Shown piece after piece: positions 1-64,000 of a DNA stretch of 64,000 bases (the stretch's first letter is position 1; each line of letters starts with the position of its first letter). Location of the stretch: NCBI GenBank assembly GCA_014763545.1, contig JACXVD010000002.1, positions 1 through 64,000 of the forward strand, in the 5' to 3' direction. Both the position numbers and the translations under genes were made by a program. The notes beneath the pieces are model-generated. The model was given only the letters and a program-made list of their open reading frames with translations, had not been told where the DNA came from and made no database searches. Source of the stretch: Sphingomonadales bacterium. Lineage in GTDB: Bacteria; Pseudomonadota; Alphaproteobacteria; Sphingomonadales; Sphingomonadaceae.

Positions 1-53
1 GCGAAGGCGAGGGTGAGGGCGAGGGCGAGCAGGGGCGGAGCGATGGGTTTCAT
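1..53 (-). CDS. 5' end of a probable secreted protein (partial)
   Basis: An ATG at 51-53 on the minus strand opens a frame that runs off the left edge. The visible residues begin MKPIAPPLLALAL, a lysine followed by a Leu/Ala-rich stretch that looks like the start of a signal peptide. No clear Shine-Dalgarno sequence is seen upstream. The rest of the gene is outside the window, so no function can be assigned. Confidence 0.4.
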   Translation of the reverse strand, partial: MKPIAPPLLALALTLAF

Positions 54-95
54 GCGCTGCGTTGTGCCACGCTGCGGAAAAAGCGCAACTTTCGC

Positions 96-500
96 CTATC
101 CCGCCAAGTCTTCCAGCGCGTGCATGTCTTCGTCCGACAGGCCGAAATGGTGGCCGACCTCGTGCACCAGCACATGGGTGACCAGATGCTCCAGCGTCTC
201 GTCCCCGCGCTCGGCCCATTCGTCGAGGATCGGGCGGCGAAACAGGCGGATGCGATCGGGCATTTCGCCCGACAGCTCGATGCTCTTTTCGGTCAGCGGG
301 CGGCCTTCGTAGATCCCGCTGAGTGCGAACGGTTCCTCCAGGCCGACTGCGGCCAGCGTTTCCTCGTCGGCGAAATCTTCCACCTGCAGCACGATATCGG
401 CCAGATGCGCGCGGAATTCGGCTGGCAGCCGCGCCAGGGCGGCGCGCGCCATTTGCTCGATCTCGTCTGCGGAGGGGGCCTCGCCGAAAATGCGTGTCAT
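96..500 (-). CDS. Zincin-like metallopeptidase family protein
   Basis: A 134-residue protein of the small zincin-like metallopeptidase family (PF06262-type). The C-terminal third holds HEVGHHFGLSD, an HExxHxxGxxD zinc-binding motif: two His and a distal Asp would bind zinc and the Glu would be catalytic. No signal peptide or membrane segment is seen, so it is expected to be cytoplasmic. The start at 500 (MTRIFGEAP) is preferred to an upstream in-frame Met because the family begins close to this point. Members are found widely in bacteria and their substrates are mostly unknown. It points towards the left edge and is not obviously in an operon with the catabolic genes. Confidence 0.85.
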   Translation of the reverse strand: MTRIFGEAPSADEIEQMARAALARLPAEFRAHLADIVLQVEDFADEETLAAVGLEEPFALSGIYEGRPLTEKSIELSGEMPDRIRLFRRPILDEWAERGDETLEHLVTHVLVHEVGHHFGLSDEDMHALEDLAG

Positions 501-576
501 GCCAGCACAGCTAGGCACCGTGCAGGCGCTTGCCAAGCCGCGCCCCCCCGGCTAGTGCGCGCTCCTTGCCCAGCCG

Positions 577-604
577 GGCATGCGGAGCGGTGGCCGAGTG
601 GTCG
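577..604 (+). repeat. 28-bp duplicate of the 5' part of the tRNA-Ser gene
   Basis: The 28 bases here are identical to 697-724, which cover a short leader, the 5' acceptor strand and the D-arm start of the tRNA-Ser gene. The copies are exactly 120 bp apart. After 604 the sequence diverges and cannot fold as a tRNA, because no anticodon arm, T arm or 3' acceptor strand follows. It is a remnant or partial duplication, not a second tRNA gene. Confidence 0.8.
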
Positions 605-703
605 GAACCGCAACGGAGTGGAGGTGGGGCGAAGCCCCAACGCGCACGCCTTGCGTGCCCGCCCCGCCGCAGCTAGAGGGCAGCGCCTGTTCGTCAGGCA
701 TGC

Positions 704-794
704 GGAGCGGTGGCCGAGTGGTCGAAGGCGCACGCCTGGAAAGTGTGTATACGGCAAAACCGTATCGAGGGTTCGAATCCCTCCCGCTCCGCCA
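704..794 (+). tRNA. tRNA-Ser (anticodon GGA)
   Basis: The 5' strand GGAGCGG (704-710) pairs perfectly with CCGCTCC (784-790); the discriminator G and an encoded CCA follow. The D arm contains TGGCCGAGTGGTC, the anticodon loop reads CTGGAAA (anticodon GGA), and a long variable arm lies between the anticodon arm and GGTTCGAATCC of the T arm. A long variable arm with anticodon GGA identifies a class II serine tRNA reading UCC/UCU codons. Length is 91 nt including CCA. Confidence 0.96.
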
Positions 795-895
795 TCCAGG
801 CAATTCCCTGTAGCTATGCCTCATCGCGTGGCCGGTTGCCAGAAATCCAAGCGTGATCGAGTGCGCGGTGATGGGGGAGCGAAGCGCGCCGTCGC

Positions 896-1579
896 TTACT
901 CCTGCACATCGGGCGCGTAGTTCCTGACGATCTCGATGAACGATCGGATGGCAATCGTTTCGAGCTGGCCCATGCGGTGTTCGAAGGGTTTGTTGTGTCC
1001 GGCAAAGACGGTCATCCCTTCCATCGATGCCGAGATGAACAGCGCCAGGTCTTCGCGACTGTCGGCATCGAGGTCGGGCCGCATCTCTTCCACGATCTCC
1101 AGCAGCGATGCGCGTGCGCGGGCGTAGAGTTCCTGAACCCGTTCGAGCACGAAGGGGTCGTGATTGGAAAGCGCCCACAGTTCGGGGAAGACATGGGTCG
1201 TCTTCTTGGTGCGGATGTCTTCGAGGATCAGTCCGCAAATCTCCGCCAGCCGCTCTTCGGCGGTCTCGTTGGTGAAGTGGATGATGGCTTCGAATTCGAT
1301 CTCGTAGGCGCGGATGATCGCGTCGAGCAAGTCCTTGACCAGCTCTTCGCGGGTCGGGAAATGATAGGTCAGATTGCCCAGTTTCATGTCGCATGCCGCC
1401 GCGACTCGGCGCATCGACATGCCGCGATACCCCTCCTCCACCAGCAGGCTCAGCGCGGCGCCCAGGATCTGTTCGCGCGTCTCGTGGCCCTTCGCATACC
1501 CGCCCTCACGCTCGGGGAAGGCGAGGTCGGCGACGGCTTTCGTCTTGAATTTACGCGATTCCAGATTGGAAAAAGGCAT
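896..1579 (-). CDS. TetR/AcrR-family transcriptional regulator
   Basis: A 227-residue TetR-family regulator. The N-terminal helix-turn-helix spans about residues 33-80 (REQILGAALSLLVEEGYRG to MKLGNLTYHFPTREELV), and the rest is the usual helical ligand-binding and dimerisation region. The start at 1579 (MPFSNLE) is preceded by GGGGGAG at good spacing; upstream in-frame codons lack a ribosome site. It is divergent from the aralkylamine dehydrogenase operon starting at 1705, so it is the obvious candidate controller of that operon and of itself. Two inverted repeats lie in the shared intergenic region at 1602-1641. The effector is unknown; an amine or an aryl aldehyde/acid intermediate is an inference from position only. 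Confidence 0.88.
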   Translation of the reverse strand: MPFSNLESRKFKTKAVADLAFPEREGGYAKGHETREQILGAALSLLVEEGYRGMSMRRVAAACDMKLGNLTYHFPTREELVKDLLDAIIRAYEIEFEAIIHFTNETAEERLAEICGLILEDIRTKKTTHVFPELWALSNHDPFVLERVQELYARARASLLEIVEEMRPDLDADSREDLALFISASMEGMTVFAGHNKPFEHRMGQLETIAIRSFIEIVRNYAPDVQE

Positions 1580-1601
1580 CCCGACTCCCCCGATCAGAAA
1601 C

Positions 1602-1641
1602 TTGTCATAGGACAAATTTAGGACGCTTGACAAGGTTTGTC
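1602..1641. promoter_or_regulatory. Candidate TetR operator pair between tetR and aauB
   Basis: Two short inverted repeats built from the same half-site lie between the divergent genes: TTGTCATAGGACAA at 1602-1615 and GACAAGGTTTGTC at 1629-1641. Both use GACAA/TTGTC arms, in opposite arrangement. Their place between the TetR start (1579) and the aauB start (1705) fits a TetR operator controlling both directions. Binding by this TetR is inferred. Confidence 0.5.
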
Positions 1642-1704
1642 TCGCAATGAGAGCTTTAGTCCATCGCGCTGGTTTGCGCGGCACGGGCAATGGGGAGATA
1701 CGCA

Positions 1705-2889
1705 ATGCGATACAGGCCGATGGGCATGGCACTGATGGCGGGCACCCTGCTGGCCGCCCCGGCAATCGCCGAGCCTGCACGGGCCGACACGGCGCCTCCG
1801 CTCGCGGCGGAAGAGCTCCCCAGCGTCCAGACCCTGCCCGCGGACTACCCGGCGAGCTGGGTGCTGGTGCATGATTTCCATTTCAACTCGCTGATGGATG
1901 GCCGGATCGCGATCGTCGATACGACCGACCAGGTGCGTCCGCTCAAGGGGCTGGTCCGTGCCGCGCAATTCGCCAACATGCTGCACGCCCCCGCGAAGCA
2001 CGAAATCTATACTTCGGAGACGTTCTATTCCCGCCTGACGCGCGGCGAGCGGACCGATGCGATCACCATCTGGGACACCGCCACGCTGCAACCCAAGGGC
2101 GAGATCGTCCTGCCCGGCGGCAAGCGCCAGCAATCGGTCACCTACAGCGGCACCTTCCAGTTCACCAACAACCAGCACTGGGCGCTGGTCGCCAATTTCA
2201 CACCCGCGCAGTCGGTGACGGTGGTCGACCTCGACGGTCGCAAGGTGCTGGGCGAGATCGACCTGCCCGGCTGCACCCACATCTATCCCACCGGCACGCG
2301 CGGCTTTTCCAGCCTGTGCGCCGACGGTTCGATCATTTCGATGACGCTGGCCGACGATGGCACGGTCGCCAGCTCGAAGGTGGTCGAGAACGTGCAGGAT
2401 ATCGACAATCATCCGCTGTTCGGCATGCCCGCGATGGTCGGCAAGACGGCATGGTTCGTCAGCTATGACGGCCAGCTGCGCGGCATCGACCTGTCGGGCG
2501 AGTTTGCGCGCCCGCTGCCGGGAACGGCGAGTGTCGGCAGCGCAGCGGGCGGTGCGCCCGAATGGCGGCCCGGCGGCTGGCAAGTGATCGCCAGCGATGC
2601 GCAGGGCCTGCTCTATGTGCTGATGAGCCCCAATGGCCGCGAGGGCAGCCACAAGGACGGTGGCACCGAAGTCTGGGTGGTCGACCCGGTCGCCAACAAG
2701 CAGTTGCGCCGGATCGACCTCGGCGGGGTCGGCTTCTCGATCACCGTGACGCATGAGGCGCGCCCGCAACTGATCGTCGCGCGGCCCGATGGCCGGATCG
2801 ACGTGTTCGATGCGCAGGACGGCACGCTGGTGCGCCAGCTGGGGGCCACCGCCGCGTTCAATCCGATCCTGCTGGCTCCGGCGCAGTAA
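1705..2889 (+). CDS. aauB: Aralkylamine/methylamine dehydrogenase heavy (beta-propeller) subunit
   Basis: A 394-residue periplasmic protein matching the heavy subunit of the tryptophan tryptophylquinone amine dehydrogenases (MauB/AauB). An N-terminal signal peptide (about residues 1-27, ending near AIAEPARA) is followed by a beta-propeller with repeated segments such as IAIVDTTDQV, ITIWDTATLQ and VTVVDLDGRKV. The heavy subunit packs against the TTQ-bearing light subunit in an A2B2 enzyme that oxidises primary amines to aldehydes plus ammonia. The start at 1705 is chosen because GGGGAG lies 7 bases upstream; an ATG at 1690 in the same frame is possible. It is the first gene of aauB-mauE-mauD-aauA, with one base before mauE. 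Numbering in the light subunit favours the aromatic-amine type over the methylamine type. Confidence 0.93.
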   Translation: MRYRPMGMALMAGTLLAAPAIAEPARADTAPPLAAEELPSVQTLPADYPASWVLVHDFHFNSLMDGRIAIVDTTDQVRPLKGLVRAAQFANMLHAPAKHEIYTSETFYSRLTRGERTDAITIWDTATLQPKGEIVLPGGKRQQSVTYSGTFQFTNNQHWALVANFTPAQSVTVVDLDGRKVLGEIDLPGCTHIYPTGTRGFSSLCADGSIISMTLADDGTVASSKVVENVQDIDNHPLFGMPAMVGKTAWFVSYDGQLRGIDLSGEFARPLPGTASVGSAAGGAPEWRPGGWQVIASDAQGLLYVLMSPNGREGSHKDGGTEVWVVDPVANKQLRRIDLGGVGFSITVTHEARPQLIVARPDGRIDVFDAQDGTLVRQLGATAAFNPILLAPAQ

Positions 2890-2890
2890 G

Positions 2891-3391
2891 ATGGCGGCTG
2901 TCACCCTCGCGCTGATCCTGCTGCTGGTGGCATCCGCCGCGCACAAGTTCATCCAGCGCGACAGCATGGCGCCGGTTACCGCGCGGCTGGTCGGTGTGCC
3001 TGCCGCCGCGGGGGCGCTGGTGCTGTTGCTGGCGGCGAGCGCCGAAATTCTCGCCGCGCTGGCGCTGGTCATGCCTGCAACGCGGCTGGGCGGGGCCATG
3101 GCCGCCGCTGCGATCTGGACGAGCTATGCGGTCGCCCTGCTGCGCCATCGCGGTTCCGTGCTCGACTGCGGCTGTGACCTGGTCCGCCGCGAAAAACCGG
3201 TGGGGCTGTTCGCGATCCTGCGGCCGGTGCTGCTGGCCGCCGCCGCGCTGAGCGTCGCGCTGGTGCCGCCCCGGGGCTGGACGGTCGATGCCCCTTTCGC
3301 CGCCGCTGCGCTGCTGGCGCTGTGGTTCGCCGCCTCCGAACTCGCCGCCATTCCGGCCTTTAGTCGCTCCGCCAAGGGGATGAAATCATGA
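2891..3391 (+). CDS. mauE: MauE-family membrane protein for amine dehydrogenase maturation
   Basis: A 166-residue, mostly hydrophobic protein with four or five predicted membrane segments and the DCGC motif typical of MauE (residues about 93-96). MauE and MauD are both needed for correct disulphide formation or stability of the Cys-rich light subunit. The start at 2891 follows the aauB stop directly, and the stop codon overlaps the ATG of mauD (ATGA at 3388). The adjacent Cys pair on a membrane scaffold suggests it passes electrons to or from MauD, much as a DsbD/DoxX-like protein would; that mechanism is inference. Confidence 0.88.
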   Translation: MAAVTLALILLLVASAAHKFIQRDSMAPVTARLVGVPAAAGALVLLLAASAEILAALALVMPATRLGGAMAAAAIWTSYAVALLRHRGSVLDCGCDLVRREKPVGLFAILRPVLLAAAALSVALVPPRGWTVDAPFAAAALLALWFAASELAAIPAFSRSAKGMKS

Positions 3392-3981
3392 TCCTGACAT
3401 CTCAGATCCTGCTGTGGGTCGCCGTCGTCTTGCTGGCCGTCATGGTCGCCGCGCTGGCCCGGCAGGTCGGCATCTTGCACGAACGCATCGCCCCGGCGGG
3501 CGCGCTGACCCTGCATCAGGGCGTATCGGTGGGCGAAGTGCCGACCTCGCTCGAACTCAAAGCGGTCGGCGGCGGCAGCGTGACGGTGGGCGGCAAGCGC
3601 GACGGGCGCAGCCAGCTGGTGTTCTTCGCCGCTCCCGATTGCCCGATGTGCAAGTCGCTGCTGCCCGTGCTGCGCTCCTCCGCGCGCGCCGAGGAGGACT
3701 GGCTGGATGTGGTCCTGGCCGGTGACGGTGACGAGGCGGGCTATCGCCGGATGGTGACCGAACACGGCCTGGCCGATCTGCCGCTGGTCCTTTCGGAGGC
3801 GCTGGGCCGCAGCTTCGGCGTGTCCAAGCTGCCCTATGCCGTGCTGCTGGACGATGGCGGCCGGGTCGCCTCGCTCGGCCTCATCAACAGCCGGGAACAT
3901 CTCGAAAGCCTGTTCGAAGCCAAGGAGCGCGGCGTCGCTTCGTTGCAGGACTATCTCGCCCGCCGCGACGGGAGTGCATGA
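3388..3981 (+). CDS. mauD: MauD thioredoxin-like protein for light-subunit disulphides
   Basis: A 197-residue protein anchored by one N-terminal membrane segment (residues about 5-25) followed by a periplasmic thioredoxin-like domain. The active site is CPMC (C85, C88) in FFAAPDCPMCKS. MauD is required to make the six disulphides of the amine dehydrogenase light subunit. It overlaps mauE upstream and aauA downstream by ATGA-type junctions (3388 and 3978), so the four genes are translationally coupled. Confidence 0.92.
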   Translation: MILTSQILLWVAVVLLAVMVAALARQVGILHERIAPAGALTLHQGVSVGEVPTSLELKAVGGGSVTVGGKRDGRSQLVFFAAPDCPMCKSLLPVLRSSARAEEDWLDVVLAGDGDEAGYRRMVTEHGLADLPLVLSEALGRSFGVSKLPYAVLLDDGGRVASLGLINSREHLESLFEAKERGVASLQDYLARRDGSA

Positions 3982-4535
3982 CGATGGCCGGTTTCGACAA
4001 GCTGACAGAACGGTTCTCGCGCAAGCTGGCACAGGGCACCTCGCGCCGCAGTTCGCTGGCCTGGCTGGGTCTGGTGGCGACGGGTGACGCGACGATCCCG
4101 ACGCTGCCGATCGCGCGCGCGGCAACCCCGCATGGCGACGGCGCGGCGCGCCCGCCCATTCCATCGGGGTCGGCGCAGGACCCGGGCGACCGGGCGAGCT
4201 GCGACTACTGGCGCTATTGCGCGATCGACGGGTTCCTGTGCAGCTGCTGCGGGGGCACGGTGAACAGCTGCCCGCCGGGCACGGAAATGAGCCCGATCAC
4301 CTGGATCGGCACCTGCACCAACCCGGCCGATGGCCGCGCCTATGTGATCAGCTACAACGATTGCTGCGGCGTCACCTCCTGCGGGCAGTGCCTGTGCAAC
4401 CGCAATGAAGGCGACCGGCCGCAGGTGCGGCCGCAATCGAACAATGATTACAACTGGTGCCTGGGCACCGAGAGCAGCGTCTACAATTGCTCGGTCGCGG
4501 CGATCATCGGCGTGGCGGTGGAAGACGCGGGATGA
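3978..4535 (+). CDS. aauA: Aralkylamine dehydrogenase light subunit (TTQ cofactor)
   Basis: A 185-residue Cys-rich light subunit carrying the tryptophan tryptophylquinone cofactor. W109 (in SPITWIG) and W160 (in DYNWC) are 51 residues apart, the spacing of the two TTQ-forming tryptophans, and D128 (SYNDCC) matches the catalytic Asp. These numbers coincide with those used for Alcaligenes faecalis aromatic amine dehydrogenase. The position of its Thr172 is Ser172 here. The leader has a twin-Arg-like TSRRSSLAWLG at residues 21-31, usual for this family. The mature domain begins near CDYWRYC. Start 3978 overlaps the mauD stop. The enzyme would oxidise aryl-alkylamines such as phenylethylamine or tyramine in the periplasm and pass electrons to a cupredoxin or cytochrome c; the exact substrate is not shown by the sequence. 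Confidence 0.94.
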   Translation: MTMAGFDKLTERFSRKLAQGTSRRSSLAWLGLVATGDATIPTLPIARAATPHGDGAARPPIPSGSAQDPGDRASCDYWRYCAIDGFLCSCCGGTVNSCPPGTEMSPITWIGTCTNPADGRAYVISYNDCCGVTSCGQCLCNRNEGDRPQVRPQSNNDYNWCLGTESSVYNCSVAAIIGVAVEDAG

Positions 4536-5023
4536 ACCCGGCCCGCCTGCTCCTTCCCCTGGCATCGCTTGCCCTGCTGGCTGCGGTCGGCGCGCAAGGG
4601 GCGCTGGCCAGCGGCAGCGGCGGCAGCACCGGCAGGGGCATGGCGGGCGTCGCCAATCCGGAGCAGGCACGGGTCGACTACATGCTCAAATGCCAGGGCT
4701 GCCACCAGCCCGACGGCAGCGGGGACATGGCGCATACGCCGCCGCTCAAGGGCGCGGTCGCGCAATTCCTGCATGTTCCCGGGGGGCGCCAGTTCCTCGG
4801 GCGGGTGCCCGGAGTGGCATCGACCGACCTTAGCGATGTGCGGCTGGCGCAATTGCTGAACTGGACCGTCCAGCGGTTCGATCCGGCCCACCTGCCGGGC
4901 GATTTCCAACCTTATTCGACACAGGAAATCTCGGAACTGCGCCGCGTTCCGCTCCGCCTCGAGCGGGCGGAAACGCGGGCCAGGCTGGTTGCGGCGATCG
5001 AGGAGGGAGCGCCGACGACCTGA
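4532..5023 (+). CDS. Periplasmic monohaem cytochrome c of the amine operon
   Basis: A 163-residue protein with a signal peptide (residues 1-26) and one haem-binding motif CQGCH (C54, C57, H58). A later Met-containing stretch could give the sixth ligand. The start at 4532 overlaps the aauA stop (ATGA), so it is translated together with the dehydrogenase. Small cytochromes c are found next to aromatic amine dehydrogenase genes, and electron acceptance from the TTQ enzyme is the likely role. No azurin or amicyanin gene is visible in the window, which strengthens that reading. Confidence 0.82.
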   Translation: MNPARLLLPLASLALLAAVGAQGALASGSGGSTGRGMAGVANPEQARVDYMLKCQGCHQPDGSGDMAHTPPLKGAVAQFLHVPGGRQFLGRVPGVASTDLSDVRLAQLLNWTVQRFDPAHLPGDFQPYSTQEISELRRVPLRLERAETRARLVAAIEEGAPTT

Positions 5024-5049
5024 AATTGCACTTAGGGAGGCTAGTTGGG

Positions 5050-7275
5050 ATGATTAAGCGGAATTTCAGGGCATTTGGGGTGCCCAGCATTGCATTGGTG
5101 GCAGCCCTTGCGGCCACTCCGGCCCTCGCACAATCGCAGGACGATGTGCCGGTCGCAGGTGAAATCCTGGTGACCGCGTCCAAGCGTGCGGAAAATTTGC
5201 AGGATGTACCGATTTCGCTGTCCGCGATCGGCGGCGACAGCCTCGCCAAGTCGCGCACCACCAATGTGGACGATCTGGTCACCAAGGTGGCGAACCTCCA
5301 GCTGACCTCGATCGTGGGCGACAACACCCCGATCTTCGCCCTGCGCGGGGTTTCGATGTCGGACTATTCGCTCAACCAGTCGAGCCCGGTGGCGACCTAT
5401 TACGACGAGGTTTACAAGGGCAACTTCGCCTTCCTCGGCGTCGCCATGTTCGACCTTGAACGGGTGGAGGTGCTGCGCGGGCCGCAGGGCACGCTCTATG
5501 GCAAGAACACCACCGGTGGCGCCGTCAACCTGATCAGCCGCAAGGCCGAACTGGGCAGCACCGAAGGCTATCTCAATCTCGGCTATGGCAATTACAACCG
5601 GGTCGATGTGTCGGGCGCGGTCAATGCCCCGCTGGGCGCCAACGCGGCGATCCGCATCGCGGGCACATGGTCCAATGCCGATGGCTGGTTCAAGAATGTC
5701 GTGCCCGGCAAGGCCGACCTTGCCAGTGTTCGCGAATATGGCATTCGCGCCTCGCTCTATGCCGAACCGGCACCCGGCGTGCGGCTGACGCTGCGCGGAT
5801 CGACCAGCTACCAGAACCCGCGCAATTACGGGATCTACGCGCAGCCCGAAGCGGTCAATCGCCCAGGCCTGGGCGAGCGCCAGATTGCCGCCAATATCGA
5901 CGATCGGCGCCGCGCGCGGACCTATTCGCTGGCGATGACGGGCGAATTCGACGTCTCCGACAGCCTGACCCTCACCAGCATCACCTCGTGGGACAAGGGG
6001 CGCCTGTCGTTTTACGAAGACACCGACGGCACGGCGGGCCAGCTGCTGGAGATCCCCTATCTCGATCGCGCCAGCCAGTTCGCGCAGGATCTGCGCCTGA
6101 CCAGCGACACCGGCGGCCCGTTCGACTTCATCCTCGGCGCCTATTTCAACCGCGAGAAGGTCTATAACCAGACCACTTTCGAGATCGGCAAGGACATCGA
6201 CCTGACCGGCGACAATGTGGTGACCGTGGACGATTGCGTGGAAGGGCTGACCAATGCCGATCCCAGCGACGACGGGATCGCCTGCCTGTTCCGCAACAGC
6301 TTCGACCAGGTCAAGAAGAGCTACGCGCTCTATACCGATGCCAGCTTCGAAATCTCGGACCGCGTCACTCTGCGTGGCGGGCTGCGCTATACGCATGATA
6401 CGGGGGTCCAGTCGAATTTCACCTCCGATGCGCTGGGCGTGGACCAATCGCTGGTGGCGAACCTGATCCCGCTGTCGCGCCTCAGCTATTCGACCGATAA
6501 CCTGTCCGGCAAGATCGGGCTGGATTACAAGCTGGTCGACGGCAATTTGATCTACGCGTCGGTCAGCCGCGGTTACCGCGCGCCCAGCTTCAATGCGCAG
6601 GCGTTCTTCGACCCGTCCGAACTTTCGGTCGCGAAGGCGGAGAAGGTGACCGCCTATGAACTGGGTGCCAAGACCCAGTTTGCGAACCGCCAGGTGACGT
6701 TGAACATGGCGGCGTTCTACTACAATTACAGCAACCAGCAGTTCATCAATGTCGATCCTTCGACGGCTGCCCAGACGCTGCTGAATATTCCCAAATCGCG
6801 GATTTACGGCGGCGAGGCGGAATTGACGGCCAATGCCGGCGACATGGTCACCGTGCGGCTGGGCGTGGGGCTGCTGTCCACCGATATTCGCCAGGGTAGC
6901 GTTAGCGGGGTGAATGTCGCGGGCAACAAGCTGTCCAACGCACCGGCGCTGACGCTGAATGGCGGGCTGGATGTGACCGCGTTCGACAACGGCAGCGGCA
7001 AACTGTCGTTCCATCCGGAATTCGCCTATCAGTCGAGCCAGTATTTCGAAGTGCTCAACGTGCCGCGCCTGCAGCAGGACGGTTACGTGCTGCTGTCCGG
7101 CCATATCGACTGGGAATCGGCCGACGGGCGCTGGAACCTGTCGATCTGGGGCAAGAACCTGACCGACAAGCTTTATTTTACTTCGCGGGTGGACCTGCTG
7201 GCGGGCTTCGGCTTCGACTATAACCATGTCGGTGCCCCGCGGACCTATGGCGTATCGGCCGGGATGAAGTTCTGA
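5050..7275 (+). CDS. TonB-dependent outer-membrane receptor
   Basis: A 741-residue TonB-dependent receptor. A signal peptide (about residues 1-28, ending ALAQ) leads to a TonB-box-like EILVTASKR, a plug domain (VPISLSAIG to RVEVLRGPQGTLYG) and a 22-strand barrel ending in the aromatic C-terminus GVSAGMKF. The start at 5050 has AGGGAGG about ten bases upstream; earlier non-ATG in-frame starts lack support. It follows the amine dehydrogenase and cytochrome genes by 26 bases and precedes an aldehyde dehydrogenase, so uptake of the aromatic amine or a related compound is likely. Sphingomonads use such receptors for aromatics and sugars as well as siderophores. Confidence 0.92.
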   Translation: MIKRNFRAFGVPSIALVAALAATPALAQSQDDVPVAGEILVTASKRAENLQDVPISLSAIGGDSLAKSRTTNVDDLVTKVANLQLTSIVGDNTPIFALRGVSMSDYSLNQSSPVATYYDEVYKGNFAFLGVAMFDLERVEVLRGPQGTLYGKNTTGGAVNLISRKAELGSTEGYLNLGYGNYNRVDVSGAVNAPLGANAAIRIAGTWSNADGWFKNVVPGKADLASVREYGIRASLYAEPAPGVRLTLRGSTSYQNPRNYGIYAQPEAVNRPGLGERQIAANIDDRRRARTYSLAMTGEFDVSDSLTLTSITSWDKGRLSFYEDTDGTAGQLLEIPYLDRASQFAQDLRLTSDTGGPFDFILGAYFNREKVYNQTTFEIGKDIDLTGDNVVTVDDCVEGLTNADPSDDGIACLFRNSFDQVKKSYALYTDASFEISDRVTLRGGLRYTHDTGVQSNFTSDALGVDQSLVANLIPLSRLSYSTDNLSGKIGLDYKLVDGNLIYASVSRGYRAPSFNAQAFFDPSELSVAKAEKVTAYELGAKTQFANRQVTLNMAAFYYNYSNQQFINVDPSTAAQTLLNIPKSRIYGGEAELTANAGDMVTVRLGVGLLSTDIRQGSVSGVNVAGNKLSNAPALTLNGGLDVTAFDNGSGKLSFHPEFAYQSSQYFEVLNVPRLQQDGYVLLSGHIDWESADGRWNLSIWGKNLTDKLYFTSRVDLLAGFGFDYNHVGAPRTYGVSAGMKF

Positions 7276-7297
7276 ACTGCGAAATTGGGAGAGGACA

Positions 7298-8701
7298 ATG
7301 TCGCAATACCGGATGCTGATCGGCGGCGAGCTTGTCGCCGGCGATGCCACGCTCGATGTCGTCAACCCGGCCAATGGGGAACCGTTCGCAACGGTTCCCC
7401 GGGCCAGCGTGGCGCAGGCCGACGCAGCGATTGCTGCGGCGAAGGCTGCCGTGCCCGGCTGGTCGGACGTTCCCTTTGCGGAACGCCAGGCCAAGCTGGT
7501 CGAACTGGCCGATGCAATCGCCGCCAATGCCGGTGACCTGGCGCGCCTGCTGACGATGGAACAGGGCAAGCCATTGCCCGAGGCGCAGGGCGAACTGGCC
7601 TGGACCGAAGGCTACCTGCGCCATTATGCCACGCTGGAATTGCCCGACCGGGTGATCCAGGACGATGCAAGCGGCTATATCGCCGTCCAGCATCGTCCGC
7701 TGGGCGTGGTGGTGGGGATCATCGCGTGGAACTTCCCGCTGCTGGTGGCGTGCTGGAAGATCGGGCCGGCGGTGCTCGCAGGCAATGCCATCGTGCTCAA
7801 GCCTGCGCCGACCACCCCGGTCACCGCACTGCGGCTGGGCGAAATCTGCCGCGATATCTTCCCGGCCGGGGTGGTGAACATCATCACCGATGCCAATGAT
7901 CTGGGCCCGCATCTGACCAGCCATCCCGATGTCGCCAAGGTCGGCTTCACCGGGTCCACCGCCACGGGCAAGGCCATCCTCGCCAACAGCGCGAGCGGGC
8001 TGAAGCGCATCACGCTGGAACTGGGCGGCAACGACCCGGCGATCGTGCTCGACGATGTCGATGTGAAGGAAACCGCCAAGGCGATTTTCGGCAATGCCTT
8101 CCTCAATTGCGGGCAGGTGTGCCTGGCGGTGAAGCGCGCCTATGTCCACGAAGACATCTACGATGCCATGTGCGAGGAGCTGGCGAGGCTGGCCGAGGAG
8201 GCGATCGTGGGCGACGGGCTGGAACAGGGCACGTCGATCGGCCCGATCCAGAACCGTGCGCAGTTCGAGAAAGTCCAGGGCTTCCTCGAAACCGCGCGCC
8301 GGGACGGCAAGGTGATTGCCGGCGGCGAAGTGATGGACAAGGGCGGCTACTTCATCCGCCCGACCATTGTGCGCGACGTCAGCGATGGCGATATGATCGT
8401 GGACGAGGAACAGTTCGGCCCGATCCTGCCGGTGATCTCCTTTGCCGATGTTGATGACGTGATCGGGCGGGCCAATGCCAGCGAATACGGGCTGGGCGGA
8501 TCGGTGTGGTCGAAAGATATCGGCCGTGCCGCCGATATTGCCGGGCGCATCGAAAGCGGGCAGGTCTGGGTCAACCAGCATATCGCCATCGGTCCGCATA
8601 TCCCCATGGCCGGGTTCAAGAATTCCGGTCTGGGCGTCGAACAATCGGTGGAGGGCCTGGCCGAATATACGCAGGTCAGGGTCATCAACGTGGCGCGGTG
8701 A
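7298..8701 (+). CDS. NAD(P)-dependent aldehyde dehydrogenase
   Basis: A 467-residue aldehyde dehydrogenase of the usual fold and length. The catalytic Cys is C275 (NCGQVCLAV), the general-base Glu lies in LELGGND, and FTGSTATGK forms part of the cofactor site. GGGAGAGGACA stands just before the ATG at 7298. Placed between the amine dehydrogenase and a CoA ligase, it should oxidise the aldehyde released by the amine dehydrogenase (an arylacetaldehyde, if the substrate is an arylethylamine) to the acid. The substrate is inferred from context. Confidence 0.9.
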   Translation: MSQYRMLIGGELVAGDATLDVVNPANGEPFATVPRASVAQADAAIAAAKAAVPGWSDVPFAERQAKLVELADAIAANAGDLARLLTMEQGKPLPEAQGELAWTEGYLRHYATLELPDRVIQDDASGYIAVQHRPLGVVVGIIAWNFPLLVACWKIGPAVLAGNAIVLKPAPTTPVTALRLGEICRDIFPAGVVNIITDANDLGPHLTSHPDVAKVGFTGSTATGKAILANSASGLKRITLELGGNDPAIVLDDVDVKETAKAIFGNAFLNCGQVCLAVKRAYVHEDIYDAMCEELARLAEEAIVGDGLEQGTSIGPIQNRAQFEKVQGFLETARRDGKVIAGGEVMDKGGYFIRPTIVRDVSDGDMIVDEEQFGPILPVISFADVDDVIGRANASEYGLGGSVWSKDIGRAADIAGRIESGQVWVNQHIAIGPHIPMAGFKNSGLGVEQSVEGLAEYTQVRVINVAR

Positions 8702-8721
8702 GGGTGGAAAGCGCGGTGACG

Positions 8722-10347
8722 ATGGAAAGCTATGCCAAGGGGCCGTCCGACGCGCCGCTGCTCGACCTGACGATCGGCGCGGCGCTGGAAGAAGCGGCAG
8801 CGAAGTGGGGGGACCGGCTGGCGCTGGTCTCGTGCCACCAGGGCATCCGCATGAACTGGGCCGAGCTGGACGCAGAAGCCAGCCGGATCGCCTGCGGCCT
8901 GCTCGACCGCGGGGTGAGAAAGGGCGACCGGGTCGGCATCTGGGCGCCCAATTGCGCCGAATGGGCGGTGATCCAGTTCGCCACCGCGAAAATCGGCGCG
9001 GTGCTGGTCAACATCAACCCGGCCTATCGCACGAGCGAGGTCGAATATGCGCTGAACAAGGTGGGTTGCACCGCGCTGGTGACCGCCGCCAGCTTCAAGA
9101 GCAGCGACTACATCGCCATGCTGCGCGAACTCGGCCCGGCCAGCCTGCCCCGGCTTGAACTGATGGTGGCGCTGGGCGGCGGGGAGCATGACGGATTCCT
9201 GCCGTGGGATGCGCTTCGCGTGGAGCCCGACGGGGCGAGGCTGGCCTTGGTCGCAACCGGCCTGGCCGCAGACGATCCGATCAACATCCAGTTTACCAGC
9301 GGCACCACCGGCTTTCCCAAGGGAGCGACGCTCACCCATCGCAACATCCTCAACAACGGGCTGTTTACCGCGAACACCATTCGCCTCTCCGCCGATGACC
9401 GGATTTGCATTCCCGTGCCGCTGTACCACTGTTTCGGCATGGTGCTGGGCAATCTGGCCGCCGTGACCAGCGGTGCGGCCATGGTCTATCCGGGCGAGGC
9501 GTTCGACCCGGCTCTGGCGCTTGGGGCGGTGCAGGATGAGGGCTGCACCGCCCTGTATGGCGTCCCGACCATGTTCATCACCATGCTGAACCAGCCCGAT
9601 CTGGCGGACTACGATGTGTCGACCCTGCGCACCGGGATCATGGCCGGGGCGACCTGCCCGGTGGCGACGATGCGCGGGGTGATGGACAAGCTGAACATGG
9701 CCGAGGTGACGATCGGCTATGGCATGACCGAAACCAGCCCGTTGACCACCCAGACGGCAACCGACGATCCGCTGCAGGAACGGGTGGAAACGGTCGGGCG
9801 CGCGCATCCTCATGCCGAGGTCAAGATCATCGGCCTCGATGGCGAAACCCTGCCGCGCGGCGAGCAGGGCGAATATTGCTCGCGCGGTTATGCCGTCATG
9901 CTCGGCTATTGGGACGATCCGGAAAAAACCGCCGAGGCCATCGACGCCGACGGCTGGATGCATTCGGGCGATCTCGCGACCATGGACGAGAACGGCTATG
10001 TCCGCATCACCGGCCGGATCAAGGACATGATCATTCGCGGCGGCGAGAACATCTACCCCCGCGAGATCGAGGAATTCCTGCTGACCCACCCGGATATTGC
10101 CAATGCGCAGGTCTTCGGCGTCGCGGACGAGAAATATGGCGAGGAAGTCGGCTGCTGGGTGATCCCGCGGGCCGGTGCCTCGCTCGCGCCCGATGATATC
10201 GCGGCCTACTGCAGGGGCCGGATCGCCCATTACAAGGTGCCGCGCCATGTCCGCCTGGTGGACAGTTTCATCATGACCGTGACGGGCAAGGCGCAGAAGT
10301 TCGAAATGCGCAAGATCATGGAGATGGAGCTTGCCCGCGATGGCTGA
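8722..10347 (+). CDS. AMP-forming acyl-CoA/aryl-CoA ligase
   Basis: A 541-residue adenylate-forming ligase. The P-loop-like [18 protein letters not shown] (about residues 193-210), the A5 motif GYGMTETSP, the hinge region [14 protein letters not shown] and the catalytic Lys segment near the C-terminus ([12 protein letters not shown]) are all present. It would activate the carboxylic acid made by the upstream aldehyde dehydrogenase to its CoA thioester using ATP. The ATG at 8722 is preferred; a GTG two codons upstream is possible. It overlaps the following crotonase gene by 8 bases. The sequence resembles medium-chain and aryl-acid ligases, so chain type cannot be fixed. Confidence 0.88.
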
Positions 10348-11134
10348 CGACCTGCCCCCACTGCACTTCACCCGCGTCGAGCGCGACGGCAACATCCTGG
10401 TCGTCACCCTCGACCGCGCGGACAAGCGCAATGCGTTGAGCGCAGCCTTTATCGAGGAGCTTTGCGCGCTGTTCGAGTGGGTGCGCCGCAGCGATGCCGG
10501 TGCGGTCGTGATCCGTGCCGAAGGCAGCGTTTTCTGCGCCGGGCTCGACCTGGTCGAACACCATCTGGAAGATCGCAGCGCCAGCGATTTCATGCATATC
10601 TGCCGCCGCTGGCATGCTGCCTTCGATGCGATCCAGCATTGCGGCAAGCCGGTGATCGGTGCGCTCAACGGGGCTGTGGTCGGTGGCGGGCTCGAACTTG
10701 CGTCCTCGTTCCATATCCGGGTGGCCGATCCGACCACCTATTTCGCGCTGCCCGAGGGCCAGCGGGGCATCTTCACCGGCGGCGGGGCGACGGTGCGGGT
10801 CGCGAGGCTGGTCGGCGAGGCGCGGATGGTGGACATGATGCTCACCGGGCGGGTCTATGCCGGGGACGAAGCCGTCGCGGTCGGCCTGTGCCAATATTCC
10901 GTCGCGGGATCGAGCCTCGACAAGGCGCTGGAGATCGCGCGCAAGGCCGCGGAAAATCCGCCGCTGTCCAATTTCGCGATCACCTCCGGCATCGCCCATA
11001 TCGGTAATATGCCCGCCAACGACGCCTTCTTTGCCGAGGCATTCATTGCCGGGGTCACCAATACCCAGCCCGCCTCGGTCGAGCGCCTGGCGGCATTCAT
11101 GAACAAGACGGCACCCAAGACTCTCAAGTCCTGA
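10340..11134 (+). CDS. Enoyl-CoA hydratase/isomerase family protein (both catalytic Glu present)
   Basis: A 264-residue crotonase. The oxyanion segments are SVFCAGLDL and [13 protein letters not shown], and both acid/base glutamates typical of hydratases are present, one in GGGLE and one in LPEGQRG. The start at 10340 overlaps the ligase stop. It should add water to, or isomerise, an unsaturated acyl-CoA produced after the ligase. No acyl-CoA dehydrogenase, 3-hydroxyacyl-CoA dehydrogenase or thiolase is in this operon, so the pathway must draw on enzymes elsewhere or run through a retro-aldol-type crotonase step. Confidence 0.87.
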
Positions 11135-11194
11135 CCTGCGTTGCACAGGCGGGGGCGAAGCTGTGGCCCGGCGAATGACACAAGGACAATGCTG

Positions 11195-11824
11195 ATGAAA
11201 AAGACGGTCTCTTCCATCCTCGTCGCCGCCAGCCTGGCCATGCTGTCGGGCTGCGGTTCGTCGGACGACAAGCCCGCTCAGGATTCGGTGAAGGATGAAG
11301 CCGCGCCGGTTTCCGAACCGGCCGAAGCTGCCCTGCCGGCGCCAGCCGCCACGGCCGAAGCGGAGCAGGCGGTGGCGGACCCGGCACAGCCCGCAGTCAA
11401 GGAAACAGCGGTGGCGCCTGCCCCCGCTGCACAGCCCACCGAAAAGCCCAAGCCACAGGCCGCCGCCACCCCGCTCGCGGCTGCTGTTCCCGTCGCGACA
11501 CCGTCGCCGGTGGCGGCACAGGCCGCCCTCGCGCGTCCCGCTGCCTTCGCCCCGTGCACCGTGTGCCACACCGACAAGCAGGGGCAACGCTCCGGCTTCG
11601 GACCCAATCTGTTCGGGGTGGCGGGCACCAAATCGGGCGAGCTGGGCGGCTATGCCTTCTCTGCTGCTATGAAGGGGGCAGGGATCGTCTGGACGCCCGA
11701 CAATCTCGACAAATTCATCGAGTCTCCGCAGGCGGTGGTCCCGGGCACCAAGATGGCCTTTGCCGGGGTGAAGGATGCGGCCAAGCGCAAGGCGATCGTC
11801 GATTACCTGCTGGCGCTGAAATGA
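11195..11824 (+). CDS. Lipoprotein class I cytochrome c with Ala/Pro-rich tether
   Basis: A 209-residue protein starting MKKTVSSIL with a lipobox LSGC, so it is probably lipid-anchored. About 90 residues of Ala/Pro/Glu/Lys-rich low-complexity sequence follow, then a cytochrome c2-like domain with CTVCH as the haem site and a likely Met ligand in PGTKMAFAGV. AAGGA lies 8 bases before the ATG at 11195; an ATG two codons earlier is too close to it. The tether would let the haem domain reach across the periplasm between the amine dehydrogenase and a terminal oxidase. It overlaps the next gene by ATGA. Confidence 0.87.
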   Translation: MKKTVSSILVAASLAMLSGCGSSDDKPAQDSVKDEAAPVSEPAEAALPAPAATAEAEQAVADPAQPAVKETAVAPAPAAQPTEKPKPQAAATPLAAAVPVATPSPVAAQAALARPAAFAPCTVCHTDKQGQRSGFGPNLFGVAGTKSGELGGYAFSAAMKGAGIVWTPDNLDKFIESPQAVVPGTKMAFAGVKDAAKRKAIVDYLLALK

Positions 11825-12606
11825 CCGGCGCCGGCGCGGGCCTGCTGTCGCAGGAACAGGGCGCCGTCGCGCGGCTGGTGATCGATCGTGCGGGTGAGGG
11901 CAACAGCCTGTCGCTGGGCCTGGTCGCCGCGATGCGCGCCCAGCTTGCGGCGCTGGCGCCGCGCGAGGATATCAAGGTGATCGTCATCACCGGGGCGGGC
12001 GGGCGCATTTTCAGCGCGGGGCACGACCTCAAGGAATTCACCGGCGAGCCGGATATGCAGATGCTGTGCGACGATTTCGCGGGCATCGCCGCACTGATGC
12101 AGCAGATCGTCGATCAGCCGCAGATCGTGATCGCCCGCGTAGAAGGCGTGGCGACCGCAGCCGGGTGCGAGCTGGTCGCCGCATGCGACCTCGCGCTCGC
12201 CGCCGACACGGCGCGCTTTGCGGTTCCGGGGGTCAATATCGGCTTCTGGTGCCATACGCCGCAGGTGCTGTTGAGCCGCGCGGTCGGGCGCAAGCACGCC
12301 ATGATGATGCTGGCGACGGGCAAGCTGTTCCCGGCGGAACACGCGCTGGCCATCGGGCTGGTCAATTCGCTGCATCCGGTCGAGCAGCTGGATGCTGCGA
12401 TCGACGCCGTTGCGACCAGCATTTCCTCCAAGCCGGCCTCCGTGCTGCGTGCGGGCAAGGCATCTTTCAGCCGGCAGGCGGACATGGCGCTGTGCGATGC
12501 CTATGGCTTCGTCCAGCAGCAGGCGCTGGCCAATATCGTCCACCCCGACGCGCGCGAGGGCATCGCCGCCTTCCTCGAAAAGCGCGCACCAGACTGGCTG
12601 AGCTGA
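11821..12606 (+). CDS. ECHDC3-type crotonase-family protein
   Basis: A 261-residue crotonase homologue. The first oxyanion/Glu segment VATAAGCELVAACDLALA keeps the first glutamate, but where hydratases have the second acid residue this protein reads VPGVNIGFWC, with Gly. This pattern is typical of the ECHDC3 branch, whose reaction is poorly defined. It overlaps the cytochrome gene (ATGA at 11821) and is the last gene of the rightward operon, converging on the leftward aldehyde dehydrogenase 17 bases away. A hydratase role is doubtful; isomerase, thioesterase-like or lyase chemistry is possible. Confidence 0.85.
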   Translation: MTGAGAGLLSQEQGAVARLVIDRAGEGNSLSLGLVAAMRAQLAALAPREDIKVIVITGAGGRIFSAGHDLKEFTGEPDMQMLCDDFAGIAALMQQIVDQPQIVIARVEGVATAAGCELVAACDLALAADTARFAVPGVNIGFWCHTPQVLLSRAVGRKHAMMMLATGKLFPAEHALAIGLVNSLHPVEQLDAAIDAVATSISSKPASVLRAGKASFSRQADMALCDAYGFVQQQALANIVHPDAREGIAAFLEKRAPDWLS

Positions 12607-12622
12607 GGCGGCGTGGCGCCGA

Positions 12623-14023
12623 TCAGATCGGGTAGTGACCGGGTTCGGTTTCGAAGGTGATCCAGCGCAATTCGGTGAAAGCGTCGATCCCGGCCTTGCC
12701 GCCGAACCTGCCGTAACCGCTCGCCTTCATCCCGCCGAATGGCATTTGCGGTTCGTCGGATACGGTCGCGGCGTTGATGTGGCAGATGCCCGCCTGGATT
12801 TGCCGGGCGACCTTCAGCCCGCGCGCCGTATCGCGGGTGAAGACGGCGGAGGACAGGCCGTATTCGGTGTCGTTCGCCAGTTCGATGGCATGGGCTTCAT
12901 CGCGCGCACGGGCGATGCCGACGACGGGGCCGAAGCTTTCGTCGCGGAACAGCTTCATGTCGGCAGTCACCTTGTCCACCAGATGCGCGGGCATCACGAC
13001 ATTATGTGTCGTCTCGCCGCCGACGAGCAGTTCGGCACCCTGCGCCAGCGCATCCTCGATCAGGGCATGGCATTTGGCGACCGTGTGCGTATCCACCACC
13101 GCGCCCAGCGGGGTGTTGCCGACCGCCGGATCGCCCGCAGCCATGGTTTCGACCTTGGCCTTGAACTTCGCGGCGAATTCGTCCGCCACCGCTTCGACCA
13201 CGATGATCCGTTCGGTCGACATGCAGATCTGGCCCTGGTTCATATAGGCACCGAAGGCCGCTGCCTTGACCGCTTCGTCGAGATCGGCGTCTTCCAGCAC
13301 CACCATCGGCGCCTTGCCGCCCAGTTCCAGCAGCACCGGTTTCAGATGTTCCGCCGCGCGCCGGGCGATGATCTTGCCGACCGTGGTGGAGCCGGTGAAA
13401 TTGATCCGCTTCACCTGGGGCGCGTCGATCAGCGCGGCGACGACATCCGCCGCATCCTGCGGGGCGTTGGTCACCACATTCACCACGCCTTCGGGGAAGC
13501 CCGCCTCGGCGAAGGCTTCGATAATCAGCGCGTGGGTGCGCGGGCAGGTCTCGCTGGCTTTCAGGATCACGCTGTTGCCGCAGGCCAGCGGCACGGCGAT
13601 GGCGCGTACGCCCAGGATGATCGGCGCGTTCCACGGGGCGATGCCCAGCAGCACGCCGACCGGTTCGCGCAGCGCCATGGCGATCGTGCCTTCATGGTCG
13701 GACGGGATCACCTCGCCCGAAATCTGGGTGGTCAGCGCGGCGGCCTCGCGCACCATGCCGGCGGCCAGGGTGAGGTTGAACATCGCCCAGCCGGCGGTGG
13801 CACCGATTTCGCCCATCATCGCGGCAACGAATTCGTCTTTCTTCGCCAGCAGCGCGTCGGCCGCCTTCATCAACACGGCGCGGCGCGCATTCGGGCCCAT
13901 TTTCGACCAGATGGCGAAACCGGCCTGCGCCGTCGCCGCAATCGCCGGGATGTCCTGCGCCTGCATGGCCTTTGCGCTCGATGCGACCTCGCCGGTCAGC
14001 GGATTGAGACGGGTGAATTCCAT
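12623..14023 (-). CDS. Aromatic aldehyde dehydrogenase (vanillin/salicylaldehyde dehydrogenase-like)
   Basis: A 466-residue aldehyde dehydrogenase with E233 in LLELGGKAP and catalytic C267 in NQGQICMSTER. The wording around these sites (INFTGSTTVGK, KPVLLELGG, MNQGQICMSTERIIV) is close to the vanillin, benzaldehyde and salicylaldehyde dehydrogenase group. The ATG at 14023 has AGAGGAA upstream on the minus strand. It lies downstream of the HpaB, HpaC and TetR genes in the same direction, with a 61-base gap before it. A role in oxidising the hydroxybenzaldehydes released by stilbene-type cleavage elsewhere in the island is an attractive inference. Confidence 0.88.
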   Translation of the reverse strand: MEFTRLNPLTGEVASSAKAMQAQDIPAIAATAQAGFAIWSKMGPNARRAVLMKAADALLAKKDEFVAAMMGEIGATAGWAMFNLTLAAGMVREAAALTTQISGEVIPSDHEGTIAMALREPVGVLLGIAPWNAPIILGVRAIAVPLACGNSVILKASETCPRTHALIIEAFAEAGFPEGVVNVVTNAPQDAADVVAALIDAPQVKRINFTGSTTVGKIIARRAAEHLKPVLLELGGKAPMVVLEDADLDEAVKAAAFGAYMNQGQICMSTERIIVVEAVADEFAAKFKAKVETMAAGDPAVGNTPLGAVVDTHTVAKCHALIEDALAQGAELLVGGETTHNVVMPAHLVDKVTADMKLFRDESFGPVVGIARARDEAHAIELANDTEYGLSSAVFTRDTARGLKVARQIQAGICHINAATVSDEPQMPFGGMKASGYGRFGGKAGIDAFTELRWITFETEPGHYPI

Positions 14024-14084
14024 GGCAATAATTCCTCTCTTCCGACCTGCATCGCTGTGCAAACCGGTTGTGTGCAATGTGCTG

Positions 14085-14747
14085 CTAGCGCGTGCGATCC
14101 GCCGGTGCGGTTCCGGATATGCCCGATACCGCCATCTCCGCAAGGGTCCGTGCGGCGCCGCCCCAATCGACCTGCTGCACGTCGATCCCCATGATTCCGG
14201 CCAGCCGGTCGCCCTGCTGCTGGGCATAGAGATAGGTTCCGTGGATCACGTTCATCGCCAGGAACACCGCCTGGTCATCGAGCGCGGGCAGATGCGCGCG
14301 GACAATCCCGATCAGGCGCGAGCGGACCTCGGTCACCAAGGGGCGCACCAGCTGTTTCACCTCGGGCGACGGGTCGGCCAGCGCCTGGCAATAGACTTTG
14401 TGGCTGGCGATGGGGCGTGCATCGACGAAGCGCGGTTCCAGCACCGGGGCGTAGAAACCGGCGATGTAGTTGGCCAGCCGGGCGTCGCCGCGCCGCTGCA
14501 ATGCTGCGAAGGCATCGAGCTGTTCGCGATTGATCGGGGCGAAATGCAGCTCGAACAATTCGGCGAAAAGCTGGCGCTTGTCGGCCCAGTTGCGACTGAA
14601 GGAGGCGAGGCTGGTGCCTGCGCGCGCGGCGACGGCGCGGATCGTGCAGCGGTCGTAGCCGTCTTCGACAAACTCTTCCGCGGCGGCGACCAGGAACCGG
14701 TCGCGGCTGGTGCTCGCCTTGCCTCCGTCAGGCCGCGGCGCTTGCAT
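14085..14747 (-). CDS. TetR/AcrR-family transcriptional regulator
   Basis: A 220-residue TetR-family protein with the helix-turn-helix at about residues 15-62 (RDRFLVAAAEEFVEDGYDR, then TIRAVAARAGTSLASF). The recognition helix reads TSLASFSRNW, where the commoner pattern has a Tyr-x-His near the end, so its operator may be unusual. It overlaps the end of the flavin reductase gene by 20 bases and is probably co-transcribed with the monooxygenase. Its target could be the inverted repeat at 16712-16727 or the region before the aldehyde dehydrogenase; neither is proven. Confidence 0.85.
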   Translation of the reverse strand: MQAPRPDGGKASTSRDRFLVAAAEEFVEDGYDRCTIRAVAARAGTSLASFSRNWADKRQLFAELFELHFAPINREQLDAFAALQRRGDARLANYIAGFYAPVLEPRFVDARPIASHKVYCQALADPSPEVKQLVRPLVTEVRSRLIGIVRAHLPALDDQAVFLAMNVIHGTYLYAQQQGDRLAGIMGIDVQQVDWGGAARTLAEMAVSGISGTAPADRTR

Positions 14748-15237
14748 ATCGTCCGTCGAGATAGATCAGCCCCCGCCGATGTTCGCCGAGGATGGCATCG
14801 TGCACCAGCCCGCGAACGATGATGTGACTGCCGAAATCATCGGCGCAATCGACGTCGCAGACAATACTCGCAAGCGCCCCGCGATAGACCGGCACGCCCA
14901 GCGGGTGATCCGCCCAGTCCGCCGTGCGGAACCGCTCCGCCGGGGGGGTGGAGACGAATTGGTGGCACCATTCCGCGTCACCATCGCCCAGGATGTTGAT
15001 GCTGAACCGCCCGTGCGCCAGCAGCGGCGCGGCGAGCGAGGCGTTGCGGTTGATCGCCAGCAGCATCGAGGGCGGATCGAAGCTGAGCGACATCACCGCC
15101 GTCATCGCGATGCCACAGGGCAGGCCGTCGCCGTCGCGGCTGGCGACGATCGAAACACCGCTGGCCAGCGCCCGCAGCGCCAGGCGGAAAGCCTCGCGCT
15201 GCGGAGGAGGGGCGGTTTCGGGGGCGGGCGTGGTCAT
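14728..15237 (-). CDS. Flavin reductase (HpaC-like) of a two-component monooxygenase
   Basis: A 169-residue flavin reductase of the HpaC/FMN-binding split-barrel family, with GVSIVAS near residue 30, the conserved FDPPSMLLAIN and GRFSINIL, and GLIYLDGRY close to the C-terminus. It would reduce FAD or FMN with NADH and hand the reduced flavin to the oxygenase encoded ten bases upstream. The gene order oxygenase then reductase is the classic hpaBC arrangement. Confidence 0.88.
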   Translation of the reverse strand: MTTPAPETAPPPQREAFRLALRALASGVSIVASRDGDGLPCGIAMTAVMSLSFDPPSMLLAINRNASLAAPLLAHGRFSINILGDGDAEWCHQFVSTPPAERFRTADWADHPLGVPVYRGALASIVCDVDCADDFGSHIIVRGLVHDAILGEHRRGLIYLDGRYASAAA

Positions 15238-15246
15238 ACTTGCGGC

Positions 15247-16695
15247 CTATTCCGCCACGATGCCCGATTTCTGCATGAATTCGCGCACCTGGCCCCATTC
15301 GCCATCGCGCTGCGCGTTCATATGGTCGCCGATCCGTGCGCGGCTCTGGCTGGTGAGGTAGAACATTTCGTACAGTTCCACCCGGCTGCCCAGCGCCGAA
15401 CCGGCGAAATCCCACGCCATGCGCATGATCCGCGCGCGTTCCTCTGCCGGCATGCCGTTCGATCCGGGCAGGTATTTGCGCAGCTTGTCTGCGATTTCCG
15501 GGTTTTCGAACAGTTCGAGCGATGGGGTGCACAGCAGATTGTGCCCGCCGATCACGCGGATGATCTGGTTCACCCGGCTCATCCAGCCCGGCATCACGCA
15601 GCGCAGCACCGAAAGGTCGCGGTGCGGGAAGAACGCGCCCGCGCCCCAATCATGCGCCCGCGCTTCCGCGCCGACGATGGCCGAACGGGTGAGGGTCAGA
15701 TAGGCGTGGATTTCGCCCAGCATCTCCGCCGTTTCGGGATAGGCGAGGCTGTTGGTGACCTTGGCGATGCTGGAGCACAGATCATAGGCGAATTCCAGCT
15801 TCACCATCGCGCGGATCGCGGTCTGCTGCAGCGTGTTGCCCGGCGAAACCCCGGCGTTGAGGTTGTTGTAGACGGTCAGATCGCCATCGCAGAACACGCG
15901 TTCGTAAGGCACTTCGACATCGTCGAAGATCACGAAGGAATCCTGTTCGTCGAAGCGCGAGGAGAAAGGCGCGTCGGCGACGCTGGCATCGACGCCGTAA
16001 TGGTCGCGGCAGATCTGGATCACGCCCTTGGTCTTCACCGGGATCGAGAAGATCAGCGCATATTCTTCCGCGCCGGAGGGAATGGGCGCGGAGGAATAGA
16101 CGTAGAGTTCGTCGGCCAGCGGGCCGAGCGTCGCCAGCACCTTGCCGCCGCGCACCACGATGCCGTTTTCGTTGCGGTCGACGACGCGCAGGGTCAGGTC
16201 GCTGTTCATCCCGGCCAGCGGCGGCGCGCTCTTGTCGATATTGGCGTGGACGATGGTGTGGGTCAGCGCCAGGTCGCCGTCGATCACTTCGCGGTGGAAC
16301 TTCGCCAGCCGCTCATACCCCTCGGGCTTGCCGCGCGCCCAGATGTCGGAACGGGCAGTGTGGCCCGACAGGACGACGTTTACGTAGTCGGGCGTGCGGC
16401 CCAGCATGCCGTTGGAATAGCGCGAGAGGCGTTCCAGTCCGCGATGGCGGATCGCCAGATCTTCGGCGCTCTTGGGCAGCATCAGGCTGACGTTCATCTT
16501 CTCGCCGGGCTTTTCCGGGTCGTCGATCAGGCATTCGTCGGCATATTCGTTCTGCCAATCGAAATAGCCCGCCATGCCGCCGATCGAACCCCTGAGCAGG
16601 GGGTCGTGCGCCACGTCGATCTTCTTGTTGCCGAGCCAGACCTCGCGCCCGTCGTCGAGCGATTCGATATATTGATTTCCGGTTCTTACAGCCAT
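15247..16695 (-). CDS. HpaB-family FADH2-dependent phenol monooxygenase
   Basis: A 482-residue oxygenase of the 4-hydroxyphenylacetate 3-monooxygenase large-subunit family. It has the acyl-CoA-dehydrogenase-like fold, with HRGLERLSRYSNGMLGRTPDY near residue 85 (typical N-terminal domain) and the late conserved VIGGHNLLCTPS and LFENPEIADKLRKYLPG. With FADH2 from the adjacent reductase it should add a hydroxyl group ortho to a phenolic OH. The start at 16695 has GGGAGAACG before it. It is divergent from a VAO-type oxidase gene, and the shared promoter carries one of the 24-bp operators (16755-16778). A phenol made from alkylphenol or stilbene breakdown is the likely substrate; 4-hydroxyphenylacetate itself is possible. 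Confidence 0.9.
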   Translation of the reverse strand: MAVRTGNQYIESLDDGREVWLGNKKIDVAHDPLLRGSIGGMAGYFDWQNEYADECLIDDPEKPGEKMNVSLMLPKSAEDLAIRHRGLERLSRYSNGMLGRTPDYVNVVLSGHTARSDIWARGKPEGYERLAKFHREVIDGDLALTHTIVHANIDKSAPPLAGMNSDLTLRVVDRNENGIVVRGGKVLATLGPLADELYVYSSAPIPSGAEEYALIFSIPVKTKGVIQICRDHYGVDASVADAPFSSRFDEQDSFVIFDDVEVPYERVFCDGDLTVYNNLNAGVSPGNTLQQTAIRAMVKLEFAYDLCSSIAKVTNSLAYPETAEMLGEIHAYLTLTRSAIVGAEARAHDWGAGAFFPHRDLSVLRCVMPGWMSRVNQIIRVIGGHNLLCTPSLELFENPEIADKLRKYLPGSNGMPAEERARIMRMAWDFAGSALGSRVELYEMFYLTSQSRARIGDHMNAQRDGEWGQVREFMQKSGIVAE

Positions 16696-16711
16696 TTTCG
16701 TTCTCCCAGTT

Positions 16712-16727
16712 GAATACGCTTGTATCC
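16712..16727. promoter_or_regulatory. Near-perfect inverted repeat upstream of the HpaB-like gene
   Basis: GAATAC and GTATCC flank a four-base GCTT spacer, an inverted repeat with one mismatch, 17 bases before the monooxygenase start. It is distinct from the IclR-type operator 28 bases further up. The TetR regulator of the same operon is a candidate to bind it; this is inferred. Confidence 0.35.
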
Positions 16728-16754
16728 GCGCTCAAACGCCATGACAATAGAAAA

Positions 16755-16778
16755 GAACTAGGGTCCGCTAGACAGAAC
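16755..16778 (+). promoter_or_regulatory. IclR-type operator, copy A
   Basis: A GAAC half-site at 16755 is followed, 20 bases start-to-start, by another GAAC at 16775; between them lies the left palindrome arm, so the inner element reads GTCCGCTAGACAGAAC. The layout (a direct repeat plus a palindrome) matches the other copies at 18470, 20583, 27708, 27857 and 30317. It sits between the divergent monooxygenase and VAO genes and probably serves both. Confidence 0.65.
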
Positions 16779-16849
16779 ATTTGTGCCGTCTTATGCACGG
16801 GTCCTCGGGCACAAGCCCGGCTGCCAGTGCGCAAGGAGAGGATGGGGCG

Positions 16850-18397
16850 ATGGAAGTTGCAGCGAAAGCGGGCCGCAAGGTCGATGCCGCCTGGGCGCGC
16901 GAAGCCTTCGCGGCGATTGTCGGCGATGGCGGGGTGTTGGCGGATGACGGTGCGCTTGCCGAATTTCACGACCCCTTCGTACCCACCGGCACCGCCGGGC
17001 ATCGCCCCAGCCTTGTCGTGCAGCCCGAAACCGTCGAACAGGTGCGCGCCTGCGTCGCTCTCGCCAATCGCAGCGGCATCTGCCTGTGGACGTCCTCGAT
17101 GGGGCGCAATTTCGGCTATGGCGGATCGGCGCCGGTGGTCGACCTGACCGTGGTCCTCAATTTGCGGCGGCTGAACCAGATATTGGAGATCGACGTCGAG
17201 CAGGGTTATGCGCTGGTCGAGCCCGGGGTCACCTTCCACCAGCTTTACGAGGCGCTTCGCGCAATGGACGCGCCGCTGATGATGTCGGTGCCGGACCTTG
17301 GCTGGGGCAGCATGGTGGCGAATGCGCTGCAGCACGGCATCGGCTACAATATCCTCGGCGATCACGCATCGGCCCTGTGCGGGCTGGAAGTCGTGCTGCC
17401 CGATGGCGATCTGCTGCGCACCGGGCAGGGCGCGATCGCAAACAGTCCGCTGTGGAATTCGCACCGGCGCGGCTTCGGCCCGGCGCTCGACGACCTGTTC
17501 AAGCAGTCCAATTTCGGGATTGTCACCAAGGCCGGGATCCGCCTGGCGGCGCGGCCGGAAACGATCCTGTGCGGCACGTTGCGCTGTGAAGGCGATGGCG
17601 ATGTCGGCCCGCTGGTCGATGTAGCGCGTTCCTTGCTGCGCGAAGACGTCATGCAAGGCGTACCGATGATCGTCGGCACGCCAGCTGAGACTGGGTCCGA
17701 GGCCGGGCAGGCGGGTGAGGGCGGCGTGTTCACCTATGCTTCGCTGCGCAAAGTGTTGCGGCCGGGGCGCTGGAACCTGCGCTTCGGGCTCTATGGCCAC
17801 AGCACCATGGTCGAGGCGCGGCTGGCGATCCTGCGCCAGCGGTTTGCCCACGCCCTGCCGCAGGCCGAGCTGGAGATACGCCGCTATCCCGGCAGCGCTG
17901 GCCTGGACGAGGTCGAGCCGCGCGATTACATTACCGCCGGGATTCCCAACCAGCTGTTGCTGGCGCGGTTGACGGGGGTGTTCGGTCCGGATCTGGGCCA
18001 TCAGGATTTTTCGCCCGTCCTGCCGATAACCGGCGACATGGCCGTTCGCTACGATGCCATGGTGCGCGATGCGATGGATCGCCATGGCGTGGTCGGCGCG
18101 GTGGGAATGATGCTGCGCGATGGCAGCATGACCGGTGCCAGCATGATCATGTTCGACCGCCGCGAAGCGGCGCAGCTGGCGGCGGTGCGCGCCGCGGTCG
18201 GCGAGATGGGGAAGCGCGCGGCGGAGTGGGGCTGCGCACCCTATCGCGCCCATGTCGCCATGGTCGATGCAGTCGCCGATGTGCAGGATTTCAACGATCA
18301 TGCGCTGCGGCGGACCTATGGCCGGATCAAGGATGCGCTCGACCCCAACGGTATCCTGTCCCCCGGCAATCACGGCATCTGGCCCGGCAAGGGTTGA
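16850..18397 (+). CDS. VAO/4-cresol-dehydrogenase-like FAD-linked oxidase (first copy)
   Basis: A 515-residue FAD-linked oxidase of the vanillyl-alcohol oxidase / p-cresol methylhydroxylase family. The PP-loop FAD domain includes WTSSMGRNFGYGGSAPVVD (about residues 83-101), and GLEVVLPDGDLLRTG and SNFGIVTKAG are family hallmarks; the C-terminus DPNGILSPGNHGIWP is typical. Such enzymes dehydrogenate or hydroxylate the benzylic carbon of para-alkylphenols and pass electrons to a cytochrome c or to O2. AAGGAGAG lies before the ATG at 16850. A paralogue is at 20644 with a cytochrome directly behind it; this copy has none of its own. It starts just after operator copy A. Confidence 0.88.
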   Translation: MEVAAKAGRKVDAAWAREAFAAIVGDGGVLADDGALAEFHDPFVPTGTAGHRPSLVVQPETVEQVRACVALANRSGICLWTSSMGRNFGYGGSAPVVDLTVVLNLRRLNQILEIDVEQGYALVEPGVTFHQLYEALRAMDAPLMMSVPDLGWGSMVANALQHGIGYNILGDHASALCGLEVVLPDGDLLRTGQGAIANSPLWNSHRRGFGPALDDLFKQSNFGIVTKAGIRLAARPETILCGTLRCEGDGDVGPLVDVARSLLREDVMQGVPMIVGTPAETGSEAGQAGEGGVFTYASLRKVLRPGRWNLRFGLYGHSTMVEARLAILRQRFAHALPQAELEIRRYPGSAGLDEVEPRDYITAGIPNQLLLARLTGVFGPDLGHQDFSPVLPITGDMAVRYDAMVRDAMDRHGVVGAVGMMLRDGSMTGASMIMFDRREAAQLAAVRAAVGEMGKRAAEWGCAPYRAHVAMVDAVADVQDFNDHALRRTYGRIKDALDPNGILSPGNHGIWPGKG

Positions 18398-18469
18398 GGC
18401 AGCGAGCCCGGCTGCGGATAGGTGGTCCGACGGGGAGATTGACTCGCCTCGCGATGCTGATTAAAAAAA

Positions 18470-18493
18470 GAACTGTATTCTACTAGAAAGAAC
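18470..18493 (+). promoter_or_regulatory. IclR-type operator, copy B
   Basis: GAAC at 18470, the inner arm TTCTAC, and AGAAC ending at 18493, with the same 20-base spacing between direct GAAC half-sites as the other copies. It lies 57 bases before the start of the MFS transporter gene and is the only regulatory-looking element in the 153-base gap after the first VAO gene. Confidence 0.7.
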
Positions 18494-18550
18494 GATGAGG
18501 CGACTCCGAGCCAATCAGGCACGGTGTCGACCCGCGGGAGAAGGCTGGGA

Positions 18551-19822
18551 ATGGAAGACGGGCAGCGGCCATCATTGGCGACCATGCGGCGATATGCATG
18601 GATCAACGTGTTCAGCGGATTCCTGGTCTGGGGCATCGCGCTGGCCGGTGTGTCGATGATGATGCCGGTGATGTACGCCAATATCTCCGAGACGATGAAC
18701 TGGACGGTCGGGCAGACGACCACTTTCATGGTCATCAAGTCCTCCGTTTCCGCAGTCGCCGGGCTGATCGCAGGCAGCCTGTTCGTTCGCTTCGGGCTCA
18801 AGCGGGTCTATCTGCCCTCGCTCTGGTCGGTCGGGCTGGCCACGGTCGCGCTGTATTTCGCGCATGATCTGTGGGTCTATTACGCGCTGGCCGCGATTTC
18901 CGGCTTCGGTTCGATCCTTTGCCTGGTCGCGATCCAGCTGACCCTTGCGCGCTGGTTCGATGCCAGCCTGGGCCGGGCGACCGGCATGGCCATGCTCGGC
19001 GGCGCGGCGGCGGGCACCGTGGTCCCGCTGGCGTCGAACTACGGCTTGCAACATTTCGGCTGGCAGGCGACCGCCGGTGCGGCCGGGGTGATCGTGCTGG
19101 CGCTCGCGTTGGTCATTTCGCTGCTGGTGCGCGAAAGCCCGGAACCCTATGGCTACACCGCCGAGGAACTCGATCCCGGCAAGGCCGCCGCGCATGGCGG
19201 GCCGCCCGCCGCACGCGATCCGGGGCCGGAATTCAAGCAGATCCTGCGGACCCGCAGTTTCTACCTGCTGGTGATCGCGACCGCCTTTTCCGGCGTCATC
19301 AGCAACGGGATCAATGAATATATTCCGTTGTTCATCGAACGGCACACCAATCTCGGCAGCTATATGGCGGCGCTGGGCTTTACCATCGTGATCGTCCTGT
19401 CCGGCCTCGGCAAGCTGGTGTTCGGCTGGATGTTCGATCGCTTTTCGACCCGCGGCGTCGCGGCCTGCTGGGCACTGTGCGGCGTGGCGGTGTTGCTCAC
19501 ATTCCCGCTTTCGGGGCTCGTCACCTTCGCGGCCTTCACCATGGTGCGCGGCCTGTCGCATGGCGGGATCGTGGTGCAGGCGCCGATCCTTGGGCGGCAC
19601 ATCTATGGCGTGCGTTCGATCGCCCAGCTGATCGCCATCCTCAACGCTACCTTCCACCTCGGCGCGGCGGCGGGCATCGGCCTGATCGGGCTGGCGGTCG
19701 ACTGGACGGGCGGCTTCACCATCCCCTTCGCAGTGGTTGCCGTGCTGGCCTTCATCACCGCCGGGATCGGGCTGACCTTCAAGCCGCTGCACTGGAGCGG
19801 TTACCGCGCCGCGCGGGGCTGA
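18551..19822 (+). CDS. MFS transporter, probable aromatic acid/alcohol permease
   Basis: A 423-residue major facilitator with about 12 membrane helices. The cytoplasmic loop signature after helix 2 is present as GSLFVRFGLKRVYLPS, and the second half repeats it as VFGWMFDRFSTRG. The ATG at 18551 has GGGAGAAGG 7-15 bases upstream and is preferred to the GTG at 18524. The long hydrophilic middle loop (about residues 195-225) is normal for the family. It is followed by a TauE/SafE-type permease after 6 bases and is led by operator copy B, so uptake or efflux of a substrate or intermediate of the island is likely. Confidence 0.88.
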   Translation: MEDGQRPSLATMRRYAWINVFSGFLVWGIALAGVSMMMPVMYANISETMNWTVGQTTTFMVIKSSVSAVAGLIAGSLFVRFGLKRVYLPSLWSVGLATVALYFAHDLWVYYALAAISGFGSILCLVAIQLTLARWFDASLGRATGMAMLGGAAAGTVVPLASNYGLQHFGWQATAGAAGVIVLALALVISLLVRESPEPYGYTAEELDPGKAAAHGGPPAARDPGPEFKQILRTRSFYLLVIATAFSGVISNGINEYIPLFIERHTNLGSYMAALGFTIVIVLSGLGKLVFGWMFDRFSTRGVAACWALCGVAVLLTFPLSGLVTFAAFTMVRGLSHGGIVVQAPILGRHIYGVRSIAQLIAILNATFHLGAAAGIGLIGLAVDWTGGFTIPFAVVAVLAFITAGIGLTFKPLHWSGYRAARG

Positions 19823-19828
19823 CGCCGG

Positions 19829-20551
19829 GTGCTCGACCTCGCGCTGCTCGCGCTGGCGAGCTTCGTGGCCGCGCTGGCGAGTTCCAGCCTGTCGATCGGC
19901 GGTGGCTACATCCTGTTCGGCGCGGCGACGCTGCTCTATCCGCTGCCCGCCGCCATCGCCTTGCAACCGGTGCTGTCCTACTCCTCGCTCGTGTCGCGCA
20001 GCGTGGCGTTTCGCGATGCGATCGCGTGGGACATCGTACGCCCCTTCTCCGCCGGTTCGCTCGCCGGGGTCGCGCTCGGGCTGGTGGTCTATCGCATGAT
20101 GCCCGAACGCGGGCTGGCGCTGGCAGTGGGTACGGCGATGCTGGTGCTGGCCTGGGTGCGCCCGGTCATCGCTGCCCATCACACGCGCAAGGCCTATGTC
20201 GCGGTCGGATCGCTCCATGCTCTAAGCGGGACCGTGCTGGGGCTCGGCTCGGTGCTCCAGCCGGTGCTGCTCAACGCGGGGATCGACCGGCGCACACTGG
20301 TCGGCACCTTCGCCACCTGCCTGCTTGCGCTCGAGGGGATCCGAACCCTGGGCTATGCCGCCTCGGGCTTTTCCTATCGCCCTTATGCCCTGCCGATCGC
20401 GGTGGCAGTGGCGACAGGCGTCGCCGGGACCTGGGCGGGCAGGGCGCTGATCGGGCGGCTTCCCGAAAGCTGGTTCCGCTGGATTTTGCGGATCATGATT
20501 TCGCTGCTGGCCTTGCGTCTTGTGGCGCTGGGGCTGGGGTTGCACAATTGA
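19829..20551 (+). CDS. TauE/SafE-family membrane permease
   Basis: A 240-residue membrane protein with seven or eight hydrophobic segments, beginning with ALASFVAALASSSLSIGGG, the conserved first repeat of the TauE/SafE (DUF81) family. Members move sulphonates, sulphite or small organic anions. It starts with GTG at 19829, 6 bases after the MFS stop, so it is part of the same operon. The link to aromatic breakdown is only positional; organic acid exchange is possible. Confidence 0.82.
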   Translation: MLDLALLALASFVAALASSSLSIGGGYILFGAATLLYPLPAAIALQPVLSYSSLVSRSVAFRDAIAWDIVRPFSAGSLAGVALGLVVYRMMPERGLALAVGTAMLVLAWVRPVIAAHHTRKAYVAVGSLHALSGTVLGLGSVLQPVLLNAGIDRRTLVGTFATCLLALEGIRTLGYAASGFSYRPYALPIAVAVATGVAGTWAGRALIGRLPESWFRWILRIMISLLALRLVALGLGLHN

Positions 20552-20582
20552 CAGCCGCGCTGTGCCGGTATAGCTAATTACA

Positions 20583-20606
20583 GAATAGTATTCTGTTAAA
20601 CAGAAC
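20583..20606 (+). promoter_or_regulatory. IclR-type operator, copy C
   Basis: The inner element TTCTGTTAAACAGAA is a perfect 15-bp palindrome, with GAAT at 20583 as the third half-site 20 bases before the final GAAC. This is one of the two best copies. It lies 37 bases before the second VAO-type gene (20644). Confidence 0.75.
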
Positions 20607-20643
20607 AAACGGTCCTGCGCGGCCGCTGGGAGATCCGACGAGC

Positions 20644-22188
20644 ATGGCCGACGCTCCACTACCGCTTTCCCTCGATACCGGGCAATTCGCGGGCGCACTG
20701 CGCGCCTTTCGCGATACGCTGGGCGCAAGCGGCGTGCTCGACAGCGACGAGGATCGCGCCGCCTATCTCGATGCCTATGCATTCGGCGACGGGCTTGCGC
20801 ACGAGGCGAGCGCGATTCTCGCCCCTGCCGAAGTGCCGCAGGTGCAGGAACTGGTCCGCATCGCCAACCGCCATGGCGTGCCGCTGTGGCCGGTGAGCCG
20901 GGGCAAGAACCTGGGCTATGGCGGCGCGGCACCGGTGCGGCGCGGCGACGTGATCGTCGATCTCAGCCGGATGAACCGCGTGCTCGACGTCGATCCGAAG
21001 CAGGCCAACTGCCTGATCGAACCCGGGGTCAGCTTCTTCGACCTGTTCGACCATCTGTGGCAGGAACAGATCCCGCTGTGGATGTCGGTGCCGGGCAACA
21101 GCTGGGGCAGCGTGGTGGGCAACGCCCTCGACCGCGGGATCGGCTACACCCCGCTGGGCGACAATTGCGAGGCGATCTGCGGGCTGGAGGTCGTCCTGCC
21201 CGATGGCGACCTGCTGCGCACCGGCATGGCCGGGGTGGGCAAGGGCGTGGGCTGGCGCAATTACAAATACGGCTATGGCCCCGCGTGGGACCAGATGTTC
21301 ATGCAGTCGAATTTCGGCATCGTCACCAAGGCTGGGCTGTGGTTGCAGCCCGAACCTGAGATGACTGCATCGGTCGAACTGGCTTTCCCCGAATTCGACG
21401 ATGCCGGCTGGGCTATCGATATCCTCTCCGACCTGCGCCGCCGCGACATTATCCAGCACAATATCGTCTTCGGCAGCCCGGTGCGCGCCGCCTCGGTGCT
21501 GTCGCAACGGTCCGAATGGTATCAGGGCGAAGGCGCCTTGCCCGACGAGGCAGAGCGCAAGATCATGGAGAAATTCCACCTCGGCTGGTGGAATGCCAAG
21601 ATCAGCCTGTTCGGCCCCGCCTTCGTGGTCGAAGGCAGCATGAAATTGTTGCGCAGCCTGTTCGAAGATCGCATCGGCAAACCGCTCGATTTCAAGACCT
21701 GGAACAAGGGCGAACCCTACGACAAATCGGCGCGCGGCGTGCCCACCACCATCGGCCTGCAAAGCGTCAACTGGTTTGGCGGGCGCGGCGGCCATCTCAG
21801 CTTCGCACCGGTCATGCCGCAGGACGGGCCACAGGTGCTCGACTATGCGAAACAGGTGAAGGCGATCTATCGCGAGATGGGGCAGGACTATTACTCCACC
21901 TTCACCATCGGGCGGCGCCACATCAACAATGTCAGCCTGATCCTCTACGATCGTGACGATCCGGCGGCGACACAGCGGGCAGACCGGCTGTTCCGGCGGC
22001 TGGTGGGGGTCGCGCTCAAATCCGGCTATGCCGAATACCGCGGCCACATCGACTATATGGATGCGATTTCCGACTGCTACGATTTCAACGATCATGCGCA
22101 GCGCCGCCTGAACGACAAGGTCAAGGCCGCGCTCGACCCGGCGAATATCATTGCCCCGGGCCGCAACGGCATCGGGAGGCGCGCATGA
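20644..22188 (+). CDS. VAO/4-cresol-dehydrogenase-like FAD-linked oxidase (second copy)
   Basis: A 514-residue flavoprotein homologous to the 16850 gene, with WPVSRGKNLGYGGAAPVRRG in the FAD-binding PP loop, GLEVVLPDGDLLRTG, SNFGIVTKAGLW and a DPANIIAPGRNGI end. It is followed at once (ATGA overlap) by a small cytochrome c, the arrangement of 4-cresol dehydrogenase and eugenol hydroxylase flavocytochromes, so it probably oxidises the benzylic position of a para-alkylphenol and passes electrons to that cytochrome. The ATG at 20644 has GGGAGA upstream. The first copy may have a different substrate or share the cytochrome. Confidence 0.9.
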   Translation: MADAPLPLSLDTGQFAGALRAFRDTLGASGVLDSDEDRAAYLDAYAFGDGLAHEASAILAPAEVPQVQELVRIANRHGVPLWPVSRGKNLGYGGAAPVRRGDVIVDLSRMNRVLDVDPKQANCLIEPGVSFFDLFDHLWQEQIPLWMSVPGNSWGSVVGNALDRGIGYTPLGDNCEAICGLEVVLPDGDLLRTGMAGVGKGVGWRNYKYGYGPAWDQMFMQSNFGIVTKAGLWLQPEPEMTASVELAFPEFDDAGWAIDILSDLRRRDIIQHNIVFGSPVRAASVLSQRSEWYQGEGALPDEAERKIMEKFHLGWWNAKISLFGPAFVVEGSMKLLRSLFEDRIGKPLDFKTWNKGEPYDKSARGVPTTIGLQSVNWFGGRGGHLSFAPVMPQDGPQVLDYAKQVKAIYREMGQDYYSTFTIGRRHINNVSLILYDRDDPAATQRADRLFRRLVGVALKSGYAEYRGHIDYMDAISDCYDFNDHAQRRLNDKVKAALDPANIIAPGRNGIGRRA

Positions 22189-22583
22189 AGTCCCTGTTTC
22201 CGCTCGCTGCCGTGCTGGCGACGCTTTCTGCCTGTTCGGGCCAGGGCGCGGCGGACAAACCCGCCAAGCCGGCAGACAAGGGCATGCCGCAGATCGAAGT
22301 CGTGACCTTCGGCCTCGCTTCCAGCGATCCGGGCGAGCGGCTTTACGGCAGCAAATGTGCCTATTGCCATGTCGGCAAGAACACCGGTGCGATCATGCTG
22401 AAGAAGCGCCTCGCCCCCTCGCAACCGGCGGAACTGCACCTGCGGACCGATCTCGATGCCGATTATGTGACGACCGTGGTGCGTCACGGGCTGGTCAACA
22501 TGCCTCCGCTGACGCGCGCCGAATTGAGCGACGAACAACTCGCGACCATCGCCACCTGGCTGGCGCGCAAGGACCGCAAGTGA
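22185..22583 (+). CDS. Cytochrome c subunit of the VAO-type flavocytochrome
   Basis: A 132-residue cytochrome c with a lipobox-like signal sequence (LATLSAC at residues 12-18) and haem motif CAYCH. VNMPPLTRAEL supplies a likely Met sixth ligand and the end WLARKDRK is typical of short class I cytochromes. It corresponds to the cytochrome partner of 4-cresol dehydrogenase or eugenol hydroxylase (PchC/EhyA type). Start and stop overlap both neighbours (ATGA at 22185, GTGA at 22580). Confidence 0.88.
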   Translation: MKSLFPLAAVLATLSACSGQGAADKPAKPADKGMPQIEVVTFGLASSDPGERLYGSKCAYCHVGKNTGAIMLKKRLAPSQPAELHLRTDLDADYVTTVVRHGLVNMPPLTRAELSDEQLATIATWLARKDRK

Positions 22584-23041
22584 GGCGCCGTACCGTGCTG
22601 GCGGCGGCGGCGGGGGTTCCGCTGGCCGCGCTCGCCGCAGGCGGCCTGTCGCGAACGCTGCAGGGCGATGCCGTGCTGGTGTTCGATGCACGGCTGGCGC
22701 GGGGCAGGGCGGCGGCCGCCAACGCGGCGCGCGCCGGGATCGCCAGCCGCGCAAGCGGCGGCGAGATTGCCGCACTGCTGCTGGATCGCGGGCACACCTT
22801 GCCGCAGTGCATCTTCGGGGTGACCTGCCATGCAGAAATGATCCTCGCCGCCGACGTGCTGCGCCAGCGCGGCTGGCAATTGCACGAAGCGATGCGTTTC
22901 GGCGGACGCGATACGTGGCGAGCGGCAAGCCATCTGGGCGAGCGCGAACTGGCTGGCCTGCGCGATCTGCTGTTACCCCTGCAGGGTCGCGGCGATATCA
23001 CCGCAGGCCGTGGCTGGATCGCGCTGCGCAACAAGCTTTGA
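22580..23041 (+). CDS. Exported protein of unknown function within the flavocytochrome operon
   Basis: A 153-residue protein with a GTG start overlapping the cytochrome stop. It opens with an Arg-rich RRRTVLAAAAGVPLAALAAGG, a Tat-like or Sec signal sequence. The rest has a Val/Leu-rich start (DAVLVFDARLARG), a Cys pair region LPQCIFGVTCHAEM and LGERELAGLRDLLLP, but no domain I recognise. Its place between the cytochrome subunit and a GMC oxidoreductase, with tight overlap, suggests a periplasmic accessory role such as assembly of the flavocytochrome. No function can be claimed from sequence alone. Confidence 0.7.
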   Translation: MRRRTVLAAAAGVPLAALAAGGLSRTLQGDAVLVFDARLARGRAAAANAARAGIASRASGGEIAALLLDRGHTLPQCIFGVTCHAEMILAADVLRQRGWQLHEAMRFGGRDTWRAASHLGERELAGLRDLLLPLQGRGDITAGRGWIALRNKL

Positions 23042-23055
23042 AGGATCGGGAAAAC

Positions 23056-24663
23056 GTGGAATTCGATTATGTCGTTATCGGCGCCGGTACCGCCGGCGCG
23101 GTGGTCGCCAACCGCCTCAGCGAAGATCCGTCGTGCACGGTCCTGCTGGTCGAGGCCGGGGGGGAGGCGAACCACCCCTACATCCGCATGCCGGTGGGAT
23201 TCCTGCAGGCGCTGCGCAACCCGGCGCTGACCTGGCCATACTTGTCCGAGCCCGAGCCGCATGTCGGCGGGCGCCAGTTCCCGCTGCCGCGCGGGCGGGT
23301 GCTGGGCGGCAGCTCGTCGATCAACGGCATGGTCCATTTCCGTGGCCACCCGCTCGACTTCGACGATTGGGCGCAGATGGGTTGCACGGGCTGGGACTAT
23401 GCATCGATCCTGCCCTATTTCCGCAAGTCCGAAGACTATTGGCTGGGCGAGTCCGAGCAGCGCGGCAGCGGCGGCCCGATCGCGGTCCGCGCGATCGACG
23501 CCAGCCGCCTGATGGCCGACGAGCTGCGCCAGTCTGCCGCCGCGATGGGGGTGGATTATGTCGGCGATTACGACGGCCCGGTGAACGAAGGGCTGGCGGA
23601 CGTGCAGGTGGCCTTGCGCGATGGCAGCCGCTGCGGTGCCGCGCGTGCCTATATCGAACCCGTCCGCGCCAGCCGACCCAATCTCGAGGTGATGACCCAC
23701 ACGCTGGCGAAACGGCTGGTGATCGAGGATGGGCGCGCCATTGCGGTCGAGGTGGAGCGGCAGGGCGTGCCGATGACCCTGCGCGCCCGGCGCGAGATCG
23801 TGCTGTCGGGCGGCACCTATAATTCGCCGCAGCTGTTGATGCTGTCGGGGATCGGTGACGGCGCTGCGCTGGCCGAAGCGGGGATCGCGCCGGTGCATGA
23901 CTTGCCCGGCGTGGGCCGCAACCTGCAGGAACACCCGCGCATCGCCAACCAGTATGCCGCGCAGCTCAACCACAGTTTCGCGCGCGAATTGCGCTTCGAT
24001 CGGGCGACGATGTCCTTCTTCAACTGGTATCTGCGGGGCAAGGGCCCATTCGCCAACCAGATCGCGGCGGGCTGCCTGCTGCTGCGCAGTCGCGAGGGAC
24101 TGGACCGGCCCGATGTGCAGATCATGGTCAGCCCGACGCGGGTCGATGCGAATATCTGGTTCCCGGGCGTGCGCAAACCGGCAGAGGATTGCTTCTTCGC
24201 CTCCATCTGCCTGCTGCGGCCGCAGAGCCGGGGGCACTTGACGCTGCGCGATGGCGATTACCGTTCACCGCCGCGCATCCTGCTCAACATGCTGTCCGAC
24301 GATGACGACTGGCGACGGCTGAAGGACGGGCTGGCGCTGTCGCGCCGGCTGTTCGAGCAGGAGCCGCTGGCGGGCCATGTGCTGGCCGAAACGCTGCCCG
24401 GGCCGCAAGGGCAGAGCGAGGAAGGGCTCGATGCCATGCGGGCCGAACTGATCGGCGTGGTCCACCACCCGGTCGGCACTTGTTCGATGGGCATGGGCGC
24501 AGAGGCGGTGGTCGATCCGCAACTGCGCGTCCACGGCCTGGGCGGGCTGCGCGTCGTCGATGCCTCGATCATGCCGACGCTGGTTGGCGCCAACACCAAT
24601 GCGGCCACCGTGATGATCGGTGAAAAAGCGGCGGACATGATCCGCGCCGCCGCCAAAGCCTGA
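23056..24663 (+). CDS. GMC-family FAD alcohol oxidoreductase
   Basis: A 535-residue glucose-methanol-choline oxidoreductase. The FAD-binding start is VIGAGTAGAVVANRLSE, followed by GRVLGGSSSINGMVHFRG (signature 1), SGGTYNSPQLLMLSGIG (signature 2), and the catalytic end HHPVGTCSMG and GANTNAATVMIGEKAADMI. It starts with GTG at 23056 after AAGGATCGGG. It would oxidise a primary or benzylic alcohol to an aldehyde, and the gene behind it is an aldehyde dehydrogenase, so the two form a short alcohol-to-acid unit after the benzylic hydroxylation. Confidence 0.9.
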   Translation: MEFDYVVIGAGTAGAVVANRLSEDPSCTVLLVEAGGEANHPYIRMPVGFLQALRNPALTWPYLSEPEPHVGGRQFPLPRGRVLGGSSSINGMVHFRGHPLDFDDWAQMGCTGWDYASILPYFRKSEDYWLGESEQRGSGGPIAVRAIDASRLMADELRQSAAAMGVDYVGDYDGPVNEGLADVQVALRDGSRCGAARAYIEPVRASRPNLEVMTHTLAKRLVIEDGRAIAVEVERQGVPMTLRARREIVLSGGTYNSPQLLMLSGIGDGAALAEAGIAPVHDLPGVGRNLQEHPRIANQYAAQLNHSFARELRFDRATMSFFNWYLRGKGPFANQIAAGCLLLRSREGLDRPDVQIMVSPTRVDANIWFPGVRKPAEDCFFASICLLRPQSRGHLTLRDGDYRSPPRILLNMLSDDDDWRRLKDGLALSRRLFEQEPLAGHVLAETLPGPQGQSEEGLDAMRAELIGVVHHPVGTCSMGMGAEAVVDPQLRVHGLGGLRVVDASIMPTLVGANTNAATVMIGEKAADMIRAAAKA

Positions 24664-24681
24664 CGGGAAAGGACTTACCCA

Positions 24682-26163
24682 ATGGACCGCGAAACCGCAT
24701 TCGCCAGCGCGCGCGCCTGGATCGCGCAGGCCGGAAACCATTTGATCGACGGCGAATGGGTCGCTGGCGCCGACCGGATCGAGGTGCTCGACCCGGCGCA
24801 GGAGACAGCGATCGGCAGCATTGCCGCAGGCGGCCCGGCTGAGATCGACGCGGCGGTGGCGGCGGCCACGCGCTGTTTCCGGTCGCCCGGTTGGCGGGCG
24901 ATGCCCCCTGCCGAGCGCGAGGCGCGGCTGCTGCGGCTGGCGGACCTGGTCGAGCGCGACACGGCGCAGATCGCGGCCATCGAAACACTCGACAACGGTG
25001 CGCCCTTCGGCATGACGCAGGCGATGGTCGGCAAGGGGGCTGTTTCCTCGATCCGCTACAACGCGGGCTGGGCGCGGCGGCTGGGTGGCGACCAGGTCGA
25101 TGTGTCGGTGCCCGGGCGCTTCCACGCTTTTACCCGTAACGAGCCGGTGGGGGTCGCCGGGCTGATCGTGCCATGGAATGCGCCCTTCGCGATCGCCTGC
25201 AACAAGGTGTCCGCCGCGCTTGCCGCCGGATGCACCGCAGTGATCAAGCCTGCCGAACTCGCGCCGATGAGCACGCTGCGGCTTGCCGAACTGGTGATGG
25301 AGGCAGGATTTCCCGCCGGTGCGCTCAATGTCGTCAACGGGCCGGGGACCAGCGCAGGCGCGGCGCTGGCGGCGCATCCGGGTGTGGCCAAGATCTCCTT
25401 CACCGGCTCGACGGCCACCGGCAAGGCGATCATGCGCCAGGCGGCGGACCGGGTGGCGCGCGTGTCGCTGGAACTGGGCGGCAAATCGCCGGTGGTGGTG
25501 TTCGACGATGCCGATCTCGATCGGGCAATCCCGGGTGTCGCGATGGGCATCTTCGCCAACAGCGGGCAGGTCTGCGCCGCCGGATCGCGGCTGTTCGTGC
25601 AGGACGCGATCTACGACCGCTTCGTAGAGGGCCTTGCCGCCTTTGCCGCGCGGCTGCGGTTGGGGCCGGGCGAGCGCGAAGGCAGCGACCTGGGGCCGCT
25701 GATTTCCGCCGCCCAGCGCGACAAGGTGGAAGCCTATGTCGCCTCCGCTCGCGCAGACGGTGCGCGCGAAGTCTTCCGGGGCACGGCGCCCGATGGGCCG
25801 GGCTTCTTTGTCCCGCCGACCATCTTCGACCAGGCACGGCCCGATATGCGCGCCGTGCGCGAGGAGATTTTCGGCCCGGTGCTGTGTGTGATGCGTTTCG
25901 CGGACGATGCCGCGCTCGCCGAGGTCGCAGCGCAGGCGAATGACAGCGATTATGGCCTCTCGGCCTATGCCTGGACGCGCGATCTCGAACGGGCGCAAAG
26001 CATGGCCGCGCTGTTGCAGGCGGGGTCGGTCAAGATCAACGGGGCGGGGATGGAATTCGCGCTGCCCTTCGGCGGGGTCGGCGAATCCGGCCTGGGTCGC
26101 GAGAATGGCCGCGCAGGCGTGCTGGCCTTTACCGAGCCGAAATCGGTGATGATCGGATATTGA
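24682..26163 (+). CDS. Aldehyde dehydrogenase
   Basis: A 493-residue aldehyde dehydrogenase with [12 protein letters not shown] (general base Glu) and catalytic C298 in NSGQVCAAGSR; FTGSTATGKAIM marks the cofactor site. The start at 24682 has AAAGGA upstream. It ends the rightward operon of flavoprotein, cytochrome, unknown protein and GMC oxidase, and faces the leftward stilbene dioxygenase across a strong hairpin at 26171-26207. Oxidation of aryl aldehydes made by the GMC oxidase or by the dioxygenase is the likely task. Confidence 0.9.
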   Translation: MDRETAFASARAWIAQAGNHLIDGEWVAGADRIEVLDPAQETAIGSIAAGGPAEIDAAVAAATRCFRSPGWRAMPPAEREARLLRLADLVERDTAQIAAIETLDNGAPFGMTQAMVGKGAVSSIRYNAGWARRLGGDQVDVSVPGRFHAFTRNEPVGVAGLIVPWNAPFAIACNKVSAALAAGCTAVIKPAELAPMSTLRLAELVMEAGFPAGALNVVNGPGTSAGAALAAHPGVAKISFTGSTATGKAIMRQAADRVARVSLELGGKSPVVVFDDADLDRAIPGVAMGIFANSGQVCAAGSRLFVQDAIYDRFVEGLAAFAARLRLGPGEREGSDLGPLISAAQRDKVEAYVASARADGAREVFRGTAPDGPGFFVPPTIFDQARPDMRAVREEIFGPVLCVMRFADDAALAEVAAQANDSDYGLSAYAWTRDLERAQSMAALLQAGSVKINGAGMEFALPFGGVGESGLGRENGRAGVLAFTEPKSVMIGY

Positions 26164-26170
26164 AGCAATC

Positions 26171-26207
26171 TTCCGGCCGGGCCGCAATCGCCGCGGCCCG
26201 ACCGGAA
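26171..26207. terminator. Bidirectional hairpin terminator
   Basis: Arms 26171-26185 (TTCCGGCCGGGCCGC) and 26193-26207 pair over 15 bp with one mismatch, around a 7-base loop. It stands between the converging aldehyde dehydrogenase and dioxygenase genes. There is no clear T-run, but the stem is strong enough to separate the two transcripts. Confidence 0.65.
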
Positions 26208-26220
26208 GCGGATGCTCCCG

Positions 26221-27693
26221 TCAGGCGGCTTCGAGCGCCGCAGTCTGGTCGGCCGCGGCCCAGTTCCCATGCAGGCCGAAGCGCAGGCGTACCGGAATCT
26301 CGATCGTGGCGATCGGACCCTTGGCGATTTCGGTGGCATCGAACAGCAGCAATTCGCTGCCGCGCTCTTCCAGCCGGTTGACCACCATCACGATCCACCC
26401 ATCACCTTCCGCCGCATCGGCCGAACGCGGGATGAAGCAGGGTTCCTGGATCGAAGATACCGGGCCGACCCAGTATTTCTGCTCCGCGCCCGTTTGCAGG
26501 TCGACGAAGCCCAGCGTGTTCATCACCCAGCCGCCGGCGCTGCCGCCCTTGATTTCGACCGGCTGCGACGGGTCGATCACGACCAGCCAGCCATAGCGGT
26601 ATTTCTTGCCGGTCATCCGGTCGTCGTATTTGGGAAACTCGCCGATCATGTCGGACAGGCGCTCCGAACGGTATTCTTCCTCGTTCTGGCTGAGGTCGAC
26701 CGTCCAGCGCGACAGATAGGTGCTGCCTGCCACCGGGTCGAACGGGGCGTCGTTGATGTCCGGGAAGAAGGGCATCATGTTGTTCGACGCAACCGGCAGG
26801 TCGAGCGTGATCTTCGTGCCTTCGTTCCAGGCATTCATCACGTGCCCGGCAAAGCAGCTCGGCCCCTTGAACCAGCGAATGTCGGCGGCGGTCGTGCCGG
26901 GCTTGCGCGGCACCACGGCAAGGTAGCTGGGCAGGGAGGTGTCGAAGCCGAAATGCGGCTTGACCGCTTCCAGCCGTTCCCAGCTGCTGGTCATCGGCAT
27001 GACCGGGAACAGCGCGTAATCCTGCGTGATCGCGAAATCGTGCATCATCGCGTAATAGGGATTCTCCCACCAGATCTCGAATAGCAGGTTCCCCTGCGGA
27101 TCGATCTCGTAATAGGTCATGTCGCGGGTGAGCACGCCCTTGGTGGCATAGCCGAAGCTGCACAGATTGCCGGTTACGGGATCGGTCTTGGGATGGGCGG
27201 AAAATGTCTCGCCGGTCATCTTGCCGTCGAAATCGGTGTAGCCGAAGGTTTCGAGGCTGTTGGGGTCCATCACCAGCGCCGGGGAGTCTTCCTTCAGCGC
27301 GTACAGCCGCCCGCCGTGGATATAGGCGTTGGTATTCGCGGTGCCGCGGATCTTGCCCTTGACCTCCTCATCGTCGGTCAGCGGATTGCGATAGGCGCCG
27401 AACAGCGCCCGGCCGGCCTCGTTTTCCAGCTTCCACTTGTCGGTCTTGGCCCAGCGCTGCTTGTAATCGACCTTGCCGTCCTTGAACCGGAACATCGAAA
27501 TCATCCCGTCGCCGTTGAAGGCGATGTCGTCCCCCAGCTTCGGCGGAAACTGGTGCTCGGGCTGCACGCGGTAGAAAGTGCCGTCGAGTTCGGGCGGGAT
27601 CGTGCCCTGCACATTCAGGTCTTCCACATCGGCTTCGACGCGCGAGGGCTTGTTGAAGCCGGTAAACGCGGGGACGTGCGGGAAAGCAGTCAT
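26221..27693 (-). CDS. Carotenoid cleavage oxygenase family: 4-hydroxystilbene (lignostilbene) dioxygenase-like
   Basis: A 490-residue non-haem iron dioxygenase of the carotenoid cleavage family. The four iron-binding histidines are H167 (FSAHPK), H218 (MMHDF), H284 (FAGHVMN) and H475 (GLHGNW), nearly the same numbering as in bacterial NOV1 and LsdA. F59, Y101 (FGAYRNP) and K134 (YALKEDS) are also present; in LsdA these hold and deprotonate the 4-hydroxyphenyl group. The enzyme should therefore split a 4-hydroxystilbenoid or isoeugenol-like C=C bond with O2 into aldehydes. The start at 27693 is preceded by GGAGAG; an ATG four codons earlier is weaker. It has its own operator (27708-27731) and is divergent from a TonB receptor gene. 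Confidence 0.9.
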   Translation of the reverse strand: MTAFPHVPAFTGFNKPSRVEADVEDLNVQGTIPPELDGTFYRVQPEHQFPPKLGDDIAFNGDGMISMFRFKDGKVDYKQRWAKTDKWKLENEAGRALFGAYRNPLTDDEEVKGKIRGTANTNAYIHGGRLYALKEDSPALVMDPNSLETFGYTDFDGKMTGETFSAHPKTDPVTGNLCSFGYATKGVLTRDMTYYEIDPQGNLLFEIWWENPYYAMMHDFAITQDYALFPVMPMTSSWERLEAVKPHFGFDTSLPSYLAVVPRKPGTTAADIRWFKGPSCFAGHVMNAWNEGTKITLDLPVASNNMMPFFPDINDAPFDPVAGSTYLSRWTVDLSQNEEEYRSERLSDMIGEFPKYDDRMTGKKYRYGWLVVIDPSQPVEIKGGSAGGWVMNTLGFVDLQTGAEQKYWVGPVSSIQEPCFIPRSADAAEGDGWIVMVVNRLEERGSELLLFDATEIAKGPIATIEIPVRLRFGLHGNWAAADQTAALEAA

Positions 27694-27707
27694 CGGTCTC
27701 TCCATAT

Positions 27708-27731
27708 GTTCTGATTAGCAGAACTATATTC
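27708..27731 (-). promoter_or_regulatory. IclR-type operator, copy D (stilbene dioxygenase promoter)
   Basis: Read on the minus strand, GAAT, then the arm TTCTGC, then CAGAAC, with 20 bases between the direct half-sites. It lies 14 bases before the chosen start of the dioxygenase, so a bound protein would cover the start of the transcript or the ribosome-site DNA. Copy E lies 126 bases away for the divergent gene. Confidence 0.72.
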
Positions 27732-27856
27732 TATTATGAAAAATTGGGACTGTCCAGTGTGCTTCTGAAGCACCGGTATCTCGCGGATTTCTGCCAAAAT
27801 CGAGTGATGGTTGTGCGACTCGATTGACAGTGGGGAGGAGATGTGCTTTCAGAAAG

Positions 27857-27880
27857 GAACGATATTCTGTTGAACAGAAC
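27857..27880 (+). promoter_or_regulatory. IclR-type operator, copy E (TonB receptor promoter)
   Basis: The inner TTCTGTTGAACAGAA is a perfect 15-bp palindrome and GAAC at 27857 is the third half-site. It lies 44 bases before the TonB receptor start. This copy and copy C are the closest to the consensus. Confidence 0.75.
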
Positions 27881-27924
27881 AAACGAGCCGGATCCGGCCG
27901 ACAACGCTGGGAGGAGACCCTGAG

Positions 27925-30237
27925 ATGAAACATATGCGCACCCCCCTCTTGCTTGGCGCAGGCCTGGCCGCCTTCACGGCGCAGCCTGCCTTTGCCGAAG
28001 ATGCCGCCGAAGAACATGCCAGCGGCGACAAAAATGGCGAGATCATCGTTACCGCACAGTTCCGCGAAGCGACTGCACAGGACACGGCGATTTCGCTCGA
28101 AGTCATTTCCGCCGATTCGCTGGCCGATGCCGGCGTGACCCAGGCGACCGACCTCAACCGCATCACCCCCGGTGTGCAGCTGAGCCAGGGCGGCACCGCG
28201 ATCCAGATCTTCATCCGCGGTGCAGGCGATTTCTCGACCACTTCCTACAACGATGCGGCGGTTGCGCAGAGCTATGACGGCATTTTTGCCGCGCGCACCC
28301 AGTGGATCGCCGGCACGTTCTACGATCTCGAGCGGGTCGAAATCCTCAAGGGGCCGCAGGGCACGCTCTATGGCCGCAATGCGACCGGCGGCGTGATGAA
28401 CATCCTGCCCGTCCAGCCGAAGCTGGGCGAGAATTCGGGCTATCTCACCGGCCAGATCCAGAATTACGACGGCTATCTCGCGGAAGGCGCCCTCAACCTC
28501 GCGCTGGGCGACAAGGCCGCGCTGCGGGTATCCTACCAGGGTTCGTGGCGTGATGGTTACATCAGCGACGGGACCGACGACGACAAGCACCAGTCGGTCC
28601 GTTTCCAGCTCAAGGCCGAGCCGACCCCCGACCTGACCCTGCGCTTCGGGGCCAACTACCAGCACATCGGCGGGCGCGGCCACGGCCAGGTGGTTTACGA
28701 ACCCACCGCGCCGACCGGCCCGGGCCTGCCCGGCACGCCGATCATCCCGTCCGATCGCTGGACCTCGATCAACGATTCGCTCAATTCGCTGATCGGTCAG
28801 CTCGCTGCCCCTCCGGGGACCTATCCGATCGACACCAGCCTGATCCGCCAGGATATCGATGCCTGGGGTATCAACGCCCATGTCGACTGGGATTTGGGTC
28901 CGGCAACGCTGACGATCATCCCTGCCTATCAGCGCGTGGTGAACGATTCGCAGTCCTTCCCGACGCTGAGCTTCAACACCAACGATCCCTATTCGGGGCG
29001 GCCGAGCACGTCCGATGCCCAGACGCTGGAAGTGCGGCTCGCCAATTCCGACGGCCCGCTGGTGTGGGTGCTGGGCGGCTATTACTTCAACGAGGACCAG
29101 GACAGCCTCAACGAAGTGTCGCTTGGCTTTGTCAGCGACACCGCCTTCGTCGCCGATCTCAATACCCGCGCCTATGCCGCGTTCGGCGAGGCGACCTATT
29201 CGGTGACCGACAGTTTCCGCCTCACTGCGGGCCTGCGCTATACCGACGAGACCAAGACGGTCGACGCGCATCGCTATGCCAAGCTGGGCAGCCTTGCCTG
29301 CCTCGGCGGCGGCACGGGTCCGGGCAACAGCTGCGAGCTGCTGACCACCGCGGGCACCAATGTGCAGGGCACCTATTCGGCCAACCGCCTGAACTTCAAG
29401 CTCGGCGTCGAATATGACGTGACGCCGGACAATTTGCTCTACGCAACCGTGGCCACCGGCTTCAAATCGGGTGGGCAGGCGAATGCCGACCTCGACCCCT
29501 ACAAGCCCGAGGACGTCACCGCCTTCACCATCGGTTCGAAGAACGAATTCGGCAACGGCCTGGTCGTGCTGAACCTCGAAGGCTTCTATTACGAATATCG
29601 CGACCGGCAGGAAAACTTTGCCGCGCTCGACCGGGGCGGGGCGCAGGTCTCGTCGCTGTTCAACGCGGGCAAGGCGGTGGCCAAGGGTGCCAGCATCGAA
29701 TTCACCCTGCGTCCCAGCGACAACGACACTTTCTATGTCGGCGGCGAATATGTCGAAAGCGAATACAAGGATTTCACCTACTACAACTATCGCACGGCCA
29801 GTCCCGATGCGCGCACCAGCTGCGCGGTCAGCGCGGTGCCGAACGGCAATGCCCAGATCGGCTATTGGGAAATCAATTGCGACGGCTTCCAGCTGCCGCG
29901 TACCCCTAAATGGTCGGGCTCGGTGCGCTACAACCACAGCTTCCCGCTCGCCAACGGTGGTTCGGTCGATTTCTCGCCGAACATGACCTTCGCCAGCTCG
30001 CGCTGGTTGTCGGCCGAATTCGTCGAGAACGCCCGGGCCAAGGGTTACGCGGTGTTCAACGCATCGCTGACCTACCGCGCGCCGGACGATCGCTATTCGG
30101 TGCAGGCCTTCGTGCGCAATATCGGTGACACGGCGGTCTATACGGGCACCCAGCAGTACCCGTTCATCGCCAACTACAACGGCCTCGATATCGCTCCGCC
30201 GCGGACTTACGGCGTGCGGGTCCGATATAATTTCTGA
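27925..30237 (+). CDS. TonB-dependent outer-membrane receptor of the aromatic island
   Basis: A 770-residue TonB-dependent receptor with a signal peptide (about residues 1-25, ending AFAED), TonB-box-like GEIIVTAQFRE, a plug domain with RVEILKGPQGTLYGRN, and a long beta-barrel that ends in an aromatic-terminated strand (GVRVRYNF). GGAGGAG precedes the ATG at 27925. It is under the same type of operator as the catabolic genes and divergent from the stilbene dioxygenase, so it should import the aromatic growth substrate, perhaps one too large for porins. Confidence 0.93.
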   Translation: MKHMRTPLLLGAGLAAFTAQPAFAEDAAEEHASGDKNGEIIVTAQFREATAQDTAISLEVISADSLADAGVTQATDLNRITPGVQLSQGGTAIQIFIRGAGDFSTTSYNDAAVAQSYDGIFAARTQWIAGTFYDLERVEILKGPQGTLYGRNATGGVMNILPVQPKLGENSGYLTGQIQNYDGYLAEGALNLALGDKAALRVSYQGSWRDGYISDGTDDDKHQSVRFQLKAEPTPDLTLRFGANYQHIGGRGHGQVVYEPTAPTGPGLPGTPIIPSDRWTSINDSLNSLIGQLAAPPGTYPIDTSLIRQDIDAWGINAHVDWDLGPATLTIIPAYQRVVNDSQSFPTLSFNTNDPYSGRPSTSDAQTLEVRLANSDGPLVWVLGGYYFNEDQDSLNEVSLGFVSDTAFVADLNTRAYAAFGEATYSVTDSFRLTAGLRYTDETKTVDAHRYAKLGSLACLGGGTGPGNSCELLTTAGTNVQGTYSANRLNFKLGVEYDVTPDNLLYATVATGFKSGGQANADLDPYKPEDVTAFTIGSKNEFGNGLVVLNLEGFYYEYRDRQENFAALDRGGAQVSSLFNAGKAVAKGASIEFTLRPSDNDTFYVGGEYVESEYKDFTYYNYRTASPDARTSCAVSAVPNGNAQIGYWEINCDGFQLPRTPKWSGSVRYNHSFPLANGGSVDFSPNMTFASSRWLSAEFVENARAKGYAVFNASLTYRAPDDRYSVQAFVRNIGDTAVYTGTQQYPFIANYNGLDIAPPRTYGVRVRYNF

Positions 30238-30247
30238 CGCCCGAACA

Positions 30248-30284
30248 GACCTCTCCGGCGCTTGCGCCCTGTGCCGGAGAGGTC
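30248..30284 (+). terminator. Hairpin after the TonB receptor gene
   Basis: GACCTCTCCGGC (30248-30259) and GCCGGAGAGGTC (30273-30284) form a perfect 12-bp stem with a 13-base loop, beginning 11 bases after the receptor stop. No T-run follows, but the stem and position fit an end of transcript before the operator at 30317. Confidence 0.6.
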
Positions 30285-30316
30285 GCCCTGGTCGGCATAA
30301 AACCCGGCCATAAACA

Positions 30317-30340
30317 GAACGATAGTCTGATTGAAAGAAC
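30317..30340 (+). promoter_or_regulatory. IclR-type operator, copy F (ring-cleavage operon)
   Basis: GAAC at 30317, arm GTCTGA, and AGAAC ending at 30340 with the standard 20-base half-site spacing. The last base is only 9 bases before the ATG at 30350, so the element takes up the place of the ribosome-binding site and no good Shine-Dalgarno is seen there. Confidence 0.7.
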
Positions 30341-30349
30341 GGTGTTGCT

Positions 30350-31252
30350 ATGCGACTGGTACGGTTCGACGGAGGCAGGATAGGCGTTGCGACGCAGGGC
30401 GGGGTGGTCGACATTTCGCGTCTCGTCGGGGCTCCCGATGCGGAATGGCCGGAGGTTTCCAGCCTGCGGTTCATTGCCCGCTTCGACGGGCTGCGCCCGG
30501 CGATCGAACAGGCGGTCGCACAGGGCGAAGTGCTGCCGCTCGATGCGATCCGGCTTGATCCGCCGGTCGGCTTTGCCAGCAAGGTGATCGCCTATCCGGT
30601 CAATTATCACGCCCATGGCAAGGAAATGGGCGCAACCTATCGCGCCAAGAACCAGGGTTTCTTCCTCAAGCCGCCATCGTCGATCAGCGGCCCGGCCGAT
30701 CCGATCGTCCTGCCCGACGTGCCGGGGCGCGAGGTACATCATGAGGCCGAACTCGGCATCATCATCGGCAAGACCTGCCGCTCGGTATCGCGCGAAAACT
30801 GGCGCGAGGCGGTGTTCGGCTACACCTGCCTGATGGACATGGTGGTGCGCGGCCGCGAAGAGCGCGTGTTCCGCAAGGCCTACGACACATTCTGCCCGAT
30901 CGGTCCGTGGATCGTCACCGCCGACGAGATCGCCGCGCCCGATGCGCTGTCGATGAAACTGTGGGTCAACGGCGAACTGCGCCAGGCCGCCAATACGCGC
31001 GACCTGGTGCTGGACATCCCCGGCATGATCGAAACCGCTTCGGCGGTGATGACGCTGTATCCCGGCGATGTGATCGCGACCGGCACGCCCGAAGGGGTCG
31101 GGCCGGTGGTCGATGGCGACAGCGTGCGCATCGCCATCGACCAGATCGGCGAAATGACGCTCGACGTCCGGCAGGGTAGCGAAGGCGGCACCGAAGTGTT
31201 CGAAGCGCCTTACGAACCGCCGATCGTGAAGCAGGAGCTGACCGACCGATGA
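30350..31252 (+). CDS. FAH-family hydrolase (fumarylpyruvate/acylpyruvate hydrolase-like)
   Basis: A 300-residue member of the fumarylacetoacetate hydrolase family. The short N-terminal part (residues 1-85) leads to the catalytic domain starting at VIAYPVNYHAHGKEMG. The metal-binding acids are seen in HHEAELGIIIGK (E-x-E) and YTCLMDMV (Asp), and the family end motif appears as GDVIATGTPEGVGPV. Next to a gentisate-dioxygenase-like gene it should hydrolyse the ring-cleavage product (maleylpyruvate or fumarylpyruvate, or an alkyl form) to pyruvate and a dicarboxylate. It overlaps the dioxygenase gene by ATGA at 31249. Its start is fixed by the family's N-terminus rather than by a ribosome site. 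Confidence 0.9.
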   Translation: MRLVRFDGGRIGVATQGGVVDISRLVGAPDAEWPEVSSLRFIARFDGLRPAIEQAVAQGEVLPLDAIRLDPPVGFASKVIAYPVNYHAHGKEMGATYRAKNQGFFLKPPSSISGPADPIVLPDVPGREVHHEAELGIIIGKTCRSVSRENWREAVFGYTCLMDMVVRGREERVFRKAYDTFCPIGPWIVTADEIAAPDALSMKLWVNGELRQAANTRDLVLDIPGMIETASAVMTLYPGDVIATGTPEGVGPVVDGDSVRIAIDQIGEMTLDVRQGSEGGTEVFEAPYEPPIVKQELTDR

Positions 31253-32205
31253 GCGCGCTCTCGCCGCAACTCGAGCAGCTCTATGCCTCCTTCTCCAGTC
31301 TCAATATGGAGGGGGGCTGGCACCGCCGTTTTCCGGCGCTGTGGCCGCAGCCGCGCGAGAATTTCCTGCCGCATACCTGGCACTATGCCGATGTGCGTCC
31401 GATCCTCGACCGCGCGGGCGACCTGGTCGACACCGAATTCGCCGAACGCCGCAATCTGACGATGTTCAACCCGGTGGAAGGCAACATCTACTCCACCGTG
31501 CGCACGATCGTGGCGGCTTACCAGATGGTCAAGCCGGGCGAGGTCGCGCGTGCCCATCGCCACACGCCCAATGCGCTGCGCATGATCCTCGAAGGCCGCG
31601 GCACCTACACGGTGGTCGATGGCAAGGAAGTGGAGATGCGCCCCGGCGACGTCCTGCTGACGCCGAACTGGTGCTGGCACGCGCACGAAAACAAGGGCGC
31701 CGAGAACTGTTACTGGATGGACTTCCTCGATGTACCGCTGGTGCATCTGCTGGAACCGATGTTCTACGAGCCGCACCCCGACGGGCTCGAACAACAGGTC
31801 GAGCGGCTGGACGAAGCCCCGATCGCCTTCCGCTTCGAAGAGACATGCGCCGCCTTGGCAGACGCGCAGCCTAGCGCGACCCACGGGATGCTGAAAGCGA
31901 CCACACTGGGGCCGGCACAGCTCGCCACGCTGGCGCTCGATGTGATCGAGATCGAACCCGGCCAGGCAGGCTTGCCGATCCGCGAAACCGCGAATGCGAT
32001 TTATGCGGTGATGCGCGGCAGCGGCGAACTGACGATTGGTGGCACAGCCAGCGAATGGCGCTTCGGCGACACGGTGGCCGTGCCCGCCTGGCGCGAACAC
32101 AGCCTGCGCGCAGGGCCGGACGGCGCCATGCTGCTCAAGGTTTCCGACCGCACACTGATGCAGAAACTCGGCTGGTACCGGCACCAGGCGGCTGACGGAC
32201 AATGA
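31249..32205 (+). CDS. Gentisate 1,2-dioxygenase-like cupin ring-cleavage dioxygenase
   Basis: A 318-residue bicupin. The first cupin has the metal site in RAHRHTPNALRMILEG and ...NWCWHAHE, with GDVLLTP between, the pattern of gentisate 1,2-dioxygenases (three His on Fe(II)). The second cupin (about residues 225-310) is less conserved, as usual. It is rather shorter than the common 340-370 residues. The reaction would open gentisate, or a substituted gentisate, between the carboxyl-bearing carbon and its hydroxylated neighbour. The FAH hydrolase upstream and FAD monooxygenase downstream fit this pathway. Confidence 0.88.
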   Translation: MSALSPQLEQLYASFSSLNMEGGWHRRFPALWPQPRENFLPHTWHYADVRPILDRAGDLVDTEFAERRNLTMFNPVEGNIYSTVRTIVAAYQMVKPGEVARAHRHTPNALRMILEGRGTYTVVDGKEVEMRPGDVLLTPNWCWHAHENKGAENCYWMDFLDVPLVHLLEPMFYEPHPDGLEQQVERLDEAPIAFRFEETCAALADAQPSATHGMLKATTLGPAQLATLALDVIEIEPGQAGLPIRETANAIYAVMRGSGELTIGGTASEWRFGDTVAVPAWREHSLRAGPDGAMLLKVSDRTLMQKLGWYRHQAADGQ

Positions 32206-32254
32206 ACTGGGATGCGCGCGCCGCAAGCGTGTCGGCGCGCATTTGGAGGTAGTT

Positions 32255-33451
32255 ATGGCAGACAAGCCCCGCATTACGATTGCAGGTGGTGGCATTGGCG
32301 GAATGGCAGCGGCGCTCTCGCTGCTGCGCAGGGGCTATCCGGTCCGCGTCTATGAACAGGCGCCCGAACTGGGCGAGGTCGGGGCCGGGGTGCAGATCAG
32401 CCCCAACGGCTCGCGCGCGCTGGATTCGCTGGGCGTGTTCGAAAGCCTCAAGGCGCAATCCTGCGCGCCCAAGCGCAAGGAATTCCGCCTGTGGAACACC
32501 GGGCGGTCATGGCCGATGTTCGACCTCGGCCCGATGGCGATCGAGAAATACGGCTATCCCTATCTGACCGTCTATCGTCCCGATTTGCTCGCCACGCTTC
32601 ACGCGGCGGTGTGCGATATCGATCCCGATGCGGTGGTGCTGGGCAGCGAGGTGGTCGGCGCGGAGGCGGATGAACACAGCGCGACCCTGCTGCTGGCAGA
32701 CGGTTCGCGGATCGAAAGCGACATCCTGATCGGTGCCGACGGGGTCAAGTCGACCGTGCGCAAATCGTTGTTCGGCGACGATCACACCGAATTTACCGGA
32801 ATGATCGCCTGGCGTGCGGTGATCCCGATGGAGCGCCTGCCCGAACGGTTCCACGAGATGGTCGGCTGGACGTGGATCGGGCCGGGTGGCCACCTCGTCA
32901 ACTACCCGCTGCGCGGCGGCAAGCTGATGAACATGATCGGCACGATCGAACGCAACGACTGGCAGGTCGAATCCTGGTATGCCGAAGGCTCGATCGAGGA
33001 ATGCCTCAACGATTTCGCCGGCTGGCACGAAGATGTGCAGACGCTGATCCGCGCGGCGCCCAAAGTACTCAAATGGGCCTTCATGGAACGCGCCCCGCGC
33101 CAGGTCTGGAGCCTGGGCCGCGCCACACTGCTGGGCGATGCCTGCCATGCGACCCTGCCGTTCCTTGCACAGGGCGCGGTGATGTCGATCGAGGACGGGG
33201 TCGTGCTCGGCCGCTGCCTCGACGAATTCGCCGATCCGGTGGAGGCGCTGCGCCGCTACGAACAGGCACGCGTCGAACGCACCAGCAAGATGGTGCGCGG
33301 GGCGAAGGAGAATACCGCCCGCTTCCACGAAGGCGCGCTGAAGACCGAAGAAGGCGCCATCGCCTATATGGAAAGCGAATGGAGCCGCGATCCGATCAAG
33401 GAACGCTACGACTGGCTCTATCGCTACGACGTGGAGACGGCCGAGATATGA
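32255..33451 (+). CDS. FAD-dependent aromatic hydroxylase (3-hydroxybenzoate 6-hydroxylase/salicylate hydroxylase-like)
   Basis: A 398-residue class A flavin monooxygenase. The Rossmann motif GGGIGGMAAALSLLRRG is at the N-terminus, the DG motif is SDILIGADGVKSTVRK, and the GD motif is ATLLGDACHATLPFLAQG. GGAGGT lies before the ATG at 32255. The whole sequence resembles salicylate 1-hydroxylases and 3-hydroxybenzoate 6-hydroxylases. Beside a gentisate-type dioxygenase the second activity is favoured: it would make gentisate, or an alkyl gentisate, from a 3-hydroxybenzoate. Confidence 0.88.
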   Translation: MADKPRITIAGGGIGGMAAALSLLRRGYPVRVYEQAPELGEVGAGVQISPNGSRALDSLGVFESLKAQSCAPKRKEFRLWNTGRSWPMFDLGPMAIEKYGYPYLTVYRPDLLATLHAAVCDIDPDAVVLGSEVVGAEADEHSATLLLADGSRIESDILIGADGVKSTVRKSLFGDDHTEFTGMIAWRAVIPMERLPERFHEMVGWTWIGPGGHLVNYPLRGGKLMNMIGTIERNDWQVESWYAEGSIEECLNDFAGWHEDVQTLIRAAPKVLKWAFMERAPRQVWSLGRATLLGDACHATLPFLAQGAVMSIEDGVVLGRCLDEFADPVEALRRYEQARVERTSKMVRGAKENTARFHEGALKTEEGAIAYMESEWSRDPIKERYDWLYRYDVETAEI

Positions 33452-34668
33452 CGCAGCCCATGCCCCCGGCGCGCCTGCTGGCGGGCGTGCGGGTGCTCGA
33501 TCTCACCAATATCCTGTCCGGTCCCTACGCTGCCTACCAGCTGGCGCTGCTCGGTGCCGATGTGATCAAGGTCGAACGGCCCGACGGCGGCGACCTTGCG
33601 CGCAAGCTGGGTGCCGATCCGGCGCTCAATGCGCGGATGATGGGCACCTCGTTCCTCGCGCAGAATGCGGGCAAGCGCTCGCTCGCCCTCGATCTCAAGC
33701 AGGACAGCGCGAAGGAGGCGTTCCGGCGGCTGGCCGCCGGGGCCGATGTGCTGATCGAGAATTTCCGCCCCGGGGTGATGGACCGCCTGGGGCTGGGCTA
33801 TGCGGCGCTGTCGGCGCTCAATCCCCGGCTGGTCTATTGCGCGATTTCCGGCTTCGGGCAGGACGGGCCGCTGCGCGACAACCCGGCTTACGATCAGATC
33901 ATCCAGGGCTATTCGGGGGTGATGTCGATCACCGGCGATGCGCAATCGGCACCGCTGCGCGTCGGCTACCCGTTGTGCGACACGCTGGGCGGGCTGACGG
34001 CGGCCTTTACCATTTCCGCCGCGCTGCAGGCGCGCCACGCCAGCGGGCGCGGTTGCATGATCGACGTTTCGATGCTCGATGCGACGCTGTCGGCCATGGG
34101 CTGGGCGGTTTCGAATTACCTGATCGCCGATGTCGAAGCCCAGCCGATCGGCAACCAGAACATGACCGCGGCGCCATCGGGTGCCTTCACTGCCAGCGAT
34201 GGGCAGCTCAACGTCGCGGCCAACAAGCAGGAACAGTTCGAGGCGCTGTGCCGGGTGATGGACATGGCCGAACTGCTGGCCGACCCGCGCTTTGCCGAAC
34301 GCGAGGCGCGCAAGCAGCACCGCCACGCATTGAACGCGCTGCTCAATGCCCGCTTCGTGACCCGCCCGGCAGCCGAGTGGGAGGCATTGCTCAACGCCGC
34401 CAACGTGCCCGCCGGACGGATCCTGACCGTGCCGCAGGCGCTCGCCCATCCGCAGGTCGAAGGGCGCGATTTTGTCCAGCAATTCGATGAAACCGTGGCC
34501 GGGGTGGAGGGCCTGCGTGTCACCCGCGCCGGCTATACGCTGGCCGACGCGATCCCTACCGCCGCCTGCCCGCCGCCGACTTTGGGCGAACATTCGGCCG
34601 AAATCCTTGCCGAGCTGGGCTATAGCGAAGGGGAAATCGCGGCGCTCGCCGGTACGGGGGCGGCGTGA
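33448..34668 (+). CDS. Class III (CaiB/BaiF) CoA-transferase
   Basis: A 406-residue family III CoA-transferase. The start RVLDLTNILSGPYA, the conserved ADVIKVERP and LIENFRPGVMDRLGLGY are typical, and the catalytic Asp is in YPLCDTLGG. It would form a CoA ester of a dicarboxylic or hydroxy acid, using succinyl-CoA, acetyl-CoA or the lyase product's partner. It overlaps the FAD monooxygenase by ATGA and lies near the lyase gene, so a hydroxy-dicarboxylate to be split by that lyase (for example citramalate) is a reasonable guess. Confidence 0.87.
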   Translation: MTQPMPPARLLAGVRVLDLTNILSGPYAAYQLALLGADVIKVERPDGGDLARKLGADPALNARMMGTSFLAQNAGKRSLALDLKQDSAKEAFRRLAAGADVLIENFRPGVMDRLGLGYAALSALNPRLVYCAISGFGQDGPLRDNPAYDQIIQGYSGVMSITGDAQSAPLRVGYPLCDTLGGLTAAFTISAALQARHASGRGCMIDVSMLDATLSAMGWAVSNYLIADVEAQPIGNQNMTAAPSGAFTASDGQLNVAANKQEQFEALCRVMDMAELLADPRFAEREARKQHRHALNALLNARFVTRPAAEWEALLNAANVPAGRILTVPQALAHPQVEGRDFVQQFDETVAGVEGLRVTRAGYTLADAIPTAACPPPTLGEHSAEILAELGYSEGEIAALAGTGAA

Positions 34669-34691
34669 TGGTGCCGCATCGGCGAGGTGCC

Positions 34692-35393
34692 TCAGCTCGC
34701 GCGGATCAGCCCCGGGCGCATCCCCAGCACCAGCGACAGGTCGCGCACCTCGCGCACCAGCAGGACGGACAGCTGCGCGACATATTCCTCGGTGAAGCGG
34801 GTAATCGGTCCGGACAGGGTCATCACGCCCAGCAGCTGCGCGCCACGGCCGAACACCGGCGCAGCAATCGCCGCCATGTCGGGGTTCACATTGCCGAAGC
34901 TGGTGATCGCCATCTCGTCCAGCTGCACCTCGCGGGGCAGGTTGCCGAAGCGGCGGAACGCCTCGGCAGCGGCGCCTTCGTCCAGCGGACGGCGATCGCC
35001 CACGCGGATGTTGTAGTCGCGGATGGTCTGGCGCCCATCGACCCGGAACAGGCACAGCTGGTAATCGCTTTCGAGCACGAAGAAGCTGGCGCCTTCGTTC
35101 GTGTCGGCAACCAGTTTTTCGAGCACCGGCTGGACGAACTGGCGCAGGTCGAAACTTTCCTGATAAACGCTCGCCAGTTCGAGCAGGGCGGGGCCGAGCT
35201 GGTAGGTTCCATCGGCGCGCTGCACGATGAACCGGCTCTTCTCCAGCGAACCGAGCAGGCGCAGGATCGTGCTTTTGTACAGCCCGGTCGCCCGCGCGAT
35301 CTCGGCCAGGGTCATCACCGGTTTCTGGTGGTTGAAGGCCTGAATAATCAGGAAAGCCCGATCAACCGCGGCGACGCCGCCCTTGGATTCCAT
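34692..35393 (-). CDS. IclR-family transcriptional regulator, probable island controller
   Basis: A 233-residue IclR-family regulator. The winged helix-turn-helix covers about residues 8-65 (AVDRAFLIIQAF, LAEIARATGLYKSTILRLL), followed by the effector-binding IclR domain. The start at 35393 has GGGGAAAT upstream. The gene is divergent from the lyase/aconitase pair, and the promoter between them holds a variant of the operator found six times further left. The operators have the palindrome-plus-direct-repeat layout known for the IclR proteins PcaU and PobR, so this is the best candidate for the regulator of the whole island. Repressor or activator role, and effector, are not known. Confidence 0.9.
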   Translation of the reverse strand: MESKGGVAAVDRAFLIIQAFNHQKPVMTLAEIARATGLYKSTILRLLGSLEKSRFIVQRADGTYQLGPALLELASVYQESFDLRQFVQPVLEKLVADTNEGASFFVLESDYQLCLFRVDGRQTIRDYNIRVGDRRPLDEGAAAEAFRRFGNLPREVQLDEMAITSFGNVNPDMAAIAAPVFGRGAQLLGVMTLSGPITRFTEEYVAQLSVLLVREVRDLSLVLGMRPGLIRAS

Positions 35394-35418
35394 TGCGAAT
35401 TTCCCCGACTTCGAATGC

Positions 35419-35443
35419 GAACTGATGTTCCGTTTAGCAGAAC
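35419..35443. promoter_or_regulatory. IclR-type operator, copy G (variant, iclR / lyase promoter)
   Basis: The inner element TTCCGTTTAGCAGAA matches the 15-bp consensus palindrome at 12 positions, followed by C at 35443. A further GAAC lies at 35419, with 21 instead of 20 bases between direct half-sites. Its position between the divergent iclR and lyase genes suggests autoregulation; the extra base may lower affinity. Confidence 0.6.
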
Positions 35444-35488
35444 GACTGGACGGCGTGTCAACCGCCATAGGCCCAAAAAGGTGTGCAC

Positions 35489-36445
35489 ATGAACGACCTG
35501 CCCGCACGGGTTCACATCCATGAAGAGGGGCCGCGCGAAGGCTTCCAGATCGAGCCCGGCCCGATTGCAACCGCGCGCAAAGTCGAACTGATCGACGCGC
35601 TGGCGCGAACCGGGCTGGACCACATCCAGGTCGTCTCTTTCGTCAATCCCAAACGTGTGCCGGGCATGGCCGATGCGGATGAGGTGGTTGCGGCGCTGAC
35701 ACCGGTGGAAGGCGTGCAATACAGTGCCCTGTGGCTCAACCAGCAGGGCCTGCTGCGGGCCCTGGCGCACCCCGGCCTGACCCTGGAAGGCAAGCTGACG
35801 CTCTATGCCTCGCCCGCGTTCTTGATGAAGAACCAGAACCGCACGCCGGATGAGCAACTCGCTGCGCAGCCCGAATTGCTGCGCATGTATCTGCATTATG
35901 GCGTTCCCGTCCGCTCGGGGTTCGTCACCGCTGCCTTCGGCTGCAATTTCGAGGGCGATATTCCCCCGGCGCGGGTGGTCGAACTGATCACCCGACAGCG
36001 CGAGATCGCGCGCGAGCAGGACGTGGTGCTCGACCACTTCGGACTGGCCGACACGATGGGCTGGGCCAATCCGCAGCTGGTCCGCCGGGTGGTCGGCGCA
36101 GTGCGCGACGCGCATCCGGACATATCGCTGTCGCTCCACCTGCATGACACGCGCGGGCTGGGGCTCGCCAATGCACTGGCGGGGCTGGAAATGGGGGTCG
36201 ACCGGTTCGACACCGCCGTCGCTGGCCTCGGCGGTTGCCCCTTTGCGGCACTGAAGGGGGCGGCGGGCAATATCTGCACCGAGGATTTCGTCCTGCTGTG
36301 CGAAGAAATGGGGATCGACACCGGCGTCGATCTCGATGCGCTGATCGAATGCGCGCGGCTGGCCGAGGATATCGTCGGCCACCCGCTGCCCGGCAAGGTC
36401 AAGGCGGGCGGCAGCCTGTCCGCGATGCGCCGCCGCATCGGCTGA
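35489..36445 (+). CDS. HMG-CoA-lyase-like acyl-CoA lyase
   Basis: A 318-residue TIM-barrel lyase of the HMG-CoA lyase family. The catalytic loop GLGGCPFAALKGAAGN and the metal-binding LHLHDTRGLG are conserved. At the N-terminus the usual GPRDG reads GPREG (HEEGPREGFQ), so a metal-ligand Asp is replaced by Glu. The ATG at 35489 has AAGG upstream. It is followed by the aconitase-like gene after 17 bases. With the CoA-transferase it could cleave a 3-hydroxy-3-methyl-acyl-CoA such as citramalyl-CoA to acetyl-CoA and pyruvate. Plain HMG-CoA cleavage in leucine breakdown is the alternative but has no other leucine gene nearby. Confidence 0.88.
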   Translation: MNDLPARVHIHEEGPREGFQIEPGPIATARKVELIDALARTGLDHIQVVSFVNPKRVPGMADADEVVAALTPVEGVQYSALWLNQQGLLRALAHPGLTLEGKLTLYASPAFLMKNQNRTPDEQLAAQPELLRMYLHYGVPVRSGFVTAAFGCNFEGDIPPARVVELITRQREIAREQDVVLDHFGLADTMGWANPQLVRRVVGAVRDAHPDISLSLHLHDTRGLGLANALAGLEMGVDRFDTAVAGLGGCPFAALKGAAGNICTEDFVLLCEEMGIDTGVDLDALIECARLAEDIVGHPLPGKVKAGGSLSAMRRRIG

Positions 36446-36462
36446 GTTCGGACGGCCTGCGC

Positions 36463-38985
36463 GTGGATCACCTTGTCGCCCTCGACCGGCTGGCGCCTGC
36501 CACGCGTACCCGGATGGCGCGCCTGCCGCGCTCGCTCACCATCATGCTCGATCGCGTGCTGGCGAATGCCGACGATGCGGAGCGCGCCTGTGCCCCGTTC
36601 CGCCACTGGCTCGACGGCGAAGCCGGGGCGGCCATTGGCCTCCATCCCACCCGCATCCTGATGCAGGACACGGCAGGCGTTGCCGCGCTGGTCGATCTCG
36701 CCGCCTTGCGCGATTGCGTGGCGCAGGCGGGCGGCGATCCGGCAGGTGTGGAACCGGTGATCCCGATCGACCTCGTCATCGACCATTCGGTCGAAGCGAT
36801 CCATTCGGATGGGGCCGATGCCCGCGCGCGCAACGAGGCGACCGAATTCGCGCGCAATGGCGAACGCTATGCCTTCTTCCGCTGGTGCGAGCAGGCTTTC
36901 GCGAACTTGCGGATCGTCCCGCCGGGCAATGGCATCTGCCACCAGATCAATCTCGAAGACCTGGCCGAGATCGCCCGCGAAGAGCGCGGCTTGCTCGTCC
37001 CCGAAGTGGTAATCGGCACCGACAGCCACACCACCATGGTCAATGCGCTGGGCATATTGGGCTGGGGCGTCGGCGGAATCGAGGCGGAGCTGGCGGCGGG
37101 CGGCCAGGCGCTGTCGGTCACCCTGCCGGGGGTGGTGGAGGTGGAGCTGGCCGGGCTTGTGCCTGTCGGCGTGACGGCGACGGATCTGGCACTGACGCTG
37201 ACGCGCTTCCTGCGCGATGCCGGTGTGGTGGGCGACATCGTCGAATTCACCGGATCGGGCGCGGCTGCATTGCCGCTGCCCGACCGGGCGGCGATTGCCA
37301 ATATGGCCCCGGAATATGGCGCCATGGCGGGCCTGTTCGCGGTCGATGGCGAGAGCTTGCGCTATTTCCGCAGCATGGGGCGCAGTGACGCGCAACTGGC
37401 CCGCTTCGAAGCCTATGCCCGGCAGACCGGGCTGTGGGCGGAGGAAAATGCAGCACTCCCGCGCGCTTGGCGTCGTCGGCTGCGCTTCGACCTGGGGAGC
37501 GTGGCCCCGGTGATGGCGGGGCCAGCGCGCCCGCAGGACATCCATCCCCTGCACGCGGTGCCCGCCAGCCTGCCCGGCTCGGGTTCCGGCAATGGCCGCG
37601 TGATGCTCGCCGCGATCACCAGCTGCACCAACACTGCCAACCCCATCCTGATGATCGAGGCAGGGCTGGTTGCCCGCCGCGCGCTGGAGCTGGGAGTGCA
37701 GCCGCCGGCATGGGTCAAATGCAGCCTTGCTCCCGGCTCGCGGCGGATCGCCGAGCTGCTCGAGCGCGCGGGGCTGATGGAGCCGCTGGCGCGCATCGGG
37801 TTCAACCTCGTCGGTTTCGGCTGCACCACCTGCGTCGGCAATTCGGGCGACCTCAACCCGGCGGGGCAGGAATTGATCGACCAGTTCCCCGAGGAAGTGG
37901 CCGTGGCGGTACTCTCGGGCAATCGCAACTTCCCGCGCAGGATCCACCCGCGCCTGGGCGCGAATTACCTCGCTTCGCCCCCGCTGGTGGTCGCGGCAGC
38001 AATTGCCGGGACTTTGCAGGTGGACCTGGGTGCGGAACCCTTGGGGCATGACCGGTCGGGCCATCCGGTCCACCTCGCTGATCTCTGGCCCAAGCCGGGC
38101 GAGGCGGCGGCGCTGCTGGCCGAAGTAGCGCGCGCGAGTGGTCCGCCGCCGGGCGCGCGCTTTGCCAATCCACCCGCCTGGGAAGCGATCGCAATTTCAG
38201 GCGGCCCGCGCTTCGAATGGGACGCGCAATCGCTGCGGATCCGGCGCCCGACTTTCTACGACCGGCCCGCCGGGAATGCTTTGGGTGACATCGCCGATGC
38301 GCATCCCTTGCTGTGGCTGGGTGACGATGTGACCACCGATCACATTTCCCCGTTGGGCAAGATCGCGGAAGGGTCGTCTGCCGCGGCTTACCTGCGCGAC
38401 CATGGGTGGGATGCTGCCGCACTGCCGGGCTATGGCGAGATGCGCGGCAATCACGAGGTGATGCAGCGCGGCGGTTTCGCCCATGCGGCGCTCGGCAATC
38501 GCCTGTGCCCCGATACCGGCAGCATGGCGCTGGATCCGCAGGGGCAGCCCCGCCCGGTGTTCGATGCGGCGGCGGCGTGGCGCAGGCGCGGCAGGCCGCT
38601 GGTGGTGCTGGCGGGCCGGAACTACGGGGCCGGATCGGCGCGCGACTGGGCGGCCAAGGCGACGGCGATGCTCGGCATTCGCGCAGTGATCGCGCAAGGT
38701 TTCGAGCGCATCCATCGCGCCAATCTCGTCTCGCTCGGCATCCTGCCCGTGGTGTGCCGCGAGCTGCCGTTCTGCGCCGATGTGGTGCGCGTCGATCTTG
38801 CGGGCGTGGGCACAGCGGGGCCCCAGCAGGTGATATTGCATTCGGCCGATGGCAGCACGCAGCGGATCGAAGCCGAGCTCGCGATCACCGGAGAGCATGA
38901 GCGGGAAATGCTGGCCAGCGGCGGGATATTCTCCCGCATTCGCCAGGCAGCCCTGACAGCAAGCGCCCGAACAGACCCCGGCTGA
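36463..38985 (+). CDS. Aconitase-family hydratase
   Basis: An 840-residue aconitase homologue of the fused AcnA type. The [4Fe-4S] cysteines are in TSCTNTANP and GFGCTTCVGNSG, the substrate region in GTDSHTTMVNALGILGWGVGG, and the swivel domain ends with GRNYGAGSARDWAAK. It is slightly shorter than housekeeping AcnA (about 890). The GTG at 36463 places the N-terminus as in AcnA (LPRSLTIMLDRVL); extending further would run into the preceding gene. Within this island it may hydrate an unsaturated dicarboxylate released by gentisate-type cleavage, such as maleate, citraconate or mesaconate, rather than serve the citric acid cycle. The substrate is inferred. Confidence 0.85.
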   Translation: MDHLVALDRLAPATRTRMARLPRSLTIMLDRVLANADDAERACAPFRHWLDGEAGAAIGLHPTRILMQDTAGVAALVDLAALRDCVAQAGGDPAGVEPVIPIDLVIDHSVEAIHSDGADARARNEATEFARNGERYAFFRWCEQAFANLRIVPPGNGICHQINLEDLAEIAREERGLLVPEVVIGTDSHTTMVNALGILGWGVGGIEAELAAGGQALSVTLPGVVEVELAGLVPVGVTATDLALTLTRFLRDAGVVGDIVEFTGSGAAALPLPDRAAIANMAPEYGAMAGLFAVDGESLRYFRSMGRSDAQLARFEAYARQTGLWAEENAALPRAWRRRLRFDLGSVAPVMAGPARPQDIHPLHAVPASLPGSGSGNGRVMLAAITSCTNTANPILMIEAGLVARRALELGVQPPAWVKCSLAPGSRRIAELLERAGLMEPLARIGFNLVGFGCTTCVGNSGDLNPAGQELIDQFPEEVAVAVLSGNRNFPRRIHPRLGANYLASPPLVVAAAIAGTLQVDLGAEPLGHDRSGHPVHLADLWPKPGEAAALLAEVARASGPPPGARFANPPAWEAIAISGGPRFEWDAQSLRIRRPTFYDRPAGNALGDIADAHPLLWLGDDVTTDHISPLGKIAEGSSAAAYLRDHGWDAAALPGYGEMRGNHEVMQRGGFAHAALGNRLCPDTGSMALDPQGQPRPVFDAAAAWRRRGRPLVVLAGRNYGAGSARDWAAKATAMLGIRAVIAQGFERIHRANLVSLGILPVVCRELPFCADVVRVDLAGVGTAGPQQVILHSADGSTQRIEAELAITGEHEREMLASGGIFSRIRQAALTASARTDPG

Positions 38986-39000
38986 CGCGGCCCGGCGCGT

Positions 39001-40533
39001 TCAGAGCAAGGCCATCGCCCGCGCCGCAACGTCATCCGGCGTGCCGGAGGCATCGAGCCGGTGCCACGATCCCAGGTCGCCAATGTCGTAGAGCGCCTGC
39101 TTGCCCACCACCGCCGCATTTGCGTCCGACGCGTCCATGATGCGTGCTTCGACGCGGTCGGCGCGCAGCGCGCGCGGGGCCTCCAGCCAGATGCCGGTGA
39201 AGGGAATGTCGGCCTCCACGGCGACCGCTTCCAGCGCGGCACGTTCTTCCGGGCGCGCGAAGACCGCATCCACCACCAGCGAATGCCCGGTGGCCAGCAC
39301 CACGCGCGCCTGCTCGGCCAGCCGGGCATAGACCGCCCGGCCATTCTCGGGCGAGTAGGCATCGGGCGGCAGGCCCTGTTCCGGCTCCACCCCCGCCATC
39401 AGCTTGCGCAGCACATCGCTGCGCAGCCAGCGCGCGCCGGGGGCGCGGCCGATGCCGGGCGCCAGCTGGCCCGCGAGGGTCGATTTGCCGGTGCCGCTCA
39501 ACCCGCCAATCGCCACCATCCGTGCCGCTTGCGGCGCGAGGAAACCTTCGGCGGCGGCGAGATAGTCCAGCGCCTGTGCTTGCCGCTCGGCTCTCGCTGG
39601 CCCCTCGGGCATGGTCGCAGCGGTGCTGGCGGCCACATGCGCGCGTATTCCGGCCCGCAGCGACAGGAACAGCGGCAGCGTGGCGAGGCCGTCACCCTCG
39701 TCCATCCGGTCGCACCAGCGGTTGAACAACAAGCAGGCTTCGCGGCCATATCCGCGTTCGCACAGGTCCATCAGCAGGAAGGAGACGTCGTAGAGCACAT
39801 CGGTCGTCGCCAGTTCCGCGTCGAATTCGAGGCAATCGAACGGCGTCGGCTCGCCGCGCCACAGGCAGATGTTGGCGAGGTGGAGGTCGCCGTGGCAATG
39901 CCGCACCAGCCCCCGGCTTGCGCGCCGGTCGAGCAGTGGTGCCAGCCGGTCCAGCGCCTCTTCGCTCGCGCTCAGCAGCCTTGCGCAACGCGGATGGGGC
40001 AGCAGCGCGTCGGGCAGCGCCATCATCGCGGCACGGTTCCCGGCGATGACCTCGCGCAGATGCGCTGCCCCGTCATCCCGGTGGCCGATTGCAGCGCTGC
40101 GATGGAACCGGGCGATCCGGTCGGCCAGTTGTCGCAGCATCGCAGGGGTGAGTTCGCCGCGCCGCGCCACCTCGACCAGCAGGCTGTCGCTGTCGAAGCG
40201 GTGCATTTCCACCACCCAGTCGACCGGCTCGCCCGCGCCCAGTTGCAGCCCGCCATCGGGCATGCGCCCGACAGGAGTGACCGCGATATAGAGTTCGGGC
40301 GCGATCCGGCGGTTGAGGGCCAGTTCCGCCTCGCACATTTCCCGCCGCAATTCAGGCGTCGAAAAATCGAGATAGGGCAAATGGACCGCGCGCTTGAGCT
40401 TGTAGGCGCGCTCGCCGGCGAGGAAGACGACCGCAATATGGGTTTCGACCCGCTCGACTGGCCCGGCGATCCCATAGGTGGCGGGCCGCAAGAGAAATTC
40501 GATAATTTCGTCCTGCGCGGGTGGAGGGTTCAT
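39001..40533 (-). CDS. Two-domain APH-like kinase / P-loop ATPase
   Basis: A 510-residue protein with an N-terminal aminoglycoside-phosphotransferase-like fold (kinase loop RHCHGDLHLANI, then FDCLEFD in the metal site) and a C-terminal P-loop kinase domain (GGLSGTGKST, about residues 337-346). Such fused proteins are widespread and of unknown substrate; antibiotic resistance is not implied. The start at 40533 is 4 bases after the hypE stop, so it ends the hyp operon, which is noteworthy since no known maturation step requires it. The C-terminal half resembles small-molecule kinases of the AAA_33 group. Confidence 0.85.
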   Translation of the reverse strand: MNPPPAQDEIIEFLLRPATYGIAGPVERVETHIAVVFLAGERAYKLKRAVHLPYLDFSTPELRREMCEAELALNRRIAPELYIAVTPVGRMPDGGLQLGAGEPVDWVVEMHRFDSDSLLVEVARRGELTPAMLRQLADRIARFHRSAAIGHRDDGAAHLREVIAGNRAAMMALPDALLPHPRCARLLSASEEALDRLAPLLDRRASRGLVRHCHGDLHLANICLWRGEPTPFDCLEFDAELATTDVLYDVSFLLMDLCERGYGREACLLFNRWCDRMDEGDGLATLPLFLSLRAGIRAHVAASTAATMPEGPARAERQAQALDYLAAAEGFLAPQAARMVAIGGLSGTGKSTLAGQLAPGIGRAPGARWLRSDVLRKLMAGVEPEQGLPPDAYSPENGRAVYARLAEQARVVLATGHSLVVDAVFARPEERAALEAVAVEADIPFTGIWLEAPRALRADRVEARIMDASDANAAVVGKQALYDIGDLGSWHRLDASGTPDDVAARAMALL

Positions 40534-40537
40534 CGTC

Positions 40538-41548
40538 TCAGCAGATCCTCGGCAGGGGATCGTCCTCCAGTTCCTCGAGCATCCGCTCGCCGCCCAGTTC
40601 GGTGCGCAGCACCACGCCATGGGCGGAGCCATTCACCGATCCGATGCGCGCCGCCTGCTCGCCGCCGGGCAGGGTGCGCCACAGCGCCTCGACCTCTGCC
40701 GCGATGGCAGGGTCGACCACCGCGACCACGCGGCCTTCGCAGGCCAGATACCACGGATCGTAGCCGAGGATTTCGCACACGCCCTGCACCTCGTCGCGCA
40801 CGGGAATGTCGCTTTCGCGCAGTTCGATACCCAGCCCGGTGCCGCGCAGGATCTCATGCGCCACCGTCGCCAGCCCGCCGCGCGTCGCGTCGCGCATGAA
40901 GCGCACCCCGGCCATATTCGCCAGCGGCTGGCAGAAGGGCAGCAGGCTGGCACAGTCCGACGCCAGCCCACCCGACAGGTCGAATTCCTCGCGTTCGAGC
41001 AGCACCGTCACCGCGTGATCGCCGATCGGGCCGCTCACCAGCACTTCATCGCCCGCACGGATCGTGCCGAGGCCGAGGCTGCAGCCGGGCATGCGCTCGC
41101 CGACACCCGTGGTGGTCAGGTAGAGCCCGCCGCCATGCCCGCGCGGCACGACCTTGGTGTCGCCCGCAACGATGGCGACGTCGTTTTCGCGGGCAGCGGC
41201 GGCGATGCTGGCGACGATCGTCTCCAGCGTAGCCAGCGGCAAGCCCTCCTCGATCATCGCGCCGAGGGTCAGGAAGCGCGGCACCGCTCCGCTTACCGCC
41301 AGGTCGTTGCAGGTGCCGTGGACTGCCAATGCGCCGATATCGCCGCCGGGGAATTGCAGCGGCTCGACGATGAAGCCGTCGGTCGAGACGACGGCGACCA
41401 TCTCCGGATCAAGTGCGATCGGCGCCGCGTCGAGCCCGGGATCGAGCTGCTGCGTGCCGAAATGGCGGGCAAACACATCCTCGATCAGCTCGCGCATGAA
41501 GCGCCCGCCATTGCCGTGGGCGAGGGTGATCAGCGGCCCCTTGTTCAT
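40538..41548 (-). CDS. hypE: Hydrogenase maturation protein HypE
   Basis: A 336-residue PurM/AIR-synthase-like protein. The N-terminal LAHGNGGRFMRELI and the nucleotide region VAGDTKVVPRGHGGG are typical, and it ends in the HypE signature PRIC. The terminal Cys receives a carbamoyl group from HypF and is dehydrated to a thiocyanate, the source of the CN ligands of the NiFe site. It overlaps hypF by four bases. Confidence 0.96.
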   Translation of the reverse strand: MNKGPLITLAHGNGGRFMRELIEDVFARHFGTQQLDPGLDAAPIALDPEMVAVVSTDGFIVEPLQFPGGDIGALAVHGTCNDLAVSGAVPRFLTLGAMIEEGLPLATLETIVASIAAAARENDVAIVAGDTKVVPRGHGGGLYLTTTGVGERMPGCSLGLGTIRAGDEVLVSGPIGDHAVTVLLEREEFDLSGGLASDCASLLPFCQPLANMAGVRFMRDATRGGLATVAHEILRGTGLGIELRESDIPVRDEVQGVCEILGYDPWYLACEGRVVAVVDPAIAAEVEALWRTLPGGEQAARIGSVNGSAHGVVLRTELGGERMLEELEDDPLPRIC

Positions 41549-43812
41549 CGGCGCAGCACCGCACCGGCTTCGACCAGCTGGCCGAAGGCGAGGCCACCAT
41601 CGTTGACGGGCAACAGTTTGGGGAGATGCGCGATCATTCCATCCTCTTCCAACAAGGCAAGTACCCGCTCGGCCAGCAACCGGTTCTGGAACACGCCGCC
41701 CGTCAGGCCGACCGCGTCGAATGCCGAGCCATCGGCCAGGGCAAGGGCAGTTGCGCGGATAGCTTGCGCCAGGCTCTCGTGAAACAGCGCGGCGCGCTGT
41801 TCGCGGGGCAGGGCATCGTCGGCCAGCATGGCCAGCAGGGGGTGCCAGTCGATCCGCAATACGCCCTGCGCATCGGCCTGCAGCGGCAAGGTGGGCGCGC
41901 CGTCCAACGGGCCGGTCCAACGCCGTGCCAGTGCTTCCAGGCCAGCGGGCGCCTGCCCTTCATAGCTTGCCTGTGCCATGCCGCTGACCAGCATCGCCGC
42001 GGCGTCGAACAATCGGCCGGCAGAGGAGCAGGGGAACGTGCCCAGCCGCCGGCCCCATGCCGCGCGGGCGAGCGCGGGGTCCGCAATCGGCGGGCTCCAG
42101 TCCTGCCCCGCCTCCCACAGCAGCGCGGCGGCGGAACGCCAAGGTTCCCGCGCTGCCCGGTCGCCGCCGGGCAGGGTGAATTCGCGCAGCGACGCGACGC
42201 GGCGCCAGGCACCCGGCTGGCCCAGCAGAGCCTCGCCGCCCCAGATTGCCCCATCCTCGCCCAGCCCGGTCCCGTCCCACGCAAAGGTCAGCCAGGTGAT
42301 GCCGGGCTTATGCTCGGCAGCGAGGGCGGAGGCGTGAGCATGGTGATGCTGCACCCGCACCAGTGGCAGGCCCTGCTGCTCGGCCCAGCGGGTCGTGGCA
42401 TAGGAGGGATGCGCATCGCAGGCGATTGCCTGTGGGTCGATGCGATAGAGCCGCGCAAGGTCGGCGGCGACCTGTTCGAACACCTGCCGCGCGCGGGGGC
42501 TGTCGAGATCGCCGATATGCGGGGAGGCGATGGCGCGCGCCCCGCTGCCCAGCGCCAGCGCATTCTTCATATGGCCGCCGGTCGCGAGCAGCGGCATGGG
42601 CAATGGCTCGGTCAGCGCGAGTTCGAGCGGGGCGATGCCCCGGCCGATGCGGATCGGCCGCGCCGCGCCTGCGATCGCCCGCAGCACCGAATCGTCCGCC
42701 GGGCGCAGGATCGGGCGGTTGTGATGCAGCATACAGTCGGCGATGCCCGCCAGTCGATCGTCCGCCTGGTCGGGCTCGGTCAGCACCGGTTCGCCCGAGA
42801 TATTGCCCGATGTGGCCACCAGCGGCCCGCCGAATTCTGCCAGCAACAGGTGATGCAGCGGGCTGTAGGGCAGGAACAGGCCGACCTCGTCCAGTCCCGG
42901 TGCGATCAGCTGCGAAAGCGCCGCATCTGCGCGGCGACGCACCAGCACGATGGCACGCTCCGGCGCGGCGAGCGCGGCCAGTTCCGCCGCATCGGGCAGG
43001 GCGAGCGCACGCACCGCGTCCAGCCCGTCATCCCCGCGCTGCGGCACCATCACCGCCAGCGGCTTGTCGGGGCGATGCTTGCGTTCGCGCAGGCGCGCCA
43101 CCGCCTCGTCGCTGCCCGCATCGCACATCAGGTGATAGCCGCCGACTCCGCGCACAGCGACCACTTGGCCGGCGCGCAGTGCGTCGAGCGCGGCTTGCAA
43201 TGCTGCCTCGCCCGCCAGATCACCGCAGGACAATTGCGGCCCGCATGCCGGACAGGCGAGCGGCTGGGCGTGGAAGCGCCGATCGTGCGGGTCGCCATAT
43301 TCCGCCGCGCATGCCGGGCAGAGATCGAACCCGGCCATCGACGTTGCCGGGCGATCATAGGGCAGCGCGGCGATGATCGTGTAACGCGGCCCGCATTGGG
43401 TGCAGTTGGTGAAGGGGTAGCGGTGGCGCCGTTGGCCCGGGTCGGCCATCTCGGCCAGGCAATCGTCGCAGCAGAACAGGTCGGGCGGCACATGGATCGC
43501 GGCGTGTTCGCTTTCCTCGCTCGGCAGGATCCGAAAACCCTCCGCGCCGCGCCATTCATCGGCTTGCGATGTCGCCAGTTCGGGCCGGGCAAGCGGCGGT
43601 GCCTGTTCCACCAGCGCGCATTCGAAGGCGGCGATGGCGGCAGTTTCGCCTTCCACCGCGATATGCACCTCACCCGTGCAATTGCGGACATCGCCCGCAA
43701 GGCCGAGGTCCGCCGCCAGCCGGAACACGAAGGGGCGGTAGCCCACCCCCTGCACCCGTCCGGTCACGGTGATCCGGCGCGCCGCGCGTGTGCGCTCGGC
43801 GATGTCAGGCAT
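41545..43812 (-). CDS. hypF: Carbamoyltransferase HypF
   Basis: A 755-residue protein with the full HypF layout: acylphosphatase domain (VTGRVQGVGYRPFVFR), two zinc fingers (CCDDCLAEM with CTQCG, and CPACAAEYG with CPACG), a YrdC-like domain and the Kae1-like C-terminal domain with VQHHHAHASALAAEH. It makes carbamoyl-adenylate from carbamoyl phosphate and transfers the group to HypE. The start at 43812 gives a slight overlap with hypD, and the C-terminus overlaps hypE. Confidence 0.96.
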   Translation of the reverse strand: MPDIAERTRAARRITVTGRVQGVGYRPFVFRLAADLGLAGDVRNCTGEVHIAVEGETAAIAAFECALVEQAPPLARPELATSQADEWRGAEGFRILPSEESEHAAIHVPPDLFCCDDCLAEMADPGQRRHRYPFTNCTQCGPRYTIIAALPYDRPATSMAGFDLCPACAAEYGDPHDRRFHAQPLACPACGPQLSCGDLAGEAALQAALDALRAGQVVAVRGVGGYHLMCDAGSDEAVARLRERKHRPDKPLAVMVPQRGDDGLDAVRALALPDAAELAALAAPERAIVLVRRRADAALSQLIAPGLDEVGLFLPYSPLHHLLLAEFGGPLVATSGNISGEPVLTEPDQADDRLAGIADCMLHHNRPILRPADDSVLRAIAGAARPIRIGRGIAPLELALTEPLPMPLLATGGHMKNALALGSGARAIASPHIGDLDSPRARQVFEQVAADLARLYRIDPQAIACDAHPSYATTRWAEQQGLPLVRVQHHHAHASALAAEHKPGITWLTFAWDGTGLGEDGAIWGGEALLGQPGAWRRVASLREFTLPGGDRAAREPWRSAAALLWEAGQDWSPPIADPALARAAWGRRLGTFPCSSAGRLFDAAAMLVSGMAQASYEGQAPAGLEALARRWTGPLDGAPTLPLQADAQGVLRIDWHPLLAMLADDALPREQRAALFHESLAQAIRATALALADGSAFDAVGLTGGVFQNRLLAERVLALLEEDGMIAHLPKLLPVNDGGLAFGQLVEAGAVLRR

Positions 43813-44935
43813 CGCCGGTGACCGGCGCGGGCGGCGCATCCTCCGGTCGGCACTCGCGCTTGCCGGTGGACCACCAGATACGGCAGGCGCCTTCGTCCGA
43901 CACCATGCAGGGGCCGACCGGGCTTGACGGGGTGCAGGCCGCGCCGAACAGGCGGCACTGGTCGGGATAGATGCGCCCCAGCACCACGCGCGCGCAATCG
44001 CAGCCGGGCGGCATTTCGCCCGCGCGCTTGCGATGGGGGTCGGCGGCGAGATCGAACCGCAGCCGGGCATCATGCGCCGCGAGATGCGGACGAAGCGCGA
44101 AGCCCGATGCAGGCAGCACGCCGATGCCCCGCCAATTGGCATCGACCACTTCGAAACATTCGTCCATCAGGCGGCGCGCGGTGGGGTTGCCGCCCGGGCG
44201 CACCAGTACGGGGTAGCAATTGTCAAGGAAGGCGCGGTCCTCGACATGCTGGCGCAGCACCGAATAGAGCGAGGCCAGCAGGCTGTCCGCACCGAAGCCG
44301 GCCACCGCTGCCGGGATATTGTGAGCGGCGGGGACGAAATCCCATTCTTCCGGCCCCATCACCGTGGCGACATGGCCGGGCGCCACCAGCGCGTCGAAGC
44401 CGACCTCGCCGCTTGCCAGCAGCATGGCCACCGCCGGCCAGGTCAGCCGTGCCGACAGCAGGATCGAGAGATTGTCGGGCAGCCCCTCGGCGATCATCCC
44501 GGCGAGCGGGGCGGTGGTGGTCTCGAACCCGGCCATGAAAAACACCACTTGGCGTGCCGGATTGTCCCGCGCGATCCGCACCGCTTCGGCAGGCGAGGCG
44601 ATCGGGCGCACATCGCCGCCCGCCGCGCGCGCCTGTTCCAGCGAGCGCGGCTGCGCCTTGGGCGCGTTGCACGGCACGCGCAGCATGTCGCCGAAGGCGA
44701 CCAGCGTCACCTCGTCTCTCTGCGCCAGGGCGATGGCGTCGTAGATGTCCTCTTCGGGGCAGACGCAGACCGGGCAGCCGGGGCCGGGGATCAGTTCGAC
44801 CTGCGGCGGCAGCAGCGCGCGCAGCCCCGCGCGCGAGATCGAGCGTTCGTGCCCGCCGCAGACATTCATCACCCGCACCCGCCCGGCCAGCGGCAATGCG
44901 CGAATGCGTTCGAGCCATGCGGCAGGGTCGGTCAT
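43805..44935 (-). CDS. hypD: Hydrogenase Fe(CN)2CO assembly protein HypD
   Basis: A 376-residue HypD with all main motifs: NVCGGHE, PGPGCPVCVCP, FMAGFETTTAPLAG, and the C-terminal [4Fe-4S] Cys set (PPGCDCARV, GAACTP, GPCMVSDEGACR). With HypC it holds the iron while cyanide and CO ligands are added. Eight bases overlap with hypF. Confidence 0.96.
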   Translation of the reverse strand: MTDPAAWLERIRALPLAGRVRVMNVCGGHERSISRAGLRALLPPQVELIPGPGCPVCVCPEEDIYDAIALAQRDEVTLVAFGDMLRVPCNAPKAQPRSLEQARAAGGDVRPIASPAEAVRIARDNPARQVVFFMAGFETTTAPLAGMIAEGLPDNLSILLSARLTWPAVAMLLASGEVGFDALVAPGHVATVMGPEEWDFVPAAHNIPAAVAGFGADSLLASLYSVLRQHVEDRAFLDNCYPVLVRPGGNPTARRLMDECFEVVDANWRGIGVLPASGFALRPHLAAHDARLRFDLAADPHRKRAGEMPPGCDCARVVLGRIYPDQCRLFGAACTPSSPVGPCMVSDEGACRIWWSTGKRECRPEDAPPAPVTGDA

Positions 44936-44945
44936 CGCATGCAGC

Positions 44946-45719
44946 CTATTCGGCGGCCTCCGCCGGTATCGGGGCCTGTGCCGCAGCCAGCCGGGCTTCC
45001 AGCCATGCGAACCAGGGTTTCAGGCTTTCGGGCCGCTTGGCGCTGATCGTTTCGACCGGGGCGCCATTGGCCAGCGCGCGGACATTCTCCGCCGCCCGCT
45101 CGGGCGAAAAATCGTCGAGCACGGCCAGCAGGTCCGACTTTGACAGCAGGACGAGATCGGCCGCACGGAACATCACCGGATATTTCGCGGGCTTGTCGTC
45201 TCCTTCGGTCACCGCCAGCAGCACGACATTGGCGTCCTGCCCCAGGTCGAAGCCCGCCGGGCACACGAGATTGCCCACATTCTCGATGAACAGCAGGTCG
45301 ACCGCGTCGAGGTCGATCTGGTGCAGCGCCTCGTGGACCATGCCGGCATCGAGATGGCAGGTCTGCCCGGTGGTCACCTGCACCGCGGGCACGCCCTTGG
45401 CGCGGATGCGCCGGGCATCGTTGTCGGTTTCGAGGTCGCCTTCGACCACCGCGATCCGCCAGCGGGGCGCCAGCGCATCGATGGTTGCCTCGAGCAGCGC
45501 GGTCTTGCCCGCGCCGGGCGAGGACATCAGGTTGATCGCGACGACGCCATGGCGGCGCATATGGTCCCGATTATGGGCGGCAGCGTGATCGTTGGCATGC
45601 AGCAGGTCGCGCACCACCTCGATCGAGCGCGGGTCCGGCCCGTGGTGGTGATGGTGGTGGTGACCGTCATGGACATGGACTTCACCTGTCCCGGTGGCGC
45701 ATCCGCATTCCTGGCACAT
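44946..45719 (-). CDS. hypB: Nickel-insertion GTPase HypB
   Basis: A 257-residue GTPase with the N-terminal high-affinity nickel motif CQECGC, a His-rich run (residues 20-26) that can store nickel, the P-loop SSPGAGKTAL, and LLFIENVGNLVCP in the metal-binding region. Ten bases separate it from hypD. The His stretch resembles rhizobial HypB, which doubles as a nickel reservoir. Confidence 0.96.
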   Translation of the reverse strand: MCQECGCATGTGEVHVHDGHHHHHHHGPDPRSIEVVRDLLHANDHAAAHNRDHMRRHGVVAINLMSSPGAGKTALLEATIDALAPRWRIAVVEGDLETDNDARRIRAKGVPAVQVTTGQTCHLDAGMVHEALHQIDLDAVDLLFIENVGNLVCPAGFDLGQDANVVLLAVTEGDDKPAKYPVMFRAADLVLLSKSDLLAVLDDFSPERAAENVRALANGAPVETISAKRPESLKPWFAWLEARLAAAQAPIPAEAAE

Positions 45720-45731
45720 GGCCTGTTCCTT

Positions 45732-46094
45732 TCACCCGGCAGCCGGCGCGTCGCAGTCTAACGCAACCCGCCTGATCTGCAATTCATCACCCGATACGAG
45801 ATCGACCTGCCAGTCGCCGCATTGCGGGCACAGCAGGCGGTTGGCGCTCGCTTCGCCCCCGCCGCCACAGCTGCGGCAGGCAACCATGACCGGCAGCAAT
45901 TCGATCGCCAGTTCGGCCTGCGCCGCGCAGCTGCCCGCCCGCGCGACTTCGAAGGCGCGCTGCAGCAGTACCGGCTCGACGCCCGACAGCGGGCCGACGG
46001 CGAGCAGGATGGAATCGACCGCGCCGCCGCCATTGTCTGCCGCGATGCGTTCGACCTCGTCGATCAGGCCCTGGCAGATTGCGAGTTCATGCAT
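45732..46094 (-). CDS. hypA: Nickel-insertion chaperone HypA
   Basis: A 120-residue protein starting MHELAIC, whose N-terminal amine, His2 and Glu3 form the nickel site, and carrying the zinc site CRSCGG and CPQCG. It works with HypB to place nickel in the large subunit. Its start overlaps the hypC stop by 8 bases. The chosen start is fixed by the required MHE terminus. Confidence 0.96.
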   Translation of the reverse strand: MHELAICQGLIDEVERIAADNGGGAVDSILLAVGPLSGVEPVLLQRAFEVARAGSCAAQAELAIELLPVMVACRSCGGGGEASANRLLCPQCGDWQVDLVSGDELQIRRVALDCDAPAAG

Positions 46095-46371
46095 GGCCGG
46101 GACTCGCAGCGGCATCGGCCGCGGCCCGCATGGCGGCATCTTCGGCCAGTTCGATCGCCAGCATCTCGTCGTAGATTTCCCAGGCGCTGGCCGCTTCGGC
46201 CTCGGTCATCTTCTCGATGGCATAGCCGGTGTGGACCATTACGAAATCGCCCACTTCCAGTGGTTCATGCTGCATCAGGAACAGGCTGACGGTGCGCGAA
46301 ACGCCCTTCGCTTCGCAGCGTGCGTTGAAGCCGTCGCGTTCGACGATGCGCATCGGAATGCCGAGACACAT
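46087..46371 (-). CDS. hypC: Hydrogenase assembly chaperone HypC
   Basis: A 94-residue HypC beginning MCLGIPMRI; the Cys after the initiator Met binds iron during transfer from HypD to the large subunit. The second motif appears as VGDFVMVHTGYAIEKM. AGGAGT lies before the start at 46371. It is the first gene of the leftward hypCABDFE-kinase operon and is divergent from hupD. Confidence 0.96.
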   Translation of the reverse strand: MCLGIPMRIVERDGFNARCEAKGVSRTVSLFLMQHEPLEVGDFVMVHTGYAIEKMTEAEAASAWEIYDEMLAIELAEDAAMRAAADAAASPGHA

Positions 46372-46512
46372 GGGGCAAACTCCTGTCGGGCCGAAGCCTA
46401 TCATATCACATTATATGCGCATATTAGGAAAATAAGATTGATGCCTGCCAATGCCAACGAAGCTGCGATAGGATAGCCGAGTCTCGCAAAGGGCAATGCG
46501 TGGAGACTACAG
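46372..46512. promoter_or_regulatory. Divergent hyp/hup promoter region with AT-rich palindrome
   Basis: This 141-base gap separates hypC and hupD. It contains an unusually AT-rich stretch for this genome and a perfect 12-bp palindrome ATATGCGCATAT at 46413-46424. Reading leftward, TATAAT follows within the palindrome edge and may serve as a -10 element for the hyp operon; no good -35 is seen. No clear -24/-12 sigma-54 promoter was found. Confidence 0.5.
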
Positions 46513-46983
46513 TTGTCGACGGTTCTGATCCTTGGCATCGGAAACACCTTGCAGGCCGACGATGGCGTTGGCGTGCATGTGGTCGCTGCACTCGAAAAGA
46601 TGGATCTTCCCGGCGATGTCGCGTTTCGCGACGGCGGCACGATCGGCCTCTCGCTGCTGGCCGAAATCGAGGATTGCGATTCGCTGGTGGTGGTCGATGC
46701 GATGAAGCTCGACGCAAAGCCGGGTACGATCGCGCTCTACGAAGGCGATGAAATTCAGGCCCAGCTCGGCGGCAAGAAGCGCACCGCGCATGAAGTCGCG
46801 GTGTCCGACCTGCTTGCCGCTGCGGCGCTGATGGGCTGCACCCCCCGCCACATGGCGCTGGTCGGCATCCAGCCCGGCCGGGTCGGCTGGGGGCTGGAAG
46901 CCGAAGGTGCGGTGGCCGAAGCGATCCCGCGCGCCTGCGCGATGGTGCGCGATCTGTTGGAGAAATGGCATGTCCCCGCGTGA
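46513..46983 (+). CDS. hupD: Hydrogenase maturation endopeptidase HupD
   Basis: A 156-residue protease with GIGNTLQADDGVGVH at the N-terminus (first nickel-sensing acid) and VVVDAM holding the second acid ligand; a His around KRTAHEV may complete the site. It clips the C-terminal tail of the large subunit after nickel insertion. It starts with TTG at 46513, chosen because GGAG lies eight bases upstream and the family begins here. It is the first gene of the rightward structural operon. Confidence 0.93.
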   Translation: MSTVLILGIGNTLQADDGVGVHVVAALEKMDLPGDVAFRDGGTIGLSLLAEIEDCDSLVVVDAMKLDAKPGTIALYEGDEIQAQLGGKKRTAHEVAVSDLLAAAALMGCTPRHMALVGIQPGRVGWGLEAEGAVAEAIPRACAMVRDLLEKWHVPA

Positions 46984-47407
46984 TGTCGGCCATGATGGCG
47001 GGCAATTCGCCCAGGTCAGCACCGGGATGGCGCATGCGGTCGAACGCGAGATCGGCCAGCACCTGCTCGCCCTGGCGCATGACGGAACCGAAGCGGCGAT
47101 CGACCTGCGGTCGATCCCGATGAGCGATGCCGACCGCGCCGAGCTGGAGGAATCGCTGGGCCGCGGCGAAGTGAGCGCCACGCTCGATGCGATGGGGCGC
47201 AGCGACATCTGGGAAACCGCCCACGCGGGCGTGTGGTGGGTGCGCCATTTCGGCACCGAAGGCCAGGTGATGGCCGAAAGGATCGAGATCGCCCGGGTGC
47301 CGGATATTCTCCGGGCCGATCCGGCCGATGTGGAGGCGGCGGCCATCCGGCTCGGCCGCGCGAGGGACTTTATCGACGCGCATGCAGACAGCGTAGCAGG
47401 AGGGTAG
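46970..47407 (+). CDS. hupH: HupH/HyaF-family hydrogenase expression protein
   Basis: A 145-residue protein similar to the C-terminal domain of HupH/HyaF (PF04809-type): LEESLGRGEVSATLDAMG, IWETAHAGVWWVRHF and AERIEIARVPDIL are the conserved blocks. It is shorter than full HupH proteins (about 280), so only this domain is present. HupH proteins help assemble or deliver the small subunit. It overlaps hupD by 14 bases and ends two bases before hupS. Confidence 0.85.
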   Translation: MSPRDVGHDGGQFAQVSTGMAHAVEREIGQHLLALAHDGTEAAIDLRSIPMSDADRAELEESLGRGEVSATLDAMGRSDIWETAHAGVWWVRHFGTEGQVMAERIEIARVPDILRADPADVEAAAIRLGRARDFIDAHADSVAGG

Positions 47408-47409
47408 CA

Positions 47410-48513
47410 ATGGCAGACTGGATGTCGCAGCAGGGCACGGTGGGCGAAGCGCTCACCCGGCAGGGCATATCCCGCCGCTCGCTGCTCAAATATTCGAGTT
47501 ATCTGGCGACGCTGCTGGCGCTGCCGCCCACGTCGAGCCAGGCGATCGCCCAGGCGCTGGCCGGGGCGAAGCGGCAGTCGGTCATCTGGCTTTCCTTCCA
47601 GGAATGCACCGGCTGCATCGAATCGCTGACCCGTTCGTTCAGCCCTTCGGTCGAGGAGATGATCTTCAACCTGATCTCGCTCGACTACCAGGAAACGCTG
47701 CAGGCCGCCGCCGGCGAAGCGGCCGAGCGTGCCCGGCTGGAGGCGATGGAGGCCAACAAGGGCAAATATGTCGTGGTGGTGGACGGTTCCGTCTCCACCC
47801 GCGACGGCGGGATCTATTCGACCGCTGCGGGCAAGACCAATCTCGAAGTGCTGAAGGAAACCGCGAAGGATGCACTGGCGATCCTGTCGGTCGGCACCTG
47901 TTCCTCCTTCGGCGGTATCCCGCGCGCCCATCCCAACCCCACAGGGGCGGAGCCGGTCAGCGCGATCATCACCGACAAGCCGATCATCAACGTGTCGGGC
48001 TGCCCGCCGATGCCCGAAGTGATCGCGGGCACGATCGCCTATCTGGTGACTTTCGGCAAATTGCCCGAGCTCGACCATCTCGGCCGGCCCAAGCCGTTCT
48101 TCGGCGATAACATCCACGATCGCTGCTATCGCCGCCCGTTCTACGACCAGGGCAAATTCGCCAAGAGCTTCGACGACGCCGGCGCGCGCGAAGGCTGGTG
48201 CCTGTACGAACTGGGCTGCAAGGGCCCGGTTACCTACAACGCCTGCGCCACGATCAAGTGGAACGGCAACACATCGTTCCCGATCCAGTCGGGCCATGGC
48301 TGCCTGGGCTGTTCGGAACCGAATTTCTGGGATGCGGGCAGTTTCTACAAGCCGCTGCCCGGCCGGATGACCGGCGCTGGCGAGGCCGTGCTGGGCGCTG
48401 CCGCAGTCGGCGCCGTGGCAGGCGCCGGGTCGGCCTTCATCGCCCGCAGGCGCAAGGCTGCCGCGAGCGACCCATCCGCCTCGCCCAGCGTACCGGAAGG
48501 AGCTGACCAATGA
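47410..48513 (+). CDS. hupS: [NiFe] hydrogenase small subunit
   Basis: A 367-residue Tat-exported small subunit. The signal has SRRSLLK (R22, R23). Iron-sulphur cysteines include C66 and C69 in ECTGC, C164 in GTCSSFGG, C in SGCPPMPE, and the later HDRC and GHGCLGC sets. The two extra proximal cysteines of oxygen-tolerant hydrogenases are Gly here (CTGC; TCSSFGG), so a standard proximal [4Fe-4S] is expected. A Gly/Ala-rich membrane anchor near residues 325-350 is followed by a charged tail. It overlaps the membrane cytochrome-like gene by ATGA. The gene set places it in the Isp type (group 1e). Confidence 0.95.
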   Translation: MADWMSQQGTVGEALTRQGISRRSLLKYSSYLATLLALPPTSSQAIAQALAGAKRQSVIWLSFQECTGCIESLTRSFSPSVEEMIFNLISLDYQETLQAAAGEAAERARLEAMEANKGKYVVVVDGSVSTRDGGIYSTAAGKTNLEVLKETAKDALAILSVGTCSSFGGIPRAHPNPTGAEPVSAIITDKPIINVSGCPPMPEVIAGTIAYLVTFGKLPELDHLGRPKPFFGDNIHDRCYRRPFYDQGKFAKSFDDAGAREGWCLYELGCKGPVTYNACATIKWNGNTSFPIQSGHGCLGCSEPNFWDAGSFYKPLPGRMTGAGEAVLGAAAVGAVAGAGSAFIARRRKAAASDPSASPSVPEGADQ

Positions 48514-49169
48514 CCCTGCTCGAATTTGCACGCGGGCCCGCGATCAATGCGGCGCTGGTGATCTTCGTCTTCGGTGTGATCTGGCGGCTGTTCTGGCTGC
48601 TGTTCCTGCCGCGTGCCGCCGATCATTCGGTGGCGAAGCTGGGTGCGGGTGCTGCGGTGAGCAGCGCGGCGGGCGGCTTCGTGCGCCACATGTGGCCGCC
48701 GCGCGAATATGCCGCGCGCACGCGGTTCAGCCTGATTGTCGGCTATGTCCTTCACTTCGGGCTGGCGATCATCGTGTTCGGCTTCGCCCAGCACATATTG
48801 TTCATCCGCGACATCTTCGGGATCGGCTGGCCGGGCCTGCCGACCGGCGTGATCACCGTGGTTTCGGTCATCACCCTGGCGGCGCTGATTGCGGCGCTGG
48901 TGCGGCGGATGACCAATCCCGTGCTCAAGATGATCTCGACCTTCGCCGATTACTGGGCCTGGTTCGTGGTCACCCTGCCGGTGGTCACCGGGCTGATGGC
49001 CGTTTCGCACCTGCTGCTGCGCTATGAAGACATGCTGGGGGTTCACATCCTCTCGGTGGCGCTGATGCTGGCCACCTTCCCCTTCAGCAAGCTGATGCAC
49101 GCCTTCCTGGTGTTCGTCACGCGCAGCCAGACTTCCTTCTTCTACAGCCGTCGCGGGAGCCATGTATGA
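48510..49169 (+). CDS. isp1: Isp1/NarI-like membrane cytochrome b subunit
   Basis: A 219-residue membrane protein with five likely helices, similar to the gamma subunit of nitrate reductase (NarI) and to Isp1 of hydrogenase operons. Candidate haem-ligand histidines occur in YVLHFGLA, MAVSHLLLR and KLMHAFL. It would carry electrons from the hydrogenase to quinone together with Isp2. Placed between hupS and hupL with ATGA overlaps on both sides, it is not the usual HupC cytochrome b of group 1 uptake hydrogenases. Confidence 0.88.
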   Translation: MTLLEFARGPAINAALVIFVFGVIWRLFWLLFLPRAADHSVAKLGAGAAVSSAAGGFVRHMWPPREYAARTRFSLIVGYVLHFGLAIIVFGFAQHILFIRDIFGIGWPGLPTGVITVVSVITLAALIAALVRRMTNPVLKMISTFADYWAWFVVTLPVVTGLMAVSHLLLRYEDMLGVHILSVALMLATFPFSKLMHAFLVFVTRSQTSFFYSRRGSHV

Positions 49170-50902
49170 GCCAGCGTATCGTAGTCGATCCGATTACCCG
49201 GATCGAAGGCCATCTGCGGATCGAGGCCGCGACCGATGAAACCGGCGCGATCACCGACGCCTATTCCTCCGGCACCATGGTGCGCGGGATCGAAACCATC
49301 CTGAAGGGTCGCGACCCGCGCGACGCCTGGGCCTTTGCCCAGCGCATCTGCGGCGTGTGTACGCTGGTCCACGGCATGGCGTCGATCCGGTCGGTGGAGG
49401 ATGCGCTCGACTATACCATCCCGGTGAATGCGCAGATCATCCGCAACCTGATGGTGGCCGCGCAATATGTGCACGACCATGTCATGCACTTCTACCACCT
49501 GCATGCGCTCGACTGGGTCGATGTGGTCTCCGCGCTCAAGGCGGACCCGGCGGCGACTTCCGCGCTGGCGCAGTCGATCTCGTCCTGGCCGAAATCGAGC
49601 CCGGGCTATTTCGCCGACACGCAGAAGACGCTGAAGAATTTCGTCGAGGGCGGCCAGCTGGGCATCTTCGCCAATGGCTATTGGGGGCACCCCGAATACC
49701 GCCTGCCGCCCGAAGCCAATCTGATGGCGGTGGCGCATTACCTCGAAGCACTCGCCTGGCAGCGCGACGTGGTGAAGCTGCATGCGATCTTCGGCGGCAA
49801 GAACCCGCATCCCAACTTCCTGGTCGGCGGATCGCCTTCGCCGATCAGCGTCGAAGCCGGGGCGAGCGGGGGCACCGCGCTCAATATCGAAGGGCTGCAG
49901 AAGGTGAAGGATGTCATCACCAAGATGCAGACCTTCGTCGACCAGGTCTATGTCCCCGATACGCTGGCGATCGCCGGTTTCTACAAGGACTGGTTCGCGC
50001 GCGGCGAAGGGGTCGGCAATTTCCTGACCTATGGCGATTTCCCCGAACGCGGGCACGGCGGGCAGGACAGCTGGCTGATCCCGCGCGGCGTGATCCTCGA
50101 CCGCGACCTGTCGAAGATCCACCCGGTCGATCTCGACAAGCCGGGCGAGATCGAGGAATTCGTCTCGCACAGCTGGTACGATTATACGACCGGCAAGGAC
50201 AGCGGGCTGCATCCCTATGACGGGCAGACCTCGCTCAATTACACCGGGCCCAAGCCGCCGTTCGACCAGCTGAATGTCGATGGCAGCTACAGCTGGCTGA
50301 AATCGCCCCGCTGGAACGGCAAGGCGGTGGAAGTCGGGCCGCTGGCGCGCGTGCTGATGCTCTATGCCAAGGGGCATGAGCCGACCAAGGAACTGGCGGG
50401 CATGGCGCTGGGCAAGCTGGGCCTGCCGCTGACCGCCATGTTCTCCACCATGGGCCGCACCGCTGCGCGCACGCTGGAAAGCAAGATCATCGTCGACCAG
50501 ATGGCCCGCTGGTACGAAGAGCTGGTCGACAATATCCGCAAGGGCGACCTCGCGGTGCACAGCGAAGAGAAATGGGATCCGGCCAACTGGCCCGCGCATG
50601 CCAAGGGCGTGGGCTTCATGGAGGCCCCGCGCGGTGCGCTGGCGCACTGGATCGTGATCGGCAACGGCAAGATCGACAATTACCAGGCGGTGGTCCCCTC
50701 CACCTGGAACGCCGGTCCGCGCGATGCCAAGGGCCAGCCCGGCCCTTACGAGGCGGCGCTGATGGACCGGCACAATCTGCACGATCCCGCGCAGCCGCTG
50801 GAGATCCTGCGCACGATCCACAGTTTCGACCCCTGCCTCGCCTGCGCGGTCCATGTGACGGACAAGGACGGCGAGGAACTGGTCAAGGTCAAGATCCGTT
50901 GA
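49166..50902 (+). CDS. hupL: [NiFe] hydrogenase large subunit
   Basis: A 578-residue catalytic subunit. The L1 motif is RICGVC (C62, C65) near RIEGHLRIE, and the L2 motif is DPCLACAVH (C557, C560), giving the four cysteines that hold Ni and Fe. The 15 residues after H563 are the C-terminal extension that HupD should remove. It takes the Tat pathway together with HupS. Length and motifs fit a periplasm-facing group 1 uptake enzyme. Confidence 0.96.
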   Translation: MSQRIVVDPITRIEGHLRIEAATDETGAITDAYSSGTMVRGIETILKGRDPRDAWAFAQRICGVCTLVHGMASIRSVEDALDYTIPVNAQIIRNLMVAAQYVHDHVMHFYHLHALDWVDVVSALKADPAATSALAQSISSWPKSSPGYFADTQKTLKNFVEGGQLGIFANGYWGHPEYRLPPEANLMAVAHYLEALAWQRDVVKLHAIFGGKNPHPNFLVGGSPSPISVEAGASGGTALNIEGLQKVKDVITKMQTFVDQVYVPDTLAIAGFYKDWFARGEGVGNFLTYGDFPERGHGGQDSWLIPRGVILDRDLSKIHPVDLDKPGEIEEFVSHSWYDYTTGKDSGLHPYDGQTSLNYTGPKPPFDQLNVDGSYSWLKSPRWNGKAVEVGPLARVLMLYAKGHEPTKELAGMALGKLGLPLTAMFSTMGRTAARTLESKIIVDQMARWYEELVDNIRKGDLAVHSEEKWDPANWPAHAKGVGFMEAPRGALAHWIVIGNGKIDNYQAVVPSTWNAGPRDAKGQPGPYEAALMDRHNLHDPAQPLEILRTIHSFDPCLACAVHVTDKDGEELVKVKIR

Positions 50903-50915
50903 GGAGCATGGTGCG

Positions 50916-52190
50916 ATGAACAAGCCGATCGACGCCGCCGCCGCCAGCAAGGTGATCCTCTCGCAGACCGAACAGCATCTGGTCGGTTACATGGAGGCCT
51001 GCCTGCATTGCGGCATGTGTGCGGAGGCCTGCCATTTCTACGAAGTGACGGGCGATCCGAAATATACGCCGGCCTACAAGCTGTTCCCGATGGCCCGCGC
51101 CTACAAGCGCGAGCGTTCGCCGCTTTCGTGGTTCGGCCTGACCCGCAAGGTGACCGAGGAAGAGCTCAAGGAATGGGAAGAGCTGATCTTCGATTCCTGC
51201 ACCATGTGCGGGCGCTGCACCACGATCTGCCCGATGGGGATCGATATCGCCTCCATCGTCGGCCAGGCGCGCAAGGCGTTTGCCGCAGCCGGGCTGGGGC
51301 CGGAAGACCTGCAGGCCGCGGCGGAAAATTCGCGCGACCACGGCAGCCCGCTGGGCCTTTCGCCCGAAAAGCTGATGGACCGCGTCGAATGGCTGGAAGA
51401 CGATTTCGAAACCGAGATGCCGATGGACAAGGCGAAGGCCGACATCCTGCTGACCGTGTCAAGCATCGAGGCGATGAAATATCCCGATTCCATCGTCGCC
51501 ATGGCCAAGATCATGAACACGGCGGGGGCCGACTGGACTTTCTCCAGCAAGGGCTATGAATCCACCAATTTCGGCTATCTCGCGGGTCGCCCCGACATTG
51601 CCAAGTTGATGGTCACGCGGATCGTCGAGGCGGCGGAAGCCGTGGGTGCGAAGACGGTGGTGATCCCCGAATGCGGCCACGCCTATGGCGTGATGCGCTG
51701 GTCGGGCGCCAATATCCTCGGTCGCCCGCTGCCTTTCGAAGTGCTGCACATCACCGAATATATCGCCAAGCTGGTGCGTGACGGCACGCTGAAGATGAAG
51801 CCGTTCACCGATGCGATCACCTATCACGACCCGTGCCAGGTTTCGCGCCGGGGTGGGGCGACGCAGGACGCACGCGATATCCTCGCGGGCTTTGCCACCG
51901 ACTTCCGTGAAATGGACCCGACCGGCGAACTCAACTGGTGCTGCGGCGGTGGTGGCGGGGTGCAGGCGATGGCCCGCGCCGCGGATTTGCGGCACAAGGT
52001 GTTCCAGCTGAAGATCGACCAGACCGAAGCGACCGGCACCAAGAAGCTCGTCTCCGCCTGCGCCAATTGCCGCATGACGATGGACGAAAGCAAGGACGCG
52101 CTGCATTGGGACGGCGAGCTGATCAGCCTGATCGAGCTGGTCGCCGATGCGCTGGTGGTCGGCGACGAGGACGGGGACGGCGACGAGTAG
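50916..52190 (+). CDS. isp2: Isp2: ferredoxin/heterodisulfide-reductase-like iron-sulphur protein
   Basis: A 424-residue protein with two [4Fe-4S] motifs (C29, C32, C35, C39; and C95, C98, C101, C105) followed by an HdrD/GlpC-like region. The C-terminal CCG domain is complete: DPCQ, then WCC 34 residues later, then CANC 38 residues on. The position of the first CCG domain lacks most cysteines. The pairing of a NarI-like and an HdrD-like protein with hydrogenase genes is known as isp1/isp2 (for example in Thiocapsa), where they link H2 oxidation to quinone or sulphur metabolism. It starts 13 bases after hupL. Confidence 0.9.
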   Translation: MNKPIDAAAASKVILSQTEQHLVGYMEACLHCGMCAEACHFYEVTGDPKYTPAYKLFPMARAYKRERSPLSWFGLTRKVTEEELKEWEELIFDSCTMCGRCTTICPMGIDIASIVGQARKAFAAAGLGPEDLQAAAENSRDHGSPLGLSPEKLMDRVEWLEDDFETEMPMDKAKADILLTVSSIEAMKYPDSIVAMAKIMNTAGADWTFSSKGYESTNFGYLAGRPDIAKLMVTRIVEAAEAVGAKTVVIPECGHAYGVMRWSGANILGRPLPFEVLHITEYIAKLVRDGTLKMKPFTDAITYHDPCQVSRRGGATQDARDILAGFATDFREMDPTGELNWCCGGGGGVQAMARAADLRHKVFQLKIDQTEATGTKKLVSACANCRMTMDESKDALHWDGELISLIELVADALVVGDEDGDGDE

Positions 52191-52199
52191 GCCCAGGCC

Positions 52200-53246
52200 A
52201 TGACCGGCATGACCTTGCGCAATCCCCTCGTCGGCATATTCGCGCCCCTGCTGGCGGCCAATGTGCTGCTGTGGGCCGGGGCATGGCTGCTGTTCGGCGA
52301 CCGCCCGGTCCTGCTCGGCGCCTGCGCGCTGGCATGGACGCTGGGGCTGCGCCACGCGGTGGATGCGGACCATATTGCCGCGATCGACGGGGCGACCCGC
52401 CGCCTGATGCACCGGGGGCATGGCAGCAGGGATCGCGGGTGCGATGCAGGGCAGGGCGGTGCGGAGGATGCGGCAGCGCAGCCGATGCTGACCGGGCTCT
52501 ATTTCTCGCTCGGCCATTCGACGGTGGTGTGGCTGGCCTCGCTCGGCGTCGCGCTGGCGGCGGGGGCGGCCTCGCCCTGGCTTGGCGGCGTCGGCAAGCT
52601 GGGCGAGATTGTCGGCCCCGGCACCTCGATCGTGTTCCTGTTCGCCATTGCGCTGGCCAACCTGGCGGTGCTGGCCGGGTTGCTGCGCGCGGCGCGGCGC
52701 GGCTCGCGGGGTAGCGACAGTGCTGCCGAGCTGGACGAGCGGCTGGTGCCCGGCGGGCCGATCGCCCGGCTGGCGCAGCCGCTGTTCCGGCTGGTCACCC
52801 GCAGCCGGCACATGTTCGCCATCGGCGTCTTGTTCGGCCTGGGCTTCGACACCGCGACCGAGATCATGGTGCTGGGCATTTCGGCCTCGGCCGCCACGCA
52901 GGGTACGGCGATCTGGTCGATCCTGATGTTCCCGGCGCTGTTCACCGCCGCCATGGCATTGGTCGACACTGCCGATTCGGCGATGATGGCGCGCGCCTAT
53001 GGCTGGGCCTTCGACCAGCCGCAGCGCAAGCTGACTTACAATATCGCGGTCACCGCCGCCTCGGTGCTGCTCGCCCTGCTGATCGGCCTCGCCCAATTGG
53101 CCAGCATGCTGCCGCTGGGCGGCGAGGGGTTGGTGGATGGCGTGCTCGAACGCGGCGGCTATGTGGCGATTGCGGGCTTTTTCGCGATCTGGCTCGCGGC
53201 GCGGCTGCTGCCGCGATTCGCGCGCCATCGCGCACCTTCGGCCTGA
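52200..53246 (+). CDS. NiCoT-family nickel/cobalt permease (HupN/NixA-like)
   Basis: A 348-residue permease with eight membrane helices and the signature [14 protein letters not shown] (H-A-V-D-A-D-H-I), plus SLGHSTVV and GLGFDTATE, the other conserved NiCoT motifs. A hydrophilic His/Gly/Asp-containing stretch (about residues 65-95) may bind metal. It starts 9 bases after isp2 and ends the structural operon, so it should supply nickel for the hydrogenase. Confidence 0.93.
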
Positions 53247-53267
53247 CGCAACAGCTATCTTCTCGGA

Positions 53268-53282
53268 CCAAGGTACAATTGG
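53268..53282 (+). promoter_or_regulatory. CCAA-N7-TTGG box upstream of the aldehyde dehydrogenase
   Basis: CCAAGGTACAATTGG stands 61 bases before the start at 53344. Related sequences occur in the promoters of the PQQ alcohol dehydrogenase (61456-61470) and between the cytochrome and beta-propeller genes (62930-62944). A target of the LuxR-type response regulator at 58880 is the likely reading. Confidence 0.55.
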
Positions 53283-53343
53283 CCGCGCACGCAGCGGAGA
53301 GCAATCTCTCGCCCAGAGCAAACTTGGCGAGAGGAGCAAGCAG

Positions 53344-54864
53344 ATGCTTGAACAGGCACTGAGCAAATTCAGCGGGCAATCGCTGATCAAGGACAAATTC
53401 GACAATTTCATCGGCGGCAAGTGGGTTGCCCCGGTCAAGGGCCAGTATTTCGACAATATCTCGCCGGTCACGGGCAAGACCGTGTGCCAGGTGGCGCGCG
53501 GCACGGCGGAAGACATCGAGCTCGCGCTCGACGCGGCGCATGCCGCGCGCGATGCCTGGGGCCGTACCTCGACCACCGAGCGCGCCAATATCCTGAACAA
53601 GATCGCCCAGCGCATGGAGGATAACCTCGACATGCTGGCGCTGGTCGAAACGATCGACAACGGCAAGCCGATCCGCGAAACCACCGCGGCCGACATTCCG
53701 CTGGGCATCGACCACTTCCGCTATTTCGCGGGCTGCCTGCGTGCCCAGGAAGGCTCGATCTCCGAAATCGACCACGACACCGTCGCCTATCACTTCCACG
53801 AACCGCTGGGCGTCGTCGGCCAGATCATCCCCTGGAACTTCCCGCTGCTGATGGCGGTGTGGAAGCTGGCCCCGGCGCTGGCTGCGGGCAACTGCATCGT
53901 GCTCAAGCCGGCCGAACAGACCCCGATGTCGATCATGGTCTTCATGGAACTGATTGCCGACCTGCTGCCCGCAGGCGTGCTCAACGTCGTCAACGGCTTC
54001 GGCGTCGAGGCGGGCAAGCCGCTGGCGCAGAACAAGCGGATCGCAAAGATCGCCTTCACCGGCGAAACCACCACTGGCCGCCTGATCATGCAGTATGCGT
54101 CGGAAAACCTGATCCCCTGCACGCTGGAGCTGGGTGGCAAGAGCCCCAACATCTTCTTCGCCGATGTGATGCGCGAAGACGACGACTATCTCGACAAGGC
54201 GCTCGAAGGCTTCGCCATGTTCGGCCTCAACTCGGGCGAGGTCTGCACCTGCCCCAGCCGCGCGCTGGTGCATGAATCGATCTACGACGCGTTCATGGAA
54301 AAGGCGATTGCCCGCGTTAACGCGATGAAGCTCGGCAGCCCGCTCGATCCCTCGACCATGGTCGGTGCGCAGGCGTCGAACGACCAGCTGGAAAAGATCC
54401 TCAGCTATATCGGCATCGGCAAGGACGAAGGCGCCAAGGTGCTGGCCGGTGGCGGTCGCCAGATCCACGAAGGCGAGCTGGCGGAAGGCTATTACGTGCA
54501 GCCGACGGTGCTGGAAGGGCACAACAAGATGCGCGTCTTCCAGGAAGAGATCTTCGGCCCGGTGCTGGCGGTGACCAAGTTCTCGACCCCCGAGGAAGCG
54601 CTGTCGATCGCCAATGACACGCTCTATGGCCTGGGTGCCGGCGTGTGGAGCCGCGATGCCAACACCTGCTACCGCTTCGGCCGCGCCATCCAGGCGGGCC
54701 GCGTGTGGACCAACTGCTATCACCTCTACCCCGCGCACGCCGCGTTCGGTGGCTACAAGCAGTCGGGCATCGGCCGCGAAAACCACAAGATGATGCTCGA
54801 ACATTATCAGCAGACCAAGAACATGCTGGTTTCCTACAGCCCGAAGGCGCTCGGCTTCTTCTGA
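53344..54864 (+). CDS. NAD-dependent aldehyde dehydrogenase (ExaC/ThcA/AcoD-like)
   Basis: A 506-residue aldehyde dehydrogenase of the acetaldehyde/ExaC group, with [12 protein letters not shown] and catalytic C301 in [11 protein letters not shown]. The N-terminal [16 protein letters not shown] and the late [19 protein letters not shown] are typical of this group. GAGAGGAG lies before the ATG. In alcohol oxidation clusters such an enzyme finishes the oxidation of the aldehyde made by a PQQ alcohol dehydrogenase. It is followed by a strong terminator and a DUF779 gene. Confidence 0.93.
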
Positions 54865-54947
54865 TGCCGGGCGGCGGGTCGCCGACTTTCCATCTTCCGC
54901 CCGGCAGACCGGCTTCCTCTCCAAGCCGGGCGGGAATGGAGCCACTC

Positions 54948-54979
54948 GGGCAGGCGGGGTTGACCCCGCCTGCCCTTTT
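54948..54979 (+). terminator. Rho-independent terminator after the aldehyde dehydrogenase
   Basis: GGGCAGGCGGGG (54948-54959) and CCCCGCCTGCCC (54964-54975) form a perfect 12-bp stem with a TTGA loop, followed by four T. It ends the aldehyde dehydrogenase transcript or attenuates reading into the DUF779 gene 30 bases on. Confidence 0.85.
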
Positions 54980-55009
54980 CGGCGTTGTGAATTGGTGGAA
55001 TGGAGAGCC

Positions 55010-55420
55010 ATGACAGCTACTTGCCCCCCTCGCATACTCGCGAGCCCGGAAGCGGAAGAATGGATCGCGCGGCTTACGGCGATCCACGGCCCGCTGATGT
55101 TCCACCAGTCGGGCGGCTGCTGCGACGGGTCGGCACCCATGTGCTTCGCGCGCGGCGAATTCCGCGTCGGCGCGCAGGATGTGCTGCTGGGCACGCTGGC
55201 TGGCGACACGCCGGTGTGGATCGGCGCGGCGCAGTTCGAATATTGGCGGCACACCCAGGTGACGATCGATGTGGTGCCGGGGCGTGGATCGGGTATGAGC
55301 CTCGAAGCGCCCGAGGGCATCCGCTTCATCGTGCGCAGCCGCGTGTTCACCGACGCGGAGGCCGAATGTCTCGCCGCCGCAGGCGAACCGCCGCGTGGCG
55401 ACAGCTACGAGGTGTCATGA
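55010..55420 (+). CDS. DUF779 family protein
   Basis: A 136-residue protein of the DUF779 family, with FHQSGGCCDGSAPMC near residue 35 and the conserved FEYWRHTQ. The Cys-Cys and later Cys suggest a metal or redox site. DUF779 genes usually lie directly behind ExaC/AcoD-type aldehyde dehydrogenase genes, as here, and probably help that enzyme; the mechanism is not known. GGAGAG precedes the ATG at 55010. Confidence 0.88.
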   Translation: MTATCPPRILASPEAEEWIARLTAIHGPLMFHQSGGCCDGSAPMCFARGEFRVGAQDVLLGTLAGDTPVWIGAAQFEYWRHTQVTIDVVPGRGSGMSLEAPEGIRFIVRSRVFTDAEAECLAAAGEPPRGDSYEVS

Positions 55421-55511
55421 CGGGGTGATTAGACCTTGCCGCTGGCTGTCGCCGCGGCGTAACATATAAGCGGGCGCTCCAGCCAAGAAGGGTGCCGCAC
55501 AGGAGAGGGCC

Positions 55512-56672
55512 TTGCAGGCAACAGCAAGCCAGATAGATCAGCACCAGGGCGTGATCGCGGTATCGTCGCATGCCGCCGATCCGGCGCGCGCGATTGCCGA
55601 AATTGCCGATGCGATCGCCGGTGCCGAGCTGGCAGGCGGGCTGCTGTTCTGTTCGCACCGCTTTCCGCGCGAACGGCTGGGCACTGCAATCGGCGAGCGG
55701 CTGGGCGGTCTCCCGCTGATCGGCTGCACCAGCGCGGGCGAACTCACCGCGCGCGGATACGATACCGACAGCGTGCTGTTCATAGGCTTCCCGGCAGAAT
55801 TGTTCACCATGCAGGTGCTGCATTTTACCGATCTCGACGGGTTCGATCGCGAGGATGCGCGCCGCCAGATCCGCCACCTCGCCGCGAATGCGCGCCAGGA
55901 ATCGGGGCATCTGGGCAAGGAGCTGAACCAGGTCGGGTTGTTCCTCGTCGATGGATTGTCGCACCGGGAAGAGGTGCTGACGATGACCGCGCAGGATGCG
56001 TTGGGCGATATCCAGCTGATCGGCGGGTCGAGCGGCGACGGGCTGCTGTTTCGCGAAACGGGGGTGCTTTACGATGGCGGCTTGCATCAGGATGCGGCGG
56101 TGATCGCGATCCTGACCAGTTCGCGGCCCTTGCACGCCTTCTGCGCGAACCATTACCGCCCCGGCCCGGCCAAGATGGTGGTGACCGAAGCCAACCCCGA
56201 AAGCCGGGTGGTTTACGAGATCAACGCAGCCCCCGCGGCCGAGGAATACCGGCGCCTGGCCGGCAATCCCACCTCCAGCCTCGATGTCGGGTTCTTCGCC
56301 GCGCATCCGCCGATGGTGCGCACCGGCGGCACCTATCACGTGCGGTCGATCCAGACCGCGAACCCCGATGGCAGCCTGACCTTCTATTGTGCAGTCGATC
56401 GCGGGATCGTGCTGACCATCGGCGAACCGGTCGACCGCGTGGCGCAGATGCGCCAGATGTTCGCCGATATCGAACAGCGCATAGGCGAGGTCGATACGAT
56501 TGTCGGCTTCGATTGCGTGCTCAACCGGATCGATGCGGAAAACCGCCAGCTTTCGGGCGACGTCTCGCGGCTGTACGCCGATCACCGGGTGTTCGGCTTC
56601 AACACCTATGGCGAGCAATTCCTCGGTGCGCATGTCAACCAGACCTTCAGCGGCCTGGCGATCGGGCGCTGA
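55512..56672 (+). CDS. FIST-domain signal-transduction protein
   Basis: A 386-residue protein with an N-terminal FIST domain (LFCSHRFPRERLGTAIGERL; PLIGCTSAGELT) and FIST C domain (about residues 215-360). FIST domains are small-ligand sensors often beside two-component systems. It starts with TTG at 55512 behind AGGAGAGGG. The stop overlaps the start of the histidine kinase (TGATG), so it is probably a sensing partner of that kinase. Ligand unknown. Confidence 0.9.
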   Translation: MQATASQIDQHQGVIAVSSHAADPARAIAEIADAIAGAELAGGLLFCSHRFPRERLGTAIGERLGGLPLIGCTSAGELTARGYDTDSVLFIGFPAELFTMQVLHFTDLDGFDREDARRQIRHLAANARQESGHLGKELNQVGLFLVDGLSHREEVLTMTAQDALGDIQLIGGSSGDGLLFRETGVLYDGGLHQDAAVIAILTSSRPLHAFCANHYRPGPAKMVVTEANPESRVVYEINAAPAAEEYRRLAGNPTSSLDVGFFAAHPPMVRTGGTYHVRSIQTANPDGSLTFYCAVDRGIVLTIGEPVDRVAQMRQMFADIEQRIGEVDTIVGFDCVLNRIDAENRQLSGDVSRLYADHRVFGFNTYGEQFLGAHVNQTFSGLAIGR

Positions 56673-58870
56673 TGGCGACGCGGATCAAGCCTGCCGACGC
56701 GCGCGATGAAGAGCTGGAGCAGCTGCGCGAACAGCTGCGCCGGATGGAGAAGATCAACCAGGCGCTGATGGACCGGGTCGAGCGATCGACCGATATCCAG
56801 GGTGGCGCGTTCTCGATGTTCGAAACGGCCATCGCGCTCGAAGCGATGGTGCGCGAACGCACGACCGCGCTGGAAGAGGCGCTGGGCCAGCTCAATGCCG
56901 CCAATGCCCTGCTGGAGGCAGCGCATCGCGATGCCGATGCCGCCCGCTCGCGCTTGCGCGATGCGATCGAATCGCTGAGCGACGGCTTTGCCCTGTTCGA
57001 TGCCGAAGACCGCTTGGTGATGTGCAACCGCGCGTTCCTCAAATTCTGGCCCGAGCTGGAGGATCTCTCCGACCAGGGGGCGGAGTTTGCCGCATTGGTC
57101 GAACGGTTGGCACAGGGCGGGCGGACGATGGGCTCGCTGATTTCCGCCGATCGCTGGATCAAGGAACGGGTTGCCCGCCACCGCCGGGCCGGGGTCCATG
57201 TCCAGGCGATGAGCGACGGGCGCTGGCTGCAGATCAGCGAATTGCGCACCACTGAAGGCGGCACGGTCGGAATCTACACCGACATCACCGAAGTTAAGGC
57301 CGAAGATGCGCGCGAACGCGCGGTGGAGCTGGCCGAGAAGACCACTATCCTGCAGTCCACGCTCGACACCATTCGCCTGGGCGTGGCGGTCTATGACGCG
57401 GACCGGCGGCTGATCGCGTGGAACGGGCAATTACTCTCGACTATCGGCCTGCAGGATGACGATCTGCCGCTGGTCATGGTGCACGATGGCATGGTCGATG
57501 CCTGCCGCGCGGTGAACGGCCCCTTCGGCGAGGCGCGGCCGCTCGAATGGCTTCCCCCCGGCTCGCGCGAGGTCAAGGCGTTGCGGCGGCAGGCGAGTGG
57601 CCGGGTGGTCGAAGTGCGCCGTGCCAGCATGCCCGGCGGCGGCATGGTGATGACGTTCGAAGACGTTACCGAGCGCATGCAGGCGGCAGAAATGCTCGAA
57701 AAGCGGGTCGAGCAGCGCACGTCCGAACTGGTCGAGGTCAACCGCCAGCTGGTCGATGCCAAGGAAGAGGCCGAACTCGCCAACCGTTCGAAGACCCGCT
57801 TCCTCGCGGCGGCCAGCCACGATCTGCTCCAGCCGCTCAACGCCGCGCGGCTGTTCGTGTCGGCGCTGGGCGAGCGGCGGCTGGCGGCGCCGTCGCGCGC
57901 GCTCGTTTCGCGCGCCGCAGTGGCGCTCGATTCGGTGGAGGAACTGCTCGAGGCATTGTTCGAGATTTCCCGGCTCGATGCCGGGGCGATCCAGCCGGAG
58001 ATCGGTTCGATCGAACTCGACCGTATCCTGTCGGCGCTGCGGATCGAATTCGCGCCGGTGGCGCGGGCGGGCGGGCTCGAACTCGACATCCAGCCGACCG
58101 GCCTGTGGGTGCGCAGCGATATTCGGATGCTCCGCCGGGTGCTGCAGAACTTCATTTCCAATGCCATCCGCTACACCGCCGAAGGCAAGGTCGAGGTGGA
58201 CGTGCGCGAGATCGGCGACGAGGTGGTGATTGCCATCCGCGACACCGGGCCGGGGATCGATCCCGCGCAGCATGAAGCCGTGTTCGAGGAATTCCGCCGA
58301 CTGGAAGGCAAGGGCAAGCGCCCCGGTAACGGGCTGGGTCTGGCAATCGTGCGCCGCGCCTGTGCGATGCTGGGCCATTCGATCGCGCTCGAATCCGAAC
58401 TGGGGGCCGGTTCGGCATTCTCGCTGACCGTTCCGCGCAGCGAGCCGGTCGAGCGACCGGCGCTGCCGCCCGAGCGGCGCGAGCGGATCGGGGCGTCGGG
58501 CGGTGGCACAGTGCTGGTGATCGACAACGATCAGCGCATCCTCGAAGGGATGTGTGCCTTGCTCGGCAATTGGGGGCTGGACGTGGTCTGCGCGGGCGAT
58601 CCGGGCGATGCCAAGGCGGTTGCCGCCGCGCGCAAGGGGCTGGCGCTGTTGATCGCCGACTATCACCTCGACGACGAACTCACCGGCGATGTCGCGGTGG
58701 CGCAGCTGCGGGACCTGCACCAGGGCGAGCTGCCCGCGGTGATCATCACCGCCGATCGCAGCGAAGAGGTGAAGTCCGCGCTCGCATCGCAGGGCCTGCC
58801 GATGCTGACCAAGCCGGTGAAACCCGCGCAGTTGCGCGCCCTGCTGCGCCAGCTGGCGACCACCGCCTGA
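56672..58870 (+). CDS. PAS hybrid sensor histidine kinase (NahK/ErcS'-like)
   Basis: A 732-residue cytoplasmic hybrid kinase. Order: coiled coil (residues 8-90), two PAS domains (about 95-210 and 225-340), HisKA with H383 (AAASHDLLQPLN), HATPase (NFISNAIRYT, DTGPGIDP, GNGLGLAIV), and a receiver domain with D663 (LLIADYHLDDE). No membrane segment is present. This architecture with a FIST protein matches kinases that control PQQ alcohol dehydrogenase genes in pseudomonads. It is convergent with the LuxR-type regulator gene, 9 bases apart. Confidence 0.92.
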   Translation: MATRIKPADARDEELEQLREQLRRMEKINQALMDRVERSTDIQGGAFSMFETAIALEAMVRERTTALEEALGQLNAANALLEAAHRDADAARSRLRDAIESLSDGFALFDAEDRLVMCNRAFLKFWPELEDLSDQGAEFAALVERLAQGGRTMGSLISADRWIKERVARHRRAGVHVQAMSDGRWLQISELRTTEGGTVGIYTDITEVKAEDARERAVELAEKTTILQSTLDTIRLGVAVYDADRRLIAWNGQLLSTIGLQDDDLPLVMVHDGMVDACRAVNGPFGEARPLEWLPPGSREVKALRRQASGRVVEVRRASMPGGGMVMTFEDVTERMQAAEMLEKRVEQRTSELVEVNRQLVDAKEEAELANRSKTRFLAAASHDLLQPLNAARLFVSALGERRLAAPSRALVSRAAVALDSVEELLEALFEISRLDAGAIQPEIGSIELDRILSALRIEFAPVARAGGLELDIQPTGLWVRSDIRMLRRVLQNFISNAIRYTAEGKVEVDVREIGDEVVIAIRDTGPGIDPAQHEAVFEEFRRLEGKGKRPGNGLGLAIVRRACAMLGHSIALESELGAGSAFSLTVPRSEPVERPALPPERRERIGASGGGTVLVIDNDQRILEGMCALLGNWGLDVVCAGDPGDAKAVAAARKGLALLIADYHLDDELTGDVAVAQLRDLHQGELPAVIITADRSEEVKSALASQGLPMLTKPVKPAQLRALLRQLATTA

Positions 58871-58879
58871 GGCGCGCTG

Positions 58880-59569
58880 CTATTCGGTAAAGCCGATCCG
58901 GTTGGCCAGGATCACCGCCTGCGTGCGGCTGAAGACGTTGAGCTTCTGCAGGATCGCGGAGACATGCGCCTTCACCGTGGTCATCGAGACATCGAGTTCG
59001 TAGGCGATCTGCTTGTTGAGCCGCCCGGCGACGAGATGGCCCAGCACCACGCGCTGTTGCGGGGTCAGGCTGTCGATCCGGCGACGGATCGATTCTTCCT
59101 CCTCCGCTTCGGGATGGTCTTCCAGCGTTTCGGGAACGTAGATCTCGCCGGCGAGCACCTGCTCCAGCGCGGCGACGATTTCTTCGCGTTTCATCGACTT
59201 GGGGACATAGCCCGCAGCCCCGGCGGCCAGCGCGTCGCGCACCGTCACCCGGTCGAACGCGCCCGATACCATCACCACCGGGGTGCTGGGAAAATCGTCG
59301 CGCAATTGCTGCAGGCCGGAAAGCCGCGAAGTGTCGGGAATATGGAGGTCGAGCAGGACGAGGTCGAGCTCGTCGATGCGGGTCAGCTGGTCGAGCGCTT
59401 CCTCGAAACTACCCGCTTCGTAAATGGCGCAATCGGGGAAGCTGAGCTGCAGGATCGAACGCAGCCCATCGCGGACCAGCGAATGATCGTCGACGATCAG
59501 GACACTGTCGGGGGCTGGGCTTGTCGGCACGGCGGCTCTCGTTCGGGCGATTGCGGTATGGCGGTTCAT
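58880..59569 (-). CDS. LuxR/NarL-type response regulator of alcohol oxidation
   Basis: A 229-residue response regulator with phosphoacceptor D74 (LVLLDLHIPDT), K/T signalling positions (VVMVSGAF, GYVPKSM), and a C-terminal LuxR helix-turn-helix (LTPQQRVVLGHLVAGRLNKQ to TTVKAHVSAIL). It resembles the ErbR/AgmR/ExaE regulators of PQQ ethanol oxidation. It lies downstream of the alcohol dehydrogenase on the same strand, beyond a hairpin, and is the likely partner of the hybrid kinase. Candidate targets are the CCAA-N7-TTGG boxes. Confidence 0.9.
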   Translation of the reverse strand: MNRHTAIARTRAAVPTSPAPDSVLIVDDHSLVRDGLRSILQLSFPDCAIYEAGSFEEALDQLTRIDELDLVLLDLHIPDTSRLSGLQQLRDDFPSTPVVMVSGAFDRVTVRDALAAGAAGYVPKSMKREEIVAALEQVLAGEIYVPETLEDHPEAEEEESIRRRIDSLTPQQRVVLGHLVAGRLNKQIAYELDVSMTTVKAHVSAILQKLNVFSRTQAVILANRIGFTE

Positions 59570-59579
59570 CCGATGGATC

Positions 59580-59605
59580 GGACGGGGCGCACCGGCGCCC
59601 CGTCC
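59580..59605. terminator. Perfect hairpin between the PQQ dehydrogenase and response regulator
   Basis: GGACGGGGCGC (59580-59590) and GCGCCCCGTCC (59595-59605) make an 11-bp perfect stem around ACCG, starting 9 bases after the alcohol dehydrogenase stop on the minus strand. It probably ends most dehydrogenase transcripts before the regulator gene. Confidence 0.65.
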
Positions 59606-59613
59606 GCCTTTCC

Positions 59614-61359
59614 TTACTTAGCGAGCTTGAACACCCAAAGCGAGCCGCCCTGGCTGATCTCCTTGAAGGTCTTGGCGACTTCGCCGCCCCACAGCGGAAC
59701 CGCGCCGCCCCAGCCTGACATCACGGCGATGTATTGTTCGCCGTCCTGCGTCCAGGTGATCGGGGAGCCGACCACGCCCGAACCGGTGTTGAACTTCCAC
59801 AGTTCCTTGCCGGTCTTGGCGTCGAACGCCTTGAGGTAGCCTTCCGGCGTGCCGGTGAAGACGAGGTTGCCGCCGGTGGTCAGCACGCCGCCCCACAGCG
59901 GGGCAGGGTTCTTGTATTCCCACACGATCTTGCCGGTCTTGGGATCCATCGCGCGCAGCGCGCCGATGTGATCTTCGGCGATCGGCTTGATCGTGAAGCC
60001 CGCACCCAGATAGGCCGCGCCCTTCTTGTAGGCGATGGGTTCGTTCCAGATGTCCATCCCCCAGTCGTTGCTGGGCACGTAGAACAGGCCGGTGTCCTGG
60101 CTGTAGGCCATCGGCATCCAGTTCTTGCCGCCGAGGAACGAGGGCGAAGCGAACACCACCGAACCCTTCTCCGCACCGTCGGGCGCGCCCGGACGGTTGG
60201 CGTCGTTGTAGTTGGGGCGGCCGGTCTTGGGGTTGATCCCGTTGGCCCAGGTGGTTTCCATCACGAACTTGTTGGCCGAGATGAACTTGCCGTTGGTCCG
60301 GTCGAGGACGTAGAAATAACCGTTACGGTCGGCCTTCGCGCCCAGCTTCATCGCCTTGCCGTTGATGGTCGCGTCGAAGGGAATGAATTCGTTCACCCCG
60401 TCGAAGTCCCACCCGTCGTGCGGGGTGGTCTGGTAATGCCACTTGATAACGCCGGTATCGGCGTCGATCGCCAGGGTCGAGCTGGTGTAGAGGTTGTCGC
60501 CCGGGCGCAGGTGGCTGTTCCACGGCGCCGGGTTGCCGGTGCCGAAATAGACCATGTTGGTGCCCGGATCGTAGGTGCCGCCGAGCCAGGTGGCGCCGCC
60601 GCCGGTCTTCCACATGTCGCCCGGCCAGGTGGCGTTGGTCTTGCCGGTGATGCCGTTGGGCTGGCCGTTTAGCGTGCCCATGTGGCCTTCGATCACCGGG
60701 CGTTCCCAGATCAGCTCGCCGGTGTCGACATTGCGGGCCTGCACGGCGCCGATGACACCGAATTCACCGCCCGAATTGCCGGTGATGACCATGTCCTTGA
60801 CGATGATCGGCGCGGCGGTGGCGGAATAGCCGGCCTGGTAGTCGGCGATCTTCTTGTTCCAGATGACCTTGCCGGTCTTGCGGTCGAGCGCGACGAGATG
60901 CGCATCGAGCGTGGCGAAGATCACCTTGTTGCCGTGGATTGCGGCGCCGCGGTTGACGACATCGCAGCAGGGCATGATGCCGTCGGGCAGGCGGGCATCG
61001 TATTCCCAGACCTTTTCGCCCGTCTTCGCGTCGAAGGCGAACAGGCGCGAATAGGAACCGGTGACGTAGATCATCCCGTCATAGACCAGCGGCTGAGATT
61101 CCTGGCCGCGCTGCTTTTCGCCGCCGAGCGATGCGGCATAGGCCGGCACCAGCTTGGTAACGTTGTCGCTGTTGACTTCCTTCAGCGGGCTGTAGCGCTG
61201 CTGCCACGGGCCGAGGCCGTAGGACAGCACGTCACCCGGGGTGTTGGCGTCGTTGACGATGTCGGCGCTGGTCGGGCCTTCCTCGGCCGCGACCGGTGAC
61301 GCCAGCGCGGTGCCGGCAAGCGCCAGCGCCGCGAAAAGACTGGTGTATGTGCCCTTCAT
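59614..61359 (-). CDS. PQQ-dependent alcohol dehydrogenase, predicted lanthanide type
   Basis: A 581-residue periplasmic quinoprotein with a signal peptide (residues 1-25) and an eight-bladed propeller. Tryptophan-docking motifs recur ([40 protein letters not shown]). The vicinal disulphide ring is C131-C132 (MPCCD). The catalytic Asp is D318, and D320 follows in [10 protein letters not shown]-x-D marks lanthanide-binding enzymes (XoxF, PedH), where calcium enzymes have Ala or Ser at the second position. No haem motif is present, so a separate cytochrome takes the electrons; one is encoded two genes upstream. It begins the block behind a 158-base gap with a box at 61456-61470. Confidence 0.93.
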
Positions 61360-61455
61360 CTATCCCTCCTGTGTGAATTTGATAATCATCGTTCGCCCGC
61401 GCGGAACATGGTCCGCCGATCGTGCTGGGGCAGCCTATCGGGTGGCGGGGCACCC

Positions 61456-61470
61456 ACAATTGAACCTTAG
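61456..61470 (-). promoter_or_regulatory. CCAA-N7-TTGG-like box upstream of the PQQ dehydrogenase
   Basis: On the minus strand CTAAGGTTCAATTGT matches the 15-base box of the 53268 site at 12 positions. It stands 96 bases before the dehydrogenase start. The gap 61360-61517 shows no gene. Confidence 0.5.
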
Positions 61471-61517
61471 GACAAGCCCGGCCGCGCTACGGGCAATCCC
61501 GCCTCGCGCAGCGCGGG

Positions 61518-62396
61518 TCATGTGTTGGGCTGGGTGGCGAGCGCGGGCTTCCATTCGACGCCGTGCCGGGTGAAGAGCGTCGCCAGCCTGCCGTCCTGCG
61601 CCATCGCTTCGACCGTTTCCTCGATCGCGAAGCCCAGCGTGCGGCTGTTTTCCTTCACCGCCATGCCGATATCCCAGCCGGGCGAGGCGATGGCGGGCAG
61701 CGGGCCGCGTCGCCGCTTGGCATTGCCGCCGGGATTGTCGGCCATCGCCGCATCGACCTGTGCCCGTGTGGCGACCGCGAAATCGGCCTTGCCATCCTGC
61801 ACCGCGCCGACCGCTTCATAGCCGGTGGGGTAATGCACCACATCCTTGCGCAATATGCCGCCGAAACCGCCGAGCAGGTAGAAATCAGGAATGGAATCGA
61901 GTTCCGCCGCCAGTCGCTTGCCCGCCAGTTGCGGCGGGGGCACGTCGCAATCGCGCGCTTCGTTGCCGCAGACGGCGGCGAAGCTTTCGCGGTAATAGGG
62001 GGCGACGAACACGACCTGGTCTTCCTGCGCGGCGAAGCGCGGGTCGAACGGCACGTGCAGCATCACGTCGCACGGCTGGAAGCCGAGCAGACCGCCGCGC
62101 CATACGACATTGCGCAGATCGTCCGACACCGCCTCATCCGCGGTGAACAGGGCAATGTCGGCCCGCACGCCGAACGCTTCGGCCAGCGCACGGGCCAGGT
62201 CGACGTCGATCCCGGCAGGTTGCCCCGCCGCATCCCACGACCAGGGCCGGTTGTCCGCGTAAAGCCCGACCCGCAGCACGCCCAGGCTGCGCACTTTTTC
62301 CAGCGGCGCGGCCGACAGCGGCGAGGCGAAGGGGGAGGTCAGGGCCAGCGCGCCGAGCGACCCCGCCAGCGTGCCGAGGAAGCCCCTGCGATGCAT
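61518..62396 (-). CDS. Periplasmic substrate-binding protein (XoxJ-like) of the PQQ cluster
   Basis: A 292-residue family 3 solute-binding protein with a Tat-like or Sec leader (MHRRGFLGTLAGSLGALAL) and the start of the mature domain KVRSLGVLRVGLYADNRPWSW. Genes like this (XoxJ/MoxJ) lie next to PQQ dehydrogenases and are thought to help activate the apoenzyme. The start at 62396 lies 4 bases after the cytochrome stop. A general amino-acid binding role is less likely because no transporter genes accompany it. Confidence 0.85.
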   Translation of the reverse strand: MHRRGFLGTLAGSLGALALTSPFASPLSAAPLEKVRSLGVLRVGLYADNRPWSWDAAGQPAGIDVDLARALAEAFGVRADIALFTADEAVSDDLRNVVWRGGLLGFQPCDVMLHVPFDPRFAAQEDQVVFVAPYYRESFAAVCGNEARDCDVPPPQLAGKRLAAELDSIPDFYLLGGFGGILRKDVVHYPTGYEAVGAVQDGKADFAVATRAQVDAAMADNPGGNAKRRRGPLPAIASPGWDIGMAVKENSRTLGFAIEETVEAMAQDGRLATLFTRHGVEWKPALATQPNT

Positions 62397-62400
62397 GGCC

Positions 62401-62844
62401 TCAGTCTTCCGTGTGCTGGGTTTCGAGCCAGCTGCGGATTGCCCAGCCGGCCTTCTGGCCCAGCACATCGCCGAAGGCAGGCATATAGACCTTGCCGTCA
62501 TGGCTGGAGCCGTGGCGGAAACGTTCGACGAACCATTCGTCACCCGAATCGCCCAGTTCGAGATAGCGCAGGTCGGGCGCGATCCCGCCCGAGATCGCCT
62601 GCAGCCCATGGCAGCGCGCGCAGTTCTGGCCATAGGCCGATTCGCCGATCTTGATGGCAGTGGCATCGCCGCTGTAGGGATTCTTCTCGACCCAGGTATC
62701 GTTGCCGCCGGGCAGGTCGGGCAGGGCGCTGGTGTCCACCGCCTGCGGCGTCACATTGCCATGCGCCATGATGCCGGGGGCCATCGCGAGGCAAAGGCTG
62801 GCGCCGGAAATGGCGAGCAGGATGCGGCTGGCCGTCTTGTTCAT
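62401..62844 (-). CDS. Cytochrome c (XoxG/PedF-like), electron acceptor for the PQQ dehydrogenase
   Basis: A 147-residue cytochrome c with a signal peptide (residues 1-27, ending IMAHG) and haem motif CARCH; KVYMPAFGDVLG supplies the likely Met ligand. Such cytochromes (c550, PedF, XoxG) take electrons from PQQ alcohol dehydrogenases. It is the first gene of the leftward cytochrome, binding protein, dehydrogenase group. An upstream non-ATG start is possible but the signal peptide begins well at 62844. Confidence 0.88.
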   Translation of the reverse strand: MNKTASRILLAISGASLCLAMAPGIMAHGNVTPQAVDTSALPDLPGGNDTWVEKNPYSGDATAIKIGESAYGQNCARCHGLQAISGGIAPDLRYLELGDSGDEWFVERFRHGSSHDGKVYMPAFGDVLGQKAGWAIRSWLETQHTED

Positions 62845-62929
62845 GATCTGGGTAATCCTCTGCAACCAAGTCGCCCACTGGGAGGGGCTGTTTCAACGGT
62901 TTGAAAATAACCGGACTCTCCTGCGCTCA

Positions 62930-62944
62930 CCCATTGTACTTTGG
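62930..62944. promoter_or_regulatory. CCAA-N7-TTGG-like box between the cytochrome and beta-propeller genes
   Basis: On the minus strand CCAAAGTACAATGGG matches the 53268 box at 13 of 15 positions. It lies 85 bases before the cytochrome start and 41 before the beta-propeller start, so it may serve both divergent genes. Confidence 0.5.
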
Positions 62945-62985
62945 GAGAATACATCTCCGCGCGCGCGGAAGGGTAAGCTCGCGCC

Positions 62986-63966
62986 ATGTACGGGAGATAC
63001 AAGTTCGGGGCCTGCGCGGCGGCGCTGGCCATGGCCGCAGCGACATTCGGGGTAGCCCGGGCGCAGACGGCCTATGTCAGCAACGAGCGGTCCGATTCGG
63101 TCACCGTGATCGATGTCGCCAGCGGCGCGACCATCGCCACCTTCCCGGTCGGCCACCGCCCGCGCGGGATCACGTTGAGCCGGGATGGCCAGTATATTTT
63201 CGTGTGCGCCAGTGCCGACAATGCGGTGGAAGTGCGCGAGCGCGCCACCGGCAAGCTCGTGGCCGTGCTCCCCTCGGGCGCGGACCCGGAACAATTCTTC
63301 GCCTCGCGCGACGGCAAGCTGCTGTTCGTCGCCAACGAGAACGATGGCGCGACCACCGCGATCGACCTCGCTACGCGCAAGGTCGCCTGGCAGGTGCCGG
63401 TCGGCGAGGAACCCGAAGGCATCGCCGAAAGCCCCGACGGCAAATATCTGCTGGTCACCAGCGAGGAGGACAATCTCGTCAGCTGGATCGACCTCGCTAC
63501 CCGTGCCGTCGTCGCGACCACCGAGACCGACCTGCGCCCGCGCCATGTCGAGTTCACCCCCGACGGCAAGGAAGTGTGGGTGGCGGCGGAAGTCGGCCAG
63601 AAGGTCCAGGTCATCGACGTTGCGAGCCGCGAGGTAGTCGCGACGCTCGACTTCGCGCCGCCCGGAGTCGTCGCCTACAAGGTGCTGCCCTGCGGGATCC
63701 GCTTTACCTCCGATGGCAAGACCGCAGTGGTGGCGCTGGGTCGGGCGAACATGATCGCGATCATCGACGTGCCCAGCCGCACGGTCACCGGCTATGTCCG
63801 CGTTGGCGGGCGCCCGTGGCACCTGGCGATCACCGCCGACGACAGCCGCGTGATCGTGGCCAATGGCACGAGCGACGACGTCTCGATCGTCGACCTTGCC
63901 CGGCGCGAGGTCGTGCAGACGATCCCGGCGGGCGAGGGGCCATGGGGCGTCGTGCTGGCGCCGTGA
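62986..63966 (+). CDS. PQQ-catabolism-associated YVTN beta-propeller protein
   Basis: A 326-residue secreted protein with a signal peptide (residues 1-26, ending ARAQ) and seven-bladed YVTN-type repeats such as TAYVSNERSDSVTVIDVASG, LLFVANENDGATTAIDLATRK and RVIVANGTSDDVSIVDLARR. Proteins like this are commonly found with PQQ alcohol dehydrogenase clusters (the PQQ-dependent catabolism-associated beta-propeller family). Its exact role is not known; an accessory or metal-related function is possible. It is divergent from the cytochrome gene, and more genes of this cluster are expected beyond the right edge. Confidence 0.87.
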   Translation: MYGRYKFGACAAALAMAAATFGVARAQTAYVSNERSDSVTVIDVASGATIATFPVGHRPRGITLSRDGQYIFVCASADNAVEVRERATGKLVAVLPSGADPEQFFASRDGKLLFVANENDGATTAIDLATRKVAWQVPVGEEPEGIAESPDGKYLLVTSEEDNLVSWIDLATRAVVATTETDLRPRHVEFTPDGKEVWVAAEVGQKVQVIDVASREVVATLDFAPPGVVAYKVLPCGIRFTSDGKTAVVALGRANMIAIIDVPSRTVTGYVRVGGRPWHLAITADDSRVIVANGTSDDVSIVDLARREVVQTIPAGEGPWGVVLAP

Positions 63967-64000
63967 TACTTTGGGTCGCCGGGTGCTGTCCGGCGAGCCC

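Follow-up and report, generated by a model that had tools for sequence, protein, structure and literature searches.

A conserved sphingomonad regulon for the probable conversion of two-ring plant phenols into stilbenes and degradation of both halves

A cluster of about 20 genes that probably serves to turn two-ring plant phenols into stilbenes, to halve them and to digest both pieces was found in a bacterium related to Sphingomonas. It occupies 12.6-39.0 kb of the analysed stretch of 64,000 nucleotides (the window), from an aldehyde dehydrogenase (ALDH2) and an HpaB-family monooxygenase through a second aconitase, and its boundaries are wider than the 14728-33451 of an earlier sequence-only reading. 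The genes are real, belong to one regulon and are shared with other sphingomonads, including the known lignin degrader Sphingobium SYK-6, whose version of the cluster contains lsdC (SLG_11300). Gene content, operator, conservation and the exchange of an arm in a variant locus are all observed. The best explanation as a whole, to which we assign a probability of roughly 0.55, is an IclR regulon in which a flavoprotein (VAO2) would yield a stilbene, an LsdC-type enzyme would split it and a gentisate-type lower arm would follow. The substrate is probably a phenolic diaryl compound of the beta-5 type, other than the liverwort-type compound proposed earlier, and its second ring probably enters a direct-hydrolysis, CoA-dependent gentisate-type route. 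Pfam and NCBIfam bear out the gene content reported before, although many cluster genes had been left without a role, namely HpaB with its flavin reductase, the GMC oxidoreductase, the MFS, TauE and TonB transport genes, the CaiB CoA-transferase, the HMG-CoA-lyase-like protein, the second aconitase and a small exported-looking protein (22580-23041).

The reactions, the regulator's identity and the substrate we infer as follows. The diaryl phenol would be imported through TonB2 and the MFS transporter, whereupon VAO2, with its cytochrome c as electron acceptor, would oxidise a 4-hydroxybenzyl unit at its benzylic carbon, giving a quinone methide. This would become a stilbene on losing a proton or else formaldehyde, the latter as in the proposal for PinVW. 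The LsdC-type dioxygenase would split the stilbene into two aryl aldehydes for oxidation by ALDH2 and ALDH3; a side-chain alcohol may be a further target of oxidation, by the GMC enzyme and ALDH3. Precursors of beta-5 type (2,4'-dihydroxystilbene) compounds would be the likeliest substrates, for example, isodihydrodehydrodiconiferyl alcohol (IDDDC). IDDDC is a ring-opened phenylcoumaran with an ArCH2-CH(CH2OH)-Ar' unit as in imperanene. In the variant locus L023 the second cleavage product would pass through FerD/LigW2 relatives, and in clusters of the window type a replacement arm of HpaB with its reductase, an FAD hydroxylase and a gentisate-type dioxygenase would cleave the ring. FAAH would then directly hydrolyse the product, the aconitase paralogue would hydrate the (substituted) maleate, and CaiB and HMGL would split the hydrated compound as a CoA ester.

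That the cluster forms one co-regulated catabolic unit is borne out by a 24-bp operator preceding seven gene starts between 16.7 and 35.4 kb; the shared operator claimed earlier was thus recovered as seven 33-bp sites in the window. These lie between HpaB and VAO1 (16750..16782, + strand, 42.5 bits) and before MFS (18465..18497, +, 47.0), VAO2 (20578..20610, +, 50.1), LSD (27704..27736, -, 44.8), TonB2 (27852..27884, +, 47.6) and FAAH (30312..30344, +, 42.8), the last of which ties the gentisate-type arm to the same unit. The seventh and weakest (35415..35447, +, 32.8), between IclR and HMGL, has a spacing that is off by one base and is not matched by the strict pattern. The range of 32.8-50.1 bits holds by construction, because the matrix was built from the seven window sites themselves; its sole other window match of at least 12 bits coincides in part with the LSD site, and no match arose in ten sequences from a first-order Markov model. 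Without recourse to the matrix, a search for TTCTGTTNAACAGAAC allowing up to three mismatches matched eight times (0.22 expected; maximum of 3 in 100 shuffles), corresponding to four near-palindromic places read on both strands each. A degenerate pattern fitted to the other six sites matched only those six across the 3.07 Mb genome and so none outside the cluster, its reversed control matched nowhere in that genome, and the same pattern occurs twice each in SYK-6 and two further genomes (G233, G069), always inside their clusters. The window matrix found 2-8 sites in each of the 20 orthologous cluster loci, as compared to two matches in 1.12 Mb of control sequence from 60 LSD loci.

The operator's likely owner is the IclR-family regulator at 34692..35570 (-; Pfam HTH_IclR; 19/20 loci), which reaches 91 bits with the PcaR/PcaU/PobR model TIGR02431, under its cut-off of 285, and probably controls the regulon to which it belongs. 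A TetR-family regulator (14085..14747, -; Pfam TetR_N and TetR_C_30) is present in 15/20 loci.

The core of the cluster is a flavocytochrome near a true lignostilbene dioxygenase, as had been supposed. The dioxygenase (26221..27705, -), an LsdC/LSD3 orthologue, scores 855 bits with NF053778 (cut-off 800) and is 83% identical to SLG_11300; its F63, Y105 and K138 align with F59, Y101 and K134 of LSD4. LsdC of SYK-6 cleaves DCA-S (the beta-5 stilbene) and lignostilbene and had, among the LSD lysates tested in the cited work, the highest activity on DCA-S relative to lignostilbene (PMC8191317), whereas a pocket residue reported there as Ala is Gly in the window protein. VAO2 (20644..22188, +; 18/20 loci), a dehydrogenase-like VAO/PCMH flavoprotein, overlaps by four bases the gene of its cytochrome c partner (22185..22583, +; Pfam Cytochrome_CBB3 8.6e-13), which has a lipoprotein-like signal and one CxxCH and occurs with that motif in 18/20 loci, the remaining two lying on contigs that end after MFS. 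Among solved structures, VAO2 is closest to 8s7x, the VAD of Marinicaulis flavus, with which the flavin-linking His aligns; at the flavin N5 site VAO2 has Gly/Asn where wild-type VAD, as described, has Asp/Pro (PMC7617285). The VAD chain used in the alignment with VAO2, presumably a variant from that paper, also has Asn at this site. PGN[SG]WGS is kept in 21/21 rows (one genome counted twice). The plural "flavocytochromes" of the sequence-only reading does not hold, since VAO1 (16781..18397, +, start likely near 16850; 15/20 loci; best PDB match 9gov, 320 bits) lacks a cytochrome partner and carries an oxidase-type flavin-site pair (PDLGW), with PDLGWGS in 18/18 rows (one genome counted twice). 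Downstream of the cytochrome lies orfX (22580..23041, +), a small protein of no recognised family with a twin-arginine-like N-terminus, for which Pfam gave no match and the AlphaFold model, at a mean pLDDT of 79, could not be paired confidently with any fold; tblastn found it in 13/23 records, two being second records of one genome, i. e., 11/21.

The pairing has a precedent in the pinoresinol pathway of Novosphingobium rhizosphaerae LY, published in 2025, in which a VAO/PCMH flavoprotein with a cytochrome gene (PinVW) makes an alkene that the LSD homologue PinU splits (PMC12607616); the cytochrome gene there is predicted to be translationally coupled (PMC12607616, PMC12997858). The earlier statement that no described pathway of this kind was known is therefore outdated in part, although the gentisate arm, like HpaB, CaiB, HMGL and an aconitase, is absent from the Pin pathway as described. 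A lignan (beta-beta) pathway, with VAO2 and its cytochrome as PinWV and LSD as PinU, would account for this pairing of enzymes and for a linkage of this kind on the chromosome. It is nonetheless very unlikely, as a review table lists no PinW in SYK-6, which does have VAO2, and places PinU at SLG_27970, another of the eight LSDs of SYK-6, rather than at SLG_11300 (PMC12997858). Simple 4-alkylphenols such as 4-propylguaiacol or eugenol are an unlikely substrate class as well: VAO/PCMH enzymes are known for them (PMC7617285), and LSDs from TMY1009 and P. putida IE27 are reported to yield vanillin by cleaving eugenol (PMC8191317). LSD would act on the propenylphenol formed, as an isoeugenol-monooxygenase type enzyme giving vanillin-type aldehydes for the rest to funnel. 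However, LSD scores above the equivalog cut-off for lignostilbene dioxygenases, DCA-S and lignostilbene are both substrates of its orthologue (PMC8191317), and the FerD/LigW2 relatives of L023 would have no place in monomer degradation.

Within the preferred beta-5 reading, the aryl aldehydes would meet two of the three aldehyde dehydrogenases invoked before; ALDH1 (7298) has no operator nearby and lies among the genes of an amine-dehydrogenase-like cluster. ALDH2 (12623..14227, -; Pfam Aldedh 2.6e-145, residues 71-523) probably starts inside its ORF, which overlaps TetR. It occurs in 5/20 loci at 69-81% and in G233 at 87%, and is variable, as it was not seen in 38 kb of SYK-6. The StyD-like ALDH3 (24682..26163, +; Pfam Aldedh; NF045735 518 bits, under its cut-off of 850) occurs in 4/20 loci, most stretches stopping before it, and in SYK-6 and G233. 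In SYK-6 its orthologue is, by gene count, SLG_11410, an enzyme that can oxidise syringaldehyde in vitro (PMC5353671), in keeping with the aryl aldehydes expected earlier. The GMC oxidoreductase (22807..24663, +, start likely near 23040; Pfam GMC_oxred_N/C) is present in SYK-6 and in 9/20 loci, many stretches stopping before it, and is 37% identical to a SYK-6 GMC protein (HpvZ/SLG_12830 by gene count). The HpaC-like flavin reductase (14728..15237, -; Pfam Flavin_Reduct 5.1e-30) and the HpaB-family phenol monooxygenase (15247..16695, -; Pfam HpaB_N/HpaB; TIGR02309 265 bits, under its cut-off of 480) both occur in 15/20 loci, HpaB at 85-89% identity in twelve, at 66-69% in L016, L024 and L026 and, in addition, at 91% in G233 and G069. 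Transport is represented by MFS (18524..19822, +; MFS_1 2e-33; 20/20), a TauE/SafE-like permease (19829..20551, +; TauE 3e-19; 11/20) and the receptor TonB2 (27925..30237, +; Pfam barrel and plug; 19/20).

The lower arm comprises, in 18/20 loci each, the candidate acylpyruvate hydrolase FAAH (30350..31252, +; FAA_hydrolase 1.6e-55), the gentisate-1,2-dioxygenase-like bicupin GDO (31249..32205, +; PDB GDO matches; TIGR02272 199 bits, cut-off 442; HxH and WHxH stretches in 21/21 rows), the FAD hydroxylase (32243..33451, +) and a CaiB-type CoA-transferase (33451..34668, +; CoA_transf_3 3.2e-119; best NCBIfam succinate-glutarate CoA-transferase). As all four stay under the curated cut-offs of their NCBIfam models, their substrates may differ. 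HMGL (35483..36445, +; 17/20) passes NF004283 (249 bits, cut-off 246) and shows, in 19/19 rows, an intact GLGGCPF and PREG in place of the family motif PRDG. The second aconitase (36235..38985, +; Pfam Aconitase), whose start overlaps HMGL and which adjoins it in 3/3 extended relatives, exceeds the cut-offs of two AcnA subfamily models, NF009520 (909 over 905) and NF006757 (901 over 686), stays under the equivalog TIGR01341 (815 vs. 945) and may simply be an aconitase; the host has another full-length copy, 46% identical, with GSSR in this single comparison copy where 4/4 cluster aconitases have GSAR. The direct-hydrolysis gentisate pathway of Pseudomonas alcaligenes combines GDO, an FAA-family maleylpyruvate hydrolase and an aconitase-family maleate hydratase. 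The window likewise has GDO, FAAH and an aconitase-family protein without a recognised isomerase; its AcnA-like protein is a single chain vs. two subunits there, and CaiB and HMGL would point to a 2-substituted malate. CaiB-like genes also lie near HMGL relatives outside the cluster (L186, L190, L191; 30-33%), so that the two may have no part in ring cleavage.

The earlier reading led a lunularin-like 3,4'-dihydroxybibenzyl into this arm, with a VAO2-to-LSD step identical to that of the preferred reading: cleavage to 4-hydroxy- and 3-hydroxybenzaldehyde would deliver 3-hydroxybenzoate to a 6-hydroxylase and thus gentisate. Known 3-hydroxybenzoate operons group such a hydroxylase with GDO and FAAH, which the FAD hydroxylase adjoins, and its best NCBIfam match is 3-hydroxybenzoate 6-monooxygenase (296 bits, under its cut-off of 459). 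In the PDB, however, its relatives include decarboxylating hydroxylases, with tropone 2-monooxygenase (267 bits) and vanillate 1-hydroxylase (213) above 4bjy (190), which we take to be 3-hydroxybenzoate 6-hydroxylase. Far from using every step, the bibenzyl would leave HpaB and its reductase, GMC, CaiB, HMGL and the second aconitase without a job; LsdC favours an ortho-hydroxy stilbene, as far as reported (PMC8191317), and the FerD/LigW2 relatives of L023 misfit a meta-hydroxy ring. The lunularin hypothesis is weakened, and we consider it distinctly unlikely.

The beta-5 assignment draws on L023, a cluster without HpaB and the gentisate arm in a genome without a GDO match. An operator of the cluster type (19.4 bits) begins there 43 bases before an ALDH ORF. 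This ALDH and the amidohydrolase encoded next to it match a SYK-6 pair, FerD/LigW2 as identified by gene count, at 75.5% and 65.5% identity. In the beta-5 pathway, DCA is converted into DCA-S, which LsdD splits into vanillin and 5-formylferulate, followed by FerD and then LigW/LigW2 (PMC11323797, PMC12997858, PMC8191317). The cluster shares with that pathway the LSD clade (LSD1-4 of SYK-6), GMC oxidoreductases and, in L023, the FerD/LigW2 relatives. The pathway as published makes its stilbene by PcfL or PhcF/PhcG, not by a flavocytochrome, and has FerD/LigW2 where the window has the gentisate-type arm; as the position required for gentisate bears a side chain in the beta-5 product, the arm would need an ipso step. 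The argument depends on L023 as the single variant locus, which is a contig of a MAG, and on an 83% orthologue with a differing pocket residue. Since L023 has the stilbene unit without the gentisate unit, the two are separable, as would be expected if one regulator governed two pathways, a stilbene-splitting one and an independent hydroxybenzoate/gentisate one for an unrelated substrate. The operator shared by both units speaks against this, as does the joint presence of HpaB and GDO in 14 of the 15 loci, besides L023, that show both places (L018 has no HpaB match), and we regard it as highly improbable.

The host genome carries further LSDs (C23, C8), the former with a LigW2-like gene nearby, and may thus already be equipped for the usual beta-5 route. 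Across 298 genomes of the family, GDO (E <= 1e-50) occurs in four, the same four with LSD at >=83% and VAO2 at >=68%. VAO2-like genes (E <= 1e-120) were found in at least 40 and LSD-like genes (E <= 1e-100) in at least 43, with both in at least 39, and among the matches listed 24 of 60 VAO copies lie within 30 kb of an LSD, as compared to about 3.5 expected under uniform placement with kinship ignored.

Pfam and NCBIfam scans bore out the gene assignments of a sequence-only reading of this DNA and added further parts; the catabolic cluster that it had described is confirmed, albeit with corrections, and extends further than reported. It begins with the aldehyde dehydrogenase ALDH2, a TetR regulator, a flavin reductase and HpaB on the minus strand (12623–16695), followed on the plus strand (16781–26163) by the VAO-type flavoprotein VAO1, an MFS transporter, TauE, a second VAO-type flavoprotein (VAO2), cytochrome c, orfX, a GMC oxidoreductase and ALDH3. 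The lignostilbene dioxygenase gene (LSD; 26221–27705, minus strand) precedes a plus-strand stretch (27925–34668) encoding a TonB-dependent receptor (TonB2), an FAA-hydrolase-family protein (FAAH), a gentisate-1,2-dioxygenase-like bicupin (GDO), an FAD aromatic hydroxylase and a CaiB-type CoA-transferase, while an IclR regulator (34692–35570, minus strand) and an HMG-CoA-lyase-like protein (HMGL) with a second aconitase (35483–38985, plus strand) complete the cluster. The small protein orfX (22580–23041, plus strand), located between cytochrome c and the GMC oxidoreductase, has a twin-arginine-like start, no Pfam family and divergent relatives in other cluster copies; for its predicted alpha/beta fold, Foldseek gave 0 matches at E ≤ 0.001 and the best VIA Z was 6.1, with no confident match.

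With a probability of roughly one in five, and thus tentatively, we propose that the cluster encodes the first pathway in which a flavocytochrome makes a stilbene from a plant-derived aromatic dimer, by oxidative deformylation of a ring-opened phenylcoumaran such as isodihydrodehydrodiconiferyl alcohol (IDDDC). LsdC would then split this stilbene, and the mineralization of one ring, instead of proceeding via vanillate/protocatechuate, would pass through a substituted gentisate, employ a dedicated aconitase paralogue and end in a CaiB/HMG-CoA-lyase-type split that releases acetyl-CoA plus a 2-oxo acid. If this lower arm is correct, lignin-like dimers would gain an exit that is of the gentisate type and depends on CoA. 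No term beginning with "gentis" appears in the main text, as accessible, of a 2026 review of dimer pathways (PMC12997858), and no account of this cluster was found in the literature searched, most subscription papers being outside its reach.

The dioxygenase exceeds the curated equivalog model NF053778 (855 bits, cut-off 800), and its F63, Y105, and K138 align with the catalytic F59, Y101, and K134 of LSD4 (PMC8191317). FNGDGM and G[AS]YRNP are both present in 23/23 aligned LSD rows (one genome counted twice), and the position of LSD4 Ser283 is Ala in 16/23 and Gly in 7/23, the window LSD having Gly and LSD3 of Sphingobium sp. SYK-6 having Ala (PMC8191317). The SYK-6 cluster locus (L015) contains the orthologue SLG_11300, that is, LSD3 or LsdC; it is for LsdC that stilbene cleavage has been assayed, the window LSD being known by sequence, and the LSD3 lysate had the highest activity on the β-5 stilbene DCA-S relative to lignostilbene (PMC8191317). 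SYK-6 has eight lignostilbene dioxygenases, the roles of which were called undetermined in 2021 (PMC8191317), and the SLG_113 locus tag found in the accessible parts of PMC12997858 and PMC8191317 is SLG_11300. The SYK-6 orthologue of ALDH3 lies eleven gene places downstream of LSD (orfX and cytochrome counted) and by this gene count matches SLG_11410, which has been grouped with StyD, acts on syringaldehyde in vitro and was not transcribed on syringaldehyde or vanillin (PMC5353671).

VAO2 shows the arrangement by which PCMH-type flavocytochromes are recognized, a flavoprotein with a co-encoded cytochrome c: the two genes overlap by 4 bases (22185–22188) and the cytochrome carries CxxCH. The nearest solved structure is 8s7x, the dehydrogenase VAD of Marinicaulis flavus (PMC7617285), with the flavin-linking His of which a VAO2 His aligns; in PCMH-type flavocytochromes, the FAD is linked to a tyrosine. 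The flavin-N5 positions of VAO2 are Gly/Asn, with PGN[SG]WGS in 21/21 rows (one genome counted twice); the Leu/acid pair assigned to oxidases (PMC7617285) is absent, and the canonical dehydrogenase pair (Pro or Ile plus a small residue) is half matched. VAO1, on account of its Asp/Leu pair (PDLGWGS in 18/18 rows, one genome counted twice) and its lack of a cytochrome, is probably an oxidase. Among the matches listed for 298 family genomes, VAO2-like genes occur in 40, LSD-like genes in 43 and both in 39. Moreover, 24 of the 60 VAO copies listed have an LSD no more than 30 kb away, as compared to about 3.5 expected at random, a count based on the best candidates (up to 5) per genome and with statistics that ignore kinship. 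This co-occurrence and proximity supports a general VAO-to-LSD link, a published case of which is PinVW/PinU (PMC12607616). With this parallel, the core mechanism of the sequence-only reading, flavocytochrome followed by stilbene dioxygenase, is plausible, although we infer all of its reactions; its specific substrate, a lunularin-like 3,4'-dihydroxybibenzyl that would use every step on the way through 3-hydroxybenzoate to gentisate, is without support and was rejected as stated.

An LSD scan of 84,980 species (one genome per species) yielded 143 confirmed relatives, and among the best 80 of these the cluster is present at 20 loci, with LSD identities of 78–93 %. Counting matches that cover at least half of the query, the MFS transporter occurs in 20/20 cluster loci, IclR and TonB2 in 19 each, VAO2 with the cytochrome in 18 (the contigs of L017 and L018 end after MFS), GDO, the FAD hydroxylase, FAAH and CaiB in 18 each, and HMGL in 17, the gaps in the lower arm falling on a contig fragment (L021), a variant cluster (L023) and a locus that starts at IclR (L010). 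HpaB is found in 15 (L007–L009 end at VAO1; L018 and L023 have no match), VAO1 likewise in 15 (no match in L010, L016, L023, L024, and L026) and ALDH2 in 5. None of the other 60 LSD loci among the best 80 of 143 relatives (60–72 %) matched GDO, the FAD hydroxylase, FAAH, CaiB, HMGL, HpaB, IclR or the cytochrome, and five of them had a VAO2-like match at 40–46 %. GDO (E ≤ 1e-50) is present in 4/298 family genomes, the same four that have an LSD at ≥83 % and VAO2 at ≥68 %, and the second aconitase adjoins HMGL in all three extended stretches (SYK-6, G233, and G069).

Comparison of intergenic stretches revealed a repeated element, a putative operator with the consensus GAACnATATTCTGTTnAACAGAAC, seven copies of which precede HpaB/VAO1, MFS, VAO2, LSD, TonB2, FAAH, and IclR/HMGL. 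A position weight matrix (PWM) built from these copies detected no other independent site across the window, nor did any of ten Markov sequences contain one, and the simple palindrome gave 8 matches in the window (four places on both strands) versus 0.22 expected. A degenerate pattern fitted to six of the seven sites matched exactly those six in the whole 3.07 Mb genome, with 0 matches when read backwards, and gave 2 matches in each of three other genomes, all inside the orthologous cluster. At ≥15 bits, every one of the 20 cluster loci contains 2–8 matches to the window PWM, preceding the same genes as judged by eye. The controls, 60 LSD loci that lack the cluster (L027–L086; 1,117,462 bases), gave 2 matches (15.6 and 18.3 bits), and a site that scores under about 18 bits in a single locus carries no more weight than these. 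The overlapping-palindrome layout together with the IclR gene, nearest to the PcaR/PcaU/PobR subfamily yet under its cut-off, suggests IclR as the putative binder; a TetR gene is also in the cluster. The analysis assigns LsdC (SLG_11300) to a conserved regulon that also comprises a flavocytochrome, a set for side-chain oxidation and what looks like a complete arm for ring cleavage, and the role of LsdC thus becomes directly testable.

The variant L023, on a Sphingobium MAG contig, bears on the substrate. It keeps IclR, TonB2, LSD, MFS, VAO2, cytochrome, GMC, and ALDH3, shows no match to HpaB, the FAD hydroxylase, GDO, FAAH, CaiB or HMGL, and is flanked on both sides by cell-wall/division genes (Mur, FtsQ). 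Its whole genome gave no GDO match, the same query giving matches in other genomes. Beside IclR, and behind a cluster-type operator, it encodes an aldehyde dehydrogenase and an amidohydrolase_2 protein; this operator (19.4 bits) begins 43 bases before the aldehyde dehydrogenase ORF, and the IclR-side site reaches 15.1 bits only. Two adjacent genes of SYK-6 encode proteins with 75.5 % and 65.5 % identity to these two; counting genes from LSD4 (SLG_12860) makes them SLG_12800/12810, named FerD/LigW2 in PMC12997858. FerD and LigW convert 5-formylferulate, a β-5 LSD product, into ferulate (PMC11323797). Together with the DCA-S preference of LsdC, these relatives point to ortho-hydroxy (β-5 type) stilbenes as the putative cluster substrate, the variant being one locus in one MAG. 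The window cluster has no pair of FerD with LigW/LigW2, which is found in the variant, and neither PcfL nor PhcF/PhcG was recognized among the Pfam results of its proteins. Elsewhere in the genome that contains the window (contig C23, near 11791–18884), a LigW2-like decarboxylase (66 % to the SYK-6 copy) is encoded some 5 kb away from another LSD (58 %), and an ordinary β-5 route may therefore exist there.

Conversion of a β-5 product into a gentisate-like ring could proceed by ipso-hydroxylation through HpaB or the FAD enzyme, the relatives of the latter including decarboxylating hydroxylases. A direct-hydrolysis route via a substituted maleate to a substituted malyl-CoA would then fit GDO, FAAH, hydratase, CoA-transferase, and lyase; no maleylpyruvate isomerase was recognized among the cluster proteins scanned. 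GDO (199 bits; TIGR02272 cut-off 442), the FAD hydroxylase (296 bits; 459 for the 3-hydroxybenzoate 6-hydroxylase equivalog NF006021), FAAH, and CaiB all score under curated cut-offs and are, for this reason, relatives with unproven substrates. GDO is a bicupin (Cupin_2 in 2 stretches) with HRH and WHxH in 21/21 rows (one genome counted twice), and in gentisate 1,2-dioxygenase bicupins the HxH...H residues form the metal site. HMGL scores above the cut-off of NF004283, a subfamily model of HMG-CoA lyase (249 bits versus 246), and has PREG in 19/19 rows; the family motif is PRDG with a metal-binding Asp, hence we call it HMG-CoA-lyase-like only. Another full-length aconitase on contig C8 of the same genome is 46 % identical to the cluster copy and has GSSR versus GSAR in 4/4 cluster copies. 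The window aconitase passes two AcnA subfamily models (NF009520, 909/905; NF006757, 901/686), which counts against a special role, and lies under the aconitase_1 equivalog TIGR01341 (815 versus 945).

Relatives of the lower-arm genes in other contexts were also considered. GDO relatives occur elsewhere in the class in 59/385 genomes (E ≤ 1e-35, best 42 %), and six such loci examined contained no matching module, with a FAAH-like match (35 %) in L172 and an enoyl-CoA-hydratase-like match (26 %) in L171. HMGL relatives occur in 26/289 genomes (E ≤ 1e-60); seven loci examined (54–63 %) had no relatives of GDO, the FAD hydroxylase or FAAH, and only a partial aconitase-family match (28 %, L185). 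CaiB-like matches (30–33 %) were present in L186, L190, and L191, directly beside HMGL in L191; the HMGL relative in L187 adjoins ATP-synthase genes, and L186 has the same gene-size pattern. These contexts thus offer no explanation of the lower arm.

At 896–12606, a separate cluster without the operator encodes methylamine-dehydrogenase-heavy-chain-like, thioredoxin-like, and cytochrome c-like proteins along with a TonB receptor, an aldehyde dehydrogenase, an acyl-CoA ligase, two enoyl-CoA hydratase-like proteins, and a TetR regulator, and looks like a set for amine oxidation followed by CoA-dependent breakdown. On the other side, a partly GC-richer stretch (41545–52190) carries [NiFe] hydrogenase subunits, the maturation proteins HypA, HypB/CobW-type, HypD, and HypF, and a 4Fe-4S/CCG protein. 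The stretch at 53137–64000 encodes another aldehyde dehydrogenase (53137–54864), a solute-binding protein, a beta-propeller protein, and a PQQ-type beta-propeller dehydrogenase-like protein (59614–61359).
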